A stretch of 64,000 nucleotides of DNA from a virus, in the IMG/VR virus record IMGVR_UViG_3300029922_000017, positions 1-64,000 of that record; one strand, written 5' to 3'. The position numbers were made by a program, and so were the translations under genes. Under the pieces are notes generated by a model. It did no database searches and was not told the DNA's origin. It saw only the letters and a list, made by a program, of their open reading frames with translations. Shown here piece after piece: positions 1 through 64,000 of this stretch. Within the stretch, counting starts at the first letter, position 1. Each line of letters starts with the position of its first letter.

Positions 1-399
1 TTATATTTCGGTATTAATTATTAATTCAATATTATCAATCTGGTTGGTCTTGGTAATAATAAATTGAACATTAATATACAATATATAACTATCTGTTAAA
101 TTGGTATTTCCGTTGGGATTGTTTGTTAGGATGGTGATTTCTCCGATTGATATCCCCCCCAACCACTTGGATATGTCCTCTTTTAATATATTTTGGACTT
201 TGGTGGTTAATAAATTATCATTTTGGTCGAACACTATTGTCCATAACCTACACCCGAATGATGGATTATATCTCCGTTCTCCTGGTATAGTGTTTAATAG
301 ATTTATCAAATTTACTCGATACGCCGAATTGGTATCGATTGTTTGTTCAAAATATCCACTATTACCCACTCGTATTGGCAATGAAATTCCGATTGGCAT
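1..399 (-). CDS. Baseplate wedge protein, gp25-like
   Basis: 132 aa. The central block LLNTIPGERRYNPSFGCRLW followed by an acidic/hydrophobic stretch is the signature of the GPW/gp25 family, whose T4 member is a wedge subunit of the contractile-tail baseplate. Length matches the family. The ATG lies 2 bases after the stop of the upstream gene, so it is probably co-transcribed with 402-911 and the hub-like gene beyond. The family call is strong; the exact position in the baseplate is inferred from T4. Confidence 0.85.
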   Translation of the reverse strand: MPIGISLPIRVGNSGYFEQTIDTNSAYRVNLINLLNTIPGERRYNPSFGCRLWTIVFDQNDNLLTTKVQNILKEDISKWLGGISIGEITILTNNPNGNTNLTDSYILYINVQFIITKTNQIDNIELIINTEI

Positions 400-401
400 A
401 A

Positions 402-911
402 TTATTTTTTGGACATTGACTTCTTAAGAATTGCAGAAAAATCCCACTTCATTAAGTCTTTTACTGCGGGGTCGTCCTTACAGTCTAATATCGATGTCGA
501 TGTTGGTATAAATTGAGAATTTGATATTGTTTCATTTATAGTTCCAACATCACCCCGGCTGGATTGGAAATCGCCATCCAATCCAACAGATGGACTTCTG
601 CCCGACTCTCTCAGTTGTAAATCATTGACCGTTTCATTCAATATACTATTTATCATTGGGTTTTTCGTATATGTTCTCAGAGGTTTTGGGACAGCAGCCT
701 CTGGTCGAAAATTCGAAGGTTTTGTGATTGGAGTCTTGGAATTAATCATTTCCATTAGAGAACTGGCGTCTGACTTTGGTATTCCCGAATTTGTAACTAA
801 CTCTCCATCTCCGGATAATAATTCTTGCAACAAAATGGGGAGTTGTTTATTTACTTCTTTAGTTACTAACTGTTCAATAAGTGATTTTAAAATGTTTATT
901 TTCGGGTTCAT
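402..911 (-). CDS. Hypothetical protein in baseplate cluster
   Basis: 169 aa, not recognised. It starts with an amphipathic helix and is otherwise polar and low in complexity. A late-type element (TATTTATAATAT directly before the ATG, coding strand) suggests late expression. It sits between the gp5-like and gp25-like genes, so a virion or tail-assembly role is a reasonable guess only. Confidence 0.75.
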   Translation of the reverse strand: MNPKINILKSLIEQLVTKEVNKQLPILLQELLSGDGELVTNSGIPKSDASSLMEMINSKTPITKPSNFRPEAAVPKPLRTYTKNPMINSILNETVNDLQLRESGRSPSVGLDGDFQSSRGDVGTINETISNSQFIPTSTSILDCKDDPAVKDLMKWDFSAILKKSMSKK

Positions 912-923
912 ATATTATAAATA

Positions 924-2471
924 TCAATTTCTTGGAATTTTAACGCTCCAATTACCTGGAATTCCATGTCCAGTTGTTGTGTTTATAGTGGTTGGGGTTA
1001 CGGAGTCTGTAATTTTAGCCCCATTTCCACCCGTAGCATAGCCGCCACCAGTCATAAATACCCTCCGACTCAATAAGTCTCCAAGCCGGTCTCTAATACC
1101 CACCAACTCCTTGACCTCGACTGGTAATTGGGTCTGACCCGGCCTATCCCAGTGGGTATGGTTCAATAACCAATTGCACAATTCATACATCCAATTAACA
1201 GTAGTTTGTCCTAATAAAGCTGGTTCTGCCGTCTGATTATATTCTCCCAAATAGATTGCTGGAGAGTTGATTACGGTTTTTACATTTGTCGTTAACACTA
1301 TCTGGTCATTAGCATCAACTATAAATTCACTATCAGTGACTATTCCATACCTTTTCTTTGAAAAATGAAGAGACTCTCCATATCTAGATGAGAATATTAA
1401 TCGGTCACTATTAATTACTATCTGGTCTCCATCCATTGGAGATGGATATTTGAAACTTGTATTCCCCTCAAATATGGAAACTTCTTCTCCCATTCCAAAC
1501 ATTTTCTTATAACAAGTGGTTACAAATTTACTATTGGTCTGTCCGCTCGTTATGTGTATTGACGAACCATCCAAATTAACATCTTCGGAGATATATCCAC
1601 CTACATTTTTTTCTACTGCCGTTCCGACTATGGTTGCGGCTGAGATTGATTGTTTTGGGCTGTGTTGTAGCGAAATAGTCTTTCCAACCTCCAATATTGG
1701 TCTCTGACGATTTCGGATTAAAATCATTGGATTGCCACCATTGTTTTTATAGTCTACATTTGAAATACTGCCACTGTCGTTCGCTCTAATATAGTCATAT
1801 GCTGTAAAATGAATACTCTGCCCAAATCGACTCTCAATTGCCAAGTCTCCTTCATACCGTCTCAAATTTCGTATCCTATTATTAGCGACAAAATACTTGC
1901 CAGAATATCCCGAATATCCCACATTTCCCTTATAATTTGTAAGTGATTTTCGTTCTCCGGTATAGGGGTTGGTTGAAAATAATTCTGTGTTTGGTGGATT
2001 TGCTGCATCGATGCTAAAATCCAAATTATTATTTACCCAGTTATGATGATTTATTTTTTTAGAATAATACATTTTTCCGTTGTAATTTGATAATATTACA
2101 GTCTCATAAATTAAGGGATATTCTGATATGTTGGACTCTAGGGGATACGCCCATATCAATTTATCCTTATCAATATTTTGGCCGGTTTCCTGTGGGCGAA
2201 TTAAGGCTCTTCCAATCCAAGAATAATCTATGTCTGTGATGGCAGCGGGTTTATTATTAACGGCAAGAGGCCAGCGTTCAACATCAATAGAATTGAATGT
2301 TTTAGACCCTCCTTTGAAAAATGGATGAGTGGCGTCTAATATAACATCCAACACAACCCCCAACTCAAGTTCATAAAATTCAAGTTGAGTAGCTCCAGAT
2401 GATTGTTTATGGTTAATCCCGAAATTATCAAGTGTCCGTATATTTTTATTCTGGGATTTTGTATATGCCAT
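924..2471 (-). CDS. Baseplate hub / spike-like structural protein
   Basis: 515 aa. The N-terminal half has the pattern seen in gp5-like hub proteins of myoviruses (GRALIRP, YPLESN, then GDLAIESRFGQSIHF and NPMILIRNRQ). The middle has repeated beta-rich segments ending in serine, and the C-terminus is Gly/Thr rich (MTGGGYATGGNG). No lysozyme domain is visible. Stop is TGA. It lies between other baseplate genes. The fine assignment (hub versus spike) is inference. Confidence 0.7.
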   Translation of the reverse strand: MAYTKSQNKNIRTLDNFGINHKQSSGATQLEFYELELGVVLDVILDATHPFFKGGSKTFNSIDVERWPLAVNNKPAAITDIDYSWIGRALIRPQETGQNIDKDKLIWAYPLESNISEYPLIYETVILSNYNGKMYYSKKINHHNWVNNNLDFSIDAANPPNTELFSTNPYTGERKSLTNYKGNVGYSGYSGKYFVANNRIRNLRRYEGDLAIESRFGQSIHFTAYDYIRANDSGSISNVDYKNNGGNPMILIRNRQRPILEVGKTISLQHSPKQSISAATIVGTAVEKNVGGYISEDVNLDGSSIHITSGQTNSKFVTTCYKKMFGMGEEVSIFEGNTSFKYPSPMDGDQIVINSDRLIFSSRYGESLHFSKKRYGIVTDSEFIVDANDQIVLTTNVKTVINSPAIYLGEYNQTAEPALLGQTTVNWMYELCNWLLNHTHWDRPGQTQLPVEVKELVGIRDRLGDLLSRRVFMTGGGYATGGNGAKITDSVTPTTINTTTGHGIPGNWSVKIPRN

Positions 2472-2473
2472 AT

Positions 2474-2848
2474 TTACACTTTAAATTTTTCAATTGGCAT
2501 AATAACTGACTTAGTCAAGTCCGAAATTGTGGAGTCTATAGAATTCCTAAGTTGCTCTTTTTCTTCTTCACTCAAAATTTCTCCATCCGAACCATCTGAC
2601 TTTAATGTCTCCATTTTTTGAATTATTGAAATTAATTTAATTAATGTTTCGTCATTCTTTACTCCAACATCCATAAATTCTTTAATTCTAGGAAGCATTG
2701 TTATAGCATCATTCTTGTCTTGTATATGTTTCTGAATATCTAATAAAATTGTAGCCAATTGATTTTTCCTATCATATGAACGATTATATGCCTCCCGATA
2801 TAAATCAGTCATACTTATATTATCGAATATTTTAATATCATCACTCAT
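2474..2848 (-). CDS. Hypothetical helical protein
   Basis: 124 aa, strongly charged, predicted largely alpha-helical, no recognised domain. Its ATG overlaps the TGA of the upstream HNH gene by 4 bases (ATGA) and it ends 2 bases before the hub gene, so translation is probably coupled. Possibly a tail chaperone or assembly factor from context; nothing in the sequence proves it. Confidence 0.7.
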   Translation of the reverse strand: MSDDIKIFDNISMTDLYREAYNRSYDRKNQLATILLDIQKHIQDKNDAITMLPRIKEFMDVGVKNDETLIKLISIIQKMETLKSDGSDGEILSEEEKEQLRNSIDSTISDLTKSVIMPIEKFKV

Positions 2849-3525
2849 ATATTTGGTTGGACATATTCCAATTTATCGTTTTTTCGTAAATTATCAATTG
2901 CCCATAGTGGTTGATAATTAGTATAATGACATGCCTTCGAAAATTCCGAATGGTTGGTTAAATCGAATGATGCCAGTGGTTTAATATGGTCAAGATGCCA
3001 TGTATTTCTCCCATGATTTTTCCACGTCATTCCATTTTTAAATCTACCCTCAATATATTTTTTAAATTCCCCAATCGAACAACCTAATAATTTTATAGAA
3101 GACCCAGTCTTAAAGTTTCCATTTAAAGCGTTTGAAATTCTAGTTCTAATTATGGTAGTCAATTTAAAATTAACATCAGTCAACTTTCTATTTTTAATAT
3201 ACTTATTATGAGTTTTAGATATAATATTTTTATTTCTTATAATATAAAGTTTAATTTTTTCTTTATTATTATGCCGATAAAGTTTTCCAGCAGACGATAA
3301 TTTCTGTTTATTTTTATAGTAATATATTTTCCGTTTACTTTTAATTTGCTCTTTATTAATAATATTATATAGTTTTCTTTTTTCTTTATTTTTTTGATAA
3401 TAAGATTGATTCGATTTGTTAGTTATGTATCGCTCCCGACTAAGTATCTTTTTTCGTTCGTAGGCAATTACTTTTTTTAGTAATTTCAAATTTTCAATCA
3501 GTTCAGATGTCATATCGTTATCCAT
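2845..3525 (-). CDS. HNH homing endonuclease
   Basis: 226 aa. The first 110 residues are basic repeats of the type KNKEKxKLY, likely DNA binding. The C-terminal half contains an HNH core: WHLDHIKPLASFDL, then NYQPLWAIDNLRKNDK. It is inserted between structural genes and overlaps the next gene by 4 bases. Homing endonucleases of this kind nick or cut DNA at a specific site and spread their own gene. Confidence 0.85.
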   Translation of the reverse strand: MDNDMTSELIENLKLLKKVIAYERKKILSRERYITNKSNQSYYQKNKEKRKLYNIINKEQIKSKRKIYYYKNKQKLSSAGKLYRHNNKEKIKLYIIRNKNIISKTHNKYIKNRKLTDVNFKLTTIIRTRISNALNGNFKTGSSIKLLGCSIGEFKKYIEGRFKNGMTWKNHGRNTWHLDHIKPLASFDLTNHSEFSKACHYTNYQPLWAIDNLRKNDKLEYVQPNI

Positions 3526-3572
3526 AATATAATATATATACCAAATATTAGAATTTAAGCGAAATCGCTTGA

Positions 3573-4445
3573 TTAAACCTCAACAATACCGTGATTTTTA
3601 TAATCGTTACTTATATTTCTATAGTGAGACTTCATCTTGGTCAATATCTTGGTTATTGATTGGGTCTTGCAGTTTGAAATTTCTCGTATATACAAATAGA
3701 GGGTCTTTTTATTAAAAATGTCGATTTTATCCGAATTTCGCAATAGCTCTATAACCGCATTCGCTATGACCGTATCTTTTTGTTTCGGGAAAATTTTGTC
3801 TATATTTTTCTCAAAATATTTCACCATTAAATGCATAAAGTCATTAACCTCACTCTGTAAATGATGTTTATCAACTTGTTGTAATTGAACCGTGTGCTCT
3901 TCGTGGTCTTCTCCAATTTCAACGTTCTGGTTAAATTTCTTATAATTGTTATTATTCAATAATATTAAGAAATGCTTTGCCACTATGCTAAAATATGCAA
4001 ATGCCTTTGCCTTTTTAAGTGGATTTACTTTACTCTTCCGAGTTGGGTCAAATTTATATATATTCGCAACTAAATGGCTTAGACATTCTTTCTGAACGTC
4101 TAATGGGCTTGTCTCGAAGTATGAAAATTTAAAAGTATTGAATATATTTTCAACTAACTTGGAGAATGGTTTGTGTATTTGATTTATATATATTGTATTT
4201 TTCAATTCTTGGTTATCGGTGGAGTTATATTCTATGATAGCCTTCTCAGTATCATCCGTAAAATACATGAGGGGCGAGGTTGGACTTGTAAGTTTCCTCG
4301 GCTTCCTCGGCTTCTTAATGGTGAGCACCGGTTCTGGGTGGTTAATTATATTTTTTATCTTTTTGGATGTTGGCTTCTTAAATTTTATTTTATTTGAACG
4401 TGTATATTTCCGGTTAAGTTTATTTTTAGATTTATTTTTTTTCAT
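3573..4445 (-). CDS. Late sigma factor, gp55-like
   Basis: 290 aa. The first 60 residues are a lysine-rich tail. Residues about 70-230 resemble the region-2-like part of T4-type late sigma factors: helical, with a conserved aromatic/basic stretch (FDPTRKSKVNPLKKAKAFAYFSIV) that in sigma factors contacts the -10 element. It would recruit host RNA polymerase to late promoters; a candidate late element (TATATTTATA) is present before many genes here. Overlaps 4432-4764 by 14 bases. Assignment is by pattern, not by search. Confidence 0.6.
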   Translation of the reverse strand: MKKNKSKNKLNRKYTRSNKIKFKKPTSKKIKNIINHPEPVLTIKKPRKPRKLTSPTSPLMYFTDDTEKAIIEYNSTDNQELKNTIYINQIHKPFSKLVENIFNTFKFSYFETSPLDVQKECLSHLVANIYKFDPTRKSKVNPLKKAKAFAYFSIVAKHFLILLNNNNYKKFNQNVEIGEDHEEHTVQLQQVDKHHLQSEVNDFMHLMVKYFEKNIDKIFPKQKDTVIANAVIELLRNSDKIDIFNKKTLYLYIREISNCKTQSITKILTKMKSHYRNISNDYKNHGIVEV

Positions 4446-4764
4446 TTAGAGTTTCTATTTTAGTGTTTAAGTCCTCAACTACCTGCGTTAATTCTTTAAA
4501 TATTTGCCCGACCATATCATCTGATTCGAATAATCCAGTCTCCAATTCTCGTGATGAGAATACTCCCTGCTTGTCGATTTCACGCATGGTAGTAAGTGAC
4601 TTCATTATATTTTCTCGTATTACTATAATTAAATCATCCGCATCTGTTATTTCTTTTTCGTAGACATTTATTTTTTTTAATTGTATTTTAATTAAAATTA
4701 CAAGAGCAATAATAACTCCAATCGACAGTCCCAGTAGGGATATACACGTAACTAATATTATCAT
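4432..4764 (-). CDS. Membrane-anchored coiled-coil protein
   Basis: 110 aa. One N-terminal transmembrane helix (about residues 1-28, ILVTCISLLGLSIGVIIALV), then a charged helical stretch ending in a coiled coil. A GGAG Shine-Dalgarno-like sequence lies about 11 bases before the ATG, unlike the leaderless early genes. Function unknown; topology resembles spanin or i-spanin-like anchors, but this is not enough to name it. Confidence 0.7.
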   Translation of the reverse strand: MIILVTCISLLGLSIGVIIALVILIKIQLKKINVYEKEITDADDLIIVIRENIMKSLTTMREIDKQGVFSSRELETGLFESDDMVGQIFKELTQVVEDLNTKIETLNEKK

Positions 4765-4766
4765 AA

Positions 4767-4931
4767 TTAATAGACTCCAATATAATTGTCCAAATATTCT
4801 TTTAATTGTTCCACCGCATCCTCAACTAGTTCCATGTTTTTTTCGTAAATGGCTTCGTTGAGAATTTTTATTACGTCTTTAATATCTTGCTGTTCCATAA
4901 TTGATTTATATGAGTTTAGTTTGTTGTTCAT
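4767..4931 (-). CDS. Small hypothetical protein
   Basis: 54 aa, acidic and fully helical in appearance (MNNKLNSYKSIMEQQDIKDV at the start). The ATG at 4931 and TAA at 4767 frame an open run with codon use like its neighbours. It ends 2 bases before the coiled-coil membrane protein, consistent with one transcript. Confidence 0.6.
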   Translation of the reverse strand: MNNKLNSYKSIMEQQDIKDVIKILNEAIYEKNMELVEDAVEQLKEYLDNYIGVY

Positions 4932-5034
4932 ATATATCTGTAATTTATTGAAATCATACTTTTTATTAAATATGATTCATTTTACACTAAAAAATACAAT
5001 TCGTCAACTTTTTATATAATTTATTTTGATTATA

Positions 5035-6000
5035 TTATAGTTTTAATTTTGTAATGGGCGGTGTCACCGACGAATTTCCGGGTTCAACTGGAGTTGGAGG
5101 TGTGGGAGAAGGAATAGCATCCTCAACCACCACTTCTTCTTTTATCGGTTGTGTTACTGGTTCTATGAATGGTGGACTTGGTTTTTGTTGGGTCGGTATT
5201 GAATTTATTATCGGCTGAGATTGAGTTTTAGAATTTACAGTTATATTATATGATAGTAATAATACTAACGCCAGTGGGTCGAATATAATAACTATTATAA
5301 GTATGAACCATCTAGCAACCGTATCTAGAGGAACCCCAAGCTGGTCGGCAACAAACTGGAATGTCTTTATGTCTTTCTTAGAATTCCCAGATGCCTTTAT
5401 ATCTAATATCTTGTTATCTATGGCTTCTATCTCACCGGAGATGGATTGTATTTTATCTTGTTCCGATGATATATTATTATCTGATGATTTTATCAAATCC
5501 GTGGTCTGTTCTTGTAGAAGTCTTAATTGTATTGGGTTTCGGGTAAGAAAATCATTTGTAAGTGCGCTGCTTAACCGACTTTCTTGTAGTTGTCTTACAT
5601 TATTTAATGTGTCAATTCGAATCTTAGATTGGGCTATTCTATTTGTTAGATAATTTTTCTGCGACTCCACCATCACAATTTTATCTTGTTCATTCTTAAA
5701 TCCGGAAGATGAAATTTGATATGCCGAACTTAAATATCCATATATTCCCATACTCGTAATTGATATCAATATAATAATTGAAATAAGAAGATATGTCCTC
5801 ATTATTTTTGTAATCTTATCCCAATATCTATATAGGAATGTAGTTCCGCATAACTTTGCCAATTCAATAGAACCAGCCATTATTCCAACTGATATCGCTA
5901 CATTGGAGAATAATCCGACAATTCCAACTATGCTAAAAAATGCACTGCAACTTGCAAGTAATAACGCTGATATTATTAATATAATTTCAAATTTTACCAT
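5035..6000 (-). CDS. Multi-pass membrane protein with coiled coil
   Basis: 321 aa. Three hydrophobic helices in the first 110 residues, a long charged coiled-coil segment (about 115-200), a further transmembrane helix around 225-250 (WFILIIVIIFDPLALVLLLS) and a Pro/Thr-rich C-terminal tail. Such proteins are common in large phages but their function is unknown. It follows the tail-fibre-like genes by 8 bases and is probably in the same transcript. Confidence 0.7.
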   Translation of the reverse strand: MVKFEIILIISALLLASCSAFFSIVGIVGLFSNVAISVGIMAGSIELAKLCGTTFLYRYWDKITKIMRTYLLISIIILISITSMGIYGYLSSAYQISSSGFKNEQDKIVMVESQKNYLTNRIAQSKIRIDTLNNVRQLQESRLSSALTNDFLTRNPIQLRLLQEQTTDLIKSSDNNISSEQDKIQSISGEIEAIDNKILDIKASGNSKKDIKTFQFVADQLGVPLDTVARWFILIIVIIFDPLALVLLLSYNITVNSKTQSQPIINSIPTQQKPSPPFIEPVTQPIKEEVVVEDAIPSPTPPTPVEPGNSSVTPPITKLKL

Positions 6001-6007
6001 TATTTAA

Positions 6008-7117
6008 TTACGGATTATGGGTGAATACATTAAATGGGACTGACGATAACGGATATGCTATATATGAATTTATTCCTTTCACCGGAATATTTATTGCTAG
6101 AATAGCATTTAAATTTTGACTTGCTCGAATTGCGCTTATGACGTAATAATTAGTAGCATAGTTAGTAGATGTATTTACCGTATATGATTGGGTTATAAAA
6201 GTTGTTGGTGAGGTCGCAAAAATTACAACCATAGGAGAAGTTGCGAATTTCCAAGTCCACGTCGAGCCGCCCCGATTATCCACCCCAAAACTCATGATTT
6301 GAGAAGGAGTTCCGGTTCCACCATATCCGGACACGGTTCCAGTTACTCCGTTACCATCATACACAGTATACAATCCCATATTCCCCACATTCTCAAAAAC
6401 AATAGACCGAGTTAATGGAGAACTTGTATTATTCCAGTCAAATTCAGCAGAAGACCCTCCATTACTGCCAATTGCGGGGCTTGGGCTTGTGGAGTTACAT
6501 CGTATTATGAAATTGTCATTGGTAGACGATAATACGGTCGTAATGGAATAGATATACGGATACGTATATCCACTACTTCCAGACACATAACTTGCCGTTG
6601 CCGCATAGCTAGAACTTATTGAGTGTAATACGAAGCTGGCGGAATTTGCATTGGATGCAGTTATCGCATAACTAGATGTCGAGACATAACTTGCCGATGT
6701 TGTATTTGATGCATAACTTGCTGATTTTATGTAACTTGCAGTTACTGCATTGGATGCAGTTATGGATAAACTTGATGTTAATGAATAACTCGAAGTTCCA
6801 AATAATGTAATATTACCGGCACTATTTCCAATATTTCCATTCACGTCTAATTGGTAAGTTGGATTTACTTGATTTATACCAACAAATCCAACGTTTAAAT
6901 TTGAAATGTTATTGTTACTATTTGATGAAGTAGACCAGTAAGTGGTTGGTTGTGGAGCATATGATGCCGAACCACTAGCCGAAAACCAAGCGTTTAGAGT
7001 TTGTATATCTGTTCGGTAAGTAGTTAAGGAACTACTTTGGACAATCGGAAAAAAATCACTACCTGAAATTTGTCCTAGCGGATTTAACTGGCTTATTTTA
7101 ATATCTATATTTGACAT
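6008..7117 (-). CDS. Tail-fibre-like protein with ASYA repeats
   Basis: 369 aa. N-terminus (IKISQLNPLGQISGSDFFPI) resembles the start of the neighbour at 7129-8928, so the two are paralogous there. Residues 60-180 are a run of degenerate S/T-A-S-Y repeats typical of phage fibre or structural proteins. The C-terminal half is beta-rich without a recognised lectin domain. Probably a virion surface protein. Confidence 0.65.
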   Translation of the reverse strand: MSNIDIKISQLNPLGQISGSDFFPIVQSSSLTTYRTDIQTLNAWFSASGSASYAPQPTTYWSTSSNSNNNISNLNVGFVGINQVNPTYQLDVNGNIGNSAGNITLFGTSSYSLTSSLSITASNAVTASYIKSASYASNTTSASYVSTSSYAITASNANSASFVLHSISSSYAATASYVSGSSGYTYPYIYSITTVLSSTNDNFIIRCNSTSPSPAIGSNGGSSAEFDWNNTSSPLTRSIVFENVGNMGLYTVYDGNGVTGTVSGYGGTGTPSQIMSFGVDNRGGSTWTWKFATSPMVVIFATSPTTFITQSYTVNTSTNYATNYYVISAIRASQNLNAILAINIPVKGINSYIAYPLSSVPFNVFTHNP

Positions 7118-7128
7118 AATTTAAAATT

Positions 7129-8928
7129 TTAAGTTACGCTCCACCCATAGGGAGCACCTGACAAGTATACTATATTGTATGAAGATACCGTTCCGGCTAA
7201 GATTGGGTCATTTCCAGCATAGACATTCAAAGTTCCGCCGATTATATTTGACGCACTAACTTCGGATGCCAGCATCGAAGTTATTGAGTCGAGGTCATCT
7301 ATATGTAATGAACAATATGTAATATCAACATATCGTATCCCCTTTGGCATTGTAGCCGGAAGGTTAGAAATCCCTGCGTTTCTCGATGCGTTTAAATATG
7401 ACATTGATAGTGGTAAATCTGACAAGTCTGTAATGCTATTATTAGATATATTTAAATATGACATTGAATATGTCGGATTTGGAGTCAGGGTTGATGGTTG
7501 ATATAATGATGGTATTGTGGTTAAATTACAATTTTGACATGACATGGACACTAGAGATGGCGGAACTCCGTCAACATATGATACTCCAGAGTTATCCAAT
7601 ATAAGTGTATTCAGATTTGATAATGTCCATACTCCGGTTATAGTGTCGAATGTATTCCCGTTGTTATTTAAATATGTAATGTAACTTGAAGATGCCGGGC
7701 TTCCTTGGGTTAAATTATATAGTGTGTCACTTCCATTTGATGCGGTTACTTGACCAAACAAATTCCAACTGGAACTATAATTAAATATAATTCCGTTTAC
7801 GTCTGTATTTATCACCGGAACTTCCGACAAAGTATTTCCAAAATAAGTAGGTATGCTTGAAATTACAAAGTTATTAGCCGAACTTTCCAATCTAAATGTT
7901 GGAGTTCCATAAAAATAAAATGAGAGGTTTCCTTTTCCATCGTCCATATATGATGCTCTAGCATATATCCTATATGAGCCTGATATGTTTACACTTCCAG
8001 TCAAATAAAATCTTTGGGTTGTTCCTGGAGTTGCTATAGTGGTTACGGTATTTGTAATTCCCAGAACATATGTGGAATATGATGTGGTAGCCAAAGATTG
8101 GGTTACTCCAGTTGATAAATCTTGAATTATTAGGGCAACCGTAGGTTGCCAATATGACTGATATCCAATATTATTATGTAATATAGTGATTAGTCCCCTA
8201 CAGTTTATATTTACCAAATTAGAAGTTTGAAATGGAGTATTTACCGTTATCGAGTCAATTTGAGCATTTATTGATTTTGTTACTATTGGATTAACCCCCG
8301 CTCCTATAGATGCGGTGTTATATATATAATTAGAATATACCAAATTTGAACCTTGATTTCCGGATTGATTTACCCCCGCACCAGCAATGGACAATGCTAC
8401 TAAGGCAATTGATGCTGTGTTTGAAAACAGCGAATTGTTTGATACTAATGAAAGATTTGAGGTATTTGATTGACTGGATGATATGGCATATGAGGCTGTC
8501 CCATTGGGGACTCCCACATATAGCAAATATGAGGCCGAGGTTGCATTAGTCGAATTTTGTGAAAAGCTACTCGTCAATCCAGTCACCAAAGCATACGACG
8601 CTGTCGTGGCATAACTAGAAGTGTTTGAATATGAACTAGAAATCGAGCCTAAAGAACTACTTGCCCATGAAGAACTTAATGAACTCGTCGAATATGATAC
8701 TTGAGCCGACGTTGGAGCATTTAACGCATATTCAGCAACATTTGCATAACTCGCAGTCCCATCTAAAGAGGCAGTTAAAATACCGCCGTTCAATATATAC
8801 GTCTGCAAGTCGGCGGCGGTTATGTTCTTTGTTTCTGGTAATGATATATCCGCAATAATTAATAAATCATTAGGAGATACGCCCGACGCTGGTAAATTGT
8901 TTAGTTGAGATATTCTTATATTTCCCAT
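7129..8928 (-). CDS. Tail-fibre-like protein with ASYA and leucine-rich repeats
   Basis: 599 aa. Shares the N-terminal ISQLNNLPASGVSPNDLLII block with its neighbour, then T/S-ASYA repeats to about residue 130. Residues about 430-570 are leucine-rich-repeat-like (SYLNISNNSITDLSDLPLS and similar units). LRR domains can bind surface ligands, so a host-receptor-binding role is plausible but inferred. A late-type element (TATACTTATAGTCAT) precedes the ATG. Confidence 0.65.
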   Translation of the reverse strand: MGNIRISQLNNLPASGVSPNDLLIIADISLPETKNITAADLQTYILNGGILTASLDGTASYANVAEYALNAPTSAQVSYSTSSLSSSWASSSLGSISSSYSNTSSYATTASYALVTGLTSSFSQNSTNATSASYLLYVGVPNGTASYAISSSQSNTSNLSLVSNNSLFSNTASIALVALSIAGAGVNQSGNQGSNLVYSNYIYNTASIGAGVNPIVTKSINAQIDSITVNTPFQTSNLVNINCRGLITILHNNIGYQSYWQPTVALIIQDLSTGVTQSLATTSYSTYVLGITNTVTTIATPGTTQRFYLTGSVNISGSYRIYARASYMDDGKGNLSFYFYGTPTFRLESSANNFVISSIPTYFGNTLSEVPVINTDVNGIIFNYSSSWNLFGQVTASNGSDTLYNLTQGSPASSSYITYLNNNGNTFDTITGVWTLSNLNTLILDNSGVSYVDGVPPSLVSMSCQNCNLTTIPSLYQPSTLTPNPTYSMSYLNISNNSITDLSDLPLSMSYLNASRNAGISNLPATMPKGIRYVDITYCSLHIDDLDSITSMLASEVSASNIIGGTLNVYAGNDPILAGTVSSYNIVYLSGAPYGWSVT

Positions 8929-8961
8929 ATGACTATAAGTATAATGGAACTGTGATTATTG

Positions 8962-9753
8962 TTAATTTTTTTGAGGTTTTGGGATATCTCTATCGATTTT
9001 TTCAATTATATACCGACACAATCCACTTCTTACAATATCATTAGTGTCAAATTTAAACGTAAAAATTCCATTTTTTCTAGACTCTTCATCGTCAAAAATA
9101 TCCATCATTTTCACAAATCCACTATTTCCATTGATGTCGCTTTGGTTTGGGTCTCCCAAAATGAATAATTTACTATGTTCTGATACACGAGTAATAAGAG
9201 TTAATATTTCTTTATAAGTCATATTTTGGCTTTCGTCGCATATAATAGCCTTAACTGCCCAGTTAACTCCTCGTAAAAAATTTAATGGCATGCCCCATAT
9301 TCTCTGCTCTTTTAGCAGTATCTCTCTATCGGATTTTGATAATATCTCCTCAAGTTTATCCATTAGTGGTTGTAAATATACCGAAACCTTCTCCTCAATA
9401 GTTCCAGGAAGATGGCCTATCTTAGTGGATGAACTTTCGACTACACTTCTTAAGTATATTAAGTCGCTTACTTTTTTATCATTTAGTAATTGTAGGGAGG
9501 CTAATACCGATAAAAACGTTTTACTAGTTCCTGCCGGGCCTGATATAAATATAACTTTAACCTCCTTATCATTTGCTAATTTTAGAAATCTCTTTTGATT
9601 TTCGGTTAAATCTGAGCGATTGTAAACGTGTATCTCGGATTTTAATTTCCCACGTTGAGGAACTACTGGACTCGTATCTTTTATGTATTCTGTAGTTTGA
9701 GAGTTTAATTGTTTATCGTGTTTATTTTTATGGTTTTTATTTTTTTTACTCAT
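8962..9753 (-). CDS. phoH: PhoH-like ATPase
   Basis: 263 aa. Walker A is FISGPAGTSKTFLS and Walker B is AIICDESQNM; the C-terminus has the FILGDPNQSD motif of the PhoH family. PhoH-like proteins are widespread in large phages and are RNA-helicase-related ATPases of uncertain role. The first 45 residues are a Lys/Asn-rich extension. Its ATG overlaps the stop of 9750-10067 by 4 bases. Confidence 0.9.
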   Translation of the reverse strand: MSKKNKNHKNKHDKQLNSQTTEYIKDTSPVVPQRGKLKSEIHVYNRSDLTENQKRFLKLANDKEVKVIFISGPAGTSKTFLSVLASLQLLNDKKVSDLIYLRSVVESSSTKIGHLPGTIEEKVSVYLQPLMDKLEEILSKSDREILLKEQRIWGMPLNFLRGVNWAVKAIICDESQNMTYKEILTLITRVSEHSKLFILGDPNQSDINGNSGFVKMMDIFDDEESRKNGIFTFKFDTNDIVRSGLCRYIIEKIDRDIPKPQKN

Positions 9754-10067
9754 ATTTTATTTTTTAAAAGTTTTTGTAACTCTTCTATGCGTGGGCATAA
9801 TTCAAATAATTGCAATTTTTGATAATATTCTTTTATATGTGATAAATTATTATCAAATTCTTTTTCGGATAAGGTAATTACGAAGTCTGACTTTTTAAAG
9901 CTGAATAACTCTATCATGTTTAGTTTATGTTCTATAGCATACTCTATAGAATCGACTATATGATACATCATATCAATCTTAAATTTCCCAATGAAGCTTT
10001 CCATCTCATCATTGATGGCGGGTAATATATAAGTTTCATGCTCGTCTACCAGTTTCTTTTTTGGCAT
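9750..10067 (-). CDS. Hypothetical protein upstream of phoH
   Basis: 105 aa, charged and helical, not recognised. I place the start at MPKKK (10067) and not at the upstream in-frame ATG, because a late-type TATATTTATG element lies just before it. Overlaps phoH by 4 bases. Confidence 0.65.
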   Translation of the reverse strand: MPKKKLVDEHETYILPAINDEMESFIGKFKIDMMYHIVDSIEYAIEHKLNMIELFSFKKSDFVITLSEKEFDNNLSHIKEYYQKLQLFELCPRIEELQKLLKNKI

Positions 10068-10105
10068 ACATTCATAAATATAATCAACAAATCTTAAAAA
10101 CAAAA

Positions 10106-10134
10106 AAACCGGAAATTAATTCCGGTTTTAATTT
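10106..10134 (-). terminator. Rho-independent terminator
   Basis: On the minus strand an ACCGGAA/TTCCGGT stem with an AATTAA-type loop is followed by seven T. It lies just after the stop of 10151-10435 and separates the early group from the PhoH/late group. The stem is symmetric, so it could also work on the plus strand. Confidence 0.8.
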
Positions 10135-10150
10135 TGATGTAACCTAATTG

Positions 10151-10435
10151 TTACCAAACTCGATGTCTTTTTGGGTCGTATTGAACAATTTCAACTTTTT
10201 CTCCATATGAATGAATATTGGCTATCTTATACCAAAATTCTAATTCGTAGATTGCATTTTCATCTATATTGGAAGAATATTCCCTGTCAGATACCCGATA
10301 ACCATCTCTGGTTACGACATACCTCGGAGATTTGAATGAAATTGCTGAGGCAGTTTCAATTGCGGTTTTCAATGTGGGTTCGAACATTGGCTCTGATTTT
10401 TTAATGTGAGTGGTCTCTGGGTTATTTTTTTTCAT
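10151..10435 (-). CDS. Hypothetical protein
   Basis: 94 aa, no recognised domain (SPRYVVTRDGYRVSDREYSS in the middle). Overlaps the upstream gene by 14 bases and is followed by a strong terminator, so it is the last gene of a short early operon. Confidence 0.65.
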   Translation of the reverse strand: MKKNNPETTHIKKSEPMFEPTLKTAIETASAISFKSPRYVVTRDGYRVSDREYSSNIDENAIYELEFWYKIANIHSYGEKVEIVQYDPKRHRVW

Positions 10436-10712
10436 TGTGTTTTTTATTTAGTTCGGTTTTTATAAAATTTGATAGTTCCGATGCACGGTCGTCGGTTAAA
10501 ACTATACTATCTGCCCATGGATTTCCGGTTTTCAATATTCTCCAACACCATCTAATTCTCTCTTTCCATCGTCTAATATTTCCATTATGTCCATAATGCC
10601 ACGCAGATATATTAAATCCATTATCTTCTTTATTAATATAATATCTTTCAGTCTGCAACATATGAGATGAACATTCACATGGAGTGTATAATGATTTATT
10701 GTATTCTTTCAT
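10422..10712 (-). CDS. Hypothetical early protein
   Basis: 96 aa from MKEYNKSLYTP. I choose the ATG at 10712 because a TTGACA-N17-TATAGT promoter ends 7 bases before it; the longer reading frame would start inside the promoter. Aromatic-rich, basic (RRWKERIRWCWRILKTGNPW). Function unknown. Confidence 0.7.
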   Translation of the reverse strand: MKEYNKSLYTPCECSSHMLQTERYYINKEDNGFNISAWHYGHNGNIRRWKERIRWCWRILKTGNPWADSIVLTDDRASELSNFIKTELNKKHNEKK

Positions 10713-10719
10713 TTTAATT

Positions 10720-10748
10720 ACTATAACATATCTTTTAAGATTTGTCAA
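10720..10748 (-). promoter_or_regulatory. Early promoter, leaderless type
   Basis: TTGACA (10748-10743), 17 bases, TATAGT (10725-10720), then 7 bases to the ATG at 10712. With transcription starting about 6-7 bases after the -10 box, the mRNA would begin at or just before the start codon. No Shine-Dalgarno sequence. Confidence 0.75.
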
Positions 10749-10802
10749 TAACTTTTAGAGCGTATGTTGGATATTATCATACAGATAATTAACCGAAATC
10801 TG

Positions 10803-10888
10803 AGGTAGGAACAGGGTTCGAACCTGTGGTGGATTTCCCACTCTTTCTTTCCAAGAAAGTGCAATAAACCAGACTCTGCCACCCTACC
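10803..10888 (-). tRNA. tRNA-Ser(GGA)
   Basis: Acceptor GGTAGGG/TCCTACC, T loop TTCGAAC, anticodon loop TTGGAAA in a CTTTC/GAAAG stem, long variable arm as expected for Ser. Decodes UCC/UCU. CCA not encoded. Confidence 0.85.
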
Positions 10889-10925
10889 ATATGGCTATTT
10901 TAAACTTCCAATAGCCAAAGTTGAG

Positions 10926-11093
10926 TTATTTCGTTGCTGCTTTTACGTCCGCAACTGCCTTGGTAGCATCCGCAACTACTACATTAGTGGTTTTGACGGC
11001 GGCGGCAACTGCCTTAGCATTTGCTTTGCCAACTAAAATTCCACCTACAAATGCAGCGGCTGCAACTACGGCGATTATAATTAAGGTTGTCAT
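10926..11093 (-). CDS. Small membrane-anchored Ala-rich protein
   Basis: 55 aa. N-terminal hydrophobic helix (MTTLIIIAVVAAAAFVGGIL) then an Ala/Lys/Val-rich amphipathic tail. Start 11093, TAA at 10926. Higher GC than its neighbours because of the alanine content. Could be a tail or lysis-related membrane peptide; not identified. Confidence 0.65.
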   Translation of the reverse strand: MTTLIIIAVVAAAAFVGGILVGKANAKAVAAAVKTTNVVVADATKAVADVKAATK

Positions 11094-11170
11094 ATTTTTG
11101 TTATTTTTTCCTATGTGCTTAATTGCACATTCTAACTTATAACTATAATCTGAAATATATAAACCACAGT

Positions 11171-11638
11171 TTATTCGACTATATATTTCTTATATTCTTC
11201 GGTGGAAAACTGTTTAATTCCACGCAATGCACTTGAACTGATATGGCGGAACATCGGTTCACAATAGAATGCCGTGACTTTTAAGTTGGGTTTCATTCTC
11301 CGCAAAAAGGCAATGAGGTTCTGTTCGTATTCCAAATCCGCACCGTTACGAAGCCCACGAACCAACACTACGTTGAAATGCTCATTTTCCAATTCCACGA
11401 TGAAATCTGTTAAAAGCGTGTCATACAACCGGGTCTCAACATTCAATACGTTCAATGCCGAAGTCGGCAACGGATACTTGTCTTCGGGAAGCTTATTCAA
11501 TTTATCGGGATTGATGCCCTTGGCTACAATCACCTTATCAAAGATTTCGACTGCTTGTTTGACGATTGATAAATGTCCGATATGGAATGGAGAGAAAGTC
11601 ACTGGATACAATCCTATGGTTGGGTTATTATTTATCAT
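11171..11638 (-). CDS. coaD: Phosphopantetheine adenylyltransferase
   Basis: 155 aa, close to the family's ~160. Nucleotidyltransferase motif GLYPVTFSPFHIGHLSI (the T/HxGH site), the CoaD block VRGLRNGADLEYEQNLIAF, and ISSSALR near the end all match bacterial CoaD. It joins ATP and 4'-phosphopantetheine to give dephospho-CoA, the fourth step of CoA synthesis. Base composition is less AT-rich than the surroundings, which could mean recent acquisition. The same window has a CoaC-like domain (42549-43652). Confidence 0.88.
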   Translation of the reverse strand: MINNNPTIGLYPVTFSPFHIGHLSIVKQAVEIFDKVIVAKGINPDKLNKLPEDKYPLPTSALNVLNVETRLYDTLLTDFIVELENEHFNVVLVRGLRNGADLEYEQNLIAFLRRMKPNLKVTAFYCEPMFRHISSSALRGIKQFSTEEYKKYIVE

Positions 11639-11681
11639 AATGTGTTATGTATATGTATCGGACATTTAGGATTCATACAGG

Positions 11682-12149
11682 TTATTCAAACGCTCCACAA
11701 TTATTTAATTCATTCAATAATTCCGAGAATGACATTTCCTCGGTCATATCAGTTGTATCAATATCAATGAAGTCTTCAAGTGGAACTTCATAATCCGCAA
11801 CCGCAAAATGTTCCCTGATACTTTTAACTTTATGGATATATATTTCAACGATATCATCACCCATTTCTTTTTTGAATTGTTCCCGCACTTCTCGATATGG
11901 ATTTACGGTTGATATAACAACGTCATAACATTGTGCGTGGATGTATTTTATTAAATTTTGGAGACATTTAGTTTGTTCAATTCTATATTCTTTTGTAAAT
12001 GTCGACGGCTCGTAGGAATTCTTAAACATTTTCCGGAGGTCGTCGCCATCGAAATATATAGTATAGTGAGTCTTATCATTGAAAGACTTGAACTTTTTTG
12101 AGAGTGTGGTTTTACCCACGCCAGCTTGACCAATAAACCAATATATCAT
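11682..12149 (-). CDS. Adenylylsulfate-kinase-like P-loop kinase
   Basis: 155 aa. P-loop GQAGVGKTT, then the DGDDLRKMF motif and an STVNPYREVREQF stretch in the order of APS kinase (CysC), which phosphorylates adenylylsulfate. The loop differs from the usual GLSGAGKT, so the true substrate may be another nucleotide or sugar. A TTGACT-N16-TATCAT promoter ends about 10 bases before the ATG. Confidence 0.65.
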   Translation of the reverse strand: MIYWFIGQAGVGKTTLSKKFKSFNDKTHYTIYFDGDDLRKMFKNSYEPSTFTKEYRIEQTKCLQNLIKYIHAQCYDVVISTVNPYREVREQFKKEMGDDIVEIYIHKVKSIREHFAVADYEVPLEDFIDIDTTDMTEEMSFSELLNELNNCGAFE

Positions 12150-12191
12150 AATACCGATAATGATATCATAAGATTGGAAGAAGTCAAGCAG

Positions 12192-12494
12192 TTATTTTTT
12201 CCTTGGAGTTTTTGAAGTTGTAGGCGGATGTTTAATCAGTCTTCTCTTTACTATTTCAGTTAGAGCGTCGATTATTTTGTCCATATTACTTTCGGCTATT
12301 CTATGAGTTACTTTAGTTGCGCCCATTGCCATTGTAATACTAACTACCGTCTGTGGTATATCCATCATTTTATCACTTTTAAATGATAAAATTCCCCATA
12401 CTAAGCACATCGTGACCATCCACAATAAGAATGCAACTCGAACTGCCGAAATTTTTCCGCCTTCGCTACTTCTTAGTATGGATGTCCATTTCAT
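12192..12494 (-). CDS. Small membrane protein, holin-like
   Basis: 100 aa with two transmembrane helices (about residues 18-37 and 48-62) and a basic C-terminus (IVKRRLIKHPPTTSKTPRKK). Size and layout fit small phage holins, but similar two-helix proteins have other roles, so this is a suggestion. Confidence 0.45.
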   Translation of the reverse strand: MKWTSILRSSEGGKISAVRVAFLLWMVTMCLVWGILSFKSDKMMDIPQTVVSITMAMGATKVTHRIAESNMDKIIDALTEIVKRRLIKHPPTTSKTPRKK

Positions 12495-12512
12495 TCATAT
12501 ATACATATATAA

Positions 12513-12851
12513 TTACTTTGAAGAAGCATCGACTTTTTCCATGAAACCAACCGAATCATCCCGATATTCTATCAACATCTCAATCAATTTCTCGTTATCT
12601 TCGGTTGAAACCAACCCATCAACATACTCTTTTATTTCTTTATTAGTTGGCTTCCAATCAAACTCCTCACACAAACTAACAACCTTTAATCCATTTTCAG
12701 ATACTATAAGTTCTCCCTCAATTATATTCTTTTTCATGAAGTCGGCACAATATTTTGATATGACTAGACATGAAATCATATCAGTATCAATCTCGACGTT
12801 TATTTCTTTGAGGCGACTTGTTATTTCTTTTAATTTTTCTCTTTTTGTCAT
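12513..12851 (-). CDS. Hypothetical protein
   Basis: 112 aa, helical and charged, unrecognised. Ends 18 bases upstream of the holin-like gene. No membrane segment or zinc motif. Confidence 0.6.
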   Translation of the reverse strand: MTKREKLKEITSRLKEINVEIDTDMISCLVISKYCADFMKKNIIEGELIVSENGLKVVSLCEEFDWKPTNKEIKEYVDGLVSTEDNEKLIEMLIEYRDDSVGFMEKVDASSK

Positions 12852-12933
12852 AAATTATTAATATACATTTTATGTTTGGTCGATATCACATTCCGAACGT
12901 GTGATTTTATATCTTCAGGAAGACTTGTGGAAT

Positions 12934-13221
12934 TCACTTTATCAATAAATCCGTCTCTAAGTCATCGTTACATTTAAGTTCTTCTTCAGAAGTTAAACTA
13001 ACAGTTCTTATAGCTGAAATAGTTTTTTCTGCAATCTCTCTAATGTCTTTTGGAATAGTATCACCAGCAGCATGTAATACGTCAGCGGCAAATTCTTTAT
13101 CAGTTGAAACTCGTTCTCTAATCATGTCAAATGCCAGTTCACGCCGCTTGTCATGAACTTGAATTGCCGAGGAGACGTAGTTTAATTTTAATTTGCGGGA
13201 TAATTTTCTTAATTTACTCAT
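12934..13221 (-). CDS. Hypothetical early protein
   Basis: 95 aa with a very basic N-terminus (SKLRKLSRKLKLNY) and an acidic C-terminus. The ATG is only 5 bases after a TATAAT box (TTGACA-N16-TATAAT), so it should be translated from a leaderless mRNA. Confidence 0.7.
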   Translation of the reverse strand: MSKLRKLSRKLKLNYVSSAIQVHDKRRELAFDMIRERVSTDKEFAADVLHAAGDTIPKDIREIAEKTISAIRTVSLTSEEELKCNDDLETDLLIK

Positions 13222-13226
13222 AATGT

Positions 13227-13254
13227 ATTATATCAGTTAATGTTAAAATGTCAA
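13227..13254 (-). promoter_or_regulatory. Early promoter, leaderless type
   Basis: TTGACA at 13254-13249, 16-base spacer, perfect TATAAT at 13232-13227, ATG starting 5 bases later. One of the clearest examples of the early promoter class. Confidence 0.8.
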
Positions 13255-13646
13255 GGTTTAAATCCTATGAAATCGTCGGGATATTCCTGCCTTGGAATTT
13301 CCGATTGAGTTTTGTTATATTCCTCAATTGCTTCTTTTACAATGTTGGTAGGAGTTTCAGTAAATTCAATTTCGTCAAATGGAATTGAAGGTTTACCTTC
13401 CAAAGAGTCTCGTTTAAGCTGGTGAGTTTTAATTTGAATGGTTTTACCTTTAAAGTGTTCTAAGGATTTAGGCCAATTATCGATTATATATTTTTCATCG
13501 TAAGTTTCTAAAAAATCTCCGCTATATTCTTTAATATCAGTATGGATGCCATGTTCTTGTAGAGCAAGTTTTATTAGATATGCCAGTGAGGATTTTCCGG
13601 CTCCACAATATCCTCTAATTTCAATTGTTGGAATTTCTTTATTCAT
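13251..13646 (-). CDS. P-loop NTPase, small kinase-like
   Basis: 131 aa from MNKEIPTIEIRGYCGAGKSS. The start at 13646 follows a TTGACC-N17-TACACT promoter by 7 bases; the longer frame would run through this promoter and a tRNA. Walker A is GYCGAGKSS. Probably a nucleoside or nucleotide kinase-like protein; the substrate cannot be told. Confidence 0.65.
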   Translation of the reverse strand: MNKEIPTIEIRGYCGAGKSSLAYLIKLALQEHGIHTDIKEYSGDFLETYDEKYIIDNWPKSLEHFKGKTIQIKTHQLKRDSLEGKPSIPFDEIEFTETPTNIVKEAIEEYNKTQSEIPRQEYPDDFIGFKP

Positions 13647-13693
13647 GTTGAGAAGTGTAACATATTTTTGTAGAGCGGTCAAGAAGATTTTAC

Positions 13694-13783
13694 TGGCGGA
13701 AAGCACAAAGCACGATTTCGATGCACATTTAAGGCACAATCTGATTAGCAATCAGTTCCAGCACCCCGACTGGTTTACTTTCC
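13694..13783 (-). tRNA. tRNA-Ser(GCT), non-canonical T loop
   Basis: Acceptor GGAAAGT/GCTTTCC, discriminator G, encoded CCA. D stem CCAG/CTGG, anticodon loop TTGCTAA, long variable arm. The T loop is ATCGTGC instead of TTCGANN, shared with the adjacent Ser tRNA. Decodes AGC/AGU. Confidence 0.75.
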
Positions 13784-13789
13784 ATGATA

Positions 13790-13880
13790 TGGCGGATAGC
13801 TAAGAACACGATTCCTATGCTCAGTGAAGGCACAATCCGATTTCAAGTCGGTTCCGGCTCGCCCGTCCGGTTAACTATCC
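13790..13880 (-). tRNA. tRNA-Ser(TGA), non-canonical T loop
   Basis: Acceptor GGATAGT/GCTATCC, discriminator G, encoded CCA. Anticodon loop CTTGAAA, long variable arm, T stem TAGGA/TCTTA with loop ATCGTGT. About 55 bases of its 5' half are a diverged copy of the neighbouring tRNA-Ser(GCT), so the pair arose by tandem duplication. Confidence 0.75.
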
Positions 13881-13885
13881 ATAAA

Positions 13886-14557
13886 TTAAATAATATTACA
13901 TCCCAACAATTTTAAATCGCTCCGCATTAAGATTGTCAATTTATAGGGAAATTCTTTCCATTTTGCTATATCTTTTTCAGTTTTAAATCCCTTAACTTCT
14001 ACATACTCATTAGTATCTGGTAAATAAAAGTCGGGATAATAGTAATGTATTTTTCCGTCATATGTATATGGAAATTTAATTAGATTTTGCTTCCACACTA
14101 TGTTATTGTTATCTAGCCATTTAGCATATTCCATTTCATATGTGCTACGTAAATAAACTCTACCTGCAATTTTACTCGTATACCACATTTTTCTTCCTCT
14201 CCCAGACCCCTCTCGCAAACCGCCACATGCAGGATTTTTTCTCATACTTTCCGATATTTTCTTGCGCCTTGCTTGTTCTTTTTCTGGTGACAGTTTTACA
14301 TATTTTCCTCTATGACTATCCGAAATTTTCTTTTTACATTCGTCCGATAAATGCTTCCCCTTATTCCATGGAGTTAGCGGGTTGTAATCTACAGTCTTCC
14401 AATATTGAATTCCGGCGAACTTACCATTTTTTAACTTTGAGTTCAATTCTTTTTGCGAGGCACATTTACTTGTAGCATTGCTACAACAAAACTTTCCATT
14501 TTTAAACTGTGTAGTTGCCTGTTTACCACATCCATAATCACATTGTCTATTATTCAT
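13886..14557 (-). CDS. Homing endonuclease, Vsr/PD-(D/E)XK-like with NUMOD3
   Basis: 223 aa. N-terminal zinc-finger-like Cys cluster (CDYGCGKQ...CCSNATSKC), then a NUMOD3-like DNA-binding segment (HLSDECKKKISDSHRGK) and a C-terminal nuclease core YYPDFYLPDTNEYVEVKG. A late-type element TATATTTATAAGTAT lies directly before the ATG. Sits between Ser tRNAs, a typical location for these genes in this window. Confidence 0.75.
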   Translation of the reverse strand: MNNRQCDYGCGKQATTQFKNGKFCCSNATSKCASQKELNSKLKNGKFAGIQYWKTVDYNPLTPWNKGKHLSDECKKKISDSHRGKYVKLSPEKEQARRKKISESMRKNPACGGLREGSGRGRKMWYTSKIAGRVYLRSTYEMEYAKWLDNNNIVWKQNLIKFPYTYDGKIHYYYPDFYLPDTNEYVEVKGFKTEKDIAKWKEFPYKLTILMRSDLKLLGCNII

Positions 14558-14649
14558 ATACTTATAAATATACGAATAACTTGATTAAATAGAAAAATAA
14601 TCAACTTCAGAACAATAATCCGCTCTACCATCTCACCTTAAAATAACTG

Positions 14650-14731
14650 AGGAAGATAATCGAATCGAACGATTGCCTTTTACGACAGGAGAGTTTTCGA
14701 GACTCATTTCACGCCATGTGACCTATCTTCC
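14650..14731 (-). tRNA. tRNA-Ser(CGA)
   Basis: Acceptor GGAAGAT/ATCTTCC, anticodon loop CTCGAAA, long variable arm, T loop TTCGATT. CCA not encoded. Decodes UCG. Confidence 0.8.
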
Positions 14732-14750
14732 ATTAACTATAAATATCTTT

Positions 14751-15014
14751 TTAAATTCCATCTCCTAACTGTCCATCATCCATTTGCAGTGTTTTAATTC
14801 CCCACCAATAGACATTTTTACATGTATATGTAGAATTTGGGTCTGTTTCTTTTTCTACGTCCCATCCATGAGACAATGAATATAATATTCCATCCTTAGA
14901 TATAATATCGGAAAATGAATGAGGTCCACAACAACTAGTAAACATCTCACCATTCGAAACCCATCTAGATGATGTTATCCATTCGTAATATTCATCTTTA
15001 GTAATATTTTTCAT
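14751..15014 (-). CDS. Hypothetical protein
   Basis: 87 aa, Trp/Cys/Ser-rich (TSSRWVSNGEMFTSCCGPHS), not recognised. Overlaps the upstream gene by 4 bases. Probably cytoplasmic. Confidence 0.6.
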   Translation of the reverse strand: MKNITKDEYYEWITSSRWVSNGEMFTSCCGPHSFSDIISKDGILYSLSHGWDVEKETDPNSTYTCKNVYWWGIKTLQMDDGQLGDGI

Positions 15015-15226
15015 AAATACTTTTTAAAAATTGAAGGATACCAACAATATCCATTTCCAGTATCACCGTGACCACCAAAAATACTTATAAACCAAATTGG
15101 TAAACACCAATGACTTCCCGATTTAGTTTTATGTGGAATATTCCGTGCTATAAAACATCTAGATTTCCATCTAAATGTGAATTGTTCTGGAAACATCATT
15201 TTAATTTGCGACATGTTATTTTTCAT
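15011..15226 (-). CDS. Hypothetical basic protein
   Basis: 71 aa with many Trp, Phe and basic residues (FTFRWKSRCFIARNIPHKTK). Overlaps the C39-like gene by 11 bases and 14751-15014 by 4 bases, so it is part of the same run. No recognised domain. Confidence 0.6.
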   Translation of the reverse strand: MKNNMSQIKMMFPEQFTFRWKSRCFIARNIPHKTKSGSHWCLPIWFISIFGGHGDTGNGYCWYPSIFKKYL

Positions 15227-15590
15227 ATATTTCTAATATTGATGTTATTTTAGAACCATCATCCCATCTTACTTTTCCGTCCTCTGTTCCGTGAATTCCA
15301 TCATAGATATATCCATCACTAATGACTATCCAATGCCATCCAGATTTTCTAGTTGGTGATTTTAATTGTGCTATTGCCAATTTAGGAAATGGTAATTTTT
15401 TAAATGGTTTACACCTATTACCGCAATTATATCCCAATTTCCTTAAAGCATTTGCCAAGTCTTTAGTTGATGTGCATCCTTTTTTACCAACTATTTTAAT
15501 TGCTTCCTCAACTGTAATATTAGCTATTACAGCAACTGCAATTTGACCACATGTTTTTTTGTTATCTGGTTGTTGTATCCAAGTTCTCAT
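15216..15590 (-). CDS. C39-like cysteine-peptidase-fold protein
   Basis: About 124 aa from MRTWIQQPDNKKTCGQIAVA. The order QxxxxxTCGQ...HWIVISDGYIYDG matches papain-like C39-type folds, with Cys about residue 15 and His about 93 as candidate catalytic pair. A peptidase role is possible; many phage members are inactive or act on unknown substrates. I prefer the ATG at 15590 to the upstream one at 15611. Confidence 0.5.
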   Translation of the reverse strand: MRTWIQQPDNKKTCGQIAVAVIANITVEEAIKIVGKKGCTSTKDLANALRKLGYNCGNRCKPFKKLPFPKLAIAQLKSPTRKSGWHWIVISDGYIYDGIHGTEDGKVRWDDGSKITSILEIYEK

Positions 15591-15741
15591 AAATAGTTTC
15601 GGAATATCCACATTCGGGACATTTCAAACATGATATCAGATTTCCTTTATCATAGCAAGTATATTCAGACTTAATATATGGGTCTTTAAAATCCAGTGCC
15701 TTTCCTTTTATCATTTCTATTTTACAATATTTACATTTCAT
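15562..15741 (-). CDS. Small zinc-ribbon protein
   Basis: 59 aa from MKCKYCKIEM: two Cys pairs (CKYC and CLKCPEC) make a zinc ribbon. The ATG begins 2 bases after the CCA of the tRNA-like gene at 15744, so processing of that tRNA would release a leaderless mRNA. The upstream frame extension is only tRNA read in frame. Confidence 0.65.
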   Translation of the reverse strand: MKCKYCKIEMIKGKALDFKDPYIKSEYTCYDKGNLISCLKCPECGYSETIYENLDTTTR

Positions 15742-15743
15742 AG

Positions 15744-15826
15744 TGGTGATGTGAATGGGATTTGAACCCACATTTTCATTTCCAATTATGCGCTGAGAAT
15801 TTAGGAAATTCCGCCATTACCACATC
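15744..15826 (-). tRNA. Class II tRNA-like gene, anticodon unclear
   Basis: Acceptor GATGTGG/TCACATC, discriminator A, encoded CCA, T arm GTGGG/CCCAT with loop TTCAAAT. The 5' part (ATGGCGGAATT) looks Leu-like, but the best 7-base anticodon loop is TTCCTAA (CCT, Arg) placed where the D arm should be. A D-arm-like GCATAATTGG follows it. Possibly rearranged. Confidence 0.5.
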
Positions 15827-16263
15827 ATATGATAATTAACAACTCCCATATTAAACTCGTTATTATTCAATTTGTCAAGTGCCATTTCAATCAGCCATGG
15901 TAAATTAGTGATTAATTCTTTCTTCCGGCGATGTATATCTTTAATATCGAGAACACTTACAACCTCATCCGTGGTAGTTTGTAATTGGGTTAAATCTCCT
16001 GTATTGGCATACACCATCACATCAAATTTATCACTATATAATTGACAATAAAATTTCCAACCATACAAGACTTCAACGCCAGTTTCTTCTTTGAATTCAC
16101 GAACCATTGCCTGATACGCCAATTCTCCATCGTTAATTTTTCCGCCTATCCCATTTTTTAGACCGGCTTGCCAATCAGGTTTAGTCTTTGTTATTAGTGC
16201 AACTCTAGATTTATCTTCATCGAACATAAATCCCAATACATATTGTTGTTTGATGTTATTCAT
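15817..16263 (-). CDS. NUDIX hydrolase
   Basis: 148 aa. Complete Nudix box: GGKINDGELAYQAMVREFKEETG. These enzymes hydrolyse nucleoside diphosphate derivatives. The last codons and stop overlap the 5' end of the tRNA-like gene by 10 bases. The ATG overlaps the stop of the ClpP-like gene's neighbour frame (ATGA), so it is co-translated with 16260-16823. Confidence 0.9.
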   Translation of the reverse strand: MNNIKQQYVLGFMFDEDKSRVALITKTKPDWQAGLKNGIGGKINDGELAYQAMVREFKEETGVEVLYGWKFYCQLYSDKFDVMVYANTGDLTQLQTTTDEVVSVLDIKDIHRRKKELITNLPWLIEMALDKLNNNEFNMGVVNYHMMW

Positions 16264-16823
16264 ATAATCTTATCGACAACTCCTAATTTTAATGCTTCTT
16301 TAACGTCGAAATACCAATCGGTCTTTTCCAAGTAATTTTTATGTAATTGTTTCTTGGTAATCTTGGTGTGTGCCATTACATGTTTTTCAATAATTTTTTG
16401 GAGCCGGTCATTTTCATCAAAATTATCACTTATTTCTTTTAAAGTTCCTTCCGTCCCGCCCGATAATTGATGATGACAAAATGTAGATTTGTTATAGGCA
16501 TATCTTTCATGGCCAGATATTGAAATCATAAACCCGCAACTCATGGCACATCCAGTAGTAATTGTATGGATTGGAGTTTTCGAATTTTCAATTATACCTA
16601 ACAATCCAAAACATTGATATACTGTGCCACCATAACTATCAATATAAATATTAATTGGTTCGGGCGCATATACCAGTCCGTGTAATTTATATAATTGAGT
16701 TATATAAACATCATCAACATTTATTTCTAAGATAGATTTTGACAATTCTCCGATGGAAGTTTGGTCTACTTCTTTATTAAATAACAACGTTCTATCTTTA
16801 GGTAGGGGTAGTATTATTGGCAT
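16260..16823 (-). CDS. clpP: ClpP-like serine protease
   Basis: 187 aa. Ser in GCAMSCGFMI, His in TFCHHQLSGG and an Asp in KTDWYFDVKEAL give the ClpP triad in the right order and spacing. ClpP homologues in phages can act in prohead maturation or in protein turnover; no capsid genes are next to it here, so turnover or an unknown use is equally likely. Starts 3 bases after the upstream gene. Confidence 0.88.
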   Translation of the reverse strand: MPIILPLPKDRTLLFNKEVDQTSIGELSKSILEINVDDVYITQLYKLHGLVYAPEPINIYIDSYGGTVYQCFGLLGIIENSKTPIHTITTGCAMSCGFMISISGHERYAYNKSTFCHHQLSGGTEGTLKEISDNFDENDRLQKIIEKHVMAHTKITKKQLHKNYLEKTDWYFDVKEALKLGVVDKII

Positions 16824-16826
16824 AAT

Positions 16827-17132
16827 TTATTTTATAGGTATAGTATTATCCGGCAATTTTCCACGTTCCAATCCACAACACAGAGTCCATTCCGGAAAAT
16901 CACCGGAAATTATTTCCATTTCCTCATCGGTAAGTTCTACATTGCTATCGAAATATACCTGGTCATATATTTCATTTTTTCTAAACCATATTTCATTTTC
17001 GCTCGTGCGAAGAATAATATATAATTTATTTTCTTGTGTAAGACCCAATGCAGAGTCTAATGGATATTGGCTAATTTCAGACTTTAAATCTTCGTCTAAT
17101 TCCATTTCTAATGCTTGTTTGATGGTTAACAT
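16827..17132 (-). CDS. Hypothetical acidic protein
   Basis: 101 aa, acidic, unrecognised. ATG lies 1 base after the TAG of the small ORF 17134-17238 and 3 bases separate it from clpP, so the three are likely one operon. A GTTATATAGT late-like element is in the upstream overlap. Confidence 0.6.
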   Translation of the reverse strand: MLTIKQALEMELDEDLKSEISQYPLDSALGLTQENKLYIILRTSENEIWFRKNEIYDQVYFDSNVELTDEEMEIISGDFPEWTLCCGLERGKLPDNTIPIK

Positions 17133-17133
17133 A

Positions 17134-17238
17134 CTATATAACTTTACTATTGTTTATAATTTCATCTCTATTTGAATCGTTGATTGGTGTAACTGTTCCA
17201 TCTTTATGATGGAGTGCTTCCCATCCTTCTAGTGCCAT
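17134..17238 (-). CDS. Small ORF, C-terminal part of a broken gene?
   Basis: 34 aa (MALEGWEALHHKDGTVTPIN at the start) directly coupled to the next gene. Upstream sequence stays protein-like in the same frame and in another frame (see 17229-17358), so this may be the tail of a longer, frameshifted gene. Confidence 0.4.
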   Translation of the reverse strand: MALEGWEALHHKDGTVTPINDSNRDEIINNSKVI

Positions 17239-17358
17239 ATACGGAATACTTTCCAATAAAACACAAGTTTAATATCCGCAGAGCTACTCTCTAATAGACC
17301 GCATTTAGACCATTTATCAACTAAATACTTTGTATTTCTGTCTATCTCATTCCATAAC
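17229..17358 (-). pseudogene. Frameshifted coding remnant
   Basis: An open stretch reading NEIDRNTKYLVDKWSKCGLL has no usable start and runs into a TAG at 17229 while another frame continues as 17134-17238. The KWSKCGLL piece resembles the KWTLTGLLD and KWKQTGLLD starts at 45491-45868 and 48758-49132. Probably the decayed end of a larger gene. Confidence 0.4.
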
Positions 17359-17413
17359 GTTAATTACGATTTAACCTTATGTATTACCAATACGTATTGG
17401 TAAATTTTAAAAT

Positions 17414-17489
17414 TGGTGCGCCTGTCCCGACTTGAACGGGAAATAAATGGTCCGAAGCCAATTGTGATATCCAATTTCACCACAAGCGC
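17414..17489 (-). tRNA. tRNA-Arg(TCG)
   Basis: Acceptor GCGCTTG/CAGGCGC, D arm GTG/CAC, anticodon loop CTTCGGA, T arm TCCCG/CGGGA with loop TTCAAGT, encoded CCA. Decodes CGA. Confidence 0.85.
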
Positions 17490-17497
17490 ATTAAAAA

Positions 17498-17698
17498 TTA
17501 TTTCATAAAATATCCATGAAAAGGACAATCTTCAGGATGTTTAGCATGACATTTACACTGACTAATAAATCCATCATTTTCTCTATCTGGTAAATTATTT
17601 TCTTGTAATTTTGACCAATCAGTATTTTTCAGAATTTCACATACTTTATCATACATCTCGTTATCTACTATAGATTGTATATCTTCATATGTATTCAT
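17498..17698 (-). CDS. Small Cys/His-rich protein
   Basis: 66 aa. C-terminal CKCHAKHPEDCPFHGYF could bind zinc. It is 1 base from the next gene and lies just before tRNA-Arg. Function unknown. Confidence 0.6.
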   Translation of the reverse strand: MNTYEDIQSIVDNEMYDKVCEILKNTDWSKLQENNLPDRENDGFISQCKCHAKHPEDCPFHGYFMK

Positions 17699-17699
17699 A

Positions 17700-17957
17700 T
17701 TATTTCTTATTTAAATTCTTAACTAACTTAGTAATAGACTTCTTAATACTTTTCTTAGTAGAAATCTTTTTTGATTTCTTTATTTTTTTAAGACTATCTT
17801 TTTTATTTTGGTCTATAATTAATAGGTCTTCAACACAAGCAATTCCGTGGTCATCATCCATATGAGGAAAAAATTTATTAGCCAATGCTTTTACTACTAC
17901 GTCAACGTCTTTTGGCGTTAGTGTTATTGTGTGTTCTGAATGATAATATGTGTTCAT
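17700..17957 (-). CDS. Hypothetical protein with lysine-rich tail
   Basis: 85 aa. An acidic N-terminal half (ITLTPKDVDVVVKALANKFF) is followed by a very lysine/serine-rich C-terminus that may bind nucleic acid. Overlaps the upstream gene by 4 bases. Confidence 0.6.
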   Translation of the reverse strand: MNTYYHSEHTITLTPKDVDVVVKALANKFFPHMDDDHGIACVEDLLIIDQNKKDSLKKIKKSKKISTKKSIKKSITKLVKNLNKK

Positions 17958-18139
17958 GATAGTATATCTTCTTTATCCATCCAGAAAAAATCTTCCGAAA
18001 AGGAATAATACATTGTTTTGTTTAAAATTTTATGTAATGCCCGAATATATACATTTCCATTTTTTAAATTAAAAGGTTTACCCAAGAATTCATACGTTGG
18101 GTAGCGGTCAATTATTTCTTTAGACACATATACATTCAT
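17954..18139 (-). CDS. Hypothetical early protein
   Basis: 61 aa, no recognised domain. The ATG lies 8 bases after a TATACT box with TTGACA 16 bases further up. First gene of a short group with the next two. Confidence 0.65.
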   Translation of the reverse strand: MNVYVSKEIIDRYPTYEFLGKPFNLKNGNVYIRALHKILNKTMYYSFSEDFFWMDKEDILS

Positions 18140-18176
18140 TTATGAGAAGTATATATTAAATTGATAAAATGTCAAG

Positions 18177-18341
18177 TTACTTTAGTATTTTCAATACTAG
18201 CTTGGCTTTTTTCAGCTTTGCTTCAGTCTTTTTATACTCTTCTTCCGAAACATTCTTTTTATAATTGCTGCTATTAAGCCTAGTTTCTAGAAATTTGATA
18301 TAGTTTAACTCGTGCTTAAGTCGTTGTTCTTTAGCATTCAT
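18177..18341 (-). CDS. Small coiled-coil protein
   Basis: 54 aa, highly charged with Leu heptads (KEQRLKHELNYIKFLETRL). Its stop lies beside the -35 box of the next gene's promoter and its ATG overlaps the stop of 18338-18595. Confidence 0.6.
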   Translation of the reverse strand: MNAKEQRLKHELNYIKFLETRLNSSNYKKNVSEEEYKKTEAKLKKAKLVLKILK

Positions 18342-18595
18342 GGGTTATCTTTTAAAATTTTACCTTCAACTCCTTGACATTTGTCACATACACAATTTCG
18401 GTAAAGATAACAATCACAGGGATGTTTCTTTTTTGATTGGTCTATAAAATAATCAATCATTTTAGTTATACTCGTAAAATTATCCCTACAATATTTACAA
18501 TCTAAATCATTATGGTCTTTGAAAATAAAGGTGTTAAGCCATCTCAATCTTTGTTTGTCTGTATATCTCATAATATCAATAACAAAACCAACCAT
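18338..18595 (-). CDS. Small zinc-binding protein
   Basis: 85 aa with Cys clusters DCKYC and CDCYLYRNCVCDKC suggesting two zinc sites. Overlaps both neighbours. Function unknown. Confidence 0.6.
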   Translation of the reverse strand: MVGFVIDIMRYTDKQRLRWLNTFIFKDHNDLDCKYCRDNFTSITKMIDYFIDQSKKKHPCDCYLYRNCVCDKCQGVEGKILKDNP

Positions 18596-18872
18596 TACAC
18601 TTTACACATTTAATTCCACCGCCCGAAGCACCAATTACAAAATGTCTACACATTGGGTCGGCATCATATAATTCTTCAGTTTTACAGTTGCTATAGTTTC
18701 TAACTCTCTTTAACAATTCATTAGTTTGTCCGATATCTAATGATTGAAATCCACGGCATTTACATATAGTAACTGGTGATTTTACTTTAATAGTTTCACC
18801 GTGAAATAATTGTTCAACTTCAATTTCTTGAACTTCAAACTCCGTTTCATTATCACATTGAAAGCAAATCAT
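18576..18872 (-). CDS. Zinc-ribbon-like protein
   Basis: 98 aa. CFQCDNETEF at the start and ICKCRGF plus CVKCNGWFC later suggest zinc ribbons. Overlaps the next gene by 20 bases and the upstream one by 4. Confidence 0.6.
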   Translation of the reverse strand: MICFQCDNETEFEVQEIEVEQLFHGETIKVKSPVTICKCRGFQSLDIGQTNELLKRVRNYSNCKTEELYDADPMCRHFVIGASGGGIKCVKCNGWFCY

Positions 18873-18997
18873 AAATTATTTTTTAATTGTTCCGATTTTA
18901 TTTTTCTTCGTTGTTTGTTTTTAGCGGTTCTTAATGATTGAGCAAAGTAATGTTGAGATTTATTTTTTGTATTACGTCTCTTCGTTTTGTTATTCAT
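18869..18997 (-). CDS. Very basic small protein
   Basis: 42 aa, about one third Lys/Arg (MNNKTKRRNTKNKSQ at the start). Ends with ATGA overlap to 18576-18872 and begins 1 base after 18999-19406. Possibly nucleic-acid binding. Confidence 0.55.
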   Translation of the reverse strand: MNNKTKRRNTKNKSQHYFAQSLRTAKNKQRRKIKSEQLKNNL

Positions 18998-18998
18998 A

Positions 18999-19406
18999 TT
19001 AACAATATACCATTTCAATCAATCCTTCACGTTCCAATATATCATATTCTAAACATCCACGTTTTTGTTCCCAAGTTGGTTCCGAATAACCAGCATAAAA
19101 ATTAGTTACTGTTCCATTAAGATGAAGACCCAGCTTCATAAATAAGGTATTGTATTTTTGTTCGGGAGTAATTGCTCCCACACTATCATATAAATCTTTA
19201 AGATATTTATCGGCTTTTTCATTGAATTTTGGTTTCATAATTTTATTTTTACCTCTCATTTTTTGAACATATCCACCATATTTAGAGTAGAATCCATCCT
19301 TAGTCCATCTATAATATCTGCAATTATATTTTTGATAATCTTCTTCAAGAATATCAGCTTTCCATTGCCAGAATGGTTTAATATTAGTTTCCATATATAA
19401 TGTCAT
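18999..19406 (-). CDS. Hypothetical protein
   Basis: 135 aa, aromatic-rich (METNIKPFWQWKADILEEDY), no recognised domain. Two in-frame ATGs (19406 or 19394); the second also fits. First of a chain of overlapping small genes down to 17.5 kb. Confidence 0.6.
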   Translation of the reverse strand: MTLYMETNIKPFWQWKADILEEDYQKYNCRYYRWTKDGFYSKYGGYVQKMRGKNKIMKPKFNEKADKYLKDLYDSVGAITPEQKYNTLFMKLGLHLNGTVTNFYAGYSEPTWEQKRGCLEYDILEREGLIEMVYC

Positions 19407-19485
19407 CAGATTTAATTACCCAATTTTGAGCGAATCCCATAGTTTCAAAACTTTTATTTTCAGATACTTGTATCATGCCATTTGA

Positions 19486-19581
19486 TTATGTTCCCAAATA
19501 ATAATATTTTCCCATATTATTGGCATATTTTCTTCCATTATACATAAATGATATTTCATCACCTTCCGTTAATATTTTCAT
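19486..19581 (-). CDS. Leaderless early peptide
   Basis: 31 aa (MKILTEGDEISFMYNGRKYA at the start). A TTGACT-N16-TATAAT promoter ends 7 bases before the ATG. The reading frame and promoter match the early gene pattern, so I think it is translated. Confidence 0.6.
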   Translation of the reverse strand: MKILTEGDEISFMYNGRKYANNMGKYYYLGT

Positions 19582-19691
19582 ATTTCAAATTATATCACAT
19601 ACATAGAAAAAGTCAAGGTATAAATATTTCTCTACTTTTTCTGTGTTTTTTCTCTACTCAATGATATGTATATACGAAAGGAAATATTATT

Positions 19692-19835
19692 ATGGGAAGA
19701 ACCTTAAAATATAAAACACCAGAAGAAAAAATAAACGCTCGCAAAGAACGGCAGATGAAATATTATTGGAAAAATGTCGAGAAATTAAAAAAAGAGGCAT
19801 TGGAACGTTATTATAAGAGAAAGAATTGTATATGA
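19692..19835 (+). CDS. Short MGR-motif basic protein
   Basis: 47 aa: MGRTLKYKTPEEKINARKER then KYYWKN. The motif recurs at 57686-57880 and at the start of 56976-57473. An AAAGGAAAT Shine-Dalgarno-like sequence precedes the ATG. Overlaps the endonuclease gene at 19832 by 4 bases. Looks like a detached DNA-binding arm. Confidence 0.6.
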   Translation: MGRTLKYKTPEEKINARKERQMKYYWKNVEKLKKEALERYYKRKNCI

Positions 19836-20699
19836 ATAAACAATCAATTTGTAAACATTGCCATAAAGAATTTATTATTGGAAAAAATTGTAAGGGAATA
19901 TATTGTAGTTCCACATGTCATCGATTATCTCGTATTAACACGAATATATTTAATTGTAAATGGTGCGGTGTTGGTGTATCTCGTATGCCATCAGAATTAA
20001 GAAATGTAAACCACGTATTTTGCAATAGTAAATGTGCGGCACACTATAATAATAGTATAAGAAAATGGATATAGACGCACTATAAATTCCTGTAAAAAAA
20101 CTAGCCAGACATTAAAAAATAGAAACCTTAAATTATTTAGTATTGAGATTGAATTGGGGATTAGAAATCCGGTTACACGAGAAAAAATATATAAGAATAA
20201 ATGTATTATGTGCGATGTAAATTTTGAGCGAAATTATATTGCTAAGACGTGTTCTAGAACTTGCTATCTGAAATTGCGTCCGTCAATTGGACGATTGGGA
20301 GGCTTAAAAGCAGCAACGATGCCTTTTCAAATTCGAAGTAGAAGCAAAAATGAAAGATTATTATTTGAATTAATATACCGCAAGTTTCCGGATGCAGTCC
20401 ACAATCGCCGAATGTTTAATGGATATGACGCAGATATAGTTATACCATCGTTGAAATTAGCAATTCACTGGAATGGCGCATGGCATTATACAAACGTATT
20501 AAAATCTGAATATGGACTGAAATTATTACATAAGACCCAATCTAAAAACAAACTACAATTATCAGAGATTGAAAATTGTGGATTTAAAAATTATATTATT
20601 AAAGATATGGGCGGATATAATCCTAAATTTGTAAATCCCGAATTTGAAAAACTACTGGTCCTAATGGAGAATTTCGAAATCTCAACCCCTCCCTTATAA
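19832..20699 (+). pseudogene. Vsr-like endonuclease split by a frameshift
   Basis: Two frames form one protein: residues 1-80 (zinc Cys pairs CKHC and CKWC) end at a TAG at 20072-20074, and the frame shifted near the AGAAAATGG run (about 20058-20068) continues with more Cys pairs and a Vsr-like nuclease core (HNRRMFNGYDADIVIPSLKL, then IHWNGAWHY). The last 15 or so codons are antisense to tRNA-Ile. Either inactivated by an indel or expressed by frameshifting. Confidence 0.65.
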
Positions 20700-20730
20700 A
20701 GAGAACGCTCTGCCTTTGAGCTACATTAGG
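20656..20730 (-). tRNA. tRNA-Ile(TAT)
   Basis: Perfect acceptor CCTAATG/CATTAGG with encoded CCA, D arm GCTC/GAGC, anticodon loop TTTATAA, T loop TTCGAAA. Lies antisense over the 3' end of the plus-strand endonuclease gene. Decodes AUA (unmodified T34 would also read AUG). Confidence 0.8.
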
Positions 20731-20743
20731 TAATTATGACTTT

Positions 20744-20772
20744 ATAATATCACACTATTAGATTAAAGTCAA
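20744..20772 (-). promoter_or_regulatory. Early-type promoter for tRNA-Ile
   Basis: TTGACT (20772-20767), 17 bases, TATTAT (20749-20744), then 13 bases to the 5' end of tRNA-Ile at 20730. Confidence 0.6.
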
Positions 20773-20787
20773 GAAATATTTAACGGG

Positions 20788-20860
20788 TCGTCTCAGAGGT
20801 GGTTGAAACCTCACTGAATACTTTTTGGGAGTATTGCCTCTACTCTTGGGCTATGAGACG
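20788..20860 (-). tRNA. tRNA, unusual anticodon loop (CAA?)
   Basis: Acceptor CGTCTCA/TGAGACG, T arm GAGGT/ACCTC with loop TTCAACC. Anticodon stem ATACT/AGTAT encloses CCCAAAA, which would place C at position 33 and give CAA (Leu) in a class I body. CCA not encoded. May be decayed or use a shifted anticodon. Confidence 0.5.
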
Positions 20861-20863
20861 GGA

Positions 20864-20953
20864 TGGTGCATCTGACTGGACTCGAACCAGTAATTGAGCT
20901 TTCGCTACTCTTCGGTCTAAACGAAGCGGATTTTCCAATTTTCCTACAGATGC
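20864..20953 (-). tRNA. tRNA-Leu(TAG)
   Basis: Acceptor GCATCTG/CAGATGC, CCA encoded, anticodon loop TTTAGAC in CTTCG/CGAAG, variable arm with AGCGAAAGCT hairpin, T loop TTCGAGT. Decodes CUA. Confidence 0.85.
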
Positions 20954-20959
20954 ATTAAA

Positions 20960-21048
20960 TGGTGCGCCTAGCTGGACTTGAACCAGCAGTTGGGATTTCT
21001 CCACGTCAGGGTTTAAAGCTGATATCTATGCCATTCGATTACAGGCGC
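20960..21048 (-). tRNA. tRNA-Leu(TAA)
   Basis: Acceptor GCGCCTG/TAGGCGC, CCA encoded, anticodon loop TTTAAAC, long variable arm, T loop TTCAAGT. Decodes UUA. Confidence 0.85.
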
Positions 21049-21067
21049 ATTAAATTTTTGTCATACC

Positions 21068-21096
21068 ATACTATGACATTTCCTATTAAATGTCAA
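21068..21096 (-). promoter_or_regulatory. Promoter of the Leu tRNA operon
   Basis: TTGACA (21096-21091), 17 bases, TAGTAT (21073-21068), followed after 19 bases by tRNA-Leu(TAA). The motif ATGTCATAGTAT occurs twice around it. The next 170 bases upstream hold no gene that I can support. Confidence 0.65.
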
Positions 21097-21307
21097 GTTA
21101 TACTATGACATTTTAATCTATAAAATATTATATCACCCGCTACTGTAAAGTTTAATTGAAGCACCTTGATATTATCGCAGCCAATCCTCAACTCCGTAGG
21201 TTATCCTCATCTACTAATTCATGCAAGCATTATGCACATTAAGCCAAGCCCAATAATAGACTACTTTATTTTACAGATATGTTACTTTACTATATAGTTA
21301 TAAGTAT

Positions 21308-21799
21308 ATGAATAAAACTCCCACATCTTCAACTAATATTGTTACTGCACCAAAAACTAAACTATTAAGCAATCCCGAATTTTATACTATGTTCGAGCCG
21401 AAAGCTATGTTCGAGCCGAAAGTTGACCATCGATTCGTGGTAAAAGCAACCGATTCAAAAACGAATGAGACATTAATACCTACATTTTTGATAAAATCGA
21501 CTTCAATTCCTAGCTTTTCCTATAATTGGTATGGTGGCAAAAAGTATGAACCTCTAATTCTTAAATTATATAATCCAATTGTGCCATCAGCCACTCAAAT
21601 TGCATATGATATACAAAATAAAAAGTTTAATATAAACATAGCAATTTTAGGACCATTCGGAGATAACGTTGAAGAGTGGGATATATACAATGCCACTATT
21701 AAATCTATAAAATTATCATCTTATGATTGGTCTAATAATGCAGATGTTAATATTATAACTCTTGAATTTAAAATCAAGGATGTTAGATTTTTATATTAA
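21308..21799 (+). CDS. Tail-tube-like protein (gp19-sized)
   Basis: 163 aa, the same length as T4 gp19. After a 40-residue polar start the pattern is beta-rich (FLIKSTSIPSFSYNWYGGKK, then INIAILGPFGDNVEEW and ITLEFKIKDVRF), as in contractile tail tube proteins. A late-type ATATAGTTATAAGTAT element precedes the ATG. It contains a tandem 18-base duplication coding MFEPKA-MFEPKV (21391-21426). It lies alone on the plus strand among tRNAs. Call based on length and pattern. Confidence 0.5.
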   Translation: MNKTPTSSTNIVTAPKTKLLSNPEFYTMFEPKAMFEPKVDHRFVVKATDSKTNETLIPTFLIKSTSIPSFSYNWYGGKKYEPLILKLYNPIVPSATQIAYDIQNKKFNINIAILGPFGDNVEEWDIYNATIKSIKLSSYDWSNNADVNIITLEFKIKDVRFLY

Positions 21800-21805
21800 A
21801 ATTGG

Positions 21806-21898
21806 TGGTTATAATAGGATTTGAACCTATATGGTGGACATCTGGTATGGTGTCGTTTCACCTACTAATAGCGGCTTTACATTTCGCCACTAGGTTAA
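21806..21898 (-). pseudogene. tRNA-like gene without a pairing 5' acceptor
   Basis: The 3' half is clear: T arm ATAGG/CCTAT with loop TTCAAAT, then TATAACC, A, CCA. A D arm GGC/GCC can be seen, but the 5' strand (TAACCTA) cannot pair with TATAACC, and no normal anticodon arm forms; a 7-bp hairpin with loop AAACGA takes its place. Confidence 0.5.
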
Positions 21899-21899
21899 A

Positions 21900-21974
21900 T
21901 GGTGTTCCTACCGAGAATTGAACTCGGATAAATAGATTGAAAGTCTACTGAATTAACCGTTATTCTATAGGAAC
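21900..21974 (-). tRNA. tRNA-Glu(TTC)
   Basis: Acceptor GTTCCTA/TAGGAAC, anticodon loop CTTTCAA, T arm CCGAG/CTCGG with loop TTCAATT, CCA encoded. Decodes GAA/GAG. Confidence 0.88.
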
Positions 21975-21981
21975 TTTAAAG

Positions 21982-22070
21982 TGGAGCAAAGAATTGGAGT
22001 TGAACCAATGATGATGTTTTCACATTAGAGTTTTGCAGACTCTTGCTTTCGACCACTCAGCCATCTCTGC
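21982..22070 (-). tRNA. tRNA-Cys(GCA) with long variable arm
   Basis: Acceptor GCAGAGA/TCTTTGC, discriminator T, CCA encoded. Anticodon stem AGAGT/ACTCT encloses CTGCAAA (GCA). The variable arm is 17 bases with an ATGT-GAAA-ACAT hairpin. The body is Ser-like (GCTGAGTGGTCGAAAGC), while U73 and GCA are Cys identity elements. See findings. Confidence 0.8.
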
Positions 22071-22079
22071 TTAAAATTT

Positions 22080-22169
22080 TCAATCACGCCACCCATACTT
22101 ATCACCGCTGGAGAACACACTCCAGTTTACGGGTCGCCATTGAATGTATGGAGATTTCTGCCACACCAT
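22080..22169 (-). CDS. Small Trp-rich protein
   Basis: 29 aa (MVWQKSPYIQWRPVNWSVFS at the start). Its ATG overlaps the TAA of the HAD gene (TAATG), so it is translationally coupled. Unknown function. Confidence 0.55.
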   Translation of the reverse strand: MVWQKSPYIQWRPVNWSVFSSGDKYGWRD

Positions 22170-22558
22170 TATTTCCGTCCGAAATTTCCTTCGCTACCAT
22201 CTGTTTTCCAGTCATTGGAATAATATGGTAAATTGGAATTCGGCATAACTAACAATCTAACAAAATTTCCGTTGGAAAGATAATTTATAGAATCATCTAT
22301 TAATATATCAATTCCAAGTTCTTCACATAATACCTTTTTACAGTTTTCGCCGTGAGTTGTATAGTCGGCACTAAAAACTATTCCCTCATGCCAGATATTA
22401 TTAAGTTTAAGCATTGCTTCTGCTTTTTCAATTGGCATATCTGTAATGATAAAAACTTTTATTTCAGTCAAATTAACTGTTGTAATTAATACCGAAAATA
22501 AATCTCTAATCTGAGAATGCTTGCTTAAAACTCCACCAATGTCAAACGCTATTTTCAT
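22169..22558 (-). CDS. HAD-like phosphatase/5'-nucleotidase
   Basis: 129 aa. N-terminal MKIAFDIGGVL (HAD motif I), FIITDMPIEKAEAML (motif II) and an acidic motif near IDILIDDSINYLSNG (motif IV). Short for the family and without a large cap domain. Overlaps the next gene by 4 bases. Confidence 0.7.
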   Translation of the reverse strand: MKIAFDIGGVLSKHSQIRDLFSVLITTVNLTEIKVFIITDMPIEKAEAMLKLNNIWHEGIVFSADYTTHGENCKKVLCEELGIDILIDDSINYLSNGNFVRLLVMPNSNLPYYSNDWKTDGSEGNFGRK

Positions 22559-22791
22559 TCTTCATCAATTATAAACGTATGCTGTATTTGAACGACCTTA
22601 TATGGATAAGTCGGTGCAAAATCATTTTCAAATTCGATTAACCAATGGTCTATAACATGAGTCATTCCTTTACCGACTATTTTTCCATATCGGATATCTC
22701 CTTCCGGATAACCGAGACAATTCATATCAACCTTAACCATTTCACCATCTTCAAACGTTGGTTTATTTTCCATTGTATAATGTTTAATCAT
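22555..22791 (-). CDS. Small beta-rich early protein (paralogue pair A)
   Basis: 78 aa from MIKHYTMENKPTFEDGEMVK. The ATG is 6 bases after a perfect TATAAT. About the same length and layout as 22822-23052 (MIKYYTFEHKPEF...ATHIIDKW), so the two are paralogues. Fold may be a small SH3-like barrel (VKVD..G.I.GKG.T). Confidence 0.7.
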   Translation of the reverse strand: MIKHYTMENKPTFEDGEMVKVDMNCLGYPEGDIRYGKIVGKGMTHVIDHWLIEFENDFAPTYPYKVVQIQHTFIIDEE

Positions 22792-22797
22792 TAGCGG

Positions 22798-22825
22798 ATT
22801 ATACCAGACAAACCACAAATGTCAA
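22798..22825 (-). promoter_or_regulatory. Early promoter, leaderless type
   Basis: TTGACA (22825-22820), 16 bases, TATAAT (22803-22798), ATG 6 bases later. The -35 box overlaps the end of the upstream paralogue. Confidence 0.8.
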
Positions 22826-23052
22826 GCCGATTTTAAATCAACGATGCAAGTATGGCCAATATCAATAACTTTTGATATCTTATTGAAAAACACACATCGA
22901 ACAAACCATTTATCAATAATATGAGTTGCTCCTTTACAAACTATTTGTCCAGTTACAAATATAGGATGTGATTTATTTCCACTAATATTAAAATAAACTT
23001 CTTCATTTCTAATAAACTCCGGCTTGTGTTCAAAGGTATAGTATTTAATCAT
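22822..23052 (-). CDS. Small beta-rich early protein (paralogue pair B)
   Basis: 76 aa from MIKYYTFEHKPEFIRNEEVY. Shares the M-I-K-x-Y-T start and the GATHIIDKWFV block (GMTHVIDHWLI in the neighbour). TATACT ends 6 bases before the ATG; the -35 is weak. Tandem duplication. Confidence 0.65.
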   Translation of the reverse strand: MIKYYTFEHKPEFIRNEEVYFNISGNKSHPIFVTGQIVCKGATHIIDKWFVRCVFFNKISKVIDIGHTCIVDLKSA

Positions 23053-23108
23053 GTAAGAAGTATACCACATATCAATTAAGTTGTATATGGGGTGAAATAC
23101 TAATACGG

Positions 23109-23179
23109 AGGGAATGCTCAGAATCGAACTGAGAAATCGAATTTACAAAATTCGTGTTTTACCATTAAACTACAAACCC
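23109..23179 (-). tRNA. tRNA-Thr(TGT)
   Basis: Anticodon loop TTTGTAA in CGAAT/ATTCG, T arm CTCAG/CTGAG with loop TTCGATT. The acceptor GGGTTTG/CATTCCC has two T-T mismatches, so it may be weakly folded. CCA not encoded. Confidence 0.7.
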
Positions 23180-23192
23180 TTGAAATAAAATA

Positions 23193-23363
23193 CTAACTTC
23201 TACATTTAGGACATAACAATTGATTTCCTATAAATTCTAAATAAGGTCTTCCATCATTATCATTAAAAATTGGGACGGCATTATCACGACAATTATCACA
23301 TTCGTCTTGCAATGAATAATTAGCATAATATGTCTGTTCTTCAATTGATAATTCTTTATCCAT
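23193..23363 (-). CDS. Small zinc-ribbon protein
   Basis: 56 aa with CDNC and CPKC pairs (MDKELSIEEQTYYANYSLQD at the start). ATG 23363, TAG 23193. Lies between tRNA-Arg and tRNA-Thr on the same transcript direction. Confidence 0.6.
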   Translation of the reverse strand: MDKELSIEEQTYYANYSLQDECDNCRDNAVPIFNDNDGRPYLEFIGNQLLCPKCRS

Positions 23364-23369
23364 ATATAT

Positions 23370-23445
23370 TGGTGCTCATATCAGGAGTCGAACCTGAAAC
23401 TCAATCTTCGTAGGATTTTATGATATCCAATTTCACCATACGAGC
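23370..23445 (-). tRNA. tRNA-Arg(ACG)
   Basis: Acceptor GCTCGTA/TATGAGC, anticodon loop CTACGAA, T arm TCAGG/CCTGA with loop TTCGACT, CCA encoded. Needs A34-to-I editing by the host TadA to read CGU/CGC/CGA. Confidence 0.85.
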
Positions 23446-23446
23446 A

Positions 23447-23626
23447 TTATCTAATTTTTCCTCCAACATCTAGAGGCCAAGCAGGACATGGGCATTGGCT
23501 TAATCCAATATAACCACTAAAATCTTTTTTCTTATCACACCCACAATATTTTCCATGAGGACCGGTATTTGTTAATACTCGTTCAATATATGTATTATAA
23601 TCAACTTTTTTATCGTCATATTTCAT
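23447..23626 (-). CDS. Small Cys-rich protein
   Basis: 59 aa with CGC and CPCPAW motifs (MKYDDKKVDYNTYIERVLTN at the start). Its ATG overlaps the TGA of 23623-24030. Confidence 0.6.
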   Translation of the reverse strand: MKYDDKKVDYNTYIERVLTNTGPHGKYCGCDKKKDFSGYIGLSQCPCPAWPLDVGGKIR

Positions 23627-24030
23627 AATTTACTATTTTCTACTTGTTTCTTCGCTTCTTCAAATGTTACTGATTTTGGTTGTGCGTCAACTGCGGCTTG
23701 AATTTTCTTACGAACTTCTTGTAACTTTTCATCTTCTTCGAGATATTTCTCAACTTTTCTAAGTGCCGCTTCCGACATAGTTACTCCACCAATTCGATAC
23801 ATCTGCAACAGTGCTTCTTTTTTAGATGTTAACGGTTGATTTAATCTTCCTTCTAATGTTGGCCATTTACACTTTCCGTCGGCATGACCATATTTACAAT
23901 TACATTTTTCTAATTCATCAATATTATATGTTCCATTACAAATGGGACAAATCATATGGTCAGTATTCCAAGGTTCTACTCCTTGACATAGTTCTAATTG
24001 CCTATCACAAATTTTACAATATTTAGTCAT
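23623..24030 (-). CDS. Zinc-finger protein with helical tail
   Basis: 135 aa from MTKYCKICDRQLELCQGVEP. Cys pairs CKIC, CPIC and CKYGHADGKC suggest one or two zinc sites; the rest is a charged helix. I use the ATG at 24030 because it overlaps the stop of 24023-24154, and the longer frame is just that gene read in another frame. Confidence 0.6.
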   Translation of the reverse strand: MTKYCKICDRQLELCQGVEPWNTDHMICPICNGTYNIDELEKCNCKYGHADGKCKWPTLEGRLNQPLTSKKEALLQMYRIGGVTMSEAALRKVEKYLEEDEKLQEVRKKIQAAVDAQPKSVTFEEAKKQVENSKL

Positions 24031-24154
24031 AAAGATGGTCATATTTACCCACAAATTCATACGTATATTTGATTTCACTATATGGCAATGTCCAATTCCA
24101 TAGATGGTATTTTCCATCTGACAATTTATATTGATGAGCATGTATATCGAGCAT
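24023..24154 (-). CDS. Leaderless early peptide
   Basis: 43 aa (MLDIHAHQYKLSDGKYHLWN at the start). The ATG is 6 bases after TATAAT (24166-24161) with TTGACA 16 bases up (24188-24183). Confidence 0.65.
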   Translation of the reverse strand: MLDIHAHQYKLSDGKYHLWNWTLPYSEIKYTYEFVGKYDHLYD

Positions 24155-24160
24155 TGTGCT

Positions 24161-24188
24161 ATTATACCAAATTTAACCTGTTTGTCAA
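24161..24188 (-). promoter_or_regulatory. Early promoter, leaderless type
   Basis: TTGACA-N16-TATAAT-N6-ATG, located between tRNA-Gly and the small gene, so it drives the 24.15-23.4 kb group independently of the tRNAs. Confidence 0.8.
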
Positions 24189-24197
24189 CTTTTTAAT

Positions 24198-24271
24198 TGG
24201 TGCAGTATATCTGGATTGAACAGATGTATGAAACGTGGCAGGTTTCCATTTTACCACTAAATTAATACTGC
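24198..24271 (-). tRNA. tRNA-Gly(GCC)
   Basis: Acceptor GCAGTAT/ATACTGC, anticodon loop CTGCCAC in GAAAC/GTTTC, T loop TTCAATC, CCA encoded. Decodes GGC/GGU. Confidence 0.85.
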
Positions 24272-24276
24272 ATTTA

Positions 24277-24350
24277 TGGAGCCGAATCTGGAGCTTAAAT
24301 CCAGTTTTCTTTTTTACCAAAAAAGAGTAATATCCATATACTAAATCGGC
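24277..24350 (-). tRNA. tRNA-Thr(GGT)
   Basis: Acceptor GCCGATT/ATTCGGC (one T-T mismatch), anticodon loop TTGGTAA in CTTTT/AAAAG, T loop TTTAAGC, CCA encoded. Decodes ACC/ACU. Confidence 0.75.
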
Positions 24351-24361
24351 ATAACGTGTGC

Positions 24362-25087
24362 TTAGTGATTTCCATATTTCATCCGGTATTCTCGTCTAGA
24401 TGAATTTTTATTTTTACTACCATAGTTATCAGTCAACGAATGGCAGTTCCAACATAATAATTGTAGATTTTCAATTCTGTTATTTGATGCGTTTCCATCC
24501 ATATGATGAAGTGTGAGAGGTATATCGGTTTCAATTGACTGGTTAGATGATATATTTTTGATATTCCATTTAGATAAATTACAAGACTCGCATCGAACCC
24601 CACGGATATCAATCAACGCTTTTCGAATTGTATTCCCATTCGACGGGGTGCTTGGAAATAAATTGTTTTTTAATTTATTCATTCGATTTATTCTACTCAG
24701 TTCTGTGCGGCACGAATAACTGCACGTTTTATATTTTGATATTTTGTTGCATATTCTACATTGCTTATCACAATATTCCCCATGTTTAGTTCTATGTATG
24801 TTCATTATTTCTTTGTTATCCAATAACGAACATTTTCGGCTACAATATATCTTTTGTGTTTCCTTCTTCTCATATTGAATAATAACATTGCAACATTTGC
24901 ATATATTTGGATTCTTATAATAATTTGTCCTGTTTCGAATTGCTCGTTGGTGACATTGATATAAAGTAGCACATTTCAGATTGCAGAAAAAATTTTGCCG
25001 TCCAGCTTTCACATATGAGTTATATTCCGGCTCATATTTTTGAAATTCTTGATTGCATTGTTTGCAAATTAAATTTATCGTATTCAT
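24362..25087 (-). CDS. HNH homing endonuclease
   Basis: 241 aa from MNTINLICKQCNQEF. Several zinc Cys pairs (CKQC, CKCC, CRIC, CSYSC) then an HNH core LTLHHMDGNASNNRIENLQLLC with CWNCH. A late-like element (GTTATAGTTATATCT) precedes the start. Inserted between tRNA-Thr genes. Confidence 0.85.
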   Translation of the reverse strand: MNTINLICKQCNQEFQKYEPEYNSYVKAGRQNFFCNLKCATLYQCHQRAIRNRTNYYKNPNICKCCNVIIQYEKKETQKIYCSRKCSLLDNKEIMNIHRTKHGEYCDKQCRICNKISKYKTCSYSCRTELSRINRMNKLKNNLFPSTPSNGNTIRKALIDIRGVRCESCNLSKWNIKNISSNQSIETDIPLTLHHMDGNASNNRIENLQLLCWNCHSLTDNYGSKNKNSSRREYRMKYGNH

Positions 25088-25168
25088 AGATATAACTATA
25101 ACGATAAATAACATAAATGTAAAATATTTTTTATTATTGTTTCAATCATATGGCTGGCTTCCGCAATG

Positions 25169-25241
25169 AGCCGCTTAGTTGAATCGAACAACTATATTAT
25201 CGCTACGAGGGATATGTGTTAGCCTGTTACACCAAAGCGGC
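25169..25241 (-). tRNA. tRNA-Thr(CGT)
   Basis: Acceptor GCCGCTT/AAGCGGC, D arm GTG/CAC, anticodon loop CTCGTAG, T arm GTTG/CAAC with loop TTCGATT. CCA not encoded. Decodes ACG. Confidence 0.8.
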
Positions 25242-25284
25242 GGGTTGACCATATTGTAAACTTCTTGTGGACGGCGGAAAGGAA

Positions 25285-25605
25285 TTAAATAGTATCATGA
25301 ATAGACCATAGAGTTTTATAATCATCTCCATAATCATATTCGACGGCAGTATCACCACATTCAATTGCTAAGTTAATAAGTGCCTTTTTCTGTTTATCAT
25401 TAGGCGGCATTTTTTCATTATGTGCCATCAATACAGCACCCATAAAACATACTCTCATATAGCCGAGTTTCCATGCTTCGTCAATTGCTACCATGCTCTT
25501 TTTTATATTGGTGTAAGAGAATGCTGCATGAGTTCCATTAAGAACAGGTAAAAATTTACCATCTGGAGTTAACCAAGAATATCTATTCTTAGCAATGTCA
25601 ATTCC
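25285..25605 (-). pseudogene. Hypothetical gene with damaged 5' end
   Basis: Open frame of about 106 codons (GIDIAKNRYSWLTPDGKFLP near the start, then MVAIDEAWKLGYMRVCFMGA) but no usable start codon until 25494. Upstream, another frame reads NDITQDIIK after a late-type TATATTTATATATTA element, so the gene seems to have lost its start by one or two indels. Translation from 25494 (69 aa) remains possible. Function unknown. Confidence 0.5.
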
Positions 25606-25650
25606 TTATTTTAATAATGTCCTGAGTAATATCATTAATATATAAATATA

Positions 25651-25806
25651 TTACCATTCCGGTATAGTTGATGATTGTGTGAATTTAACAGGAATATTAT
25701 CTAGTTTGTGAATTTTTTTGATTATCATTCTGTGATTTTTTAATACTTTTTTAATTAATTTATCACTTAATTGCACCGGCACTTTAGTTGAATGTTTTAT
25801 ATACAT
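25651..25806 (-). CDS. Small basic protein
   Basis: 51 aa, lysine-rich (MYIKHSTKVPVQLSDKLIKK at the start). Starts 15 bases after tRNA-Gln(CTG), consistent with read-through from the tRNA transcript. Unknown function. Confidence 0.6.
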   Translation of the reverse strand: MYIKHSTKVPVQLSDKLIKKVLKNHRMIIKKIHKLDNIPVKFTQSSTIPEW

Positions 25807-25820
25807 ATTTTTATTTTGGT

Positions 25821-25897
25821 TGGCACACCATCTAAGAATTGAACTATAGATTTTTCGTTTCAGAGACGAAAGTAATTAACCGTTATACGAATGGTGT
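25821..25897 (-). tRNA. tRNA-Gln(CTG)
   Basis: Acceptor ACACCAT/ATGGTGT, discriminator G, CCA encoded, anticodon loop CTCTGAA in TTCGT/ACGAA. T loop TTCAATT but the T stem has two mismatches. Its first 15 bases are also the last codons and stop of the HNH gene. Decodes CAG. Confidence 0.75.
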
Positions 25898-26914
25898 ATT
25901 TCTTAAAATTAAGGTTAATGAATTTAAATGTTTAGAAACTGCCTCGGCTGCTTCTAACTCAGTATTAAATCGTTTACAGAAGAGTGATTTCTTATCTTTA
26001 TCTTTAATATGTGCCATCCATTTATTCCTCCCCGAATTAAAGCTCACATATAAATATCTAGATGGAAATTTTCTTGTTGCTTGTTTCGGATGTTCTAGTT
26101 TAAATTTTTTACGAGACGTATGAGAAAATTTTGATATATTCTTGTTATCAATTCCATATGATTTGCACCATTTTCTTATACTGTTATCGCTTACTCCATA
26201 TTTTTTACCTAAAATACTCATCGGAAATTCTCGGATTTCTTTTTCTAATATTTCTTTGGATGGACGTATAACTTTTCTCATAAATTTCCTTGTCGATGAG
26301 TTATTATACTGTTCCACTCTATTTTCTGGTTTTTGATAGCAATCATTACATAACAATGATGATTTGCACTTTTCTTTACCGCACATACATAGATGTGTTA
26401 TTTTATTAGATTTCCCCGCAAACGTATCGGTTTGGCTGTGACAATTAGGGCATAGCCATCTTAAATTTTCAATTCTGTTATCTGTTCCAACACCATTAAT
26501 ATGGTCTAATTGAAGAGTTAGAGGGTTATTATCCCATATTGGTTCCAACTCGCAATTTTTACATATATATGGAAACATATTATATATCTTTAAATATCGT
26601 TTGACAGAACTTCTATCATAAGAACAATTTTCTATAAATAAGACTGATTTACATTCTTCCAAGGAAAGTCTATTACATTCTGGAAATTTCCGACCCCTAT
26701 TAGAGTCCATTCCAAGTTTAATATGACTGAAATCTATATTTTCTTCTATAAGTCTTCTCTTCAATGTGTTTGTGTTTCCTCCCTTCGATGTTAATCCAAA
26801 TTTAAGTAACACTTTATTTAGAGAATCTGAGTTCTTAACTAATGTTATTAATTCACTAGTTGACATTTTCCAAATTAAACTGCGTTTTGCTCTTTTTTTA
26901 AAAGTTTTAATCAT
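25883..26914 (-). CDS. HNH homing endonuclease with AP2-like tail
   Basis: 343 aa. HNH core LTLQLDHINGVGTDNRIENLRWLCPNCHSQTDTF with zinc Cys pairs (CKNC, CPNC); a second Cys-rich block; a helix-turn-helix-like MSILGKKYGVSDNSIRKWCK; and a C-terminal AP2-like segment (YLYVSFNSGRNKWMAHIKDK). A late-type CTATTTATAGTAT precedes the ATG. Its stop codon lies inside tRNA-Gln. Confidence 0.85.
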   Translation of the reverse strand: MIKTFKKRAKRSLIWKMSTSELITLVKNSDSLNKVLLKFGLTSKGGNTNTLKRRLIEENIDFSHIKLGMDSNRGRKFPECNRLSLEECKSVLFIENCSYDRSSVKRYLKIYNMFPYICKNCELEPIWDNNPLTLQLDHINGVGTDNRIENLRWLCPNCHSQTDTFAGKSNKITHLCMCGKEKCKSSLLCNDCYQKPENRVEQYNNSSTRKFMRKVIRPSKEILEKEIREFPMSILGKKYGVSDNSIRKWCKSYGIDNKNISKFSHTSRKKFKLEHPKQATRKFPSRYLYVSFNSGRNKWMAHIKDKDKKSLFCKRFNTELEAAEAVSKHLNSLTLILRNTPFV

Positions 26915-26975
26915 ATACTATAAATAGTATAATGGTAGCAGAAAACTCAATTTATTTTGGGTGTTACCGGTAATG

Positions 26976-27047
26976 TTCCCGCAGTCTGAGTCGAACAGAC
27001 CCTAATTCTTTCAAAGAGAATTTTGCGAACCGATACAATATACGGGA
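26976..27047 (-). tRNA. tRNA-Gln(TTG)
   Basis: Acceptor TCCCGTA/TGCGGGA, anticodon loop CTTTGAA in ATTCT/AGAAT, T arm GTCTG/CAGAC with loop TTCGACT. CCA not encoded. Decodes CAA/CAG. Confidence 0.82.
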
Positions 27048-27071
27048 GTAAATATAGTAAGATTATAAAAT

Positions 27072-27145
27072 TGGAGCAATGGGTTAGGTTTAAACTAACA
27101 AGTCCTTCAAAGAAAGAAGGCATTTTATCATTAAATTACAAATGC
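27072..27145 (-). tRNA. tRNA-Arg(TCT)
   Basis: Anticodon loop TTTCTTT in CCTTC/GAAGG, T arm GTTAG/CTAAC with loop TTTAAAC, CCA encoded. The acceptor GCATTTG/CCATTGC has two mismatches and position 37 is T, so function is less certain. Decodes AGA/AGG. Confidence 0.65.
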
Positions 27146-27154
27146 ATTAAAAGA

Positions 27155-27427
27155 TTATTTTAACTTAAATTGATTTCTACCAATACATTCAAAAGGAACA
27201 TCATCAACTTCAGGCGTAGTTTGTGCTGCCGGTGTTTTTGCGGCAAGACTTTCCGGTGAAATAATATGAACACCATCACATGAATTATAAACTTCTCCTG
27301 CTGATTTTTGAGCATCTGCCATATTATCATTAACTGAATGGATAGTCTGATGTTGTCCTAATACTGCATCCGTTGCTTTACAATGAGCATTATTTAAAAT
27401 CATTACTATATATTTTCCTTGTGCCAC
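27155..27427 (-). CDS. Hypothetical protein
   Basis: 90 aa from a GTG at 27427, or 82 aa from the ATG at 27403 (MILNNAHCKATDAVLGQHQT). Pro/Thr-rich middle and a KCIGRNQFKLK-like end. Not recognised. Confidence 0.55.
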   Translation of the reverse strand: MAQGKYIVMILNNAHCKATDAVLGQHQTIHSVNDNMADAQKSAGEVYNSCDGVHIISPESLAAKTPAAQTTPEVDDVPFECIGRNQFKLK

Positions 27428-27478
27428 GCAATAAATTGTGCATTGTTAAGAGGCATACCACGTGGACTTCGAAATTAT

Positions 27479-27859
27479 TTACATTGCTTTTGCATTTACA
27501 CTTCTTAATGCAATTCCAAATTTGGTTCCATTTCGCCATCCAATATAAAATTCTTTGCTTTTACCTTTATAACAGAAGAACGGCAATATTATATTAACTG
27601 ACCTTCCGGTTTGAGGGTCAATATTATTAAAATTGACTAATTCCGGATTATCTGCCAATCCAATGACGTAAAAACAGAAATTGTTAAGTGGATTTCTAAT
27701 TGCCCATAAAATATTTCGTATCCATAATGGTTTATTCGGATAAAATGTTGGATGATTTGGTTCTCCTTTACTATTAACGCTATCAACTGGGTCAATATAA
27801 TTGCCGAGCCACCAAATAGGATTTATTTTCTTATACCACGGAATTGGAAATTTGTTCAT
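27479..27859 (-). CDS. Hypothetical protein
   Basis: 126 aa, aromatic-rich, no transmembrane helix (PWYKKINPIWWLGNYIDPVD near the start, EFYIGWRNGTKFGIALRSV near the end). Resembles unannotated phage proteins of this size. Function unknown. Confidence 0.6.
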   Translation of the reverse strand: MNKFPIPWYKKINPIWWLGNYIDPVDSVNSKGEPNHPTFYPNKPLWIRNILWAIRNPLNNFCFYVIGLADNPELVNFNNIDPQTGRSVNIILPFFCYKGKSKEFYIGWRNGTKFGIALRSVNAKAM

Positions 27860-27935
27860 ATTAATAAATATAAATAAAAACGTCTAATCTATCGGTAAAG
27901 ATAGCAATCGGACAAGACTTTCAACGTTTTTTAAA

Positions 27936-28025
27936 TGGCGGTGTTAACGAGACTTGAACTCGCTATGTGCATATTATGCAGTCTTCCGTGACAGGGAAGC
28001 GGCTCGACTCTTTACCTTCAACACC
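27936..28025 (-). tRNA. tRNA-Asp(GTC) with long variable arm
   Basis: Acceptor GGTGTTG/TAACACC, discriminator G, CCA encoded, anticodon loop CTGTCAC in CTTCC/GGAAG, T arm GCGAG/CTCGT with loop TTCAAGT. The variable arm is 19 bases with a TGCAT/ATGCA hairpin, unexpected for Asp. Decodes GAC/GAU if charged as Asp. Confidence 0.75.
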
Positions 28026-28067
28026 GTAAAATATTTACAACCAAGTAGCATTTTGAAGACTCTCACT

Positions 28068-28077
28068 TATATTTATA
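28068..28077 (+). promoter_or_regulatory. Late-type promoter element TATATTTATA
   Basis: TATATTTATA followed by AGT and the ATG of the endonuclease gene at 28081. This element recurs before most endonuclease genes and several structural genes of the window. Confidence 0.6.
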
Positions 28078-28080
28078 AGT

Positions 28081-28890
28081 ATGAATGAAATTGATTATAA
28101 TTTAAATCCATATAAATGTGATGCTTGCCAATCTACTATTCCATATAAAAAAGGAAGGCGCAAATCTAAGTTAGGGTTGAAATTCTGTAATAATTTGTGT
28201 CAAGGTGTTTATACCGAAACATTGAATAAGGAAAATTACTATACAAATCCACTATGTTGTAACCAATGTAATAAAATTATTCCATATAATAATAGAAAAT
28301 CAAATGGAAATTTAAAGTTTTGTAGTAATTTATGCTCTAATACGTATTATAAATATAAAAAATTTACGCCTGAAGTTTTACAAACGATGAGAGAAAAATC
28401 AAAACTAATCCAACCAAAACTATGGGATTTAACCGCTAGGATTGCACACTCCAAAATAATGAAACAAGTTGTAAATAACCATCCAAATTCATATTCTAGT
28501 AATAACATTTGCGGCAGAGTTAAATCAATTCCTATTATTGATAGTCTCGGCAATACTTCTAAATGTCTCGGAAATTGGGAATTGTTGGTATCTAAATTCT
28601 TAACTGACAATAATATTCGATGGACTAACACCATCAATACAGTATTTAATTATAATTGGAATGGGGCTGTCCATAGATATTTCCCAGACTTTAAATTACT
28701 TGATTATACTGGTGTATATATTGAAGTTAAGGGATACGAACGGGAGCGAGACCGAGAAAAATGGAAACAATTCCCGGATACATTAATAATTATTAAATTG
28801 AAAGAAATTAAAGAAATTAAAAATGGAACATTTCAATTGAATATTGGTTGCGGAGCACGGGAGTCGAACCCAGTATCTCTAAGCTTATGA
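28081..28890 (+). CDS. Vsr-like homing endonuclease
   Basis: 269 aa. Two zinc Cys blocks (CDACQS, CNQCNK with paired CSNLC), a NUMOD-like middle, and a C-terminal nuclease core HRYFPDFKLLDYTGVYIEVKG followed by an IIIKLKEI strand. The last 15 codons are antisense to tRNA-Met (28845-28924), so the real functional end may be near residue 255. Plus strand, convergent with the tRNA. Confidence 0.75.
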   Translation: MNEIDYNLNPYKCDACQSTIPYKKGRRKSKLGLKFCNNLCQGVYTETLNKENYYTNPLCCNQCNKIIPYNNRKSNGNLKFCSNLCSNTYYKYKKFTPEVLQTMREKSKLIQPKLWDLTARIAHSKIMKQVVNNHPNSYSSNNICGRVKSIPIIDSLGNTSKCLGNWELLVSKFLTDNNIRWTNTINTVFNYNWNGAVHRYFPDFKLLDYTGVYIEVKGYERERDREKWKQFPDTLIIIKLKEIKEIKNGTFQLNIGCGARESNPVSLSL

Positions 28891-28924
28891 GGCTTGAATG
28901 ATTATTCCGTTTCACTCCTCCGCA
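28845..28924 (-). tRNA. tRNA-Met(CAT) 1
   Basis: Acceptor TGCGGAG/CTCCGCA, CCA encoded, anticodon loop CTCATAA, T loop TTCGACT. The T stem has one mismatch. Whether it is initiator, elongator or Ile2 type cannot be told. Overlaps the 3' end of the plus-strand endonuclease gene. Confidence 0.75.
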
Positions 28925-28953
28925 ATTAAATATTCATCCACCCATTAACACTA

Positions 28954-29178
28954 ATGACTTTATTTTTTCTTAACAAACGGCGATACGTTGTGTGGACTAC
29001 TGAATTATTTAAATTATTGTTACCAGAATTCCGTTATGTCACTGGTTCTATCTCATTATTCACTCAACATACAAACGAATTACTTCTCCGCCGAGTCTTT
29101 ATGATTGGTCTATATCATCCAATCGTTATAGATAACACTTCAATTGTGCTTTCTTACGTCTATTACACTAAACAATAA
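28954..29178 (+). CDS. Possible plus-strand hypothetical protein
   Basis: 74 aa open frame (MTLFFLNKRRYVVWTTELFK at the start) in a stretch with no competing minus-strand gene. Hydrophobic and without a clear promoter. Tentative. Confidence 0.35.
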   Translation: MTLFFLNKRRYVVWTTELFKLLLPEFRYVTGSISLFTQHTNELLLRRVFMIGLYHPIVIDNTSIVLSYVYYTKQ

Positions 29179-29345
29179 ATTCTTTCAGCTTGCGACTTGA
29201 ACGCTATATAATACTCCCACCACGCAGGGAACGGAGACTCACGTAACTAATGTCACTTTAATCAATAAATTATTTCTAATTATTACCCACCGATGGCCGT
29301 ATTCTCTCGAATCAACTTGATTGATATTTCGTATTGTCTTACCGC

Positions 29346-29561
29346 TTATACTACTGAAATTATTTCCAATTCGTCTGGGTCATATGTAGCAATTCCGGTT
29401 GAGAATTGAATATCATAACATAACCCATGACTGTCGTGGCTTGCTATAATATAGCCACATCTTCCAACATACTTCAATCTTTCAACTTGACCTTCATCCG
29501 TATAATCCCGCTGTTCAATTTTATTAGCAACTTGAACATCTATATGTTGTTTAATTTTCAT
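29346..29561 (-). CDS. Small hypothetical protein
   Basis: 71 aa, with KVxGxxGYII-like beta pattern (VERLKYVGRCGYIIASHDSH). 1 base after the next upstream gene. Function unknown. Confidence 0.6.
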   Translation of the reverse strand: MKIKQHIDVQVANKIEQRDYTDEGQVERLKYVGRCGYIIASHDSHGLCYDIQFSTGIATYDPDELEIISVV

Positions 29562-29562
29562 A

Positions 29563-29775
29563 TCAATTACGAATTAGTTCTCTCACGATTTCCTCGCCCG
29601 ATTTCCAGCCCCATTTTGGAGTTTGTATATCTTTTAATTGTTCCGATAAATCATTATTTTGAGTCTTCAATTGAAGATTCTCATCTTTCAATTTTTCATT
29701 TTCCGTTTTTAAAATATTGTAAAGATACTTTAGCTCGTAATATTCTCCACAAAAATTATCAGATTCGTAATTCAT
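29563..29775 (-). CDS. Small coiled-coil protein, leaderless
   Basis: 70 aa, mostly a leucine-rich coiled coil (LYNILKTENEKLKDENLQLK). TTGACT-N16-TAGCAT ends 6 bases before the ATG. Confidence 0.65.
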   Translation of the reverse strand: MNYESDNFCGEYYELKYLYNILKTENEKLKDENLQLKTQNNDLSEQLKDIQTPKWGWKSGEEIVRELIRN

Positions 29776-29915
29776 ATTGACATGCTACCATAATTAGAAA
29801 ATAAGTCAAGAGAATAAAATCCTAATGAAGCCGCTACTATATAATGTTTATAACCATCATATTTTGCCTTGTTTAAACCATCCTATGGTCACATCATTAT
29901 TTTACGTAAATTATA

Positions 29916-29992
29916 TGGTCCCGTATGGCAGAATCGAACTGCCGCTGTTAATTTTTCAAACTAACGTGCTGACCACTCTACACTATTACGGG
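29916..29992 (-). tRNA. tRNA-Phe(GAA)
   Basis: Anticodon loop TTGAAAA in TTAGT/ATTAA, T arm GGCAG/CTGCC with loop TTCGATT, CCA encoded. Acceptor CCCGTAA/ATACGGG with one mismatch at the base. Confidence 0.82.
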
Positions 29993-30007
29993 ATACTAAA
30001 TTATTAA

Positions 30008-30084
30008 TGGTGGCAATGACAAGATTCGAACTTGTATATCTTTTCCTTATGATGGAACTGCAATACCAATTATGCTACACTGCC
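30008..30084 (-). tRNA. tRNA-Met(CAT) 2
   Basis: Acceptor GGCAGTG/CATTGCC, anticodon loop ATCATAA, T arm ACAAG/CTTGT with loop TTCGAAT, CCA encoded. Could be an Ile(AUA) decoder after lysidine modification, but tRNA-Ile(TAT) is also present. Confidence 0.8.
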
Positions 30085-30198
30085 ATAATTTATATTAAAT
30101 TCAAAGAATTCCACCACGCATTTAGATTTTTAATTTCTTGTTTTTTACAATGTAAAGCGGAAATGGAAATTGACTCCATTTAGCTCTATCTTTATCCG

Positions 30199-30269
30199 TC
30201 TCCTATGATTGAGTTGAACAATCTCCACAAGTTCCCAAAACTTGTATGCTACCGGAACACCTATAGGAG
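30199..30269 (-). tRNA. tRNA-Pro(TGG)
   Basis: Acceptor CTCCTAT/ATAGGAG, anticodon loop TTTGGGA in CAAGT/ACTTG, T arm GATTG/CAATC with loop TTCAACT. CCA not encoded. Decodes CCA/CCG. Confidence 0.82.
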
Positions 30270-30461
30270 TAAAACTTTTACCATGAGAAGCCGCCATATC
30301 ATTTTCACCGATAGTCTAAGCACCGGTTTACCGGCGAGTAATCTCTTCCGAAACTTTACTTCCTCATTAGCATAAATTATTTAATGCTTGGGACTTTTAC
30401 CCCGTTCTTTACTCATATCGAGCGACATAAACTCAATAGCGTTTTCTTTTATATAAAATTG

Positions 30462-30623
30462 TCAATTAAATTTCGGTATGAAAATCAATTCTCCATCAAT
30501 TTTCAATGTTCTATCTATAATATCACAAACTTCACAGGGAAGTGGGTCTTCCATTCGTAATTCATCTGATTCATATCCCGGAATTTCTCCTCTAAAATGT
30601 TTACATGTTTTCTTTTTATTCAT
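30462..30623 (-). CDS. Small Cys-containing protein
   Basis: 53 aa (MNKKKTCKHFRGEIPGYESD at the start, then CEVCD). The two Cys pairs may bind zinc. Clear ATG and TGA; no better frame in the region. Confidence 0.6.
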   Translation of the reverse strand: MNKKKTCKHFRGEIPGYESDELRMEDPLPCEVCDIIDRTLKIDGELIFIPKFN

Positions 30624-30639
30624 ACTGTAAAATATCATA

Positions 30640-30880
30640 TATATGTTACAGCTACATGTCAGTTATGTTACATTATCGTAACATTAAATTGGTGGACGTA
30701 TCGTGCCTCTTACGGTTGATTGGTTACAACGAGTTATTAGGGCTTATTCCAATAACATCAAAATTAACTTGTTAATAATAGGACAACTACTATTAACAAA
30801 TAAAGGTGCATTACTGTCCTTTGAGTAACCCTCGATGGTGCGCTTTGTCCACTAGAATTGCAATTCTAATAAGCGTTAAG
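30640..30880 (-). other. Gene-poor stretch with tRNA-like 3' ends and hairpins
   Basis: Two places end in a CCA like tRNA 3' ends (about 30697 and 30837). One (30837-30880) has only an acceptor-like stem and an anticodon-like hairpin around TTGCAAT, without D and T arms. A strong hairpin lies at about 30771-30803 (TTGTTAATA/TATTAACAA). No gene that I can support. Confidence 0.4.
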
Positions 30881-30882
30881 GG

Positions 30883-31089
30883 TTATACTTTACTATGTTT
30901 GGTCCATTGTTTTTCACAATCCAAACAATTAAAACAAACCCAATACTGATCATCATTAGGGTCAAAATTACCAGTGTTCGAATCATAATTTTTAACCGCA
31001 TTTACATGCGGACATTTAGCTTGAATCTTGTCTTTCCGTTTTTGTAAATTTGCTATTTGTTTGTTAATATCTAGAATTGATTGTTTCAT
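30883..31089 (-). CDS. Small zinc-binding protein, leaderless
   Basis: 68 aa: helical start (MKQSILDINKQIANLQKRKD), then CPHVN and CFNCLDCEKQW. TTGACA-N16-CATAAT ends 6 bases before the ATG. Confidence 0.65.
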   Translation of the reverse strand: MKQSILDINKQIANLQKRKDKIQAKCPHVNAVKNYDSNTGNFDPNDDQYWVCFNCLDCEKQWTKHSKV

Positions 31090-31129
31090 TCTGATATTAT
31101 GACATATTTGTTATTAATGTCAAGCTGAA

Positions 31130-31590
31130 ATAGTTTTCCAAGGATTTCACAAATGTTCTCTCTTTTCATGCCTTACTCAGAGAATCTATCTTGTTCCACT
31201 AGGTTAACCGAAAATGATTAACCATATAAATTGGTGGGCGGGTATACTCGTCATTATGACCTTTACTCGTAACAGATTTCTCCTACGAAGATTTCAGACG
31301 CCGCCCATTCTATAAAAATCAACTGTTACATAGATGTTACAAGACTTAGGAGGATGCTTACATACTCATAATTCAGCTTAGTATGCCTGCTGCTACGTAA
31401 CAGTTTAAATTGTTTTATATATGACATTCATTGCGCTTCGAATAGCACTTAACGGCTAATTGCCATAGACGTTTCTATTCCAAGATTCCCGCCATATATA
31501 AATTGTTTACTAGCCCTCATTCCTAATGAGTAGCCTCAATACAATGTATCTCAGTTGTTTCGTAAGTTAATGACTGCCGCAACCTTAGTA
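31130..31590 (-). other. Noncoding stretch with tRNA-like remnants
   Basis: At 31232-31308 acceptor-like strands GGGCGG/CCGCCC with encoded CCA enclose 60 bases that do not fold as D, anticodon and T arms. Other hairpins: GGC-AATTA-GCC and an ATAGA/TCTAT hairpin (31450-31490), and CTCATT/AATGAG (31517-31531). A TTCGAAT T-loop-like piece lies at about 31437. Probably decayed tRNA genes. Confidence 0.4.
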
Positions 31591-31596
31591 AATTGT

Positions 31597-31782
31597 TTAC
31601 ATGTAATCGGTATCATGAATGAATTTTTTACAACCACATAATTCACATTTTGAAATTATAATATCTAAATCATAACTGGCTCCGCACCCGATACATTTTT
31701 TATAATTTTGTAAACGTTTTTTAACAGTTTCTATTGGGCGATTACAAAATTCATCAATAGTTCTTAGCTTATTTGTTTTCAT
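31597..31782 (-). CDS. Small zinc-ribbon protein
   Basis: 61 aa with CIGCGA and CELCGCKKF pairs. Unknown function; one of several small zinc proteins interspersed with tRNAs. Confidence 0.6.
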   Translation of the reverse strand: MKTNKLRTIDEFCNRPIETVKKRLQNYKKCIGCGASYDLDIIISKCELCGCKKFIHDTDYM

Positions 31783-31879
31783 AAATTGGCACTTACTCTC
31801 AAGTTGTCAATCATCACAATCCCCAGTTGGAACTGGTTACTTGTTACGGAACGATTTGCCGTTTATTTAATAAATTAAA

Positions 31880-31967
31880 TGGTGGGCGTGGCAGAATTCG
31901 AATCTGCGAAGTCAATTAAGACGAGAGATTTACAGTCTCTTGGTTTTAACCACTCACCCACACGCCC
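31880..31967 (-). tRNA. tRNA-Tyr(GTA)
   Basis: Acceptor GGGCGTG/CACGCCC, anticodon loop CTGTAAA in AGAGA/TCTCT, expected long variable arm, T arm GCAGA/TCTGC with loop TTCGAAT, CCA encoded. Confidence 0.9.
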
Positions 31968-31975
31968 ATTAAAAA

Positions 31976-32488
31976 TTACCCATAATAAAAATCTCTCCAA
32001 TTTTCCGGAATATATTTGTCTAGCGATGTTAATTTATCCTTATCCAGTTTCTTTGTATGCATCATTCTATGATGATTGGGACATACATATGCCAAATTCC
32101 AATGTTCATCTGCATTGTCTATTTTCTTTCCATTTATATGGTGAATATCACACGTCGATTCTTTCCATCCACAAATACAACACCCGATATTTAACCGTTT
32201 AAGTATTTTACATGCAGTTCTAGAACTTACGCTTAAAATAGAATCAATTCTTCCTTTATGTTTTCCTATTGAACTATTGATTCCGTTTATACTTCTTTTT
32301 TCTGGGTGTTTATCCCAATATCGTTTAAGTCCATGTCCTATATTTTGTTTTGCTGCATCTGACAGCTTTCGGTGTGAATTATTATATGTTGATGCACATG
32401 ACAAACTACAAAACTTTCCTCTGTTATTACCAGTTGAATATTTCGTTTCAAATTCTTTATTACAATTTACGCAATTTAATGTATTCAT
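31976..32488 (-). CDS. HNH homing endonuclease
   Basis: 170 aa. N-terminal zinc finger (CVNCNKEF...CSLSC), helical linker, and C-terminal HNH CCICGWKESTCDIHHINGKK then NLAYVCPNHHRM. A late-type TATATTTATAGTAT precedes the ATG. Ends 8 bases from tRNA-Tyr. Confidence 0.85.
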   Translation of the reverse strand: MNTLNCVNCNKEFETKYSTGNNRGKFCSLSCASTYNNSHRKLSDAAKQNIGHGLKRYWDKHPEKRSINGINSSIGKHKGRIDSILSVSSRTACKILKRLNIGCCICGWKESTCDIHHINGKKIDNADEHWNLAYVCPNHHRMMHTKKLDKDKLTSLDKYIPENWRDFYYG

Positions 32489-32662
32489 ATACTATAAATA
32501 TACGTGTAGTAGTCGAATCTATGATTTATTTTGTAAATTTTAACAGTTTTCCCCGCTACCCCTACGGAATAATCTTGCATATTAAAGTAATCTAACCTCA
32601 ATTAGATACAGCCATTACTATGTTGACCGAGTTCACTCGCTCTGTGTTTATATAAACATACT

Positions 32663-33334
32663 TTAAAATTTATAGATTCTACCTTTCATCCATCCTTGAG
32701 ATATATACAAGTCCAGTTCCTCTTTTTTTATCTTTTTATTTAATTTTTGTTTCGTTGAGTATATCCAACATGTTCCATATTGTGAATTTAATTTTCCTAT
32801 TCTCTGAGATGCTTTTATTGATTGCTTATCCTTTGTTTCTTGAGTATGTTTACGACCAGACCAATGATGTCCATCTCGACTGAACTTCTCTTTTAAAGCG
32901 GCTGACACTTTTATTTTCCACTCTTCCCATAATCCCTTCTCTATAAGATATTTCTTAACTTCCCTACCATTCCACAAATTTTGTTTTCCATGAGTTTCAT
33001 CTCCAATTCCCGGATATAAATTTTTACCAGTCGAATTTGCGTGTTCCCATGTTCCTTGACCTCCGAGAATAAGATTATATGTATTTTCAGATTCTACGAA
33101 TATAGCATTAACTATTTCTTTTTCTTTATCATACATTGCTTCGGAAGAATCGAATACAAATAAAATTTCTTTTTTAAAATTTTCAATCCCATATTTTGCA
33201 ATTGACCGTTTAAGTAAAGTGCCAGACCCAAGATATTCATCATTTATATTTTTTGTCTTGTGAATGCCAATATAAATTTTATTATTTATAATATTGGTAG
33301 TTTTATATACTGTATATTTATAGTTCGAGTCCAT
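32663..33334 (-). CDS. GIY-YIG homing endonuclease
   Basis: 223 aa from MDSNYKYTVYKTTNIINNK. GIY-YIG core: YTVYKTTNIINNKIYIGIHK, a catalytic Arg around LLKRSIAKYG, and Glu in EKEIVNAIF; then NUMOD3-like repeats (WSGRKHTQETKDKQSIKASQ). A late-type ATATTTATATTC element lies directly before the ATG at 33334. Seg-type enzymes cut near, not in, their own gene. Confidence 0.85.
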   Translation of the reverse strand: MDSNYKYTVYKTTNIINNKIYIGIHKTKNINDEYLGSGTLLKRSIAKYGIENFKKEILFVFDSSEAMYDKEKEIVNAIFVESENTYNLILGGQGTWEHANSTGKNLYPGIGDETHGKQNLWNGREVKKYLIEKGLWEEWKIKVSAALKEKFSRDGHHWSGRKHTQETKDKQSIKASQRIGKLNSQYGTCWIYSTKQKLNKKIKKEELDLYISQGWMKGRIYKF

Positions 33335-33388
33335 GAATATAAATATGGACTCGAACATCGAAACTGTAATTTATTTTCGATTAATTTC

Positions 33389-33463
33389 TGGCTCCGAGGG
33401 CAGGTTCTGCCCCTGCACCATCTTTCTTAACAGGAAAGTGGACTACTGTTATCCCACCTCGGA
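33389..33463 (-). tRNA. tRNA-Asn(GTT) 1, odd T loop
   Basis: Acceptor TCCGAGG/CCTCGGA, discriminator G, CCA encoded, anticodon loop CTGTTAA in CTTTC/GAAAG. T stem GCAGG/CCTGC encloses GGCAGAA, not TTCGANN. Confidence 0.75.
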
Positions 33464-33503
33464 ATTAAAATGATTTTTTCATCTCTTCATTAAAAGAGGA
33501 AGG

Positions 33504-33659
33504 CCTCAATGACTGGACTCGAACCAATACCACGAACAGATATAGCCCGTGCGCTACCTACTATTAATAATTTCTGTGCTTACTTCATCATCCTTATTAC
33601 GTAATAATAGATGCCTTCATCCACATACTCGATACTAATAGCAATTACACCACATTGAG
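33504..33659 (-). tRNA. tRNA-like gene with ~80-base insertion in the D arm
   Basis: Perfect acceptor CTCAATG/CATTGAG, 156 bases apart end to end. 3' part is normal: T arm ATTGG/CCAGT with loop TTCGAGT and an anticodon stem CGGGC/GTTCG enclosing TATATCT (TAT, Ile). D stem GTGT/GCGC flanks a long insert with a TTATTA-CG-TAATAA hairpin. Could be a tRNA with an intron-like insert or a pseudogene. Confidence 0.5.
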
Positions 33660-33666
33660 ATTAAAT

Positions 33667-33738
33667 TGGTTCCTTATTCCGTGTCCCTTCCACGTCTCCG
33701 AAATTACGCATCATAGATAGTAGGGGCGTTAATAAGAA
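33667..33738 (-). pseudogene. tRNA-like gene without an anticodon arm
   Basis: Acceptor TTCTTAT/ATAAGGA, discriminator A, encoded CCA, total length 72. One hairpin ACGC/GCGT has a 16-base loop and a second CGTG/CACG has loop GAAGGGA. No standard anticodon arm fits between them. Confidence 0.45.
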
Positions 33739-33744
33739 ATTGAA

Positions 33745-33965
33745 TTACAAAATCATGTTACGGATAGCAGTTATACAGGAACACTGTTGTCCTACACATC
33801 AATGAGATTTCCGTGCTGTATCACACTCTCAAATGGATTTTGTAAATTGTTTTCTACTTTATAATGTAAAGGCTTACTCACCAGCAAACGAGGCCAGTGG
33901 TTGGGATTCCAACCCATTACAACCGTAGCATCAGCCGTTTTTTAGTTATCGGTTCATTACTAATA
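33745..33965 (-). other. Noncoding stretch with T-arm-like hairpin
   Basis: At about 33900-33925 TGGG-TTGGAAT-CCCA resembles a T arm (C to G in the loop), but no acceptor pairs with it. A GGTTGG/CCAACC stem overlaps. No CDS that I can support; likely tRNA decay products. Confidence 0.35.
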
Positions 33966-33970
33966 GAAAT

Positions 33971-34056
33971 TGGTGGATGCTAGGGACTTGAACCCTTTCT
34001 TTCAACTAAGTTATAGTTGATGTGCTTCCTTGGAATCTCACCTACACCAAGCAACC
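33971..34056 (-). tRNA. tRNA-Val(AAC)
   Basis: Acceptor GGTTGCT/AGCATCC (one mismatch), CCA encoded, D stem GTG/CAC with a long loop, anticodon stem CAACT/AGTTG with loop ATAACTT, T arm AGGG/CCCT with loop TTCAAGT. A34 is unusual for Val in bacteria. Confidence 0.65.
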
Positions 34057-34062
34057 ATAAAT

Positions 34063-34139
34063 TGGTTTTGGACACAGATTTCATACTGTAAAAACTCCCC
34101 AACAGAGAGTGGTGTTATGAATATTAACACTAATCCAAA
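34063..34139 (-). tRNA. tRNA-Asn(GTT) 2, odd T loop
   Basis: Acceptor TTTGGAT/GTCCAAA, CCA encoded, D arm GTGT/ACAC, anticodon loop CTGTTGG in ACTCT/GGAGT. T stem ACAG/CTGT encloses an 8-base TATGAAAT loop. Confidence 0.6.
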
Positions 34140-34241
34140 ATTTTAAACATCAACAGAAATATCAACACTTTTTATGATTGTAAACTCATAATCATATTGT
34201 AAACATTGAAGATTATGATAGTTTATTATTTTCAGTTTTGG

Positions 34242-34315
34242 TGGTGGAGAAAAAGAGAATCGAACTCTTATATACGAATTGCAAATCCGTCGTTCTACCA
34301 TTGAACTACTTCCCC
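34242..34315 (-). tRNA. tRNA-Ala(TGC)
   Basis: Acceptor GGGGAAG/TTTCTCC, anticodon loop TTTGCAA in ACGGA/TTCGT, T arm AGAG/CTCT with loop TTCGATT, CCA encoded. Decodes GCA/GCG. Confidence 0.82.
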
Positions 34316-34438
34316 ATTAAAAAATTATTATTTATTCTCCTTATTGGGGAAGAACCACGAATATTATACTATGATGAAAAACATGATAAAGTTTTCTCTT
34401 TATCCATACGGCATATGCCTATATAATATTAAATAAAT

Positions 34439-34508
34439 TGGAGCAAGAGAATAGGGTTGTCTATTATTTCCACTCGGATGAGTGGCGTTCTCATTAAACT
34501 ACTCATGC
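34439..34508 (-). tRNA. tRNA-Arg(CCG)-like, odd loops
   Basis: Acceptor GCATGAG/CTCTTGC (one mismatch), CCA encoded. Stem CCACT/AGTGG encloses CATCCG, so the likely anticodon is CCG with U before it, in an abnormal 6- or 8-base loop. T stem AATAG/CTATT has loop ACAACC. Partly decayed or unusual. Confidence 0.5.
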
Positions 34509-34511
34509 ATA

Positions 34512-34600
34512 AATTGTCAGCCCGACGTGCGAGCCGATTTGAGCTACCTTTAGGTAAAGAGGTTCCGGCTTATTTTAATATCCGCCTCCCGATATTTTAT
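34512..34600 (-). pseudogene. tRNA 5'-half-like sequence
   Basis: AAAGGTAGCTCAAATCGGC resembles an acceptor end and D arm, then GTCGGGCTGAC an anticodon stem, but it stops at the start of the next tRNA (34508). A TACC-TTTA-GGTA hairpin nested in GCCG/CGGC covers the same bases. Confidence 0.35.
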
Positions 34601-34604
34601 ATTA

Positions 34605-34778
34605 AATTACTTTTATTCAGTTAATAAAACCTTTGTAATTAAACAAGGTTGAAATTGTTATATTATATACTGAGTGGAGAGCATATAATAATTAAGTTAG
34701 TGTTGCCCACGGTTCGTATAGTCCACTATTCACATTATTCTAGGATTGAAGATTATCAATTCAATGATGCGTTATTAA
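34605..34778 (-). other. Noncoding spacer with hairpin
   Basis: AACCTT.../...AAGGTT hairpin at about 34627-34650 with weak T runs on either side. Otherwise no gene, RBS or tRNA that I can support. Confidence 0.4.
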
Positions 34779-34779
34779 A

Positions 34780-34854
34780 TGGTGGGGTCGGATGGATTTG
34801 AACCATCGTCTCTGCCCGCAATGGGCAGCATACTAAACACTATACGACAACCCC
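34780..34854 (-). tRNA. tRNA, apparent anticodon TTG (Gln?)
   Basis: Acceptor GGGGTTG/CGACCCC, T arm ATGG/CCAT with loop TTCAAAT, CCA encoded. Anticodon stem CTGCC/GGCAG encloses CATTGCG, giving TTG but with A at position 33. The 6-bp stem CTGCCC/GGGCAG would leave a 5-base loop. Confidence 0.6.
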
Positions 34855-34938
34855 ATAATAATTTTCATTTTTTAAAGTTGAAACTCTTAATAACATTGCA
34901 ATCATTGATGATTATACGTTTTTTAAGATTTTCATATT

Positions 34939-35014
34939 TGGTGCGGCAACGGAGATTCGAACTCCGACTTTTGATTTGGAAGACCAACATGCTACCGTTG
35001 AACATCACTACCGC
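34939..35014 (-). tRNA. tRNA-Gly(TCC) 1
   Basis: Acceptor GCGGTAG/TTGCCGC, anticodon loop CTTCCAA in TTGGT/ATCAA, T arm GGAG/CTCC with loop TTCGAAT, CCA encoded. Decodes GGA/GGG. Confidence 0.85.
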
Positions 35015-35016
35015 AT

Positions 35017-35610
35017 TTAAATTTTAATATTATAATTTTTACACCATTTTCTTACTGCATTATCACTTACCCCGAATTTTTTCCCTATTTGTGTCATTGG
35101 AAGATTTTTAATCATTAATTCTAATTCGTTTTTTAATGGATGAACACATTTCCGTTGTCCATTAGCTCTACATTTATGAGAACAAAATTTTTGTTGAAAC
35201 GTTTTAGTATTAAATATTGAATTGCATGTTGGACATGTATGAGTATAATATTTTGGATTTGCAATATGTATTTTATTTTTCCAAGGAATGTTGGAAACTA
35301 TTAATTTTCTTCCGTCATAGTTATTTACTCTATTTAGAAATTCTTCGGTATTGTTATCTGCATGATGTATCATATGACAATTAGCACATAACAAATCACA
35401 CTTTTCTACTTCTGCCCAATACTTTTCCCAATTTGTCGTGATTGCGCTGGACAATCCAAATTCTTTTTGGGATGGGTCACGATGATGAAAATGAAATGCA
35501 GCTATGTTGCCACTCCACCCGCATCTTATGCATATTCCACCTTTTAATTTTACAGCTTCACGTTTTAATAGAAACCGTCTTATTTTTGTATTGTATGATG
35601 ATTTTGTCAT
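35017..35610 (-). CDS. HNH endonuclease-like protein
   Basis: 197 aa from MTKSSYNTKIRRFLLKREAV. HNH-type core CIRCGWSGNIAAFHFHHRDPSQKEF with CDLLCANCHMIHH, a zinc finger (CPTCNSIF...CSHKC) and a C-terminal helix-turn-helix-like MTQIGKKFGVSDNAVRKWCKNYNI, also seen at 25883-26914. TATATTTATA lies 3 bases before the ATG. Ends 2 bases from tRNA-Gly. Confidence 0.8.
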   Translation of the reverse strand: MTKSSYNTKIRRFLLKREAVKLKGGICIRCGWSGNIAAFHFHHRDPSQKEFGLSSAITTNWEKYWAEVEKCDLLCANCHMIHHADNNTEEFLNRVNNYDGRKLIVSNIPWKNKIHIANPKYYTHTCPTCNSIFNTKTFQQKFCSHKCRANGQRKCVHPLKNELELMIKNLPMTQIGKKFGVSDNAVRKWCKNYNIKI

Positions 35611-35613
35611 ACC

Positions 35614-35623
35614 TATAAATATA
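35614..35623 (-). promoter_or_regulatory. Late-type promoter element TATATTTATA
   Basis: TATATTTATA, 3 bases, then the ATG at 35610. Same spacing as at 28081, on the opposite strand. Confidence 0.6.
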
Positions 35624-35666
35624 GCTAAACAATAAAAGAATAGCAATTATTTTTAAGTTCGAATAA

Positions 35667-35739
35667 TGGTGCTCCCTACCGGAATCGAACCGATGTAACT
35701 TTCTCATCAAGAAGCGCACTACCACTGTGTTAAAGGAGC
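35667..35739 (-). tRNA. tRNA-Ile(GAT)
   Basis: Acceptor GCTCCTT/AGGGAGC, anticodon loop TTGATGA with a short TTC/GAA stem, T arm ATCGG/CCGGT with loop TTCGATT, CCA encoded. Decodes AUC/AUU. Confidence 0.78.
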
Positions 35740-35747
35740 ATTGGAAT

Positions 35748-35822
35748 TGGTGCGCTTGCCGAGATTCGAACTCGGTTCCGACTGCTTAAGAGGCAGTGCT
35801 TCACCATCAAAGTTTCAGGCGC
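35748..35822 (-). tRNA. tRNA-Lys(CTT)
   Basis: Acceptor GCGCCTG/CAAGCGC (one mismatch), anticodon loop CTCTTAA in ACTGC/GCAGT, T arm CCGAG/CTCGG with loop TTCGAAT, CCA encoded. Decodes AAG. Confidence 0.85.
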
Positions 35823-35832
35823 ATTAAAAAAT

Positions 35833-35907
35833 TGGTGCATCCATCCAGAGTTGAACTGAAATCCCAAGGGTAAAAGCCTTGTAGTCTACCGATTGACTTA
35901 TGAATGC
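35833..35907 (-). tRNA. tRNA-Lys(TTT) 1
   Basis: Acceptor GCATTCA/TGGATGC, anticodon loop CTTTTAC in CAAGG/CCTTG, T loop TTCAACT, CCA encoded. Decodes AAA/AAG. Confidence 0.87.
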
Positions 35908-35949
35908 ATAAATGTAAGTTTTTAATAAGATATTGACAAACTTACAAAG

Positions 35950-36195
35950 TTATTTTATGTGATTTTTTAGTAAATCTCCGGTCTTAATTAATTCCTCGGC
36001 AATATCACATTCCGATTTTTTACTACAAATTCGAGAACAATAAAGTTCTCGAATTAACCATCCATAATCATGAATAAACGATGATATGGCTTCATCTTTA
36101 TCATTTATTTTTCGTAAATATTTATGCTCATCCAGATGTTTTTGGATAACATCGATTTGAGTTTTCATGAATTCTGATAAGTGTTGGCAACTCAT
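35950..36195 (-). CDS. Hypothetical helical protein
   Basis: 81 aa with four spaced Cys (SCQHLSEFM, LYCSRICSKKSEC) and a helical pattern. Preceded by a weak TTGATA/TGATAT promoter. Unknown. Confidence 0.6.
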   Translation of the reverse strand: MSCQHLSEFMKTQIDVIQKHLDEHKYLRKINDKDEAISSFIHDYGWLIRELYCSRICSKKSECDIAEELIKTGDLLKNHIK

Positions 36196-36240
36196 ATTAA
36201 ATAAATATCAACCAGAATAAATGAAATATCAAGTTTTAAA

Positions 36241-36328
36241 TGGTCAGGCGGATGGGCGTCGAACCCACATGAAGCTTTCGCTACCAGATTCACAATCTGG
36301 GACATTAACCAATTATGCTACCAGCCTG
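36241..36328 (-). tRNA. tRNA-His(GTG) with long variable arm
   Basis: Acceptor CAGGCTG/CCGCCTG (one mismatch), anticodon loop TTGTGAA in CCAGA/TCTGG, T arm GTGGG/CCCAT with loop TTCGACG, CCA encoded. The variable region contains an AGC-GAAA-GCT hairpin like that of tRNA-Leu(TAG), unexpected for His. Confidence 0.75.
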
Positions 36329-36339
36329 TTTATTTACTA

Positions 36340-36415
36340 TGGTAGTGCTGGCAGGAATCGAACCTAGCGTAGCTCATTTGAAGGACGAGCGAATCTACCA
36401 ATATTCTACAGCACC
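36340..36415 (-). tRNA. tRNA-Glu(TTC) 2, C33
   Basis: Acceptor GGTGCTG/CAGCACT, anticodon stem CTCGT/ATGAG with loop CCTTCAA (C at position 33), T arm CTAGG/CCTGC with loop TTCGATT, CCA encoded. Loss of U33 may weaken decoding. Confidence 0.7.
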
Positions 36416-36429
36416 ATTAAAAATATTCA

Positions 36430-36516
36430 ATGTTATAGTTGGATTCGAACCAACGAAGATATTTCTACCTTATCCCATACACGATGGGACAACTTCAACC
36501 ACTCGTTCATATACCA
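36430..36516 (-). tRNA. tRNA with apparent GTG anticodon, C33, long variable arm
   Basis: Acceptor TGGTATA/TATAACA (one mismatch), D arm AAC/GTT, stem TCCCA/TGGGA with loop TCGTGTA, long variable arm, T arm GTTGG/CCAAC with loop TTCGAAT. GTG would be His; C33 makes this doubtful. CCA not encoded. Confidence 0.55.
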
Positions 36517-36560
36517 TTGATTTTTACAAATTTACTAGTTAACATTTCACTTTGTAAATT

Positions 36561-36653
36561 TGGCACCTCGTATTAGAATTGAACTAATATTAACGGAATG
36601 ATTACCGCATCTAATTTTGGAGATTAGTGCCTTACCGGTCGAGCCAACGAGGT
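36561..36653 (-). tRNA. tRNA-Trp(CCA) with long variable arm
   Basis: Perfect acceptor ACCTCGT/ACGAGGT, discriminator G, CCA encoded, anticodon loop CTCCAAA in CTAAT/ATTAG, T arm ATTAG/CTAAT with loop TTCAATT. A 22-base variable arm with GCGG/CCGT hairpin is unexpected for Trp. Decodes UGG. Confidence 0.78.
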
Positions 36654-36663
36654 ATTTAAAAAA

Positions 36664-36850
36664 TTAATACTCTGATTAATCCGGCTCAGAGTAATTGAGG
36701 CCAAATAAACATCATAAGAGGTTTATTAAACGACATTTAACCCAATGTCTCCGAGGGAATTATTGCCATCATAATTAATTAGATTAAAATGGACTAGTAT
36801 TTTACCACGGCTATAATCGCAATGTCATAGCAATAGGACTTCTCCTAGAA
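36664..36850 (-). ncRNA. Tandem hairpins, possible structured RNA
   Basis: Three hairpins in a row: TACTCTGA/TCAGAGTA (36668-36693), AATAAAC/GTTTATT (36705-36728), GACATT/AATGTC (36736-36756), then GCTAT/ATAGC (36810-36832). No ORF and no tRNA fold. It sits between tRNA-Trp and an endonuclease gene and would be on the tRNA transcript. Confidence 0.4.
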
Positions 36851-36856
36851 GGTATA

Positions 36857-37463
36857 TTATAAATATTTTTTCAATTCTTCAATGCATTTGATTACATTTG
36901 CTTTTACTTCTTTTGCCGTGAATCTTACAATCGTCCAGCCTTGTGATTTACTAAATATATCACGACGAGCATCAATTTTTTTAATCTTTTCCGATGTATG
37001 AGTTCCACCATCAACTTCAACGTCTATTTTTTTATCTACAAACGCAAAATCGTATTCATAGATTCCATTTCTGAATGCATACGTCCATCCAGTTATATTA
37101 GATGCTATCAAAGCATTCTCAAAGACTTGTTCTGGATATGATTTTCTAGATGAATGATTTATCAAATATGGAACTTTATCAGGATGTTCTGTTAAATATT
37201 TAATTCTAGCTTCGGAAATTTTTTGCTTAGTTTCTTCGGAATGTTTTTTTAAACCTCGTCCATTTTTTCGGGATAATTTATTCGCTGCTGATGTATTTCG
37301 AGTTGATTTAAATCGTCCAGACCTTATTGCGTTAAATATTACTGATTGTCCTGCTCCAAAATACGACGATATTTCTCGCCAAGTATGCCCCGCATCATAG
37401 TAAGATTGGATTTCATTCCAGTCATATTTTGATTTGTTGTTATGTCTGTAATTCTGAGGGCGT
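36857..37463 (-). pseudogene. Vsr-like endonuclease lacking a start
   Basis: Continuous frame of about 200 codons: HTH-like WNEIQSYYDAGHTWREISSYF, NUMOD3-like KKHSEETKQKISEARIKYLT, then a Vsr-type nuclease EYDFAFVDKKIDVEVDGGTH and DARRDIFSKSQGWTIVRF. No ATG or GTG occurs before a TTG at 37165, and the frame opens from a TAA at about 37466, so the 5' end seems lost near tRNA-Lys. A shorter 102-residue nuclease could still be made. Confidence 0.6.
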
Positions 37464-37540
37464 CGGGGGAATTAATCCCAATTTAAAAGCTGAATATTGA
37501 GTTTTAAGATTGAATATTTTCAACCATCTCCGGATATTGG

Positions 37541-37624
37541 TGGTGCTGCCGATGGGACTCGAACCCATGTTGTTTAAATACCGAGTTAAAAGCTCGGTCC
37601 AGTCGCCGCTATGGAAACGACAGC
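37541..37624 (-). tRNA. tRNA-Lys(TTT) 2
   Basis: Acceptor GCTGTCG/CGGCAGC, D stem TCCA/TGGA, anticodon loop CTTTTAA in CCGAG/CTCGG, T arm ATGGG/CCCAT with loop TTCGAGT, CCA encoded. The variable region is 12 bases, longer than usual. Confidence 0.82.
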
Positions 37625-37862
37625 AAAAATTTATGTATCTCTCTACATCTGTCAAGCCTACGTCAAAGCGGGCTTTCGCTCTACAAATATGTTTTTATTG
37701 AAGATTTTAATCGGGAACCCTAAACAATTTAACCGGATTAAAATTGGAATGACATCATTCCCTGACTGCTATCGTCAAATCTCGGTCTGGGCTATTGACC
37801 CGCACCGCACGGAATATGGTGTTTCTTGGCACACCTACTACTCTAAGCCACTAAAATTCTAA
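37611..37862 (+). CDS. Possible plus-strand hypothetical protein
   Basis: 83 aa open frame (KILIGNPKQFNRIKIGMTSF, then AIDPHRTEYGVSWHTYY) in a stretch without minus-strand genes. Its first residues are antisense to tRNA-Lys, so the true start may be further in. Tentative. Confidence 0.35.
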   Translation: METTAKIYVSLYICQAYVKAGFRSTNMFLLKILIGNPKQFNRIKIGMTSFPDCYRQISVWAIDPHRTEYGVSWHTYYSKPLKF

Positions 37863-37916
37863 TCTTTTTATAGTGTTTCGGTATCTTTTTTACCGGACTC
37901 ACTCTTAACTTTCACT

Positions 37917-37944
37917 ATCTTACCACATTATATTTAATTGTCAA
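37917..37944 (-). promoter_or_regulatory. Promoter of the tRNA-Lys end of the cluster
   Basis: TTGACA (37944-37939), 16 bases, TAAGAT (37922-37917), reading into tRNA-Lys and the 36-37 kb tRNAs. It lies just after the 37952-37975 terminator. Confidence 0.55.
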
Positions 37945-37951
37945 CAACAAA

Positions 37952-37975
37952 CAACCGACCTTTTTTGGTCGGTTT
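37952..37975. terminator. Symmetric terminator hairpin
   Basis: ACCGACC-TTTTTT-GGTCGGT stem-loop with a short T-rich stretch on the plus side and TTGTTTG on the minus side. It isolates the small-ORF promoter array (38.2-38.8 kb) from the tRNA operon promoter. Confidence 0.6.
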
Positions 37976-38219
37976 ATAAGTTTTTTATTTCTATTTCTTC
38001 TAACTTATATTCCGACCTCGTGCTTTTTATCTTCCGCTCCTGCTAACCCGACAACTGTATTTCTATTATATGAATGGGAGCGGAGTGGTGCTACCCACTT
38101 AATTGTGGGGCAACTAAACTTCGGTTGTTTCATATTACTATTCATACTAAATTATATATATCTTCGACTTTTACTTTTCTTTAAAATTTCTTAATAAATC
38201 TTTCATTAATTTATTATGT

Positions 38220-38820
38220 GAACATTCTACACTATTTTCGGAGAATGTCAAGTTCTTTTTAAAATATCGGTTTTACCTAGTTACATCCCCGAAAGTTTTT
38301 TAACGCACTAGGACTGCGGTAATTCATTATTACTTGCCGTTCGTCAGAATTACAATTGAGAACGTGCCAGTCAATTTACATGGAAAACTGACAAACCAAA
38401 TTTAACTATATCGACATTCTACACTATTTTCTAAGAATGTCAAGTTCTTTTTTACTTTCGTCTGGAAATTCGATTTTAGCAAACATCGGCTTATATTCAA
38501 ATTCCCACATATACCAATCTATCATCTGCTTCTTCCAGAAATTTCTTAACATTCTCAACTTCACTATTACTTTCAATGTCATTCATATTACACTATTTTT
38601 TCTAAATGTCAACTACTTTTTTAAAAGTGATGTTAATTATAACCTTTGACCGAGGGTTGTGTTGTCGACTGATAAAATATGCTACTATCCAAATTCACAT
38701 ATTTCCTGCGGCTCCATAAATTACTTTGATAGTTCATTTGGACATTCCCTATCGTTTCACGCCGACACCAACTCTAATTAACAAAATGGATTATAGACTA
38801 TTTTTCGGATTTGTCAAGAG
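38220..38820 (-). promoter_or_regulatory. Array of four near-identical early promoters
   Basis: TTGACA-N16-TA(G/A/T)(A)AT boxes at 38246-38251/38224-38229, 38438-38443/38416-38421, 38607-38612/38585-38590 and 38812-38817/38790-38795. Spacers share GAAAATAGTG. Repeat distance about 170-205 bases, each with only tiny ORFs. Confidence 0.65.
38633..38737 (-). CDS. Small ORF between promoters
   Basis: 34 aa (MNYQSNLWSRRKYVNLDSSI at the start) with an AGGGA Shine-Dalgarno-like sequence 9 bases up. Probable but unproven. Confidence 0.4.
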   Translation of the reverse strand: MNYQSNLWSRRKYVNLDSSIFYQSTTQPSVKGYN

Positions 38821-38860
38821 ATTTCAAATTATTTTTTAATTTTTCTTCGAAATACTTATC

Positions 38861-38962
38861 CTACTCATCTTCTCCTAACATATCAAACGAGTCAAACATA
38901 ACGTCCATGACACTTCTCCGTCTGCCATTCTCTTTAAATTTTTCCCAAGTTTCATCATTCAT
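38861..38962 (-). CDS. Small acidic ORF
   Basis: 33 aa ending FDSFDMLGEDE, with GGGAGA about 9 bases before the ATG. Downstream of the HAD operon; plausible small protein. Confidence 0.45.
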   Translation of the reverse strand: MNDETWEKFKENGRRRSVMDVMFDSFDMLGEDE

Positions 38963-39062
38963 AAAATATTATCTCCCTCGTAATTTCTTACATTCTAAAT
39001 TGGCACTATTACATTCGCCGCCAAATCTTAAACATGCGATTGAAAACATAAAAAAGAGCAAT

Positions 39063-39488
39063 TCACTTCCACTCTCCTAACTCTATCAATGTGCTTTTAA
39101 TCTCTTGCCAATCGGTGGCTCCGACATAGCCACTTTTATCGTCTAAAAGTATATTGAAATAAAATTTTTGCGAGAAGTCACATAACTCCGTAGATTTACA
39201 CTCTGGATTTTCATTTATATAATGGAATTTTAAATCGTGCCGGCGCAAAATATCATTTATAGAGTCGGAATGGCTAGATGTCCATAATATAGTTTTATGT
39301 AAGTTGGACTTGTATAATACATCTAACACTTCTTTCGCTACTGGATATAACATTGCGCCCGAATTCATTCGATTATACTTGCCCTCGATTACCGTATCAT
39401 GCAAATCAATTGCCCAGTAAATTTTATTCCACTTACGGATTTCCTTCTGTTCAAACGTATGTTTGATTATGTCTCTAATTGATTTCAT
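39063..39488 (-). CDS. HAD-like phosphatase
   Basis: 141 aa. Motif I IYWAIDLHDTVIEG, motif II TILWTSSHSD, motif IV FNILLDDKSGYVG. Likely a nucleotide or small-molecule phosphatase. Overlaps the next upstream gene by 4 bases; one operon with 39485-40278. Confidence 0.7.
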   Translation of the reverse strand: MKSIRDIIKHTFEQKEIRKWNKIYWAIDLHDTVIEGKYNRMNSGAMLYPVAKEVLDVLYKSNLHKTILWTSSHSDSINDILRRHDLKFHYINENPECKSTELCDFSQKFYFNILLDDKSGYVGATDWQEIKSTLIELGEWK

Positions 39489-39952
39489 ACTTTACTTATA
39501 TCTCCAATATCCAATAATCTCGGAACATCTATCCAATTATCAGTTACTATAGTATTGCTCAATTTTCCTTTGTAGGTATCTAAATCTTCAGCCGTAGGGG
39601 AAAATAAAATTTTAACTATATTTTCAGGAAGATGGAACATAACCTCCGGTCTATCATCAATAAAATGAGTTAGTTCCAGTGCTTTTGCAAATATAGATTT
39701 GTCTTTCCGCTCAAAACAAAAGTATAAATTTTCAAATGGAACATTAGTATTTTTTAAAACTTCATATTTTAATAACCATTCCTCGACGTGCCACTTCTGA
39801 ACTGAATTACATTTTGATATAAAATATATATTATCAAATCGGGAATGTAAATTTTTGATTACATCAAATGAATTTGGGGCTGGTTCATCTTTATTACCGG
39901 TTGCCCGATTTCCTTTAATTGTCCATCCAATATCAATTCCTAAGTTTCTCAT
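39485..39952 (-). CDS. HAD-fold protein
   Basis: 155 aa. MRNLGIDIGWTI (motif I) and THFIDDRPEVMFHLP (motif IV) with IYFISKCN as motif II. Similar to uncharacterised phage/bacterial HAD-like proteins. 4-base overlaps with both neighbours indicate translational coupling. Confidence 0.65.
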   Translation of the reverse strand: MRNLGIDIGWTIKGNRATGNKDEPAPNSFDVIKNLHSRFDNIYFISKCNSVQKWHVEEWLLKYEVLKNTNVPFENLYFCFERKDKSIFAKALELTHFIDDRPEVMFHLPENIVKILFSPTAEDLDTYKGKLSNTIVTDNWIDVPRLLDIGDISKV

Positions 39953-40278
39953 ACTTCAATATATTTAATCGGTATTCCAAGTTTAATTGCCAGTGCTATT
40001 TCTCCCGCCACGCCTTTTGATTTATCCCAACCTTCCATTTTAAGAACCCACAATTCATCACATTTCGGCAAGATAAGTTCTAAATAATTCTTCCAATAAT
40101 TCCAATCGGTTGGCAATTCATGAGCAACTGCCATTGGATGTGTGGCGGCAATTGGAGAATAAATGTAATGTCCATCCTTCATCAAATTTGCGGTCACTTC
40201 CATTACTTGTTCAAATCGTTGTCTTTGAACATCTATATCAGAATGTGAATAGGGCGATGCTAAATAGATTAATTTCAT
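39949..40278 (-). CDS. DUF4406 / nucleoside 2-deoxyribosyltransferase-like
   Basis: 109 aa. MKLIYLASPYSHSDIDVQRQ start, HPMAVAHELP, and CDELWVLKMEGWDKSKGVAGEIALA match the small Rossmann family around deoxyribosyltransferases. May act on nucleosides. TTGACT-N16-TATACT ends 7 bases before the ATG, so the operon mRNA is leaderless. Confidence 0.7.
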   Translation of the reverse strand: MKLIYLASPYSHSDIDVQRQRFEQVMEVTANLMKDGHYIYSPIAATHPMAVAHELPTDWNYWKNYLELILPKCDELWVLKMEGWDKSKGVAGEIALAIKLGIPIKYIEV

Positions 40279-40320
40279 TCTAAGGAGTATAACAGATATT
40301 TAGAATAAGTCAAGAAATTA

Positions 40321-40394
40321 TGGAGCGAGTGAAGGGAATCGGACCCTCGTATAAAGTTTGGAAAACTTCCATTCTACCATTGAATTACACTCGC
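40321..40394 (-). tRNA. tRNA-Gly(TCC) 2
   Basis: Acceptor GCGAGTG/CACTCGC, anticodon loop TTTCCAA in GAAGT/ACTTT, T stem AGGG/CCCT with loop TCCGATT, CCA encoded. Confidence 0.8.
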
Positions 40395-40462
40395 TTTAAA
40401 TAGAGACTTCACAAGTCATGGTCTCTTTTCGAGATTGGGTAACTTGCCTCTAATCTCTGAAA

Positions 40463-40538
40463 TGGTAGCGATAATAGGAGTCGAACCTATATTGACAAAG
40501 CTTATGAGACTTCCGCATTACCATTATGCTATACCGCC
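40463..40538 (-). tRNA. tRNA-Met(CAT) 3
   Basis: Acceptor GGCGGTA/TATCGCT, D arm GCAT/ATGC, anticodon loop CTCATAA, T arm ATAGG/CCTAT with loop TTCGACT, CCA encoded. Third CAT tRNA of the window. Confidence 0.8.
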
Positions 40539-40556
40539 ATTAACTATAAATAGTGT

Positions 40557-40829
40557 TTACTTTTTCTTTTTTAGCGTTTTTCTTGCTTTTCTAAGCAATT
40601 CTGCTTTCTTTTTTTTAGAATATCCTGATACTCGTGTTCTTACAATGTCTGTTTCTTTAGACAGTCCATTTATGAAATCGATATTATCCCGAATTTGTTT
40701 AGTTGTTAATTTTCTCTCAACCAAATTTTCAGGTGGCTCTATTAACTGACGAGCATTAATTTCTCGAATTAATCTTTCCTTTTGAGCATCCGTCGCTCTT
40801 TGCATAGATGGAAAATATTTCGATTTCAT
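40557..40829 (-). CDS. Basic hypothetical early protein
   Basis: 90 aa with Lys/Arg-rich ends (SGYSKKKKAELLRKARKTLK). TTGACT-N16-TATTAT ends 6 bases before the ATG. Possibly nucleic-acid binding. Confidence 0.65.
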   Translation of the reverse strand: MKSKYFPSMQRATDAQKERLIREINARQLIEPPENLVERKLTTKQIRDNIDFINGLSKETDIVRTRVSGYSKKKKAELLRKARKTLKKKK

Positions 40830-40859
40830 GTTGATATAATATCAGATTTTAAATAAAAG

Positions 40860-41120
40860 TCAAGCAATATTATCAATTGCATCTTTTACCTTTTCAATGA
40901 TGGCATCATGCGTATCTTCAATAACATCCTGAAAATCATTGCTTAATTGACCAATTAAATCATTTACAATCTTCCATGTAAATTCTTGCCACTTTTGGCG
41001 GTCTTCATATGAAAGAGAATTTACTTCTGGGTAATGGGAATAATGTTCTTTCCAATTAATGTCAAAGGTTTTGCCGATGTTTGATAATTTATCCAGTGTT
41101 TCGTCGTATTTTTTATTCAT
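40860..41120 (-). CDS. Hypothetical protein
   Basis: 86 aa, helical and acidic, unrecognised. Overlaps the upstream gene by 8 bases. Confidence 0.6.
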   Translation of the reverse strand: MNKKYDETLDKLSNIGKTFDINWKEHYSHYPEVNSLSYEDRQKWQEFTWKIVNDLIGQLSNDFQDVIEDTHDAIIEKVKDAIDNIA

Positions 41121-41343
41121 GTTGATTTTTCCGAGACTCTTCTTCTAGGTATTTATTATAATCTTTTTTCCAAATATCTTCACCGAAAGTTTCTTCTATA
41201 AATTGACGTGGAGTTTTTTTAACTTTTAATGCATGTTTAACCAAGCATTCTATGTCATATGGGTCTCCCTCTTCAAATGCATCAAATCCAAGTAATTTTT
41301 TAGAAATTTTATTGCACTTGGATTTAAATAGTTGCTCCGTCAT
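41113..41343 (-). CDS. Hypothetical protein
   Basis: 76 aa, charged, helical (KVKKTPRQFIEETFGEDIWK). 2 bases from the small lipoprotein-like gene upstream and overlapping 40860-41120, so one operon. Confidence 0.6.
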   Translation of the reverse strand: MTEQLFKSKCNKISKKLLGFDAFEEGDPYDIECLVKHALKVKKTPRQFIEETFGEDIWKKDYNKYLEEESRKNQHE

Positions 41344-41345
41344 AT

Positions 41346-41480
41346 TTAATGTTGAGGAAATGTTATAACTTGCCGATTGTCCATATAAATATTATCCATA
41401 TCAAAATTATTATCGCCAGTTTTACATCCGGCTTCGGACAATAATATTAAAATTAATATGAAAAATAATAAAAAGTTCAT
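41346..41480 (-). CDS. Small lipoprotein-like protein
   Basis: 44 aa: hydrophobic signal (MNFLLFFILILILLSEAGC) with a Cys where a lipobox would end, although -3 is Glu. Probably exported or membrane-anchored. The ATG overlaps the end of the ADP-ribosylglycohydrolase gene by 4 bases. Confidence 0.5.
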   Translation of the reverse strand: MNFLLFFILILILLSEAGCKTGDNNFDMDNIYMDNRQVITFPQH

Positions 41481-42340
41481 AGGGGTGATGCTTTTCCGAT
41501 TTTAACATAAAACCGGTTCACCAATTCAATAATTTCATCGTTCAATCTCAATTTTGCTTTCTTAATTAATTTCGTCGGAATCGTTTCCGTGCCATAAAAT
41601 GCTTCGGCAATGGAACCGGCAATTGCTGCATTGGTATCAGTATCTCCGCCCAAATAAATTGCATTTCTAATTGCCGACTCATAATCCGTAGACTCCATAA
41701 AACATACCAATGCTTGAGGAGCAGTCACGTTACATCGAATAGAGGTCTTTGGAATTGCTCTTGCGTCTTCCACTGACATATCTAACATATGTCCAAATTG
41801 TTCTTCGACATATGCTTTAATTTCCTGCTTAGTCTTACCATGACGAGCCATCCAAATTGCACTAGTAATTGATTTTACTCCACGCTCAGATTCAGGAGAA
41901 TTATGAGTCTGTTGAATGCTTGAGATTGCCATTTTATACATGTTATCCATATTAGATTCGGGAAACCTAGAATAATACATAGCAATTGGGCTACACCGCA
42001 TCATACATCCATTAGCATAACTATTATTAACAGTATAATATTCGCTATCCTTGGTTTTAACCCATTCTTTAAATGCTCCACCATATCCTCTGTCTGGATA
42101 TTTTACTGCCCACATTTTATAAGATGCAGCGAAGTTAGGAAGTGCCAGTATATTGTCTGAATTTGGCATTATTATTGATAATATCGTTTCGGCAATTGCA
42201 CATGTCAATACAGTATCATCCGTAAAACGACTGTTAGAATAGAACATGTTAAAGTTCTTTGTGCCAACCGGACGTTTCGGGTATTGTGGGCTACTTTCAT
42301 ATACCGACCCTGCGATGTCGCCAATAATTGCTCCTATCAT
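41477..42340 (-). CDS. ADP-ribosylglycohydrolase
   Basis: 287 aa from MIGAIIGDIAGSVYES, the usual start of the family (the longer frame uses a TTG). Metal-binding motifs FTDDTVLT and GGDTDTNAAIAG are intact. These enzymes remove ADP-ribose from proteins or nucleic acid and could reverse host ADP-ribosylation-based defence or the phage's own modifications. Overlaps its small zinc-ribbon neighbour (ATGA). Confidence 0.88.
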   Translation of the reverse strand: MIGAIIGDIAGSVYESSPQYPKRPVGTKNFNMFYSNSRFTDDTVLTCAIAETILSIIMPNSDNILALPNFAASYKMWAVKYPDRGYGGAFKEWVKTKDSEYYTVNNSYANGCMMRCSPIAMYYSRFPESNMDNMYKMAISSIQQTHNSPESERGVKSITSAIWMARHGKTKQEIKAYVEEQFGHMLDMSVEDARAIPKTSIRCNVTAPQALVCFMESTDYESAIRNAIYLGGDTDTNAAIAGSIAEAFYGTETIPTKLIKKAKLRLNDEIIELVNRFYVKIGKASPL

Positions 42341-42513
42341 AGTTTTATTTCTTTCTTCCAAAAATATTTATATTTCATTCCTTCAATATCCGGTTTACAA
42401 TTAATACAATAATAATCTCCAGCTTTAATCGATTCCCATTGATATTCATTTAAAAATGAATTTTCTGGCTGTATCACTTCTTGTAATTCTAAATTGCAAC
42501 ATGGACATCTCAT
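42337..42513 (-). CDS. Small zinc-ribbon protein
   Basis: 58 aa: CPCC and CINC pairs (MRCPCCNLELQEVIQPENSF at the start). Its TGA overlaps the ATG of the ADP-ribosylglycohydrolase, suggesting co-translation. Confidence 0.65.
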   Translation of the reverse strand: MRCPCCNLELQEVIQPENSFLNEYQWESIKAGDYYCINCKPDIEGMKYKYFWKKEIKL

Positions 42514-42548
42514 ATTATTTTAATAATGTTATTGGTGCATATTCCGAA

Positions 42549-43652
42549 TCAATTAAATATTGGGGTTGGGTCTATTAAATCATTCCAATCAGATTTATTA
42601 TCGCCAACTTCTTCAAATGCACGATATATTCCATGTTTATATAATTCAATATGAAGCATGGAAGTGTTATGACCTTGGATGTCAGGTCTTTCTTTTCCTT
42701 CTTTAAGGACTCTCTTTACATTTCCTATAAAATCCCCAGATTTTAATTTCTTTCCAATTTTCATTCCAAAATCAATATCAATTTCACCATAACAAACTAC
42801 TCCGGATGCACCTTCTACTAAAACACATTTAGTATCATTCCACCACGGAGTTTGTTGAGAAGAACCAGTGAACTCTTCAATTCCTACTACGGTTCCAGAT
42901 TCAACTGCATATACGGATGCCCCATCATTGGTATATAAATCAACACCGGTATGAGTATGATGTTTTCTTTTTGTTAAAAATGCGCCGGGATGTCCTTTAA
43001 TTGGAATTCCAGAACAATTAGTGTTTTTCGAATCATCAAATCTCCAATGTAATGGGAAATGCCATTTCAATGAATTATTTACTTCTTTAACAATATCCGA
43101 AATATCAGCCAATGCTCCCATACCTTCCGTTTTGCAAGCCAACATTTTTGATTGTGGCATTACAATCTTATATCCCCAGTTGGTTAATTTATCCAAGTGT
43201 TCTTTAGTAACTGGATGTTCCCACATCGCTGTATTCGCAGCGCCGGCAATAATTAGGGGTCTATTCATATCCCACGCACGAACAACCGAGGTTAATAAGT
43301 TATCACATAATCCATTGGCAATTTTTCCCATTGTATTTAATGAACATGGGGCAATTACAAGTGCCGATGCTTGATTTCTTATATTAATATGAAGAACTCC
43401 ATCTCCAGTTTTCCACTTGCTAGTGATACGTCCTGTCGTTGGGTCTTGCCATTGCCATTCGTCGTCATCAACATAATAAATTCCACCTAGTTTTTCAACT
43501 AACAGTGCCAGTTCCAAGCAATCTATAAAATGTCTGGCTGAGTTAGTAATTATAGTATCGACTATAAAATGTTCACTCAATTGAGTGACCAGCTTCTTCC
43601 ATAATACAGTGGCAACGCTACCAGTCAATCCTAACAGTATTCGACGTTTCAT
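42549..43652 (-). CDS. CoaC-like flavoprotein fused to M23-like domain
   Basis: 367 aa. Residues 1-200 match phosphopantothenoylcysteine decarboxylase: GLTGSVATVL, catalytic His in GVLHINIRNQAS, APCSLNTMGKIANGLCDNLL, the AANTAMWEHPVT Asn loop and Cys in KMLACKTEGMGAL. Residues about 205-367 resemble M23/LytM metallopeptidases: KHHTHTGVDLYTNDGASVYA and LHIELYKHG; the first His of the usual HxH is Met here. The gene is leaderless (TATACT 6 bases before ATG). The decarboxylase assignment is strong; peptidase activity is doubtful. Confidence 0.82.
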   Translation of the reverse strand: MKRRILLGLTGSVATVLWKKLVTQLSEHFIVDTIITNSARHFIDCLELALLVEKLGGIYYVDDDEWQWQDPTTGRITSKWKTGDGVLHINIRNQASALVIAPCSLNTMGKIANGLCDNLLTSVVRAWDMNRPLIIAGAANTAMWEHPVTKEHLDKLTNWGYKIVMPQSKMLACKTEGMGALADISDIVKEVNNSLKWHFPLHWRFDDSKNTNCSGIPIKGHPGAFLTKRKHHTHTGVDLYTNDGASVYAVESGTVVGIEEFTGSSQQTPWWNDTKCVLVEGASGVVCYGEIDIDFGMKIGKKLKSGDFIGNVKRVLKEGKERPDIQGHNTSMLHIELYKHGIYRAFEEVGDNKSDWNDLIDPTPIFN

Positions 43653-43658
43653 AATTGA

Positions 43659-43686
43659 AGTATAGCAGAATTTATGAAAAAGTCAA
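43659..43686 (-). promoter_or_regulatory. Early promoter, leaderless type
   Basis: TTGACT (43686-43681), 16 bases, TATACT (43664-43659), 6 bases to the ATG of the flavoprotein fusion. Confidence 0.8.
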
Positions 43687-43727
43687 TTATTTTCTTTTTC
43701 GTTTAACATGTAGTTGATTTCTATTAA

Positions 43728-44345
43728 ATGGATGTAATTTCTTGTTATAATGTTGTTCGGTTGGAAATTGAACAGTTGTATTTAAATAAATGTCGAGAAA
43801 ATCCAAATACTAATTACAATTTTGCGTATGATGCTAGACGACCTATGGCTGGCAAAAAACACACTCTAGAAGCCAGACTCAAAATTAGTAATGCTGTAAG
43901 TGGATGTGGAAACGGTATGTTTGGGAAATCTCCAACTATAGAGCATAGACAAAAAATAAGTAATTCTAATATGGGAAAAAATAAAGGAAATAAACATTAC
44001 AATTTTGGAAAACATTTAGACGAAGAACTTAGACGTAAAATAAGTAAATCAGGAACTGGATTAAAACGCACAGATGAAACTAAACAAAATATAAGTAAAG
44101 CATTAACGGGAAGAGTATTCACGTCCGAACATATACAAAAACTAAGAAATCCAAATATCAAACTTAGAGGAAGTAGTCATCCAAATTTTAACCCTACGAT
44201 TTACAATTTAAAAAATACTAGAACCAATGAAGAATTTCGAGGAACTAGGCATGATTTTATTGAAAAATATAACATTCCATCCGGAAGATGTTCGAAATTA
44301 CTAAATGGTAAAGTGCCAAGTATTAAAAAATGGATACTTATATAA
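43728..44345 (+). pseudogene. GIY-YIG endonuclease lacking its N-terminal domain
   Basis: 205 aa open frame. It starts where a Seg-type enzyme would be halfway through: VRLEIEQLYLNKCRENPNTN matches the end of a GIY-YIG domain, followed by NUMOD3 repeats (KKHTLEARLKISNAVSG and HRQKISNSNMGKNKGNKHYN) and a helix-turn-helix. The catalytic GIY-YIG residues are absent, so it is a 5'-truncated remnant or a DNA-binding protein only. Confidence 0.65.
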
Positions 44346-44349
44346 TTTG

Positions 44350-44514
44350 TCAACTAATAAATGTCAATGCTCTCATCCACGTGGAATGTTCCGATTTTAG
44401 TCGGGATTGTCTTTTTAGTGGAGGTGAGGTCGGTTTATGGGCATTCCGGAAATGTAATATTGGGCATTTGCAATGTTCAATGTTCTGGAATAGTTTTTCT
44501 TGTTTTGTTGTCAT
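44350..44514 (-). CDS. Small basic hypothetical protein
   Basis: 54 aa from MTTKQEKLFQNIEHCKCPIL. TATTCT ends 6 bases before the ATG, as in other early genes, but the -35 is poor. Plausible. Confidence 0.45.
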   Translation of the reverse strand: MTTKQEKLFQNIEHCKCPILHFRNAHKPTSPPLKRQSRLKSEHSTWMRALTFIS

Positions 44515-44556
44515 GGTTAAAGAATACCACATAACAAGCCAAATAGATATAAGGTA

Positions 44557-44763
44557 TTATACCCATGGATTTGGATATTCAATTTCCATCCTACGTTTCA
44601 TTTTTTTAATTATTTGGACAAGACCTTTGCGGTGAGACACTCTAACATCTTTAATATAATCTTCTTCTTTAATGAGTGGTATAATACGACAATATTCGTT
44701 TAATATATCATAGATAAATTCATATTCTACAGCAGTTAAACTTCCTTCGTCTTTATTTTTCAT
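44557..44763 (-). CDS. Hypothetical protein
   Basis: 68 aa from MKNKDEGSLTAVEYEFIYDI. The longer frame starts inside the upstream gene. Basic C-terminus (KKMKRRMEIEYPNPWV). Confidence 0.55.
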   Translation of the reverse strand: MKNKDEGSLTAVEYEFIYDILNEYCRIIPLIKEEDYIKDVRVSHRKGLVQIIKKMKRRMEIEYPNPWV

Positions 44764-44764
44764 A

Positions 44765-45475
44765 TTATCTTTTTTCAACATAACATGGAATACGAGCATA
44801 TTCCAATGAATATTCTTTACACATCTCCAAGGCTTTTCTATGAGCAGAACAGGCTTCGTCAATGTTATCTGATTGTGCCAGTGCTTTTAATTTCTTTATC
44901 TTGTTAAATACGTCAAGAGTTACATTTTCATATATCAACGTCTCTAATTCAGGTTCGTTGGTCCCGCCGATGTCGTCTAACGAAGTATTATTTCGCAATT
45001 GTTGATTGACTGCGTGGCGAGTTGAATTGTGGGTCTCTTCGTAAATATCATTTAATGTCTGGCGCAAGTGAGCATCATTCTCAATAATATCATCTTCGGA
45101 TTTATAGGTCGAAGTCAAATATCCGTTTAAAATATCCCGCTGTTCATATAGTCGTTTTCCATATACTTTATCATCATTCGACTCTTGCAATAAAAAGTAT
45201 AACCAATTTAATATTGGAGTAGAACGAGCGGGGACAAATTTTCCATATGATGATAAAATCTGGTCGTCGTCCATTCCCTTGCTTCTTCCCTCGCTTAATA
45301 AATTTCGCTTTAATTTGTCCCCCTCCTCAATTTCTTTTTCATACTTTTGAGAATATGTTTGTGCCGAGGAGAGTATTTTAGTCTTAATTTCTTTTGTCTC
45401 TACCACTTTGGCGGCAAGACGTTTTTGAAAATTATCATTGTTTTTTAATAAACTGATTAGTGACGTGTTACTCAT
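44765..45475 (-). CDS. Paralogue 1 of duplicated cassette (236 aa)
   Basis: Shares long identical blocks with 48066-48761 (LSSAQTYSQKYEKEIEEGDK versus LSAAQTYSQKYDKEIEEGEQ, and ILNWLYFLL). Helical, charged, no recognised domain. Followed upstream by paralogue 45491-45868. The pair was duplicated as a two-gene unit. Confidence 0.75.
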   Translation of the reverse strand: MSNTSLISLLKNNDNFQKRLAAKVVETKEIKTKILSSAQTYSQKYEKEIEEGDKLKRNLLSEGRSKGMDDDQILSSYGKFVPARSTPILNWLYFLLQESNDDKVYGKRLYEQRDILNGYLTSTYKSEDDIIENDAHLRQTLNDIYEETHNSTRHAVNQQLRNNTSLDDIGGTNEPELETLIYENVTLDVFNKIKKLKALAQSDNIDEACSAHRKALEMCKEYSLEYARIPCYVEKR

Positions 45476-45490
45476 AATTTTATTTTTTTA

Positions 45491-45868
45491 TTATTGATTT
45501 TTTAATTTATTTACTAATACTTTGACATAATCAGAAACATATTTTGGTTCTTCTTGTTCCGGCATATCAATTGCACGAATATCATTCTCAATATATTCTA
45601 GATAATCTTTATATATTTCCGCCGCAATTGGGATTCTATCAAGAGGAAGATTATGATTCTCATTATATAAACATCGCACGATAGGTAGAATTGTGCCGCA
45701 GAACCATTCAGATCGAATTTGAGTTTCTTTATTCGCCGCTACTAATATGGATGCCATTGCTTCTAAATTGTCGGCACATTCTCCAATTGCTTCTGGCGAT
45801 AGTTCGTCTAATAATCCGGTTAAAGTCCACTTTCTTATATTTTCTTCTGTTGATCTGTATAACTTCAT
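45491..45868 (-). CDS. Paralogue 1 of second cassette gene (125 aa)
   Basis: Shares KWTLTGLLDELSPEAIGECA...NLEAMASILVAAN with 48758-49132 (KWKQTGLLDYLTDDKIEHCA, NLEAITQLC). Helical. Unknown function; conserved gene order with the previous entry. Confidence 0.7.
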   Translation of the reverse strand: MKLYRSTEENIRKWTLTGLLDELSPEAIGECADNLEAMASILVAANKETQIRSEWFCGTILPIVRCLYNENHNLPLDRIPIAAEIYKDYLEYIENDIRAIDMPEQEEPKYVSDYVKVLVNKLKNQ

Positions 45869-45872
45869 AATT

Positions 45873-46625
45873 TTATTTTATTGGTTGAATTGTGCGGGTT
45901 AATTTTCCTTGATAGGAGATATATTTCTTCGGTATATTATCTAGCGTATAACATCCCAGCGATGAAAATGCAGGGTCTTGAAATAGTTTGATTTGTCGGT
46001 CTTTTAATAGTTTAGTCATATCGACTATGAAAACTGCAAACTCATTTATTTTAGGATAGAATCTATCATTATTAAATAATTCCTTTATTGCGGTCATATT
46101 GTAAGCAAGATATATTCTTTCGGGATGTGCCGCCATTTTATTTTGTGACTTTGGAACTAAACCGATATTTTCTATATTTTCACGACGTTGATACGGAGTT
46201 ATATGATAACCCACCTCATCTTGAAATTGCGACAATTCAATATCCTGAATATCTCTTATTGCTTCGAAGACAATGGTTATTCTATTTCCTCTATTTAGAT
46301 ATGAGATTAAATCTGCCGTAGTTGTGAATTTTTTATTGTCAGTTCCAAACCCAAATATCGTAAAATATGCTGGTTTCCATCCCCTGTTATTTGTTGATTT
46401 GATAATCCATTCAATTATATTAATATCAGTGTCTTCCGAATCTATTATACATAATATTCTATTATCTTGTTGTTCAAATCTAATAGTCGGATTTTTTATT
46501 CGTCTGTTTAATTCAATATTTAATCCTTCTACTGATTTGGTAATATCATGAGTCCAAATTAATCCCTCATCAAGTGATAATTCTTCATCATGTAATTCTT
46601 TTAATATATCGTTAAGTTTAATCAT
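45873..46625 (-). CDS. Hypothetical protein with ART-like C-terminus
   Basis: 250 aa. The C-terminal third (VGYHITPYQRRENIENIGLV, RIYLAYN) has the YHxTP...I...GL.P pattern of KptA/ADP-ribosyltransferase-like folds. No enzyme activity can be assigned. Overlaps the YopX-like gene by 8 bases. Confidence 0.5.
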   Translation of the reverse strand: MIKLNDILKELHDEELSLDEGLIWTHDITKSVEGLNIELNRRIKNPTIRFEQQDNRILCIIDSEDTDINIIEWIIKSTNNRGWKPAYFTIFGFGTDNKKFTTTADLISYLNRGNRITIVFEAIRDIQDIELSQFQDEVGYHITPYQRRENIENIGLVPKSQNKMAAHPERIYLAYNMTAIKELFNNDRFYPKINEFAVFIVDMTKLLKDRQIKLFQDPAFSSLGCYTLDNIPKKYISYQGKLTRTIQPIK

Positions 46626-47055
46626 GTTGATTATTTAAATCTTTGTGAAATTCATATTGTTCGGAACATTGAAAACAATTTCCTATAACCGTTAACTTAT
46701 ATTTACATAAAGGAAAACCGGCATATTTACATTTAAATTCAGTATCAATATATTCAATGACGCCAGAGAATTCGTATTTAAATGGGATATTATCTCCAAT
46801 TACAGTTGAAAAATATCCACTAACAATATCTCCTTCGTAAATTTCGACATTGTTAATATCAGTAAGTCCAATATACTGTTGCAATATAACATTATCATCA
46901 TATAAATCGTTGGCTTTATCATACAACTTACCATCTAATCCAATAAATATTTTTGAGTTCGGATGATATGTAAATTCACCATAGAATGAATTCCATACTC
47001 GAAACTTAATATTTCTTGATTGAGTTGGGTATTTATATTCTGAAATCTCTTTCAT
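46618..47055 (-). CDS. YopX-like protein
   Basis: 145 aa. KFRVWNSFYGEFTYHPNSKI, QQYIGLTDINNVEIYEGDIV and LTVIGNCFQCSEQ match the YopX family of phage proteins of unknown function. Confidence 0.75.
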   Translation of the reverse strand: MKEISEYKYPTQSRNIKFRVWNSFYGEFTYHPNSKIFIGLDGKLYDKANDLYDDNVILQQYIGLTDINNVEIYEGDIVSGYFSTVIGDNIPFKYEFSGVIEYIDTEFKCKYAGFPLCKYKLTVIGNCFQCSEQYEFHKDLNNQHD

Positions 47056-47141
47056 TATTCGTTTAATTTGGTTGCTGGTGTAAGGGCAAATTTTAATAGA
47101 TTCTTGGGCTTCTCGAAGGTAATTGGGATATCATCAAACAT
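47055..47141 (-). CDS. Small ORF coupled to YopX-like gene
   Basis: 28 aa (MFDDIPITFEKPKNLLKFAL at the start); the TAA overlaps the next ATG (TAATG). The same frame is open a little further upstream from a TTG. Likely translated. Confidence 0.45.
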   Translation of the reverse strand: MFDDIPITFEKPKNLLKFALTPATKLNE

Positions 47142-47176
47142 TGTGAATTCCGTTCCATTATCCAATTCGGCAAATG

Positions 47177-47605
47177 TTATATTCTTGTTTTATATTCGTT
47201 AAATATACTTAATATTCGACTCCAACGGTCTTCTGCTTCCAATTCCATTGCAACTACTTGTTTAATGGCAGCAATAAAATTAGATTTATTTTCGCTATCA
47301 TTATCCAATCTTTCAATTTCCATGTCTGCTTTGATATTACCATAATCAGTTATAATAAATTGTTCTTGAATATTATTTCCACTATATACTAGTAATGATA
47401 TACTAAATATAGGAGAGCCACTTAATATACATTCGTTCATTTGCTTTTCAATTGTGTTATAAGAAAACTCAAGACAATCTCCGGCAACTGGTGATTCTGA
47501 CAATGTAGCACCATCACCAAATACAGTAATAGTTTTAGTTACTTTACTACGAAGATATTTTAAAATCTCTTCCTTGGTGCCCGTTTTAATTGTTATTTCA
47601 TTCAT
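47177..47605 (-). CDS. Hypothetical protein
   Basis: 142 aa, mixed alpha/beta, acidic, unrecognised. Overlaps the next upstream gene by 8 bases. Confidence 0.6.
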   Translation of the reverse strand: MNEITIKTGTKEEILKYLRSKVTKTITVFGDGATLSESPVAGDCLEFSYNTIEKQMNECILSGSPIFSISLLVYSGNNIQEQFIITDYGNIKADMEIERLDNDSENKSNFIAAIKQVVAMELEAEDRWSRILSIFNEYKTRI

Positions 47606-48050
47606 AATTTTTTAATCTTTCTAAGGCTACTATGTCTAACTCAATATTTTTCTTTTTTTCCGATAAATAAATTTCAGATTCTGAAAAATCAAGTTGCAGT
47701 CCCAATTCTTTACATCGTTCAATCAATGGAATAAACCATTCTTCATCGGAGCAACTATAATCAAACGATCTTCCATGTGATATATTAATTCTCCCCGACC
47801 ACCAACTTAAATAAACGTCTCCAAAACAATATTGATGGTATTTTTCAATGGTTAAATCATCTAATTTTTTCTTAAATTCTGCATCATCACATTTATCATC
47901 GCAATATACAATATGGTTTAACCAAGAAACCTTAAATATACAATTCTTTCGAATTATAGGAAGAATAAGTTTTAAATTTTCCTCTCGTTCTCGATCTCTT
48001 AAAGAGATTATGTCTCGCTTTAGTTGTGCTATTTTATCAGTGGTTAACAT
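47598..48050 (-). CDS. Hypothetical protein
   Basis: 150 aa, charged with a central Trp/Tyr-rich section (VYLSWWSGRINISHGRSFDY). No recognised domain. 15 bases from the paralogous cassette. Confidence 0.6.
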   Translation of the reverse strand: MLTTDKIAQLKRDIISLRDREREENLKLILPIIRKNCIFKVSWLNHIVYCDDKCDDAEFKKKLDDLTIEKYHQYCFGDVYLSWWSGRINISHGRSFDYSCSDEEWFIPLIERCKELGLQLDFSESEIYLSEKKKNIELDIVALERLKNYE

Positions 48051-48065
48051 AATTATTGTTGATAA

Positions 48066-48761
48066 TTAATAAGATGGAATTTTATCAAATTCTAAATTAT
48101 ACCGCTTACATAATTCTTTACATTTAATGAAAGCTGAAGATGCTTCTTCGACGTTTGAGTTATGAACTGCAAGTTTTTTTAATTTTTTTACAGTTGAAAA
48201 TTGTTCTAATGTTAAATTTCCATAAATGATCTCGGCTAAATCAGGTTCATTAGTTTCTCCAATATCATCCACCGTAGTATTGGCTCTTAACAATCGGTTA
48301 ATATCTTCTCGATTATGACAACTTTTGGTTTCTTCATATATTTCGGTGAGAGTGTGTCTTAATTGATCGTCATTTTCAATAATTTCATCTTCGGATTTAT
48401 ACGTCGATTGTAAATAATTGTTTAATTTATCACGTTGTTCGTATAGTTTTTTTCCATAGAAAGTATCATCATCCGATTCACGTAATAGAAAATATAACCA
48501 GTTTAATATTGGCGTTTGGCGAGTTGGAAAAAATCCCTTACCAAAAAAACACTCTTCCTCGGTTTTTCCTTGCCGGGTGCCTTCCGATAGGAGATTTCTC
48601 CTCAACTGTTCCCCTTCTTCGATTTCTTTATCATATTTCTGAGAATAGGTTTGGGCGGCTGATAAAATTTTAGTTTTATCTTCTTTTACCTCGTTGACTT
48701 TTTTAGCAAGTCTCGCTTGGAAATTTTCATCCTTTATTAAATTTATCAGTGATAGACTCAT
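48066..48761 (-). CDS. Paralogue 2 of duplicated cassette (231 aa)
   Basis: Clear duplicate of 44765-45475 along its whole length, with identical TYKSEDEIIENDDQLRHTL-type blocks. Overlaps its partner gene by 4 bases, while the other copy has a 15-base gap. Confidence 0.75.
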   Translation of the reverse strand: MSLSLINLIKDENFQARLAKKVNEVKEDKTKILSAAQTYSQKYDKEIEEGEQLRRNLLSEGTRQGKTEEECFFGKGFFPTRQTPILNWLYFLLRESDDDTFYGKKLYEQRDKLNNYLQSTYKSEDEIIENDDQLRHTLTEIYEETKSCHNREDINRLLRANTTVDDIGETNEPDLAEIIYGNLTLEQFSTVKKLKKLAVHNSNVEEASSAFIKCKELCKRYNLEFDKIPSY

Positions 48762-49132
48762 AATTTTATTTTATCTAATAGTTGTTTAACATAATTGTAA
48801 CAATAATTTACTTCATAATCCAATCCGGTGTAGTATTCGTCTTTATAGTCTTTATATGGAATGCCAATTATATAATTTGTAAAATCGTTATATAAAAATT
48901 CTGCCGTAGGTATTTGTGTCAAAGTTAATTGATTATCTTCATTATATACCGATCTCATTATTGGTATGACACATCTGGCGAAAAATTCAGAATCGGGCGT
49001 TGTTTCAACTGTGTTTTTTACACATAATTGAGTTATCGCTTCCAGATTATTGGCACAGTGTTCGATTTTATCATCGGTTAAATAATCCAATAATCCGGTT
49101 TGCTTCCATTTTGTAATTATGTTATTATTCAT
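48758..49132 (-). CDS. Paralogue 2 of second cassette gene (124 aa)
   Basis: Duplicate of 45491-45868 in length, order and in the KWxxTGLLD and PTAEFLYNDF/PIAAEIYKDY blocks. Function unknown. Confidence 0.7.
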   Translation of the reverse strand: MNNNIITKWKQTGLLDYLTDDKIEHCANNLEAITQLCVKNTVETTPDSEFFARCVIPIMRSVYNEDNQLTLTQIPTAEFLYNDFTNYIIGIPYKDYKDEYYTGLDYEVNYCYNYVKQLLDKIKL

Positions 49133-49170
49133 ATCAATTATTATAGTTTATTTTAAATCAAATGTAAACT

Positions 49171-50271
49171 TTATTTATTTTCGACAAATTCATATAAAGC
49201 TTTTGCTGCCTGTAAAACCTCACTAACAAATTCTTCGGTCTTAACCTGCCCGCATTTCGTAAGTTTAACGATTTCTGTGGCCGTATCTACTAGAGAAAGA
49301 CGAATCTCATATGCATTTTTGTTCTTGATAATAACAGGTTCATTGGAATTTGACAATTTCACGTTATGAGGTGAAGATTTCTCCGATTTAAATTCTTCTT
49401 TATTAGTTATTCCGGCCAAATATTTAAATCTATCCTTAGCCCCATTCAATTCAAGTGTTCCATCCTTAACTTTAACATCGATAGGCTCGGCTTCAACTAA
49501 TAATTCTCCGTTAATCGATACAGGAACTCCAATAGTATTAATAGGTTCCGGATGAATTACCGCATTAAATAATCTAATTTTTACAGGTTCGTCCAAGTCT
49601 TTACCCGATTCCGCTGTATATTCCGATTTTAATTCTGAATATAAAGTATCAACCTCAACTGAACTCAATCCATACTTATTGCATTCTTTCTTTGTTATAG
49701 GAGCACTTGATTTTTTAGTCAAAAACCACAATTCAAAATCTTTAGTAGAATCCATTTTAACAATGGAATGTTCTCGGATAATGTTAGGATTATTTAATTT
49801 ATCTAATTGTTTATTAATAATTTCTATATCTGCCGTTGGTAATTTAGATAAAAATACAGGTTGTTCCGTAGCAAATGCCACATTTAAAAGGGTGGCACCC
49901 TCAACCGATACGTAAGCAGGATAAGTCTTCATATTTTCATGGAAATTTTTATAAATGTCAATACTGGCCGTAACAGTATTATTTTTTCTATCATCTAATG
50001 ATTCAATGAAATTTGACATATCTTCTTCTGCCGAATACTTATTAATGGAAGAACTTAATGTGGTTAATTTTTTATTAAAATCATCATTGAATTTATCATA
50101 GTTAAAATTACAGTATTCTTGAGAGTTATCATTTTTAGCTACTACTTCTAATACTTTCATAGCTTCATCGTAAGGATTTATATATGACATTGTAATTTCA
50201 GATTTTGGAAATTTGTCAATAGAAGAAGTTGTTGACAACGCAACGGTATGTTTTTTAGAACCTTTTTTCAT
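49171..50271 (-). CDS. Hypothetical 366-aa protein
   Basis: 366 aa, acidic, mixed secondary structure, no recognised domain. Long for this region and well separated on both sides (38 and 179 bases), so it is probably its own transcription unit. Nearest features are the duplicated cassette and the TnpB element. Confidence 0.65.
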   Translation of the reverse strand: MKKGSKKHTVALSTTSSIDKFPKSEITMSYINPYDEAMKVLEVVAKNDNSQEYCNFNYDKFNDDFNKKLTTLSSSINKYSAEEDMSNFIESLDDRKNNTVTASIDIYKNFHENMKTYPAYVSVEGATLLNVAFATEQPVFLSKLPTADIEIINKQLDKLNNPNIIREHSIVKMDSTKDFELWFLTKKSSAPITKKECNKYGLSSVEVDTLYSELKSEYTAESGKDLDEPVKIRLFNAVIHPEPINTIGVPVSINGELLVEAEPIDVKVKDGTLELNGAKDRFKYLAGITNKEEFKSEKSSPHNVKLSNSNEPVIIKNKNAYEIRLSLVDTATEIVKLTKCGQVKTEEFVSEVLQAAKALYEFVENK

Positions 50272-50434
50272 ATTTAATGTGTGTATGTGTAAGTTGAACG
50301 GTATTGTTCAATCTTAACTATACATATCACTAAAAATAGAAAACCCCTAAATTATTTATCGTTGGCATTGCCAAACTCATGTCGGAGTTAGCATCGTGGT
50401 TGAATTGTAATATTTTAAATATATTATCACACTC

Positions 50435-50476
50435 ATGAACTACCCATCCCCTAAAGGAGATGGGTTTCCTCTTTCA
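50435..50476 (-). repeat. TnpB element right end with hairpin
   Basis: Minus strand: AAACCCATC/GATGGGTAG stem around CTCCTTTAGGG, then GTTCATGAG. The same layout (hairpin with a CTTTAG core, then GGGTAGTTCA) occurs at 52040-52087. By analogy with TnpB elements it would contain the omega-RNA scaffold end, and the bases after GGGTAGTTCA would be the guide. Confidence 0.6.
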
Positions 50477-51647
50477 TCCAACTCTTTTTGAGTTGTCCAG
50501 AGGCTACTTCGGGTTGTCCCAACCCTAGTTTTTTGATATTGTTTGCTGCTAAAATGTCTCTGTCATGTGTTACTTTACACATCGGACAAGTCCATTCTCT
50601 ATCTTTCAAAGTTAGAGAATGATTTATGTATCCACAAGAACATAATTTGGATGATGGTTCAAATCGTCCAATTTGGATGAAGTTCTTTCCATACCAATCA
50701 CATTTGTATTTCAAAATGTTGGTAAACGAATTCCATCCTACATCAGCAATTTGTTGATGTCTCATTTTTTCAAGGAAACGATATTCGTCTCTTTCATCAA
50801 CATCTTTATTTTCCATCATATCCTTTGTAGATAGAGTTTCCATACAAATTGTCTTCACTTGGTTATCGTGTGTCAACTTATGACTTAACTTGTGGTGGAA
50901 ATCTTTTCTACAATTGGTTATTTTTTCGTGTGTTTTAGCAACCTTTATTCTTTGTTTGTTTCTATTATTACTTCCTTTTGTTTTCTTTGATAATTGTCGT
51001 TGTTGTTTCTTGAGTTTTTTGAGAAATCGTTTTAATGGTTTAGGATTTTCAATCTTTTCTCCGTTGGAGAATGTAGCAAAGTGTTTCAATCCCAAATCAA
51101 TTCCAATGGTTGTTTTTTCATTTACTTTTGGATTGGATGGAAGTTCTTTCCCATCTTCAACCAAAATAGAAATGAAGTATTTGCCTGTGGTAGTTCGTGA
51201 GACATAAGACGAAGATATGTCTCCCTCAAATTGTCTGTCAAAGACACACGTAATTCCTCCAAGGAACTTTGGAATGATTACTTTTCCTTTTTCAAAATCC
51301 ACTTTAGTATTTTGTGGAATACGAAACTTTTGGTCATTCCTCTTACATTTGAATTTTGGATATGCTACTTTCTTTTTGAAAAATGAAGTGTATGCTTTAT
51401 CCAAATCCTCAAGTTTGGACTGGATAGAAAGAGAACCGACTTCGGCAAGCCAAGGTTGTTCACCCTTCTTCATTTTTGGAAGTTCTGCTTGAAGTTCGTA
51501 TCTTGAGAGATTTGTTTTATCTTTTTGGTAGGCTTCCATTTTCTTACCTAATGCCCAATTCCACACAAATCTTACACATCCAAAATGCTTCTCCAAAAGA
51601 ACTTTTTGTTCCTTGTTTGGATATATCCTATATTTGAATGCTCGTAT
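50451..51647 (-). mobile_element. tnpB: TnpB (IS200/IS605-type nuclease)
   Basis: 398 aa from a GTG (MIRAFKYRIYPNKEQKVLLE). RuvC-like residues: Asp in TTIGIDLGLKHFATF, Glu in ICMETLSTKDMM and Asp in THDRDILAANNI. The zinc knuckle is SSKLCSCGYINHSL...CPMC, one residue shorter (CxC) than usual. No TnpA recombinase is in the window, so the element is IS1341-like. TnpB is an RNA-guided nuclease and CRISPR-Cas12 ancestor. Intact except for the knuckle. Confidence 0.9.
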
Positions 51648-51712
51648 CACAACAATACATATCATTGACTTTTAGAAAACATCAACTTATTTTCTAAATT
51701 GTGTCAATTCAT

Positions 51713-51752
51713 CCCACCCGCTAAAGCAAGTGGGATTTCTTGCCACGAAGTC
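51713..51752 (-). repeat. Remnant of another TnpB right end
   Basis: Minus strand AAATCCCACTTGCTTTAGCG followed by GGTGGGATGAATTGAC: same hairpin shape and CTTTAGC core as the other two ends, but the GGGTAGTTCA tail has decayed. Suggests a third insertion in this spot. Confidence 0.5.
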
Positions 51753-51809
51753 GTTAAAATTTGCCAATTAAAAAAATAATTAAAGATTTTTTATGTTTTT
51801 CGTAAAGTC

Positions 51810-52073
51810 GTGAATATGTTGCAGTATAAGAGTGATTGGAACGGAAAGAATTTTCTAAAAATAGGAAGATTCGAACCATCCAGTAAAATGTGTAGTAAGT
51901 GTGGATATACTAATCATAATCTATTATTGAGTGATAGAGAATGGGAATGTCCAATTTGCAATACTAATCACGATAGAGATGTGAATGCAGCTAATAATAT
52001 ATTAGACTTTTCATTTCCTAAAACGGAGTTTTTAAAGGGTAGGAATTACCCTATTGAAACTCAACTGCTTTAG
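51810..52073 (+). pseudogene. 3' fragment of a second tnpB
   Basis: 87 codons equal to the TnpB C-terminus: LQYKSDWNGKNFLKIGRFEP, a normal CxxC knuckle (MCSKCGYTNHN, CPICN) and NHDRDVNAANNI. It lacks everything upstream of the last third, so it cannot be active. Plus strand, opposite to the intact copy, and followed by its own right end at 52040-52087. Confidence 0.85.
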
Positions 52074-52087
52074 TAGTTGGGTAGTTC
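52040..52087 (+). repeat. Right end of the plus-strand TnpB element
   Basis: GAAACTCAACTGCTTTAGTA then GTTGGGTAGTTCA; ends at about 52087 where the 52086-54746 gene begins on the other strand. Confidence 0.6.
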
Positions 52088-54746
52088 ACGACGCCATCTG
52101 CAAATCATCATTCCCATATGCTCCCATGTAAGTTGCGTCATAATCATTTATAATATAATTTAATAATGAGGTTAGTGTTGGTAGATGTTTGACACTTCCC
52201 GATTTAAAATCTATACGAACACTGAAATTGGGATTTATGAGAATGGAGTCGGAATTAATTTTATTATGGTATTTATTATTGGAAGTATTCCATATAAATC
52301 CCTTCTCGGTCAAATATTGTTCATTGGTAGGACTTAATTTTTTACCGCCTACTTTTCCAGTTGATTGTTTATTGGTTGGAACTGGTGTTTTCCCAATAAA
52401 TCCATTGTCATCATAATTATCGGCTATATATTGGGTCATATCATTAATTGGCTTACTCAATTTAATTCCGGCAAATTGTGCCGATACCAATACTGATTTA
52501 TCATTATTAAAGAATGTAACGGTATCATTATTCTTTCTATGTTTATAATAAGTTATACCGCCATTATTTAATACTTCAAATCCACGGGACACCATTCCCA
52601 TTTCATCTCCATCCGTTAAACGTATGGATTTTGGAGGTGTATTCAATCCAACGTGTAGAGTATAATCTGAACTTGAGGTTGAATTTGGAGGAATGACCGA
52701 TGGTTTTTTAGTATACATCTGGGCAGTTGTAGAAGTTGTGCCTCCATATATATTGGACGCATATGTATTTCCGCCATAATATGGGTCCCAATTACCATTA
52801 ACATCATAATGTCCTTTGGTGTGTTGGTCGGGACTCGCCTTCTGTGTAAGAATGGGCGTTGACGGAGGGGGCGGATTTAAACTATAGTCTGCATTATGTA
52901 TTTGTGTCGGTGTTAATGTATGAAATTTTAATTCGGTATTTTTCTCGGAACATCTCTTGAATAAGTCGTCAAAGTTATTAAATGTCTCTATATACGCCAT
53001 ATCATATCTAATTCCAATTGCATATGTCCCATCAGTAAATGCCGCCGCAGTTAGCATTTTCGGTTCGGCATTACCATCCGTATCTACGACATTAAAATTG
53101 GCAAATTCCAGTCGTTCGAAATCCGATGGGCGAATATTAATGGTTAAAAATTTAAGTTTTTGTTCTTTTGTAAAGTCAGTGACGGCTCGACGAGCGGCAT
53201 ACATCGTATATCGAGGCAATTTTGTAATATTGTCACCATGTTCTTTTTTAAATTTTTCAATTGCTTCATTAAAATCATGGAACACCTGTGCATCGGAGTC
53301 ATCGTCTGTGTTTATAGTTATGATGTTATTTTCGTGAATTTTTAAGTTATATTTTAGTATTTTAATTTGGTTGTCTTTATTTTTATATTTCACGCTGGCA
53401 CTATAATTCGTCCCATCCATGGTATTAAAATCTAAAGAGTCTAATATTTTTTTCTGCTCCGGAGTGGCGTGTATAGCAGGTGAATTTATATATTCTTCCA
53501 TCTTTCGCTCATCTTCCGGATTACCCGGTAAATATACCAAACACCTATTGATTAATTGTTTTATAACGGGCGAAACATCTTCCAAATATCTGGCAACGTG
53601 AGTTACTCTGGCACGTCTATCCAAATCCCGTTGAGGAATAAATAACCCTCCCTTATTTAACATAGGACCGGAATTATGTGCTAAATCATAAATGTGGTCA
53701 ATAGCAGCCGATATTTTTTCGTAATTATGAGATTGTAATTCGGGCATTAACTTAATAAAGGCAGTCGCTCCAGTTCCCCATGCTGGTCCACCATACGAAC
53801 TTTCGCTCCATGCAATTTTGGAATAGGCATTTTCAATGTCTTTCCAAGTTAGTTTGGAGTTATTAATTGCATGATTTATTTTAGCCACCACTTTTGAACT
53901 TATCTGTCCACCAACCGAATAATCATCCTCGGTTAATAGACATATTTCGTTTATGAAATTCTCATTTGTGCTTTCCGAGTCCCAGAAGGGGTCATATTTT
54001 TTCCAGTAATCATCTTCGGTGTCATCGGTTGGTTCTGCATCGGAAAGTTCTGGGTCTTCTTCCGGTTTATATTCATTATCTGGTTTAGGTTCGATTTTGT
54101 CTAGGTCATCGGTAGCATCTGGTTCTTTTTCGGGTTCTTCCGGCTCCGGAACATCTCCAGTGCCAACATAATTATTATCATACAATGCGGAGAACTTCAG
54201 GAGTCGTTTGACCGACTCTTCTTGTCCTGTCATACTCGGCAAATATGTTTTTACAAGTTTATTAAACCTTTCTTTTGAAATTGTCGTTTTGTTTGGTTGT
54301 TTTTCCAGATAAATTGTATTTCTAAATGATAGCCATTGATGTGATTTATTAAAAATATGCCTTAACTCTTGGACTAATGCCATTCTCAAATATCCTGACA
54401 ACTTGGTTCCCAATATTTTTGTAACTTGTTCGAATACGTCATCAATAATAACTCTTAATTTATGAGGAGCAATTTTACCACCCATCATAGGATATTCAAC
54501 ATCATCCCAATTTGTCCCCGCCGCAAATCCAGCACCAAAATTCGGGTCGGTCTTTGCTGCATGGACTTTTGCACCGGTTGACATGGGGAGTGGCGTTCCA
54601 AGAATACGATGTAAGTATTCCATGGCATAAAAATCGTAAAATATACGTTTGGAAGCAGTAGTATCACCCGTTTTCAGGAGATTTATTTTCGGAGGTGTAT
54701 ATCGCAATCTCTCAACCAAGAGAGAGGCTAACAAAATTCGACTCAT
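52086..54746 (-). CDS. Large hypothetical protein, C-terminus formed by IS end
   Basis: 886 aa. N-terminal 190 residues are helical; residues 195-260 are a Pro/Glu/Asp-rich linker; the rest is mixed with Gly/Tyr/Thr-rich parts (DPYYGGNTYASNIYGGTTST). No recognised domain; size and late-type ATATTTATAATC element before the ATG suggest a virion protein. Its stop TGA lies in the TnpB right end (reverse complement of GTTCA), so the original C-terminus may be longer. Confidence 0.65.
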   Translation of the reverse strand: MSRILLASLLVERLRYTPPKINLLKTGDTTASKRIFYDFYAMEYLHRILGTPLPMSTGAKVHAAKTDPNFGAGFAAGTNWDDVEYPMMGGKIAPHKLRVIIDDVFEQVTKILGTKLSGYLRMALVQELRHIFNKSHQWLSFRNTIYLEKQPNKTTISKERFNKLVKTYLPSMTGQEESVKRLLKFSALYDNNYVGTGDVPEPEEPEKEPDATDDLDKIEPKPDNEYKPEEDPELSDAEPTDDTEDDYWKKYDPFWDSESTNENFINEICLLTEDDYSVGGQISSKVVAKINHAINNSKLTWKDIENAYSKIAWSESSYGGPAWGTGATAFIKLMPELQSHNYEKISAAIDHIYDLAHNSGPMLNKGGLFIPQRDLDRRARVTHVARYLEDVSPVIKQLINRCLVYLPGNPEDERKMEEYINSPAIHATPEQKKILDSLDFNTMDGTNYSASVKYKNKDNQIKILKYNLKIHENNIITINTDDDSDAQVFHDFNEAIEKFKKEHGDNITKLPRYTMYAARRAVTDFTKEQKLKFLTINIRPSDFERLEFANFNVVDTDGNAEPKMLTAAAFTDGTYAIGIRYDMAYIETFNNFDDLFKRCSEKNTELKFHTLTPTQIHNADYSLNPPPPSTPILTQKASPDQHTKGHYDVNGNWDPYYGGNTYASNIYGGTTSTTAQMYTKKPSVIPPNSTSSSDYTLHVGLNTPPKSIRLTDGDEMGMVSRGFEVLNNGGITYYKHRKNNDTVTFFNNDKSVLVSAQFAGIKLSKPINDMTQYIADNYDDNGFIGKTPVPTNKQSTGKVGGKKLSPTNEQYLTEKGFIWNTSNNKYHNKINSDSILINPNFSVRIDFKSGSVKHLPTLTSLLNYIINDYDATYMGAYGNDDLQMAS

Positions 54747-54788
54747 GATTATAAATATGAGATTAAAAGCAAAAACCCATCATAAAAT

Positions 54789-54865
54789 GGTGGAAATGCT
54801 CGGAATTGAACCGAGGTCTTGAATACTAATTCATAACGATACTACATGGTTATTTCATTTTAATT
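54789..54865 (-). pseudogene. Degenerate tRNA
   Basis: T arm CTCGG/CCGAG with loop TTCAATT, CATTTCC, A, CCA are clear. The 5' side gives only GAAAT to pair and no clear anticodon arm. Isolated from the tRNA cluster. Confidence 0.5.
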
Positions 54866-54869
54866 TAAT

Positions 54870-55300
54870 CTTGATTTTTTTAATGAACAATACATTTCAA
54901 GCATTGATAATTTATTGAGTTATCAACGATCATATAATTTTAACTATATGCGGTTTACTCACTATTAGAGCAATAAGAATTTTAATGAGTATCCAGTCTT
55001 ATTTCGGCAACTAGACCAATTCTAATTCGGGCGTATTGATTTCTTCATTCAGAAAGAATGAAAAATCCAACGCTGCAATCTGCGCTAGGCGGTTTGCATT
55101 TGGTTTTTAATTATATTTTTAACGAGGCCATATAATAAACCCTCCCCATGCATCGTTATGTCAAAGAATTCGGTCGATACCATTACATTCCCATTAACAT
55201 TAATAACTATAACAAAATTTGGCTAAACTGTCAATTAAATTTAATCCCAAAACAGAATATTGGGGATAATAAGTCATATAATAGTTTAAAATAAGTTCGT
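54870..55300 (-). other. Noncoding stretch with one promoter-like site
   Basis: TTGACA-N17-TATAGT at about 55205-55234 is followed after 5 bases by ATG, but the frame is only 5 codons long. A second TTGACA lies at about 55160. No gene supported; may hold a small RNA. Confidence 0.35.
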
Positions 55301-55303
55301 AGT

Positions 55304-55474
55304 TCATAGTTCAACTTTCCATTTATCAATTGCCTTTACCACCTTTTTTAATTCTCTCATCTTTCGTTTTGCCGGTATATATCGAAGGTCAGCCTCAACA
55401 GTGTCCATGTAATCTTCGGTGATTTCCTTGAGTTTTATCAAGAGTTCTTTTTTATCTTTTTCAAATGGCATCAT
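55304..55474 (-). CDS. Small basic helical protein
   Basis: 56 aa from MMPFEKDKKELLIKLKEITE. I use the ATG at 55474 because the upstream part of the open frame is antisense to the plus-strand gene 55580-55810. Confidence 0.5.
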   Translation of the reverse strand: MMPFEKDKKELLIKLKEITEDYMDTVEADLRYIPAKRKMRELKKVVKAIDKWKVEL

Positions 55475-55540
55475 AACGTGTGTGTAGTATAACCGACTTA
55501 AATATAAATAGCAACCTCTTTTATCAAATTTAAATAATTC

Positions 55541-55568
55541 TTGACTTCTCCCGATAAATCTATATACT
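55541..55568 (+). promoter_or_regulatory. Early promoter on the plus strand
   Basis: TTGACT, 16 bases, TATACT, then 11 bases to the ATG at 55580. Same class as the minus-strand early promoters. Confidence 0.7.
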
Positions 55569-55579
55569 TTCACAAAATT

Positions 55580-55810
55580 ATGAATAATACACCAGACCAA
55601 ACACTCAACCCATACAAGTCCAAATTTAAACTCATCTGTGCATCTAAATGTAAAAAGTATGCGTTGGAGTCGGCGAAAGTTAATCGACCCACCAACAACT
55701 TTACCAGAGTATCCCATGAATTTTTGGTTTCGTGTGAGAATGCCTTGCGGCAAATCATCGACTCCAAGGTGAAGTCACACCCATCCAAGGGAAAAACTTT
55801 AATGCAATGA
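55580..55810 (+). CDS. Small basic DNA-binding-like protein
   Basis: 76 aa. CKKYALESAKVNRPTNNFTR and LVSCENALRQIIDSKVKSHP, PSKGKTL resemble short phage proteins with a histone-fold-like helical pattern. Lys/Arg-rich. First gene of a plus-strand operon; its TGA overlaps the next ATG. Confidence 0.55.
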   Translation: MNNTPDQTLNPYKSKFKLICASKCKKYALESAKVNRPTNNFTRVSHEFLVSCENALRQIIDSKVKSHPSKGKTLMQ

Positions 55811-56331
55811 AAATACTGGTATTGTTATCGGTGGGTTTTTTAACTGCGTGTTCCTCGGTTAAATATGATAATTCAATTTTTCATTATAGCGTTCCCCAAG
55901 AACACCAGCCAAATTGTGTAGTTGGGGCGTTTTGCATGTATGCAAATGAGATGTTAAATGTCAAAACCTCTCCGTTATATTGGCAAACCAACAAACTGAC
56001 AAAATTGGAAGGGACTGGAGTTGAATTGGAAAATATTATACCGGCATGGAACCGAGTGTTTATAAATTCGCCGTTAACTTGCATATATGACTCGAAAAAT
56101 TCCGATTTAAATATACATATAACCTTTAAACGGCCTTATATGTGGATTGGAAAATATAGCGGTGGCTATCATGCTTGTTTGATATATTTTCAATCCAACT
56201 CAGTAACCTATAAACATTTTATATATTATCCATTGGAACATACTAATTATATGGTGACAGTAGATTATATATCTTTCTTTACCAATACGCTCCAAATTTA
56301 TGATATCATCGGAACAACTAACAAAAATTAA
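55807..56331 (+). CDS. Lipoprotein
   Basis: 174 aa. Signal peptide with a good lipobox MKILVLLSVGFLTACSS. The mature part has a Cys (QPNCVVGAFCMYA) and His (GGYHACLIYF) in an order recalling papain-like folds, but no clear motif. Likely anchored in the host inner or outer membrane, perhaps for superinfection exclusion or lysis timing (inference). Confidence 0.65.
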   Translation: MKILVLLSVGFLTACSSVKYDNSIFHYSVPQEHQPNCVVGAFCMYANEMLNVKTSPLYWQTNKLTKLEGTGVELENIIPAWNRVFINSPLTCIYDSKNSDLNIHITFKRPYMWIGKYSGGYHACLIYFQSNSVTYKHFIYYPLEHTNYMVTVDYISFFTNTLQIYDIIGTTNKN

Positions 56332-56545
56332 CTCTAAATTTCCATGGTCAAACTGTATATCGGTGTTTCAATTGGGGGATGACTCTGTCAAATGGAACTT
56401 GATAGTTAAAATTCAGAATTCGATGGGGCATTTTGAATGTCTATTATATCTTAATAAATTATCAGGTGTATTGGGCGGAAAATCTCATGCCTTGGCGACC
56501 ATCGAAGACCGGATGTTGGCCTTATACGAATTTAGCACCGCATGA
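56300..56545 (+). CDS. Hypothetical protein
   Basis: 81 aa, overlaps the lipoprotein gene by 32 bases and the next peptide by 4 (ATGA). No recognised domain (FECLLYLNKLSGVLGGKSHA). Confidence 0.55.
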   Translation: MISSEQLTKINSKFPWSNCISVFQLGDDSVKWNLIVKIQNSMGHFECLLYLNKLSGVLGGKSHALATIEDRMLALYEFSTA

Positions 56546-56604
56546 ACATGTTATGGATAATTTGCGGCGGCATATTTATTTATTTAATTATTTATAATAA
56601 ATAA
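56542..56604 (+). CDS. Very small membrane peptide
   Basis: 20 aa, MNMLWIICGGIFIYLIIYNK, a single transmembrane helix. The ATG overlaps the stop of the previous gene, so coupling supports translation. Confidence 0.45.
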   Translation: MNMLWIICGGIFIYLIIYNK

Positions 56605-56618
56605 TCATATTTATAAAT

Positions 56619-56792
56619 ATGATTATTTGTTTAACCCTATCAATTTTAATATCCGTGATATTGGTCAGGCAGTATTATACGAATAAAATAAGAAAACTTA
56701 AAATTTGCAAATTTAATAATGCTTGCACAAAATACAATAAGAAAGATACTTCCGAAGCCTTAAAAACGAGTAATTCAGTTAATTATATCTGA
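56619..56792 (+). CDS. Small membrane protein
   Basis: 57 aa: transmembrane helix (MIICLTLSILISVILVRQYY) then a basic/Cys-containing tail. A late-type CATATTTATAAAT lies directly before the ATG, so it may be expressed late in spite of the early promoter upstream. Confidence 0.55.
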   Translation: MIICLTLSILISVILVRQYYTNKIRKLKICKFNNACTKYNKKDTSEALKTSNSVNYI

Positions 56793-56975
56793 CCAAGATA
56801 CCTCTCCTCAATACGATTTAGAACTTCAATCCGCCGTTTTTTCGGCCTCCGGCAAACGCCGATAACTTTTCAATATAATAAGTCGGCTCACCCAATCGAT
56901 AGTAAAATAATAGATATTACTCCCAAGCGGCATAAAATACCATGGCTATGATTATCCATAAAAATATCGGCATAA
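56793..56975 (-). other. Short stretch with hairpin and weak ORFs
   Basis: Contains CCGCCG-TTTTTT-CGGC-type complementarity around 56835-56870 and two short frames (up to 23 codons) without good starts. No gene supported. Confidence 0.35.
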
Positions 56976-57473
56976 TCAAAGAGTCTTAATTTCGGAACCA
57001 GTAATAGGAAAATGACCATCCAATGGAATATTCCCTGCGGCATCATGAATTGAAGTATTGAAGTTACTGATAATTTCTATATTTCCACCACCAACATCCA
57101 GAGACCAATCAGATTTTGCATAAGAACCAATACGTTTCGTAGTATTGATATCGGCGGCATTACAATACGACATAGTAATATTGTTATTGGGGAATATAGA
57201 GTCATCAACTACCACACTTGAAGTATTTATCTTACATAACTCATCGGTTGGACTATTGACATAACTAAAAGCCGTCAATTGAAAATCATTGGAAGCAGAC
57301 GCTTGAAGGGATGCCGAGGCCAATATGAGCAAATCATCCACCTTTTTCTTATAATACCTCAATAAGTCATTTTTATTCTTATAATCCTTGTTGGTAGAAT
57401 AGTATTTCGCAACGTTGTTCCGTTGTGCCGCCTTCCGTTCTGCTTCGGTATGATATTTTTTTGCTCTTCCCAT
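56976..57473 (-). CDS. MGR-motif protein with longer C-terminus
   Basis: 165 aa. MGRAKKYHTEAERKAAQRNN at the start, then YYxxN-type repeats as in 19692 and 57686, and an Ala/Ser/Asn-rich 100-residue tail without a known domain. The N-terminus probably binds DNA. Confidence 0.6.
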   Translation of the reverse strand: MGRAKKYHTEAERKAAQRNNVAKYYSTNKDYKNKNDLLRYYKKKVDDLLILASASLQASASNDFQLTAFSYVNSPTDELCKINTSSVVVDDSIFPNNNITMSYCNAADINTTKRIGSYAKSDWSLDVGGGNIEIISNFNTSIHDAAGNIPLDGHFPITGSEIKTL

Positions 57474-57476
57474 AGG

Positions 57477-57566
57477 TTAATCTCGTGATTTTAAGTTCCA
57501 ATAGTCAATTAGACCAATTATAATTATAACCGATAACAGTATTTGTATTATATCATGAGTAGTCAT
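57477..57566 (-). CDS. Small membrane peptide
   Basis: 29 aa, MTTHDIIQILLSVIIIIGLI plus a short polar tail: one transmembrane helix. The TAA is 3 bases before the next ATG. Confidence 0.45.
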   Translation of the reverse strand: MTTHDIIQILLSVIIIIGLIDYWNLKSRD

Positions 57567-57685
57567 GCGATATAGTTATCCCATACCAACAACCACAATC
57601 GATAAATTTTTTTTCGTAATTTTTTCAATGACGACCTTATTACATGAAAAAGCATACCATTAAAACCCATATTTTACAAGTTATT

Positions 57686-57880
57686 TTATAATTTAGATAA
57701 TGTAAATGGTTGATTGAGAGAGCCACTATCAGTAGAAGATATCCCATTAACCTGTTCATGATACCGCTCTTTATTTTTATTATTAATATCATCCCGATTC
57801 TTCCAGTAATACTTCATTTGTCTTTGTTTTCTGGCTTCGTCTTGTTGTTCTTTAGTTGTATATTTTTTAGTTCTTCCCAT
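57686..57880 (-). CDS. Short MGR-motif basic protein
   Basis: 64 aa: MGRTKKYTTKEQQDEARKQR then MKYYWKNRDD. Nearly the same N-terminus as 19692-19835. Starts 9 bases after the Vsr-like gene 57889-58509, again pairing this motif with an endonuclease. Confidence 0.65.
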   Translation of the reverse strand: MGRTKKYTTKEQQDEARKQRQMKYYWKNRDDINNKNKERYHEQVNGISSTDSGSLNQPFTLSKL

Positions 57881-57888
57881 AGTTTTAT

Positions 57889-58509
57889 TTAGGTTATATG
57901 TTGTTTTAAAATTGCAGGTATGTTATTTAAATCTTTATATGAAATTCGCAATAGTTTAATGTTATTTTTTATGGCATATTCATCTTTAAGCTTGTCGTGT
58001 AATTTTAATCTAGCCAATTTATCATCAGATATTATATGGCCTTTAATGTTATTACATCCAAAATGCTGTTGTCCATCAAATTCTATTAGTAAGTTATGAT
58101 ATGGAATATAGAAATCATATTTTAGTGGTCTATTCATATCACTTCTAAGAGTGTCAAATGTCTGTTGTGATTTATGTGCTATTTTATTAATACTTAAATA
58201 TGTAGAAATAGCCAATTCGCCTTTAGATAATTGACAGATAGGACATCCCTGAGAATTGAATATATGATTTTCTGGAGTTTTCCAAAAATAACTATCATGT
58301 TTAATACATTTAATCTGGATACTCTTCTTGCTTCCTATATACGTCGAATCCGAGTAATCATATAAATCACCATGTATTTTTCTGGCTCTAATAATGAACT
58401 CGTTGAGAGTTAATTTTTCGCCGCCAAAATTTCCATTATGTAGTTTATAATTTCGTCTTCTATTACATTGTCTACATTCGCACTTGAGAATTGTTTTTAT
58501 ATTGCTCAT
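57889..58509 (-). CDS. Vsr-like homing endonuclease
   Basis: 206 aa. N-terminal CRQCNRRRNYKLHNGNFGG, a zinc block (CIKHDSYFWKTPENHI, CPIC), and a C-terminal nuclease core YDFYIPYHNLLIEFDGQQHF with KNNIKLLRISY. A late-type ATATATTTATATATT element precedes the ATG. Confidence 0.78.
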   Translation of the reverse strand: MSNIKTILKCECRQCNRRRNYKLHNGNFGGEKLTLNEFIIRARKIHGDLYDYSDSTYIGSKKSIQIKCIKHDSYFWKTPENHIFNSQGCPICQLSKGELAISTYLSINKIAHKSQQTFDTLRSDMNRPLKYDFYIPYHNLLIEFDGQQHFGCNNIKGHIISDDKLARLKLHDKLKDEYAIKNNIKLLRISYKDLNNIPAILKQHIT

Positions 58510-58514
58510 AATAT

Positions 58515-58880
58515 ATAAATATATTGAGGTAGAATAAAAGTAGTATAAATAAATTTTATTTTCCAGATTTTTTAGTATATAACCTAATTAGACCTAAATT
58601 CTAACCTATTAAAATCTTTATTTCGAGTTATTTCATTCTACATATATTCTACTTTTATTTTATCTAAAAGTGATTTGCGAATAGTGAATATATAGGGGCC
58701 GGCTGGTGCCACCCCCACCTTCTTTCGACCAGAAGCAACCCTAATATACCAATACGGGTAGGGTATCCTATTTTAATCCTACTATATAGGGTAAGTGGTT
58801 ACATTATTATACTTACTATAAGGTAAAATAAAAAACGCATCAAATGATTATTCACTTGACACGTTGTTTGAATTGTGCTA
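58515..58880 (-). other. Noncoding stretch
   Basis: AT-rich with an imperfect inverted repeat of AGAATAAAAGTAG (about 58529 and 58640) and no reading frame I can support. It separates the endonuclease group from the terminal small-gene run. Confidence 0.4.
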
Positions 58881-58885
58881 GGTGA

Positions 58886-59293
58886 TTAGACTATGCCGAT
58901 TAAGTTAATGTAATTGGGGTTATTAGTTTCGGGAATATACTTGTCTTCTTCCCGACAAAAGCCAGTGGTCAAACCTTGTCGCATTTGATTAATTGTCTCC
59001 GCAATTTCGGCATGGACTTGTGACATTAGGGAAAGCAATTCCCGTTGAATGGACTTGGATTTAACTGGCATATAATCCATTTCGACACCGGCTAATGTAT
59101 TGTCCACCGTTTCAATTAAAAACGTGTCTAATGTGGCGTCTTGCTCGTTTAATGCGGCATTGGCTTCCGCTTCCGCTTTCATGTCGTCTTCCGCTTTCAA
59201 TTGGGTGACAATATCCAATTGCGGATTGGCAACCGGATAATTCTTGCCGAATTGTGATTTGACTTTGTTTTTTGAACCTTTAGGGCGTGACAT
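58886..59293 (-). CDS. Hypothetical protein
   Basis: 135 aa, basic N-terminus (MSRPKGSKNKVKSQFGKNYP), acidic Ala-rich middle. Expressed from TTGACT-N17/18-ACACTT with a leader of about 30 bases that is A/C-rich, unlike the leaderless genes. GC-richer than most of the window. Confidence 0.65.
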   Translation of the reverse strand: MSRPKGSKNKVKSQFGKNYPVANPQLDIVTQLKAEDDMKAEAEANAALNEQDATLDTFLIETVDNTLAGVEMDYMPVKSKSIQRELLSLMSQVHAEIAETINQMRQGLTTGFCREEDKYIPETNNPNYINLIGIV

Positions 59294-59356
59294 ATGTTTA
59301 TTTTGTTATGTTGTTGACTACTTTGAAAGTGTGCCGGAAAGTATATTAAAAGTCAA

Positions 59357-59596
59357 TTAAATAATTGGATTAAAAAAATCCAAAATATCATAGGCAATGT
59401 AATTGTCCATTTCAATTCCACGCCAGACGTTATTGCCATCGGCCTTTTCCGACAAAAGGCTATTTTGCCGGGCAATTTCCTTATCCAACATTAACCAAGC
59501 TGCCGGTTTCAGGATTTTAGCCCACTGGATTGCTTGGCGAGCCTGAATGATTAAGCCGGAAGTTTTATCAAAATTGGGGACGTTTGTGTTATTCAT
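59357..59596 (-). CDS. Hypothetical early protein
   Basis: 79 aa, helical (IQARQAIQWAKILKPAAWLM). TTGACT-N18-TATTCT ends 14 bases before the ATG. Shares the AACATATG start context with the next genes. Confidence 0.65.
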   Translation of the reverse strand: MNNTNVPNFDKTSGLIIQARQAIQWAKILKPAAWLMLDKEIARQNSLLSEKADGNNVWRGIEMDNYIAYDILDFFNPII

Positions 59597-59688
59597 ATGT
59601 TGGTTAAAGAATAGGTTATTTTTATTAAAAAGTCAAATTTATTTTGAATTATTTTGTAGGTTAGTTTCTCCCCTACTTTTTAATTGAC

Positions 59689-60171
59689 TTATGCCGGCGG
59701 TTGGATTAGGAAAAACTTGGAACGGGGACGGCAGCATTCACGATTTTTATCCTCGACATTTGACAAAGTGATTTTGCCGACAAGTCCCGATTTGAACATC
59801 AGCACACTAACCACCGTGTAAATCGTCGCATCGGGGTAACGGTCAAAGCCGAATTGTTCCCGGACAGCTTCAATAATTTCGGAAATAAACATTGATTGTG
59901 CAATGGCCATGTTGCGGAGCGGCGTGGTAGCAACATCAGCCGCAAAAACGGCATTGTTATTTTGGAGAATATCAATGACAAGATTTTCAATGCCGTTGAC
60001 GCCTGTCTTAACATTCACATAGTGATTGCGATAAACGAGCGGCACGTTTTTATCATTGAAAATGTTATTGTTTTCTTGCGCATTGTCAATCAGGCCAGTG
60101 GCAAGAGTAGCAATGAATGATTTTTTGGACTGTTTAGCTTTGGACTTGGCGGTTGTTAATGTTGTATTCAT
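59689..60171 (-). CDS. Hypothetical early protein
   Basis: 160 aa, alpha-helical, hydrophobic middle (VFAADVATTPLRNMAIAQSM), no recognised domain. Promoter TTGCAA-N16-TATTCT and the common AACATATG context. GC-richer than the tRNA region. Confidence 0.65.
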   Translation of the reverse strand: MNTTLTTAKSKAKQSKKSFIATLATGLIDNAQENNNIFNDKNVPLVYRNHYVNVKTGVNGIENLVIDILQNNNAVFAADVATTPLRNMAIAQSMFISEIIEAVREQFGFDRYPDATIYTVVSVLMFKSGLVGKITLSNVEDKNRECCRPRSKFFLIQPPA

Positions 60172-60310
60172 ATGTTGGCTAAAGAATAAACTATTCTAGT
60201 TACTTTGCAAGGAAATAAATAAAAAAATACAAACTATTTACGATATCGTTAAAACATTGGAAAGTAAGTATAACATTCGTATTACTGGTTGGCTCGGTGA
60301 AAATAGGCAA

Positions 60311-60345
60311 TAAAAAATCTCCTAAACCTTTCGGAATAGGAGACT
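60311..60345 (-). terminator. Rho-independent terminator
   Basis: Minus strand TCTCCTA/TAGGAGA stem followed by TTTTTT, just after the stop of 60363-60665. Confidence 0.8.
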
Positions 60346-60362
60346 TGGAAATTTACCGGAGA

Positions 60363-60665
60363 TTAGGACTTGGCAAATTCAACCTTGTCAAACCCGTTGT
60401 AGTTACGGAACTTCTTCTGGAACAAGGCATTCGGGGCGATGGGCTGGTTCGGCAGCAATCCTTCATTGCCAGCCGCAATCACGAAGGTTGACTTGAACTG
60501 GATTTTTTCGGACTTGATGGCGTTGATAATGTTTTCAACGGTGGCAGTCTTGTTCTTGCCAGCCACGATTCCGGCTTGCTTGGCCACGTTACGCAATTCG
60601 GCTTGCGTCATAGTGCGGAGGGAGATGAAAGCGATGGCAGTGGAGTTGTTATTGATTTTGGTCAT
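60363..60665 (-). CDS. Hypothetical early protein
   Basis: 100 aa from MTKINNNSTAIAFISLRTMT. The promoter TTGACA-N18-TATTCT lies upstream with a leader of about 45 bases rich in A and C. The longer frame would start within that leader. Middle resembles a small SAP/HeH-like helical unit (AELRNVAKQAGIVAGKNKTA), possibly DNA binding. Confidence 0.6.
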   Translation of the reverse strand: MTKINNNSTAIAFISLRTMTQAELRNVAKQAGIVAGKNKTATVENIINAIKSEKIQFKSTFVIAAGNEGLLPNQPIAPNALFQKKFRNYNGFDKVEFAKS

Positions 60666-60888
60666 ATGTTTTTGTTTTTTGTTGTTAATGTTGACTGACA
60701 AGAAAGAATATATAGATTTTAATTAAAATGTCAAATGATTTCGTCAAATTTAATCCAGATTGTTGTATCGGTCTGGTCGGGTTGGTCGGATAAAGTTTAA
60801 TTTTCATAATTGAAATTATAGGGATTTTCAGATTAATTGCAAGATAATTCGTAAATTATTTTTTGAAGTTTTCAATTGACAATAGTAT

Positions 60889-61059
60889 CTATAATATTCG
60901 AGTCTCTCTCGGTGAAAGTGACCCAGTAAAAATAAAACTCCCGCTGCCATTTCTGACAACGGGAGACAACATTGCATAAGCATGGTCAACCGACCTTTGT
61001 TTTTTGATAGCCTGTTCCCGTGACAATCCTCGACGTTTCCAGTTTGGTTTTCTTGCCAT
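60889..61059 (-). CDS. Small basic leaderless protein
   Basis: 56 aa: MARKPNWKRRGLSREQAIKK at the start. TTGACA-N16-TATACT ends 6 bases before the ATG. Near its 3' end the message has a CTCCCG/CGGGAG stem followed by TTTTATTTTT, a terminator-like element inside the frame. Confidence 0.65.
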   Translation of the reverse strand: MARKPNWKRRGLSREQAIKKQRSVDHAYAMLSPVVRNGSGSFIFTGSLSPRETRIL

Positions 61060-61065
61060 GGGAAT

Positions 61066-61093
61066 AGTATATCTATTTGAAATGGAATGTCAA
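61066..61093 (-). promoter_or_regulatory. Early promoter, leaderless type
   Basis: TTGACA (61093-61088), 16 bases, TATACT (61071-61066), 6 bases to the ATG. Confidence 0.85.
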
Positions 61094-61101
61094 CCCCAAA
61101 A

Positions 61102-61248
61102 TTATTCCAAAATCCACTGTGCCATTTCCTTGCCATTCTCAAACACAAAAATTCGGTGGCGAGGATAATTGTGGGACACATACTCCAACGCCGTCTTAAC
61201 CGATAAGAAAGACGATGTATAGTAACATAATTTAGTCGTGTTTTCCAA
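61102..61248 (-). CDS. Small hypothetical protein
   Basis: 48 aa from a TTG (ENTTKLCYYTSSFLSVKTAL, then RHRIFVFENGKEMAQWILE). Overlaps the next gene by 17 bases. Protein-like over its full length. Confidence 0.5.
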   Translation of the reverse strand: MENTTKLCYYTSSFLSVKTALEYVSHNYPRHRIFVFENGKEMAQWILE

Positions 61249-61351
61249 ATTTTGGTTTGCGTTTATAGACTTTTTTTGATTCGAGTCTCTTTGTTACGGG
61301 ATTAAGCAAACCCCAAAATTTCCTTATCTTGATTGGCATTGGTTGTTTCAT
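61232..61351 (-). CDS. Small basic protein
   Basis: 39 aa: MKQPMPIKIRKFWGLLNPVT then RKPKFGKHD. The KIRKFWGxxNPVT pattern occurs in short proteins of other large phages. TTGACA-N16-TATATT promoter with an ATTGATATA/TATATCAAT dyad over the start region, possibly an operator. Confidence 0.6.
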   Translation of the reverse strand: MKQPMPIKIRKFWGLLNPVTKRLESKKVYKRKPKFGKHD

Positions 61352-61393
61352 ATATTGATATAAATATATCAATTTCCCCGGAAATGTCAAATC

Positions 61394-61610
61394 TTATTTA
61401 TTACCAATCCAAGGGGTAACGTGGTAAAGCGTCAACCACAATCCACCAATGACATAACCGATATGGTTAGAATTTCCATTACCATCATCAATATACATTT
61501 TAGAGACGTGTTGCCGACCAATTACAGAACAGAGAGACTTACGGGGATATTTACCAAGATTAAGATACCGCTTACCGTATTGGTCAACTGCAATGATTTG
61601 TGTTGTCATA
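61394..61610 (-). CDS. Hypothetical leaderless protein
   Basis: 71 aa from MTTQIIAVDQYGKRYLNLGK. TTGACA-N16-TATACT ends 7 bases before the ATG. The longer frame passes through the promoter. Confidence 0.65.
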
Positions 61611-61640
61611 TTTAAGAGTATATCTATTTTAATAGAAATG

Positions 61641-61853
61641 TCAATGAGAAATTGGATTAAATTCTTCGGACACACAAAATGATTCATCTCCGTTTCTGGC
61701 ATAACCAAAATCATCCAACTCTAATTCAGGGAAAATTGTTCTGAAATAATTGATTGCATCCTTGATATAGAGGCAAGTATGTTCTTCCAAGACTTTATTG
61801 CCACTCTGCCAATTACCAATTGGATACAATTTAAGGAGTAGAAATTTCTTCAT
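61641..61853 (-). CDS. Hypothetical early protein
   Basis: 70 aa (MKKFLLLKLYPIGNWQSGNK at the start). TTGACA-N16-CATACT and the AACATATG context. Unknown function. Confidence 0.6.
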   Translation of the reverse strand: MKKFLLLKLYPIGNWQSGNKVLEEHTCLYIKDAINYFRTIFPELELDDFGYARNGDESFCVSEEFNPISH

Positions 61854-61889
61854 ATGTTGATAAAGAGTATGGAGATTTTTATCTAAATG

Positions 61890-62124
61890 TCAAATAGAAT
61901 TACGGTTTTCCTGATACTCCTTATAGCGAGCAACGGCAATTTCAACGTCATCCCTATGAATTTCCATTGAATGATAATCCTTGCTATTGCCTTTAATTCG
62001 CAATCCTTCACCAAGCATGGGATATTCATCCTTCCAATTCTGACAAAAGTAACGGCTGGCATATTGACATTGTTGCCCCCATCTGTTTGCGAGCAACATC
62101 ACCAAAATCTACAAAATCATTCAT
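61890..62124 (-). pseudogene. Early gene with a +1 frameshift
   Basis: From the promoter-linked ATG (62124) the frame reads MNDFVDFGDVARKQM; after the GGGGG run at 62076-62080 the protein-like sequence (QCQYASRYFCQNWKDEYPML, EIHRDDVEIAVARYKEYQE) is in another frame. One fewer G would join them into about 78 aa. Promoter TTGCAA-N16-TATATT lies 7 bases up. Confidence 0.6.
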
Positions 62125-62336
62125 ATGAAAGAATATACCTATTTATATTTTAATTGCAAGGATTATTTCAAACTATTTTCTATTCTCGAATGACGAATAG
62201 TAACTCGAATATTATAGATACTATTTCAAAAAACGAAGTCTCTTCCTCACCTTCCGCATTTAGTATACTAAATTCAATTAGAAATAGCAACAACAAATCT
62301 CACTTATTTTACACTCGACTTTATATTTATATTCAT

Positions 62337-62440
62337 AGCGTAGAAAACTATTAACAATTTGCAATTCCCTAATAAGTTCTTCAAATAAGAATTCTACGCT
62401 TATCTTATTAGGGAATTTGCTTTGCAAAAGCGTAGAAAAC
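62337..62440. repeat. MITE-like repeat upstream of endonuclease gene
   Basis: AGCGTAGAAAACT occurs as direct repeats at 62337-62349 and 62428-62440; between them AATTCCCTAATAAG and CTTATTAGGGAATT form a 14-base inverted repeat and ATTCTACGC is inverted relative to the ends. May be a mobile footprint or a regulatory hairpin. Confidence 0.55.
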
Positions 62441-62442
62441 TT

Positions 62443-62931
62443 ATGTCATATAAAAATAAAGAAGATGCTAAAGCATTTCACAGAAGATATTATTTAGCCC
62501 ATAGAGAAGAAGCTTTACTGAAAAGTAAAGCGTGGAGAACTAACAATCCAGAATTAGCCGCAAAGCAAAAAAGAGAACATCATATTAAAAATCGTGAAGT
62601 ATTACTGGCAAAAGCTGCTATTTACAGAAAAAACAATAGAGAAACTTTATTGGAAAAGAGCAGATTAAGAAGACAGAAAAAACTTGACAATTTAGGATTT
62701 TCTGGTATAGAACACTGTGAAATTTGTGGCCGTAATAAATCGGAATTTAAGAAAGGATTAGCAGTTGACCATTGCCATGAGACCGGAAAAATACGGGGAT
62801 TATTATGTTATTTATGTAATACTAATCTATGAAGATATAGTGATAATATCAAATTATTAGAGAAGTCAATTAACTATCTTAAAAAGCATAATACTCCACA
62901 AGAAACTAATCCAGTGGAGTATTATATTTGA
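62443..62931 (+). pseudogene. Endonuclease VII-like gene with in-frame stop
   Basis: From ATG 62443: basic repeats (MSYKNKEDAKAFHRRYYLAH) and the endonuclease VII-type HNH core HCEICGRNKSEFKKGLAVDH then HETGKIRGLLCYLCN. A TGA at 62830-62832 interrupts; the same frame goes on to RYSDNIKLLEKSINYLKKHN and ends at 62931. TGA is a stop elsewhere, so the gene is probably broken, though the catalytic core is complete before the stop. Confidence 0.7.
62891..62921 (+). terminator. Terminator-like hairpin
   Basis: AATACTCCAC and GTGGAGTATT form a 10-bp stem at the end of the endonuclease-VII-like reading frame. Confidence 0.5.
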
Positions 62932-62934
62932 GAT

Positions 62935-63472
62935 TTACCGTTTAACCACAATTAGTCCCCTCGCCCGCAATTTTTGAATGTTGTTAAGCGTAACTGTGCG
63001 GACAACTGGCTTAAACTCGTTAAGGGCAGAACTAGCGTAGAAATAAGGCTTTAGGGCATCATAATCAATCCGCTTTCCAGTTTCATCAAAATATCCCGTT
63101 TCTTCCGTTTTCTTGGACTTGGAAGGATAATAAAACAGATAAAACTTTCCATCATCTTTGGTTTTATTAACCCGAATTGGGGTCATTTTTCCGTCGGGCA
63201 TATAAGGAGCGTGCCAAGAATCCGCCGGAATGTATTCAACTTCACTTGCGGCAACGCCAAGCAATGCTGCTGTCTTTTTTTCTACGGCACGCTTGTAATC
63301 TATATTCAACCATCCTTTAACTATGGCCCGTTTAATAACGCCTTTGAAAGGACAAGTCTTTTTCAATGTCGGCTCGGTAATTGTTTCGGCTGAAAAGAAT
63401 TGACTATTGGTTCCGATACCAGTGAGAAAATCCACCATTGAAGGAACGGACATTTTAAGAGTTGTTTTCATA
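62935..63472 (-). CDS. Hypothetical early protein
   Basis: 178 aa from MKTTLKMSVPSMVDFLTGIG. The promoter TTGACT-N16-TATACT is followed by an A-rich leader of about 45 bases. No recognised domain; mixed alpha/beta with basic patches (KTCPFKGVIKRAIVKGWLNI). Confidence 0.65.
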
Positions 63473-63553
63473 TGTTGTTTTTTGTTAATGTTAATTGTTA
63501 CTGACAAAGGAGAGTATAGAGATTTTTATCTTAAAGTCAAAAAGAAAATGGAT

Positions 63554-63769
63554 TTATTTTAATTTATCCATATTTTGCCATTTATAGACAGTTTCACAAA
63601 ATTCATAATTAAAATCCCGCATATAGCAAATGCCCTGAAAAAATCCAATATGGTTACTCAAACCCCATGCCAGACTTTTCGGTGAATCTGCTAATGCAAT
63701 GGCAGACTTTTGGCAACCCGAATCAATGTAAGCAATCAATTCTTCAAGAGTGCAAGTTTTGTAATTCAT
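63554..63769 (-). CDS. Hypothetical early protein
   Basis: 71 aa (MNYKTCTLEELIAYIDSGCQ at the start). TTGACT-N16-TATACT ends 14 bases before the ATG with the AACATATG context. Unknown. Confidence 0.6.
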   Translation of the reverse strand: MNYKTCTLEELIAYIDSGCQKSAIALADSPKSLAWGLSNHIGFFQGICYMRDFNYEFCETVYKWQNMDKLK

Positions 63770-63804
63770 ATGTTGATAGAAGTATATCTATTTTTATACT
63801 AAAG

Positions 63805-64000
63805 TCAATTACGATCTATGGAAAAATTAATTCCATTTTTATTCCATCTTGATTTATGCCAGTCATTATGAACAATTTCAAGACATAACTCGAATGTGAA
63901 AATGTTAATGGTAGTTATTACATTGTAATAATCCCAGTTACAATGAAAGCCAAACCATTCATATTCATACCGATTGCAAACTAATGCCCACGGCCATTTT
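63805..64000 (-). CDS. Partial hypothetical protein at window end
   Basis: Open from the window edge to a TGA at 63805 (about 65 codons; RYEYEWFGFHCNWDYYNVIT, FELCLEIVHNDWHKSRWNKN). The 5' end is outside. Its stop overlaps the -35 box of the next gene. Confidence 0.55.
   Translation of the reverse strand, partial: KWPWALVCNRYEYEWFGFHCNWDYYNVITTINIFTFELCLEIVHNDWHKSRWNKNGINFSIDRN

Follow-up and report, generated by a model that had tools for sequence, protein, structure and literature searches.

Among large tailed dsDNA phages, the Thermus phage phiYS40 expresses a whole transcript class (middle/late) without leaders, in a host lineage with many leaderless genes, and upregulated IF2 and downregulated IF3 have been invoked there (reviewed in PMC3594737). 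In cells, TA-led leaderless genes of Deinococcus-Thermus and Actinobacteria are marked by a Pribnow-like signal ~10 bp before the start codon (PMC3160421). Bacteroidetes initiate independently of Shine-Dalgarno (SD) sites, and in Flavobacterium johnsoniae the mRNAs are mostly leadered (87% >10 nt; PMC6847099).

Here, we examined the virus record IMGVR_UViG_3300029922_000017, which is incomplete at 138.9 kb in total, and its positions 1-64,000 (the window, i.e., the whole 64,000-nt stretch analysed). Most of its promoter-proximal genes are probably leaderless and translated without SD sites (a probability of roughly 0.8), which we infer to be an adaptation to an SD-independent host. As an earlier note on this DNA had claimed, the phage is related to T4 (Straboviridae), with rIIA, rIIB, and a T4-type RNA ligase/tail-fibre attachment protein (PHROG matches), host-type promoters, and a separate AT-rich promoter box before homing endonucleases. 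A T4-type gp23 major capsid protein is encoded by a 353-kb relative (contig G003; E 6e-57), and no gp23-type capsid was found in this incomplete record or in relatives other than G003. The note had also called the layout unusual for a T4-like phage; in T4 itself, a 30-kb stretch has SD motifs above background and 0 promoters 5-8 nt before an ATG, and phiYS40 is a precedent among large phages. Gene density in our phage is high, with genes often overlapping.

Re-scoring found a sigma70-type promoter whose -10 box stops 5-8 nt short of the ATG at 15/15 starts proposed earlier, all on the minus strand, with a gap from -10 box to ATG of 5 nt at 13221, 8 nt at 18139, and 6 or 7 nt at the rest. The -35 boxes match at 5/6 or 6/6 positions (exception 23052, 4/6, TATACA) and the -10 boxes at 4/6 to 6/6; a few of the boxes are weak. 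The earlier count of "at least sixteen" genes rested on a list of 15, to which scanning the window adds 49132, 25087, and a weak candidate at 36195; one start, given as 61610, does have its promoter, but the true ATG lies at 61609. The window promoters, including one with a longer gap at 63769, are the following.

10712-10748, minus strand: promoter TTGACA-N17-TATAGT, gap 7, ATG 10712; ORF of 96 aa (10422-10712)
13221-13254, minus strand: promoter TTGACA-N16-TATAAT, gap 5, ATG 13221; ORF of 95 aa
13646-13682, minus strand: promoter TTGACC-N17-TACACT with weak -10, gap 7, ATG 13646; ORF of 131 aa
18139-18175, minus strand: promoter TTGACA-N16-TATACT, gap 8, ATG 18139; ORF of 61 aa
19581-19616, minus strand: promoter TTGACT-N16-TATAAT, gap 7, ATG 19581; ORF of 31 aa
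22791-22825, minus strand: promoter TTGACA-N16-TATAAT, gap 6, ATG 22791; ORF of 78 aa
23052-23087, minus strand: promoter with weak -35, spacer 17, TATACT, gap 6, ATG 23052; ORF of 76 aa
24154-24188, minus strand: promoter TTGACA-N16-TATAAT, gap 6, ATG 24154; ORF of 43 aa
25087-25123, minus strand: promoter TTTACA-N17-TATAGT, absent from the first list, gap 7, ATG 25087; ORF of 241 aa
29775-29809, minus strand: promoter TTGACT-N16-TAGCAT with weak -10, gap 6, ATG 29775; ORF of 70 aa
31089-31123, minus strand: promoter TTGACA-N16-CATAAT, gap 6, ATG 31089; ORF of 68 aa
40278-40313, minus strand: promoter TTGACT-N16-TATACT, gap 7, ATG 40278; ORF of 109 aa, DUF1937
40829-40863, minus strand: promoter TTGACT-N16-TATTAT, gap 6, ATG 40829; ORF of 90 aa
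43652-43686, minus strand: promoter TTGACT-N16-TATACT, gap 6, ATG 43652; ORF of 367 aa, flavoprotein and M23 peptidase domains
49132-49168, minus strand: promoter TTTACA-N17-TATAAT, absent from the first list, gap 7, ATG 49132; ORF of 124 aa
61059-61093, minus strand: promoter TTGACA-N16-TATACT, gap 6, ATG 61059; ORF of 56 aa
61609-61644, minus strand: promoter TTGACA-N16-TATACT, gap 7, ATG 61609; ORF of 71 aa
63769-63808, minus strand: promoter TTGACT-N16-TATACT, gap 11, ATG 63769; ORF of 71 aa, 5' UTR of ~4 nt expected

Over the whole 138.9-kb record, we counted 70 strict promoters (TTGAC-N17-TATA[ACT]T), 50 of which have an ATG at gap 5-8, with modes at 7 and 6 (25 at 7, 18 at 6, 6 at 8, and 1 at 5, versus ~1-2 per position elsewhere). 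Among the 273 called gene starts, 52 have a promoter at this gap, as do 19 of the 5466 other ATGs (odds ratio 67 and p ~5e-55 by Fisher's test); these 19 probably include some true starts that the gene caller overlooked. The spacer is 16 nt in 68 of 75 promoter-bearing genes. Eight composition-matched random genomes (second-order Markov) held 0-2 promoters each and 0 with an ATG at gap 5-8, while the pattern TTGAC-N17-TATAHT-N5..8-ATGA has 46 matches in this record, 30 in the 353-kb relative, and 0 when reversed. Given the enrichment at gene starts and the zero counts in the Markov and reversed-pattern controls, a chance origin of the spacing is excluded, and the record-wide distance distribution, a check proposed in the earlier note, thus differs from that of random ATGs. 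A -10-like signal centred ~10 bp ahead of the start codon also rises above background, as is the signature of leaderless genes; TA-led genes are a cellular trait of ~20-40% of genes, whereas here a low-GC phage clade carries the layout with a full TTGACA -35 box.

About seven early-type promoters have A/C-rich leaders of roughly 24-44 nt, and some others lie upstream of tRNA or tmRNA genes or of no clear gene. Leadered examples are as follows.

63471-63540, minus strand: leadered early-type promoter, 41 nt from -10 to ATG 63471, A/C-rich and without SD (...AACAAAAAACAACAT ATG)
60665-60734, minus strand: leadered early-type promoter TTGACA-N16-TATATT, A/C-rich leader of 41 nt (...AACAAAAAACAAAAACAT ATG)

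The systematic leaderless early class of the earlier note thus keeps its abutting promoters and its leaderless prediction but must admit these leadered units, and "early" timing of the TTGACA units is, like the position of transcription start, presumed from sequence.

Nor is the layout restricted to an early class, as had been claimed. A late-type box, ATATTTAT, lies 4-6 nt before an ATG in 14 of its 20 occurrences in this record, and in relatives at gap 4-8 in 27/40 (G003) and at gap 4-6 in 7/10 (G004) and 6/7 (G002). This phage's late box reads TATATTTAT, unlike the TATAAATA of T4, and the latter is not positioned at starts here, whereas ATATTTAT is. A reading of the box as a T4 late promoter in reverse orientation was discarded, because the box keeps a set distance from the ATG that follows it. 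Boxes in the window are the following.

28069-28083, plus strand: late-type box ATATTTAT, gap 4, ATG 28081; endonuclease-like, 269 aa
14555-14571, minus strand: late-type box, gap 6, ATG 14557; NUMOD3/endonuclease-like
32486-32501, minus strand: late-type box directly upstream of ATG 32488; HNH endonuclease
33332-33346, minus strand: late-type box, gap 4, ATG 33334; weak GIY-YIG match
35608-35622, minus strand: late-type box, gap 4, ATG 35610; HNH endonuclease
54744-54758, minus strand: late-type box, gap 4, ATG 54746; 886-aa protein, with the box also 9-10 nt ahead of the orthologous start in L006 and L007
58507-58522, minus strand: late-type box, gap 5, ATG 58509; HNH/homing endonuclease

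The claimed lack of SD sites was confirmed, with AGGAG and GGAGG upstream of 0/273 starts; a looser five-motif test gave 13 observed versus 7.8 expected, and SD motifs are near background in all genes, including operon-internal ones. Because this lack is genome-wide, it points to a likely SD-independent host, i.e., one whose ribosomes initiate without depending on SD sites, rather than to a trick of one gene class. Start codons instead share a UAUGA-like context, with T(-1) at 73% of starts versus 33% of internal Met codons and A(+4) at 75% versus 30%. UAUGA is complementary to the UCAUA anticodon loop in the bacterial initiator tRNA. The T(-1) preference is not specific to leaderless genes, since the Bacteroides phage crAss001 also reaches 73%. 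Recoding of the genetic code was ruled out, since TAA, TGA, and TAG all act as stops. The window shows no likely phage initiator tRNA: its two tRNA-Met(CAT) genes have, by eye, G1-C72 or G1-T72, not the initiator mismatch, and look like elongator or Ile-type tRNAs. Searches of this phage for genes for bS21 and IF3, possible helpers of SD-free initiation, found neither.

Transcription by sigma70 enzymes usually begins 7-8 nt downstream of the -10 box, so the RNA would be expected to have the A of the AUG as its first base. In the reading we favor, a host-type RNA polymerase would bind TTGAC(A/T)-N16-TATA(A/C)T and start at that A, yielding an mRNA whose 5' end is the start codon and which would be read without SD pairing, start choice being set by the 5'-terminal AUG, the UAUGA context, and low structure. 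As the ATATTTAT box has the same placement, the rule would span both transcription classes, with a minority of early units having A/C-rich, SD-free leaders and SD-less operon-internal genes probably starting via AUG context and coupling. A start 1-3 nt upstream would also be compatible, and gaps of 7-9 may leave 1-3 nt.

Leaders of 1-5 nt throughout, or true start codons further downstream, are an unlikely alternative: a gap of 7 is the most frequent among strict promoters, and gaps of 9-12 nt also occur, but T or C precedes the ATG in 47/54 strict sites, so that a YA initiator coincides with the A of the AUG, and a relative's ATG is exactly aligned in 9 of 18 ortholog alignments that reach the N-terminus. 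Leaders of 1-5 nt would in any case be too short for an SD site and functionally near-leaderless. Copying of one promoter and start-codon block among small early genes, so that the spacing reflects common descent and not selection, seems about equally unlikely. It would fit two promoter sub-families with shared spacer sequence, AAAAATAGATATACTCTTATATG and AATCTAAAATCAATATACTCTCAAATATG (the latter also in G003), and the UP-like A/T tract and A-rich spacer conserved over 54 sites; yet spacers and downstream sequence are unrelated among the window sites, gaps spread over 5-8 about a single mode, gap 6 persists in relatives whose promoter sequence is unrelated (e.g., G001), and the late box, another promoter type, is placed the same. 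Copied blocks would, moreover, still yield leaderless mRNA.

That promoters adjoin ATGs merely through minimal intergenic space is highly improbable. Genes are densely packed with frequent overlaps, but ATGs hardly ever fall at gaps 0-4 and cluster at 6-8, compact T4 lacks such placement in the stretch tested, and A/C-leadered promoters coexist in the same genome.

The promoter layout is shared by relatives, including the 353-kb contig, and such promoters are few in the GC-richer ones (G006/G007). RNA ligase orthologs (L075 and L076, 50% and 47% identity) keep the -35 and -10 boxes with the ATG ~5 and 8 nt after the -10, and the NAD ligase gap is 9 in this phage and in G003, with aligned ATGs. 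Leaderlessness is not fixed per gene, since the rIIB gap is 6 here and 21 in G003, and many orthologs have no recognisable promoter. That no more than 9 of the 18 N-terminal alignments match the ATG exactly also weighs against the favored reading. As in phiYS40, the layout would be class-wide in a large phage, here predicted from promoter geometry; in our phage, host-type TTGACA promoters plus the late-type box carry it, no IF3 gene was found, and SD motifs are near background throughout, versus 16 observed and 6.0 expected in a phiYS40 stretch. The lack of SD sites and the A-rich, unstructured start region with A at -3 recall Bacteroidetes, but F. johnsoniae mRNAs are mostly leadered, unlike those predicted here, and the sigma factor of that species reads TTTG/TAnnTTTG, not TTGACA/TATAAT. 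The host search found no near match among 50,697 phage records, no rIIA match in genome contigs, and only a 34% Clostridiales match for a TnpB-type transposase; the best ThyA and NAD ligase matches in known phages were ~41% or less and scattered over hosts. Within the literature collection searched, no work turned up on leaderless translation for either Patescibacteria or cyanophages.

More tentatively, and in our judgement somewhat short of even odds, a large T4-related phage clade may have given up SD initiation, with nearly all promoter-proximal mRNAs leaderless from host-type and phage-type promoters and a UAUGA context matching the initiator-tRNA anticodon loop, in an experimentally undescribed host lineage that combines canonical sigma70 promoters with SD-free, largely leaderless translation.

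Together, the near-absence of SD sites and the abutting promoters point to a host and phage with non-textbook translation start. Should transcript mapping bear this out, the phage would rank among the clearest examples of gene expression built on leaderless mRNA across more than one class of promoter, and it makes testable how a T4-style takeover runs without SD sites. A -10-to-ATG gap of 6-7 nt, no SD, and UAUGA provide a simple signature for phages of SD-independent hosts in metagenomes, and in this phage start-codon callers trained on SD sites may misplace genes.

Promoters of the early type, with a sigma70-like TTGAC(A/T) element and -10 box, directly adjoin start codons throughout this phage genome. 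An earlier note had claimed such promoters, predicted to yield leaderless transcripts, for at least sixteen genes; all 15 of the ATGs that it listed show the geometry, with gaps of 5-8 nt between the end of the -10 box and the ATG, and the listed starts hold save that coordinate 61610 should read 61609. Weak members among them are 23052, with a poor -35 box, and 13646 and 29775, with weak -10 boxes. Across the whole 138,917-bp IMG/VR virus record, of which bases 1-64000 form the window and the remaining 75 kb was read as stretches L002-L005, the strict promoter TTGAC-N17-TATA[ACT]T occurs 70 times and has an ATG at gap 5-8 in 50 (1 at 5, 18 at 6, 25 at 7, and 6 at 8); a second-order Markov control sequence gave 0-2 promoters, 0 of them with an ATG at gap 5-8, and the reversed promoter-ATG pattern gave 0 matches. 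The genome-wide gap distribution likewise sets gene starts, taken from a simple caller written for this analysis, apart from other ATGs, a promoter at gap 5-8 preceding 52/273 called starts vs 19/5466 other ATGs (odds ratio 67). The spacer was 16 in 68 of the 75 promoter-bearing genes, and the densest promoter run lies in L002 (64-84 kb), just beyond the window, where a promoter adjoins the ATG of each of many small genes in a row.

The claimed absence of Shine-Dalgarno (SD) sequences also stands: AGGAG or GGAGG was found upstream of 0/273 gene starts, and a looser motif set gave 13 vs 7.8 expected, i.e., near background. Operon-internal genes likewise lack SD, their upstream regions being A-rich with mostly T just before the ATG. 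The start codon is ATG in 266/273 genes, preceded by T in 73% of starts vs 33% of internal Met codons and followed by A (+4) in 75% vs 30%. ATGA overlaps were ruled out as the cause of A(+4), because the preference is strongest in the leaderless class (74/86). UAUGA is complementary to UCAUA in the anticodon loop of the bacterial initiator tRNA, and this match may help initiation where SD is missing.

Sigma70-type polymerase usually starts 7-8 nt beyond the -10 box, favouring a purine after a pyrimidine, and because T or C precedes the ATG in 47/54 strict sites, the A of AUG is likely the +1 of transcription. The mRNA would then open with AUG and enter translation through 70S or IF2-assisted initiation, the routes that a review describes for leaderless mRNA (PMC9031893). 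Since SD is lacking throughout the genome, host ribosomes are the simplest cause of SD-free initiation; a phage bS21 gene and an IF3 gene were looked for and neither was found, and attempted host identification identified no host.

Leaderless transcription is predicted to be the main mode in this phage and not the sole one, because in about seven early-type promoters the -10 box stands roughly 24-44 nt from the ATG, with G-poor, A/C-rich leaders (e.g., AACAAAAAACAAAAC), and a further promoter lies directly upstream of a non-coding gene:

54788-55192, minus strand: tmRNA (RF00023, 82.8 bits), served by a separate promoter, TTGACA-N17-TATAGT

The tmRNA was found in 8/9 records of the clade, and its predicted tags are long and unusual (e.g., ANLNRLANLDFSFSVNEVEVAVA in the relative G004; ANRLAQIAALDFSFFLNEEINTPELELV, read by eye, in this phage). 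Three TTGACA-N16 promoters that lie within 600 bases of one another in the window (38817, 38443, and 38251, minus strand), two of them near-identical (GAAAATAGTGTAGAAT), have no adjoining ATG and possibly drive small RNAs. Separately, the window holds 32 tRNA genes (10802-40538, minus strand), interspersed one at a time or in small clusters between small genes; several are present in duplicate (His-GTG and Glu-TTC each occur twice), and one has the unusual anticodon ATA.

Placement beside the ATG had been ascribed to the early class, and early-type promoters do have it, but a second, late-type box is placed likewise. In this phage the box, ATATTTAT, precedes the ATG by 4-6 nt in 14/20 of its upstream occurrences; in relatives the distance is 4-8 nt in 27/40 (G003) and 4-6 nt in 7/10 (G004) and 6/7 (G002). 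Within the window it stands mostly in front of homing-type endonuclease genes and also of one gene for an 886-aa protein; in the orthologs of the latter in L006 and L007, the box is 9-10 nt ahead of the start. It resembles the T4 late promoter in the genes served, whereas its sequence differs (TATATTTAT, not TATAAATA). We infer early and late timing from promoter type only, and 'late' is a tentative label because the box is not present directly upstream of the G003 gp23 gene.

The description as T4-like agrees with the presence of rIIA, rIIB, and a T4-type RNA ligase/tail-fibre attachment protein; the record also encodes NAD-dependent DNA ligase, thymidylate synthase, a PhoH-like protein, and numerous HNH and GIY-YIG endonucleases. 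T4-relatedness is further supported by the relative G003 (353,772 bp; also L008 and L020), whose rIIA is 52% identical and which encodes a gp23 capsid protein of the T4 type; gp23 was not found in the present record, which is probably incomplete. No near match appeared among 50,697 phage records when 24 kb of the window was searched, and a 4.1-kb contig stretch of another metagenome record (L074) is 100% identical to this phage. A radical-SAM protein (L003:15425-16459, record 99425-100459, minus strand) is 49.5% identical over 97% to a Bacteroides phage Versailles protein, remaining phage matches being at ~30% or less, and an IS200/IS605-type, TnpB-like transposase lies within the phage genome (window 50451-51665, minus strand; best known phage match 43%, Microcystis phage Mic1). 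Two further window features are:

41477-42361, minus strand: ADP-ribosylglycohydrolase
42549-43652, minus strand: unusual fusion of a flavoprotein domain and an M23 peptidase domain, after a predicted leaderless promoter

By the same analysis, relatives G003, G004, G005, and G001 have SD near background and a promoter peak at gaps 6-9, the gap peak being weaker in GC-rich G006 and G007; the pattern is absent from L021-L029, contigs that share ThyA but are more distant and do have SD sites. The promoter still adjoins the ATG in RNA ligase orthologs of 50% and 47% identity (L075 and L076), and NAD ligase retains gap 9 in G003 with starts aligned. Per-gene conservation is nevertheless partial, because the rIIB gap is 6 in this phage vs 21 in G003 and ATGs coincide exactly in only 9/18 N-terminal ortholog alignments. 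The stretch of T4 analysed, in contrast, has SD above background and 0 promoters at gap 5-8, and in Thermus phage phiYS40 the -10 peak is milder (6/51 vs 1.5 expected) while SD again exceeds background. One large phage, phiYS40, is already known to make a whole class of its transcripts leaderless (PMC3594737), and a TA signal near the start is accepted as the genomic signature of leaderless genes (PMC3160421). What is new is the combination of a fixed spacing of strong TTGACA promoters, a second promoter class placed alike, SD close to background for every gene, and clade-wide presence.
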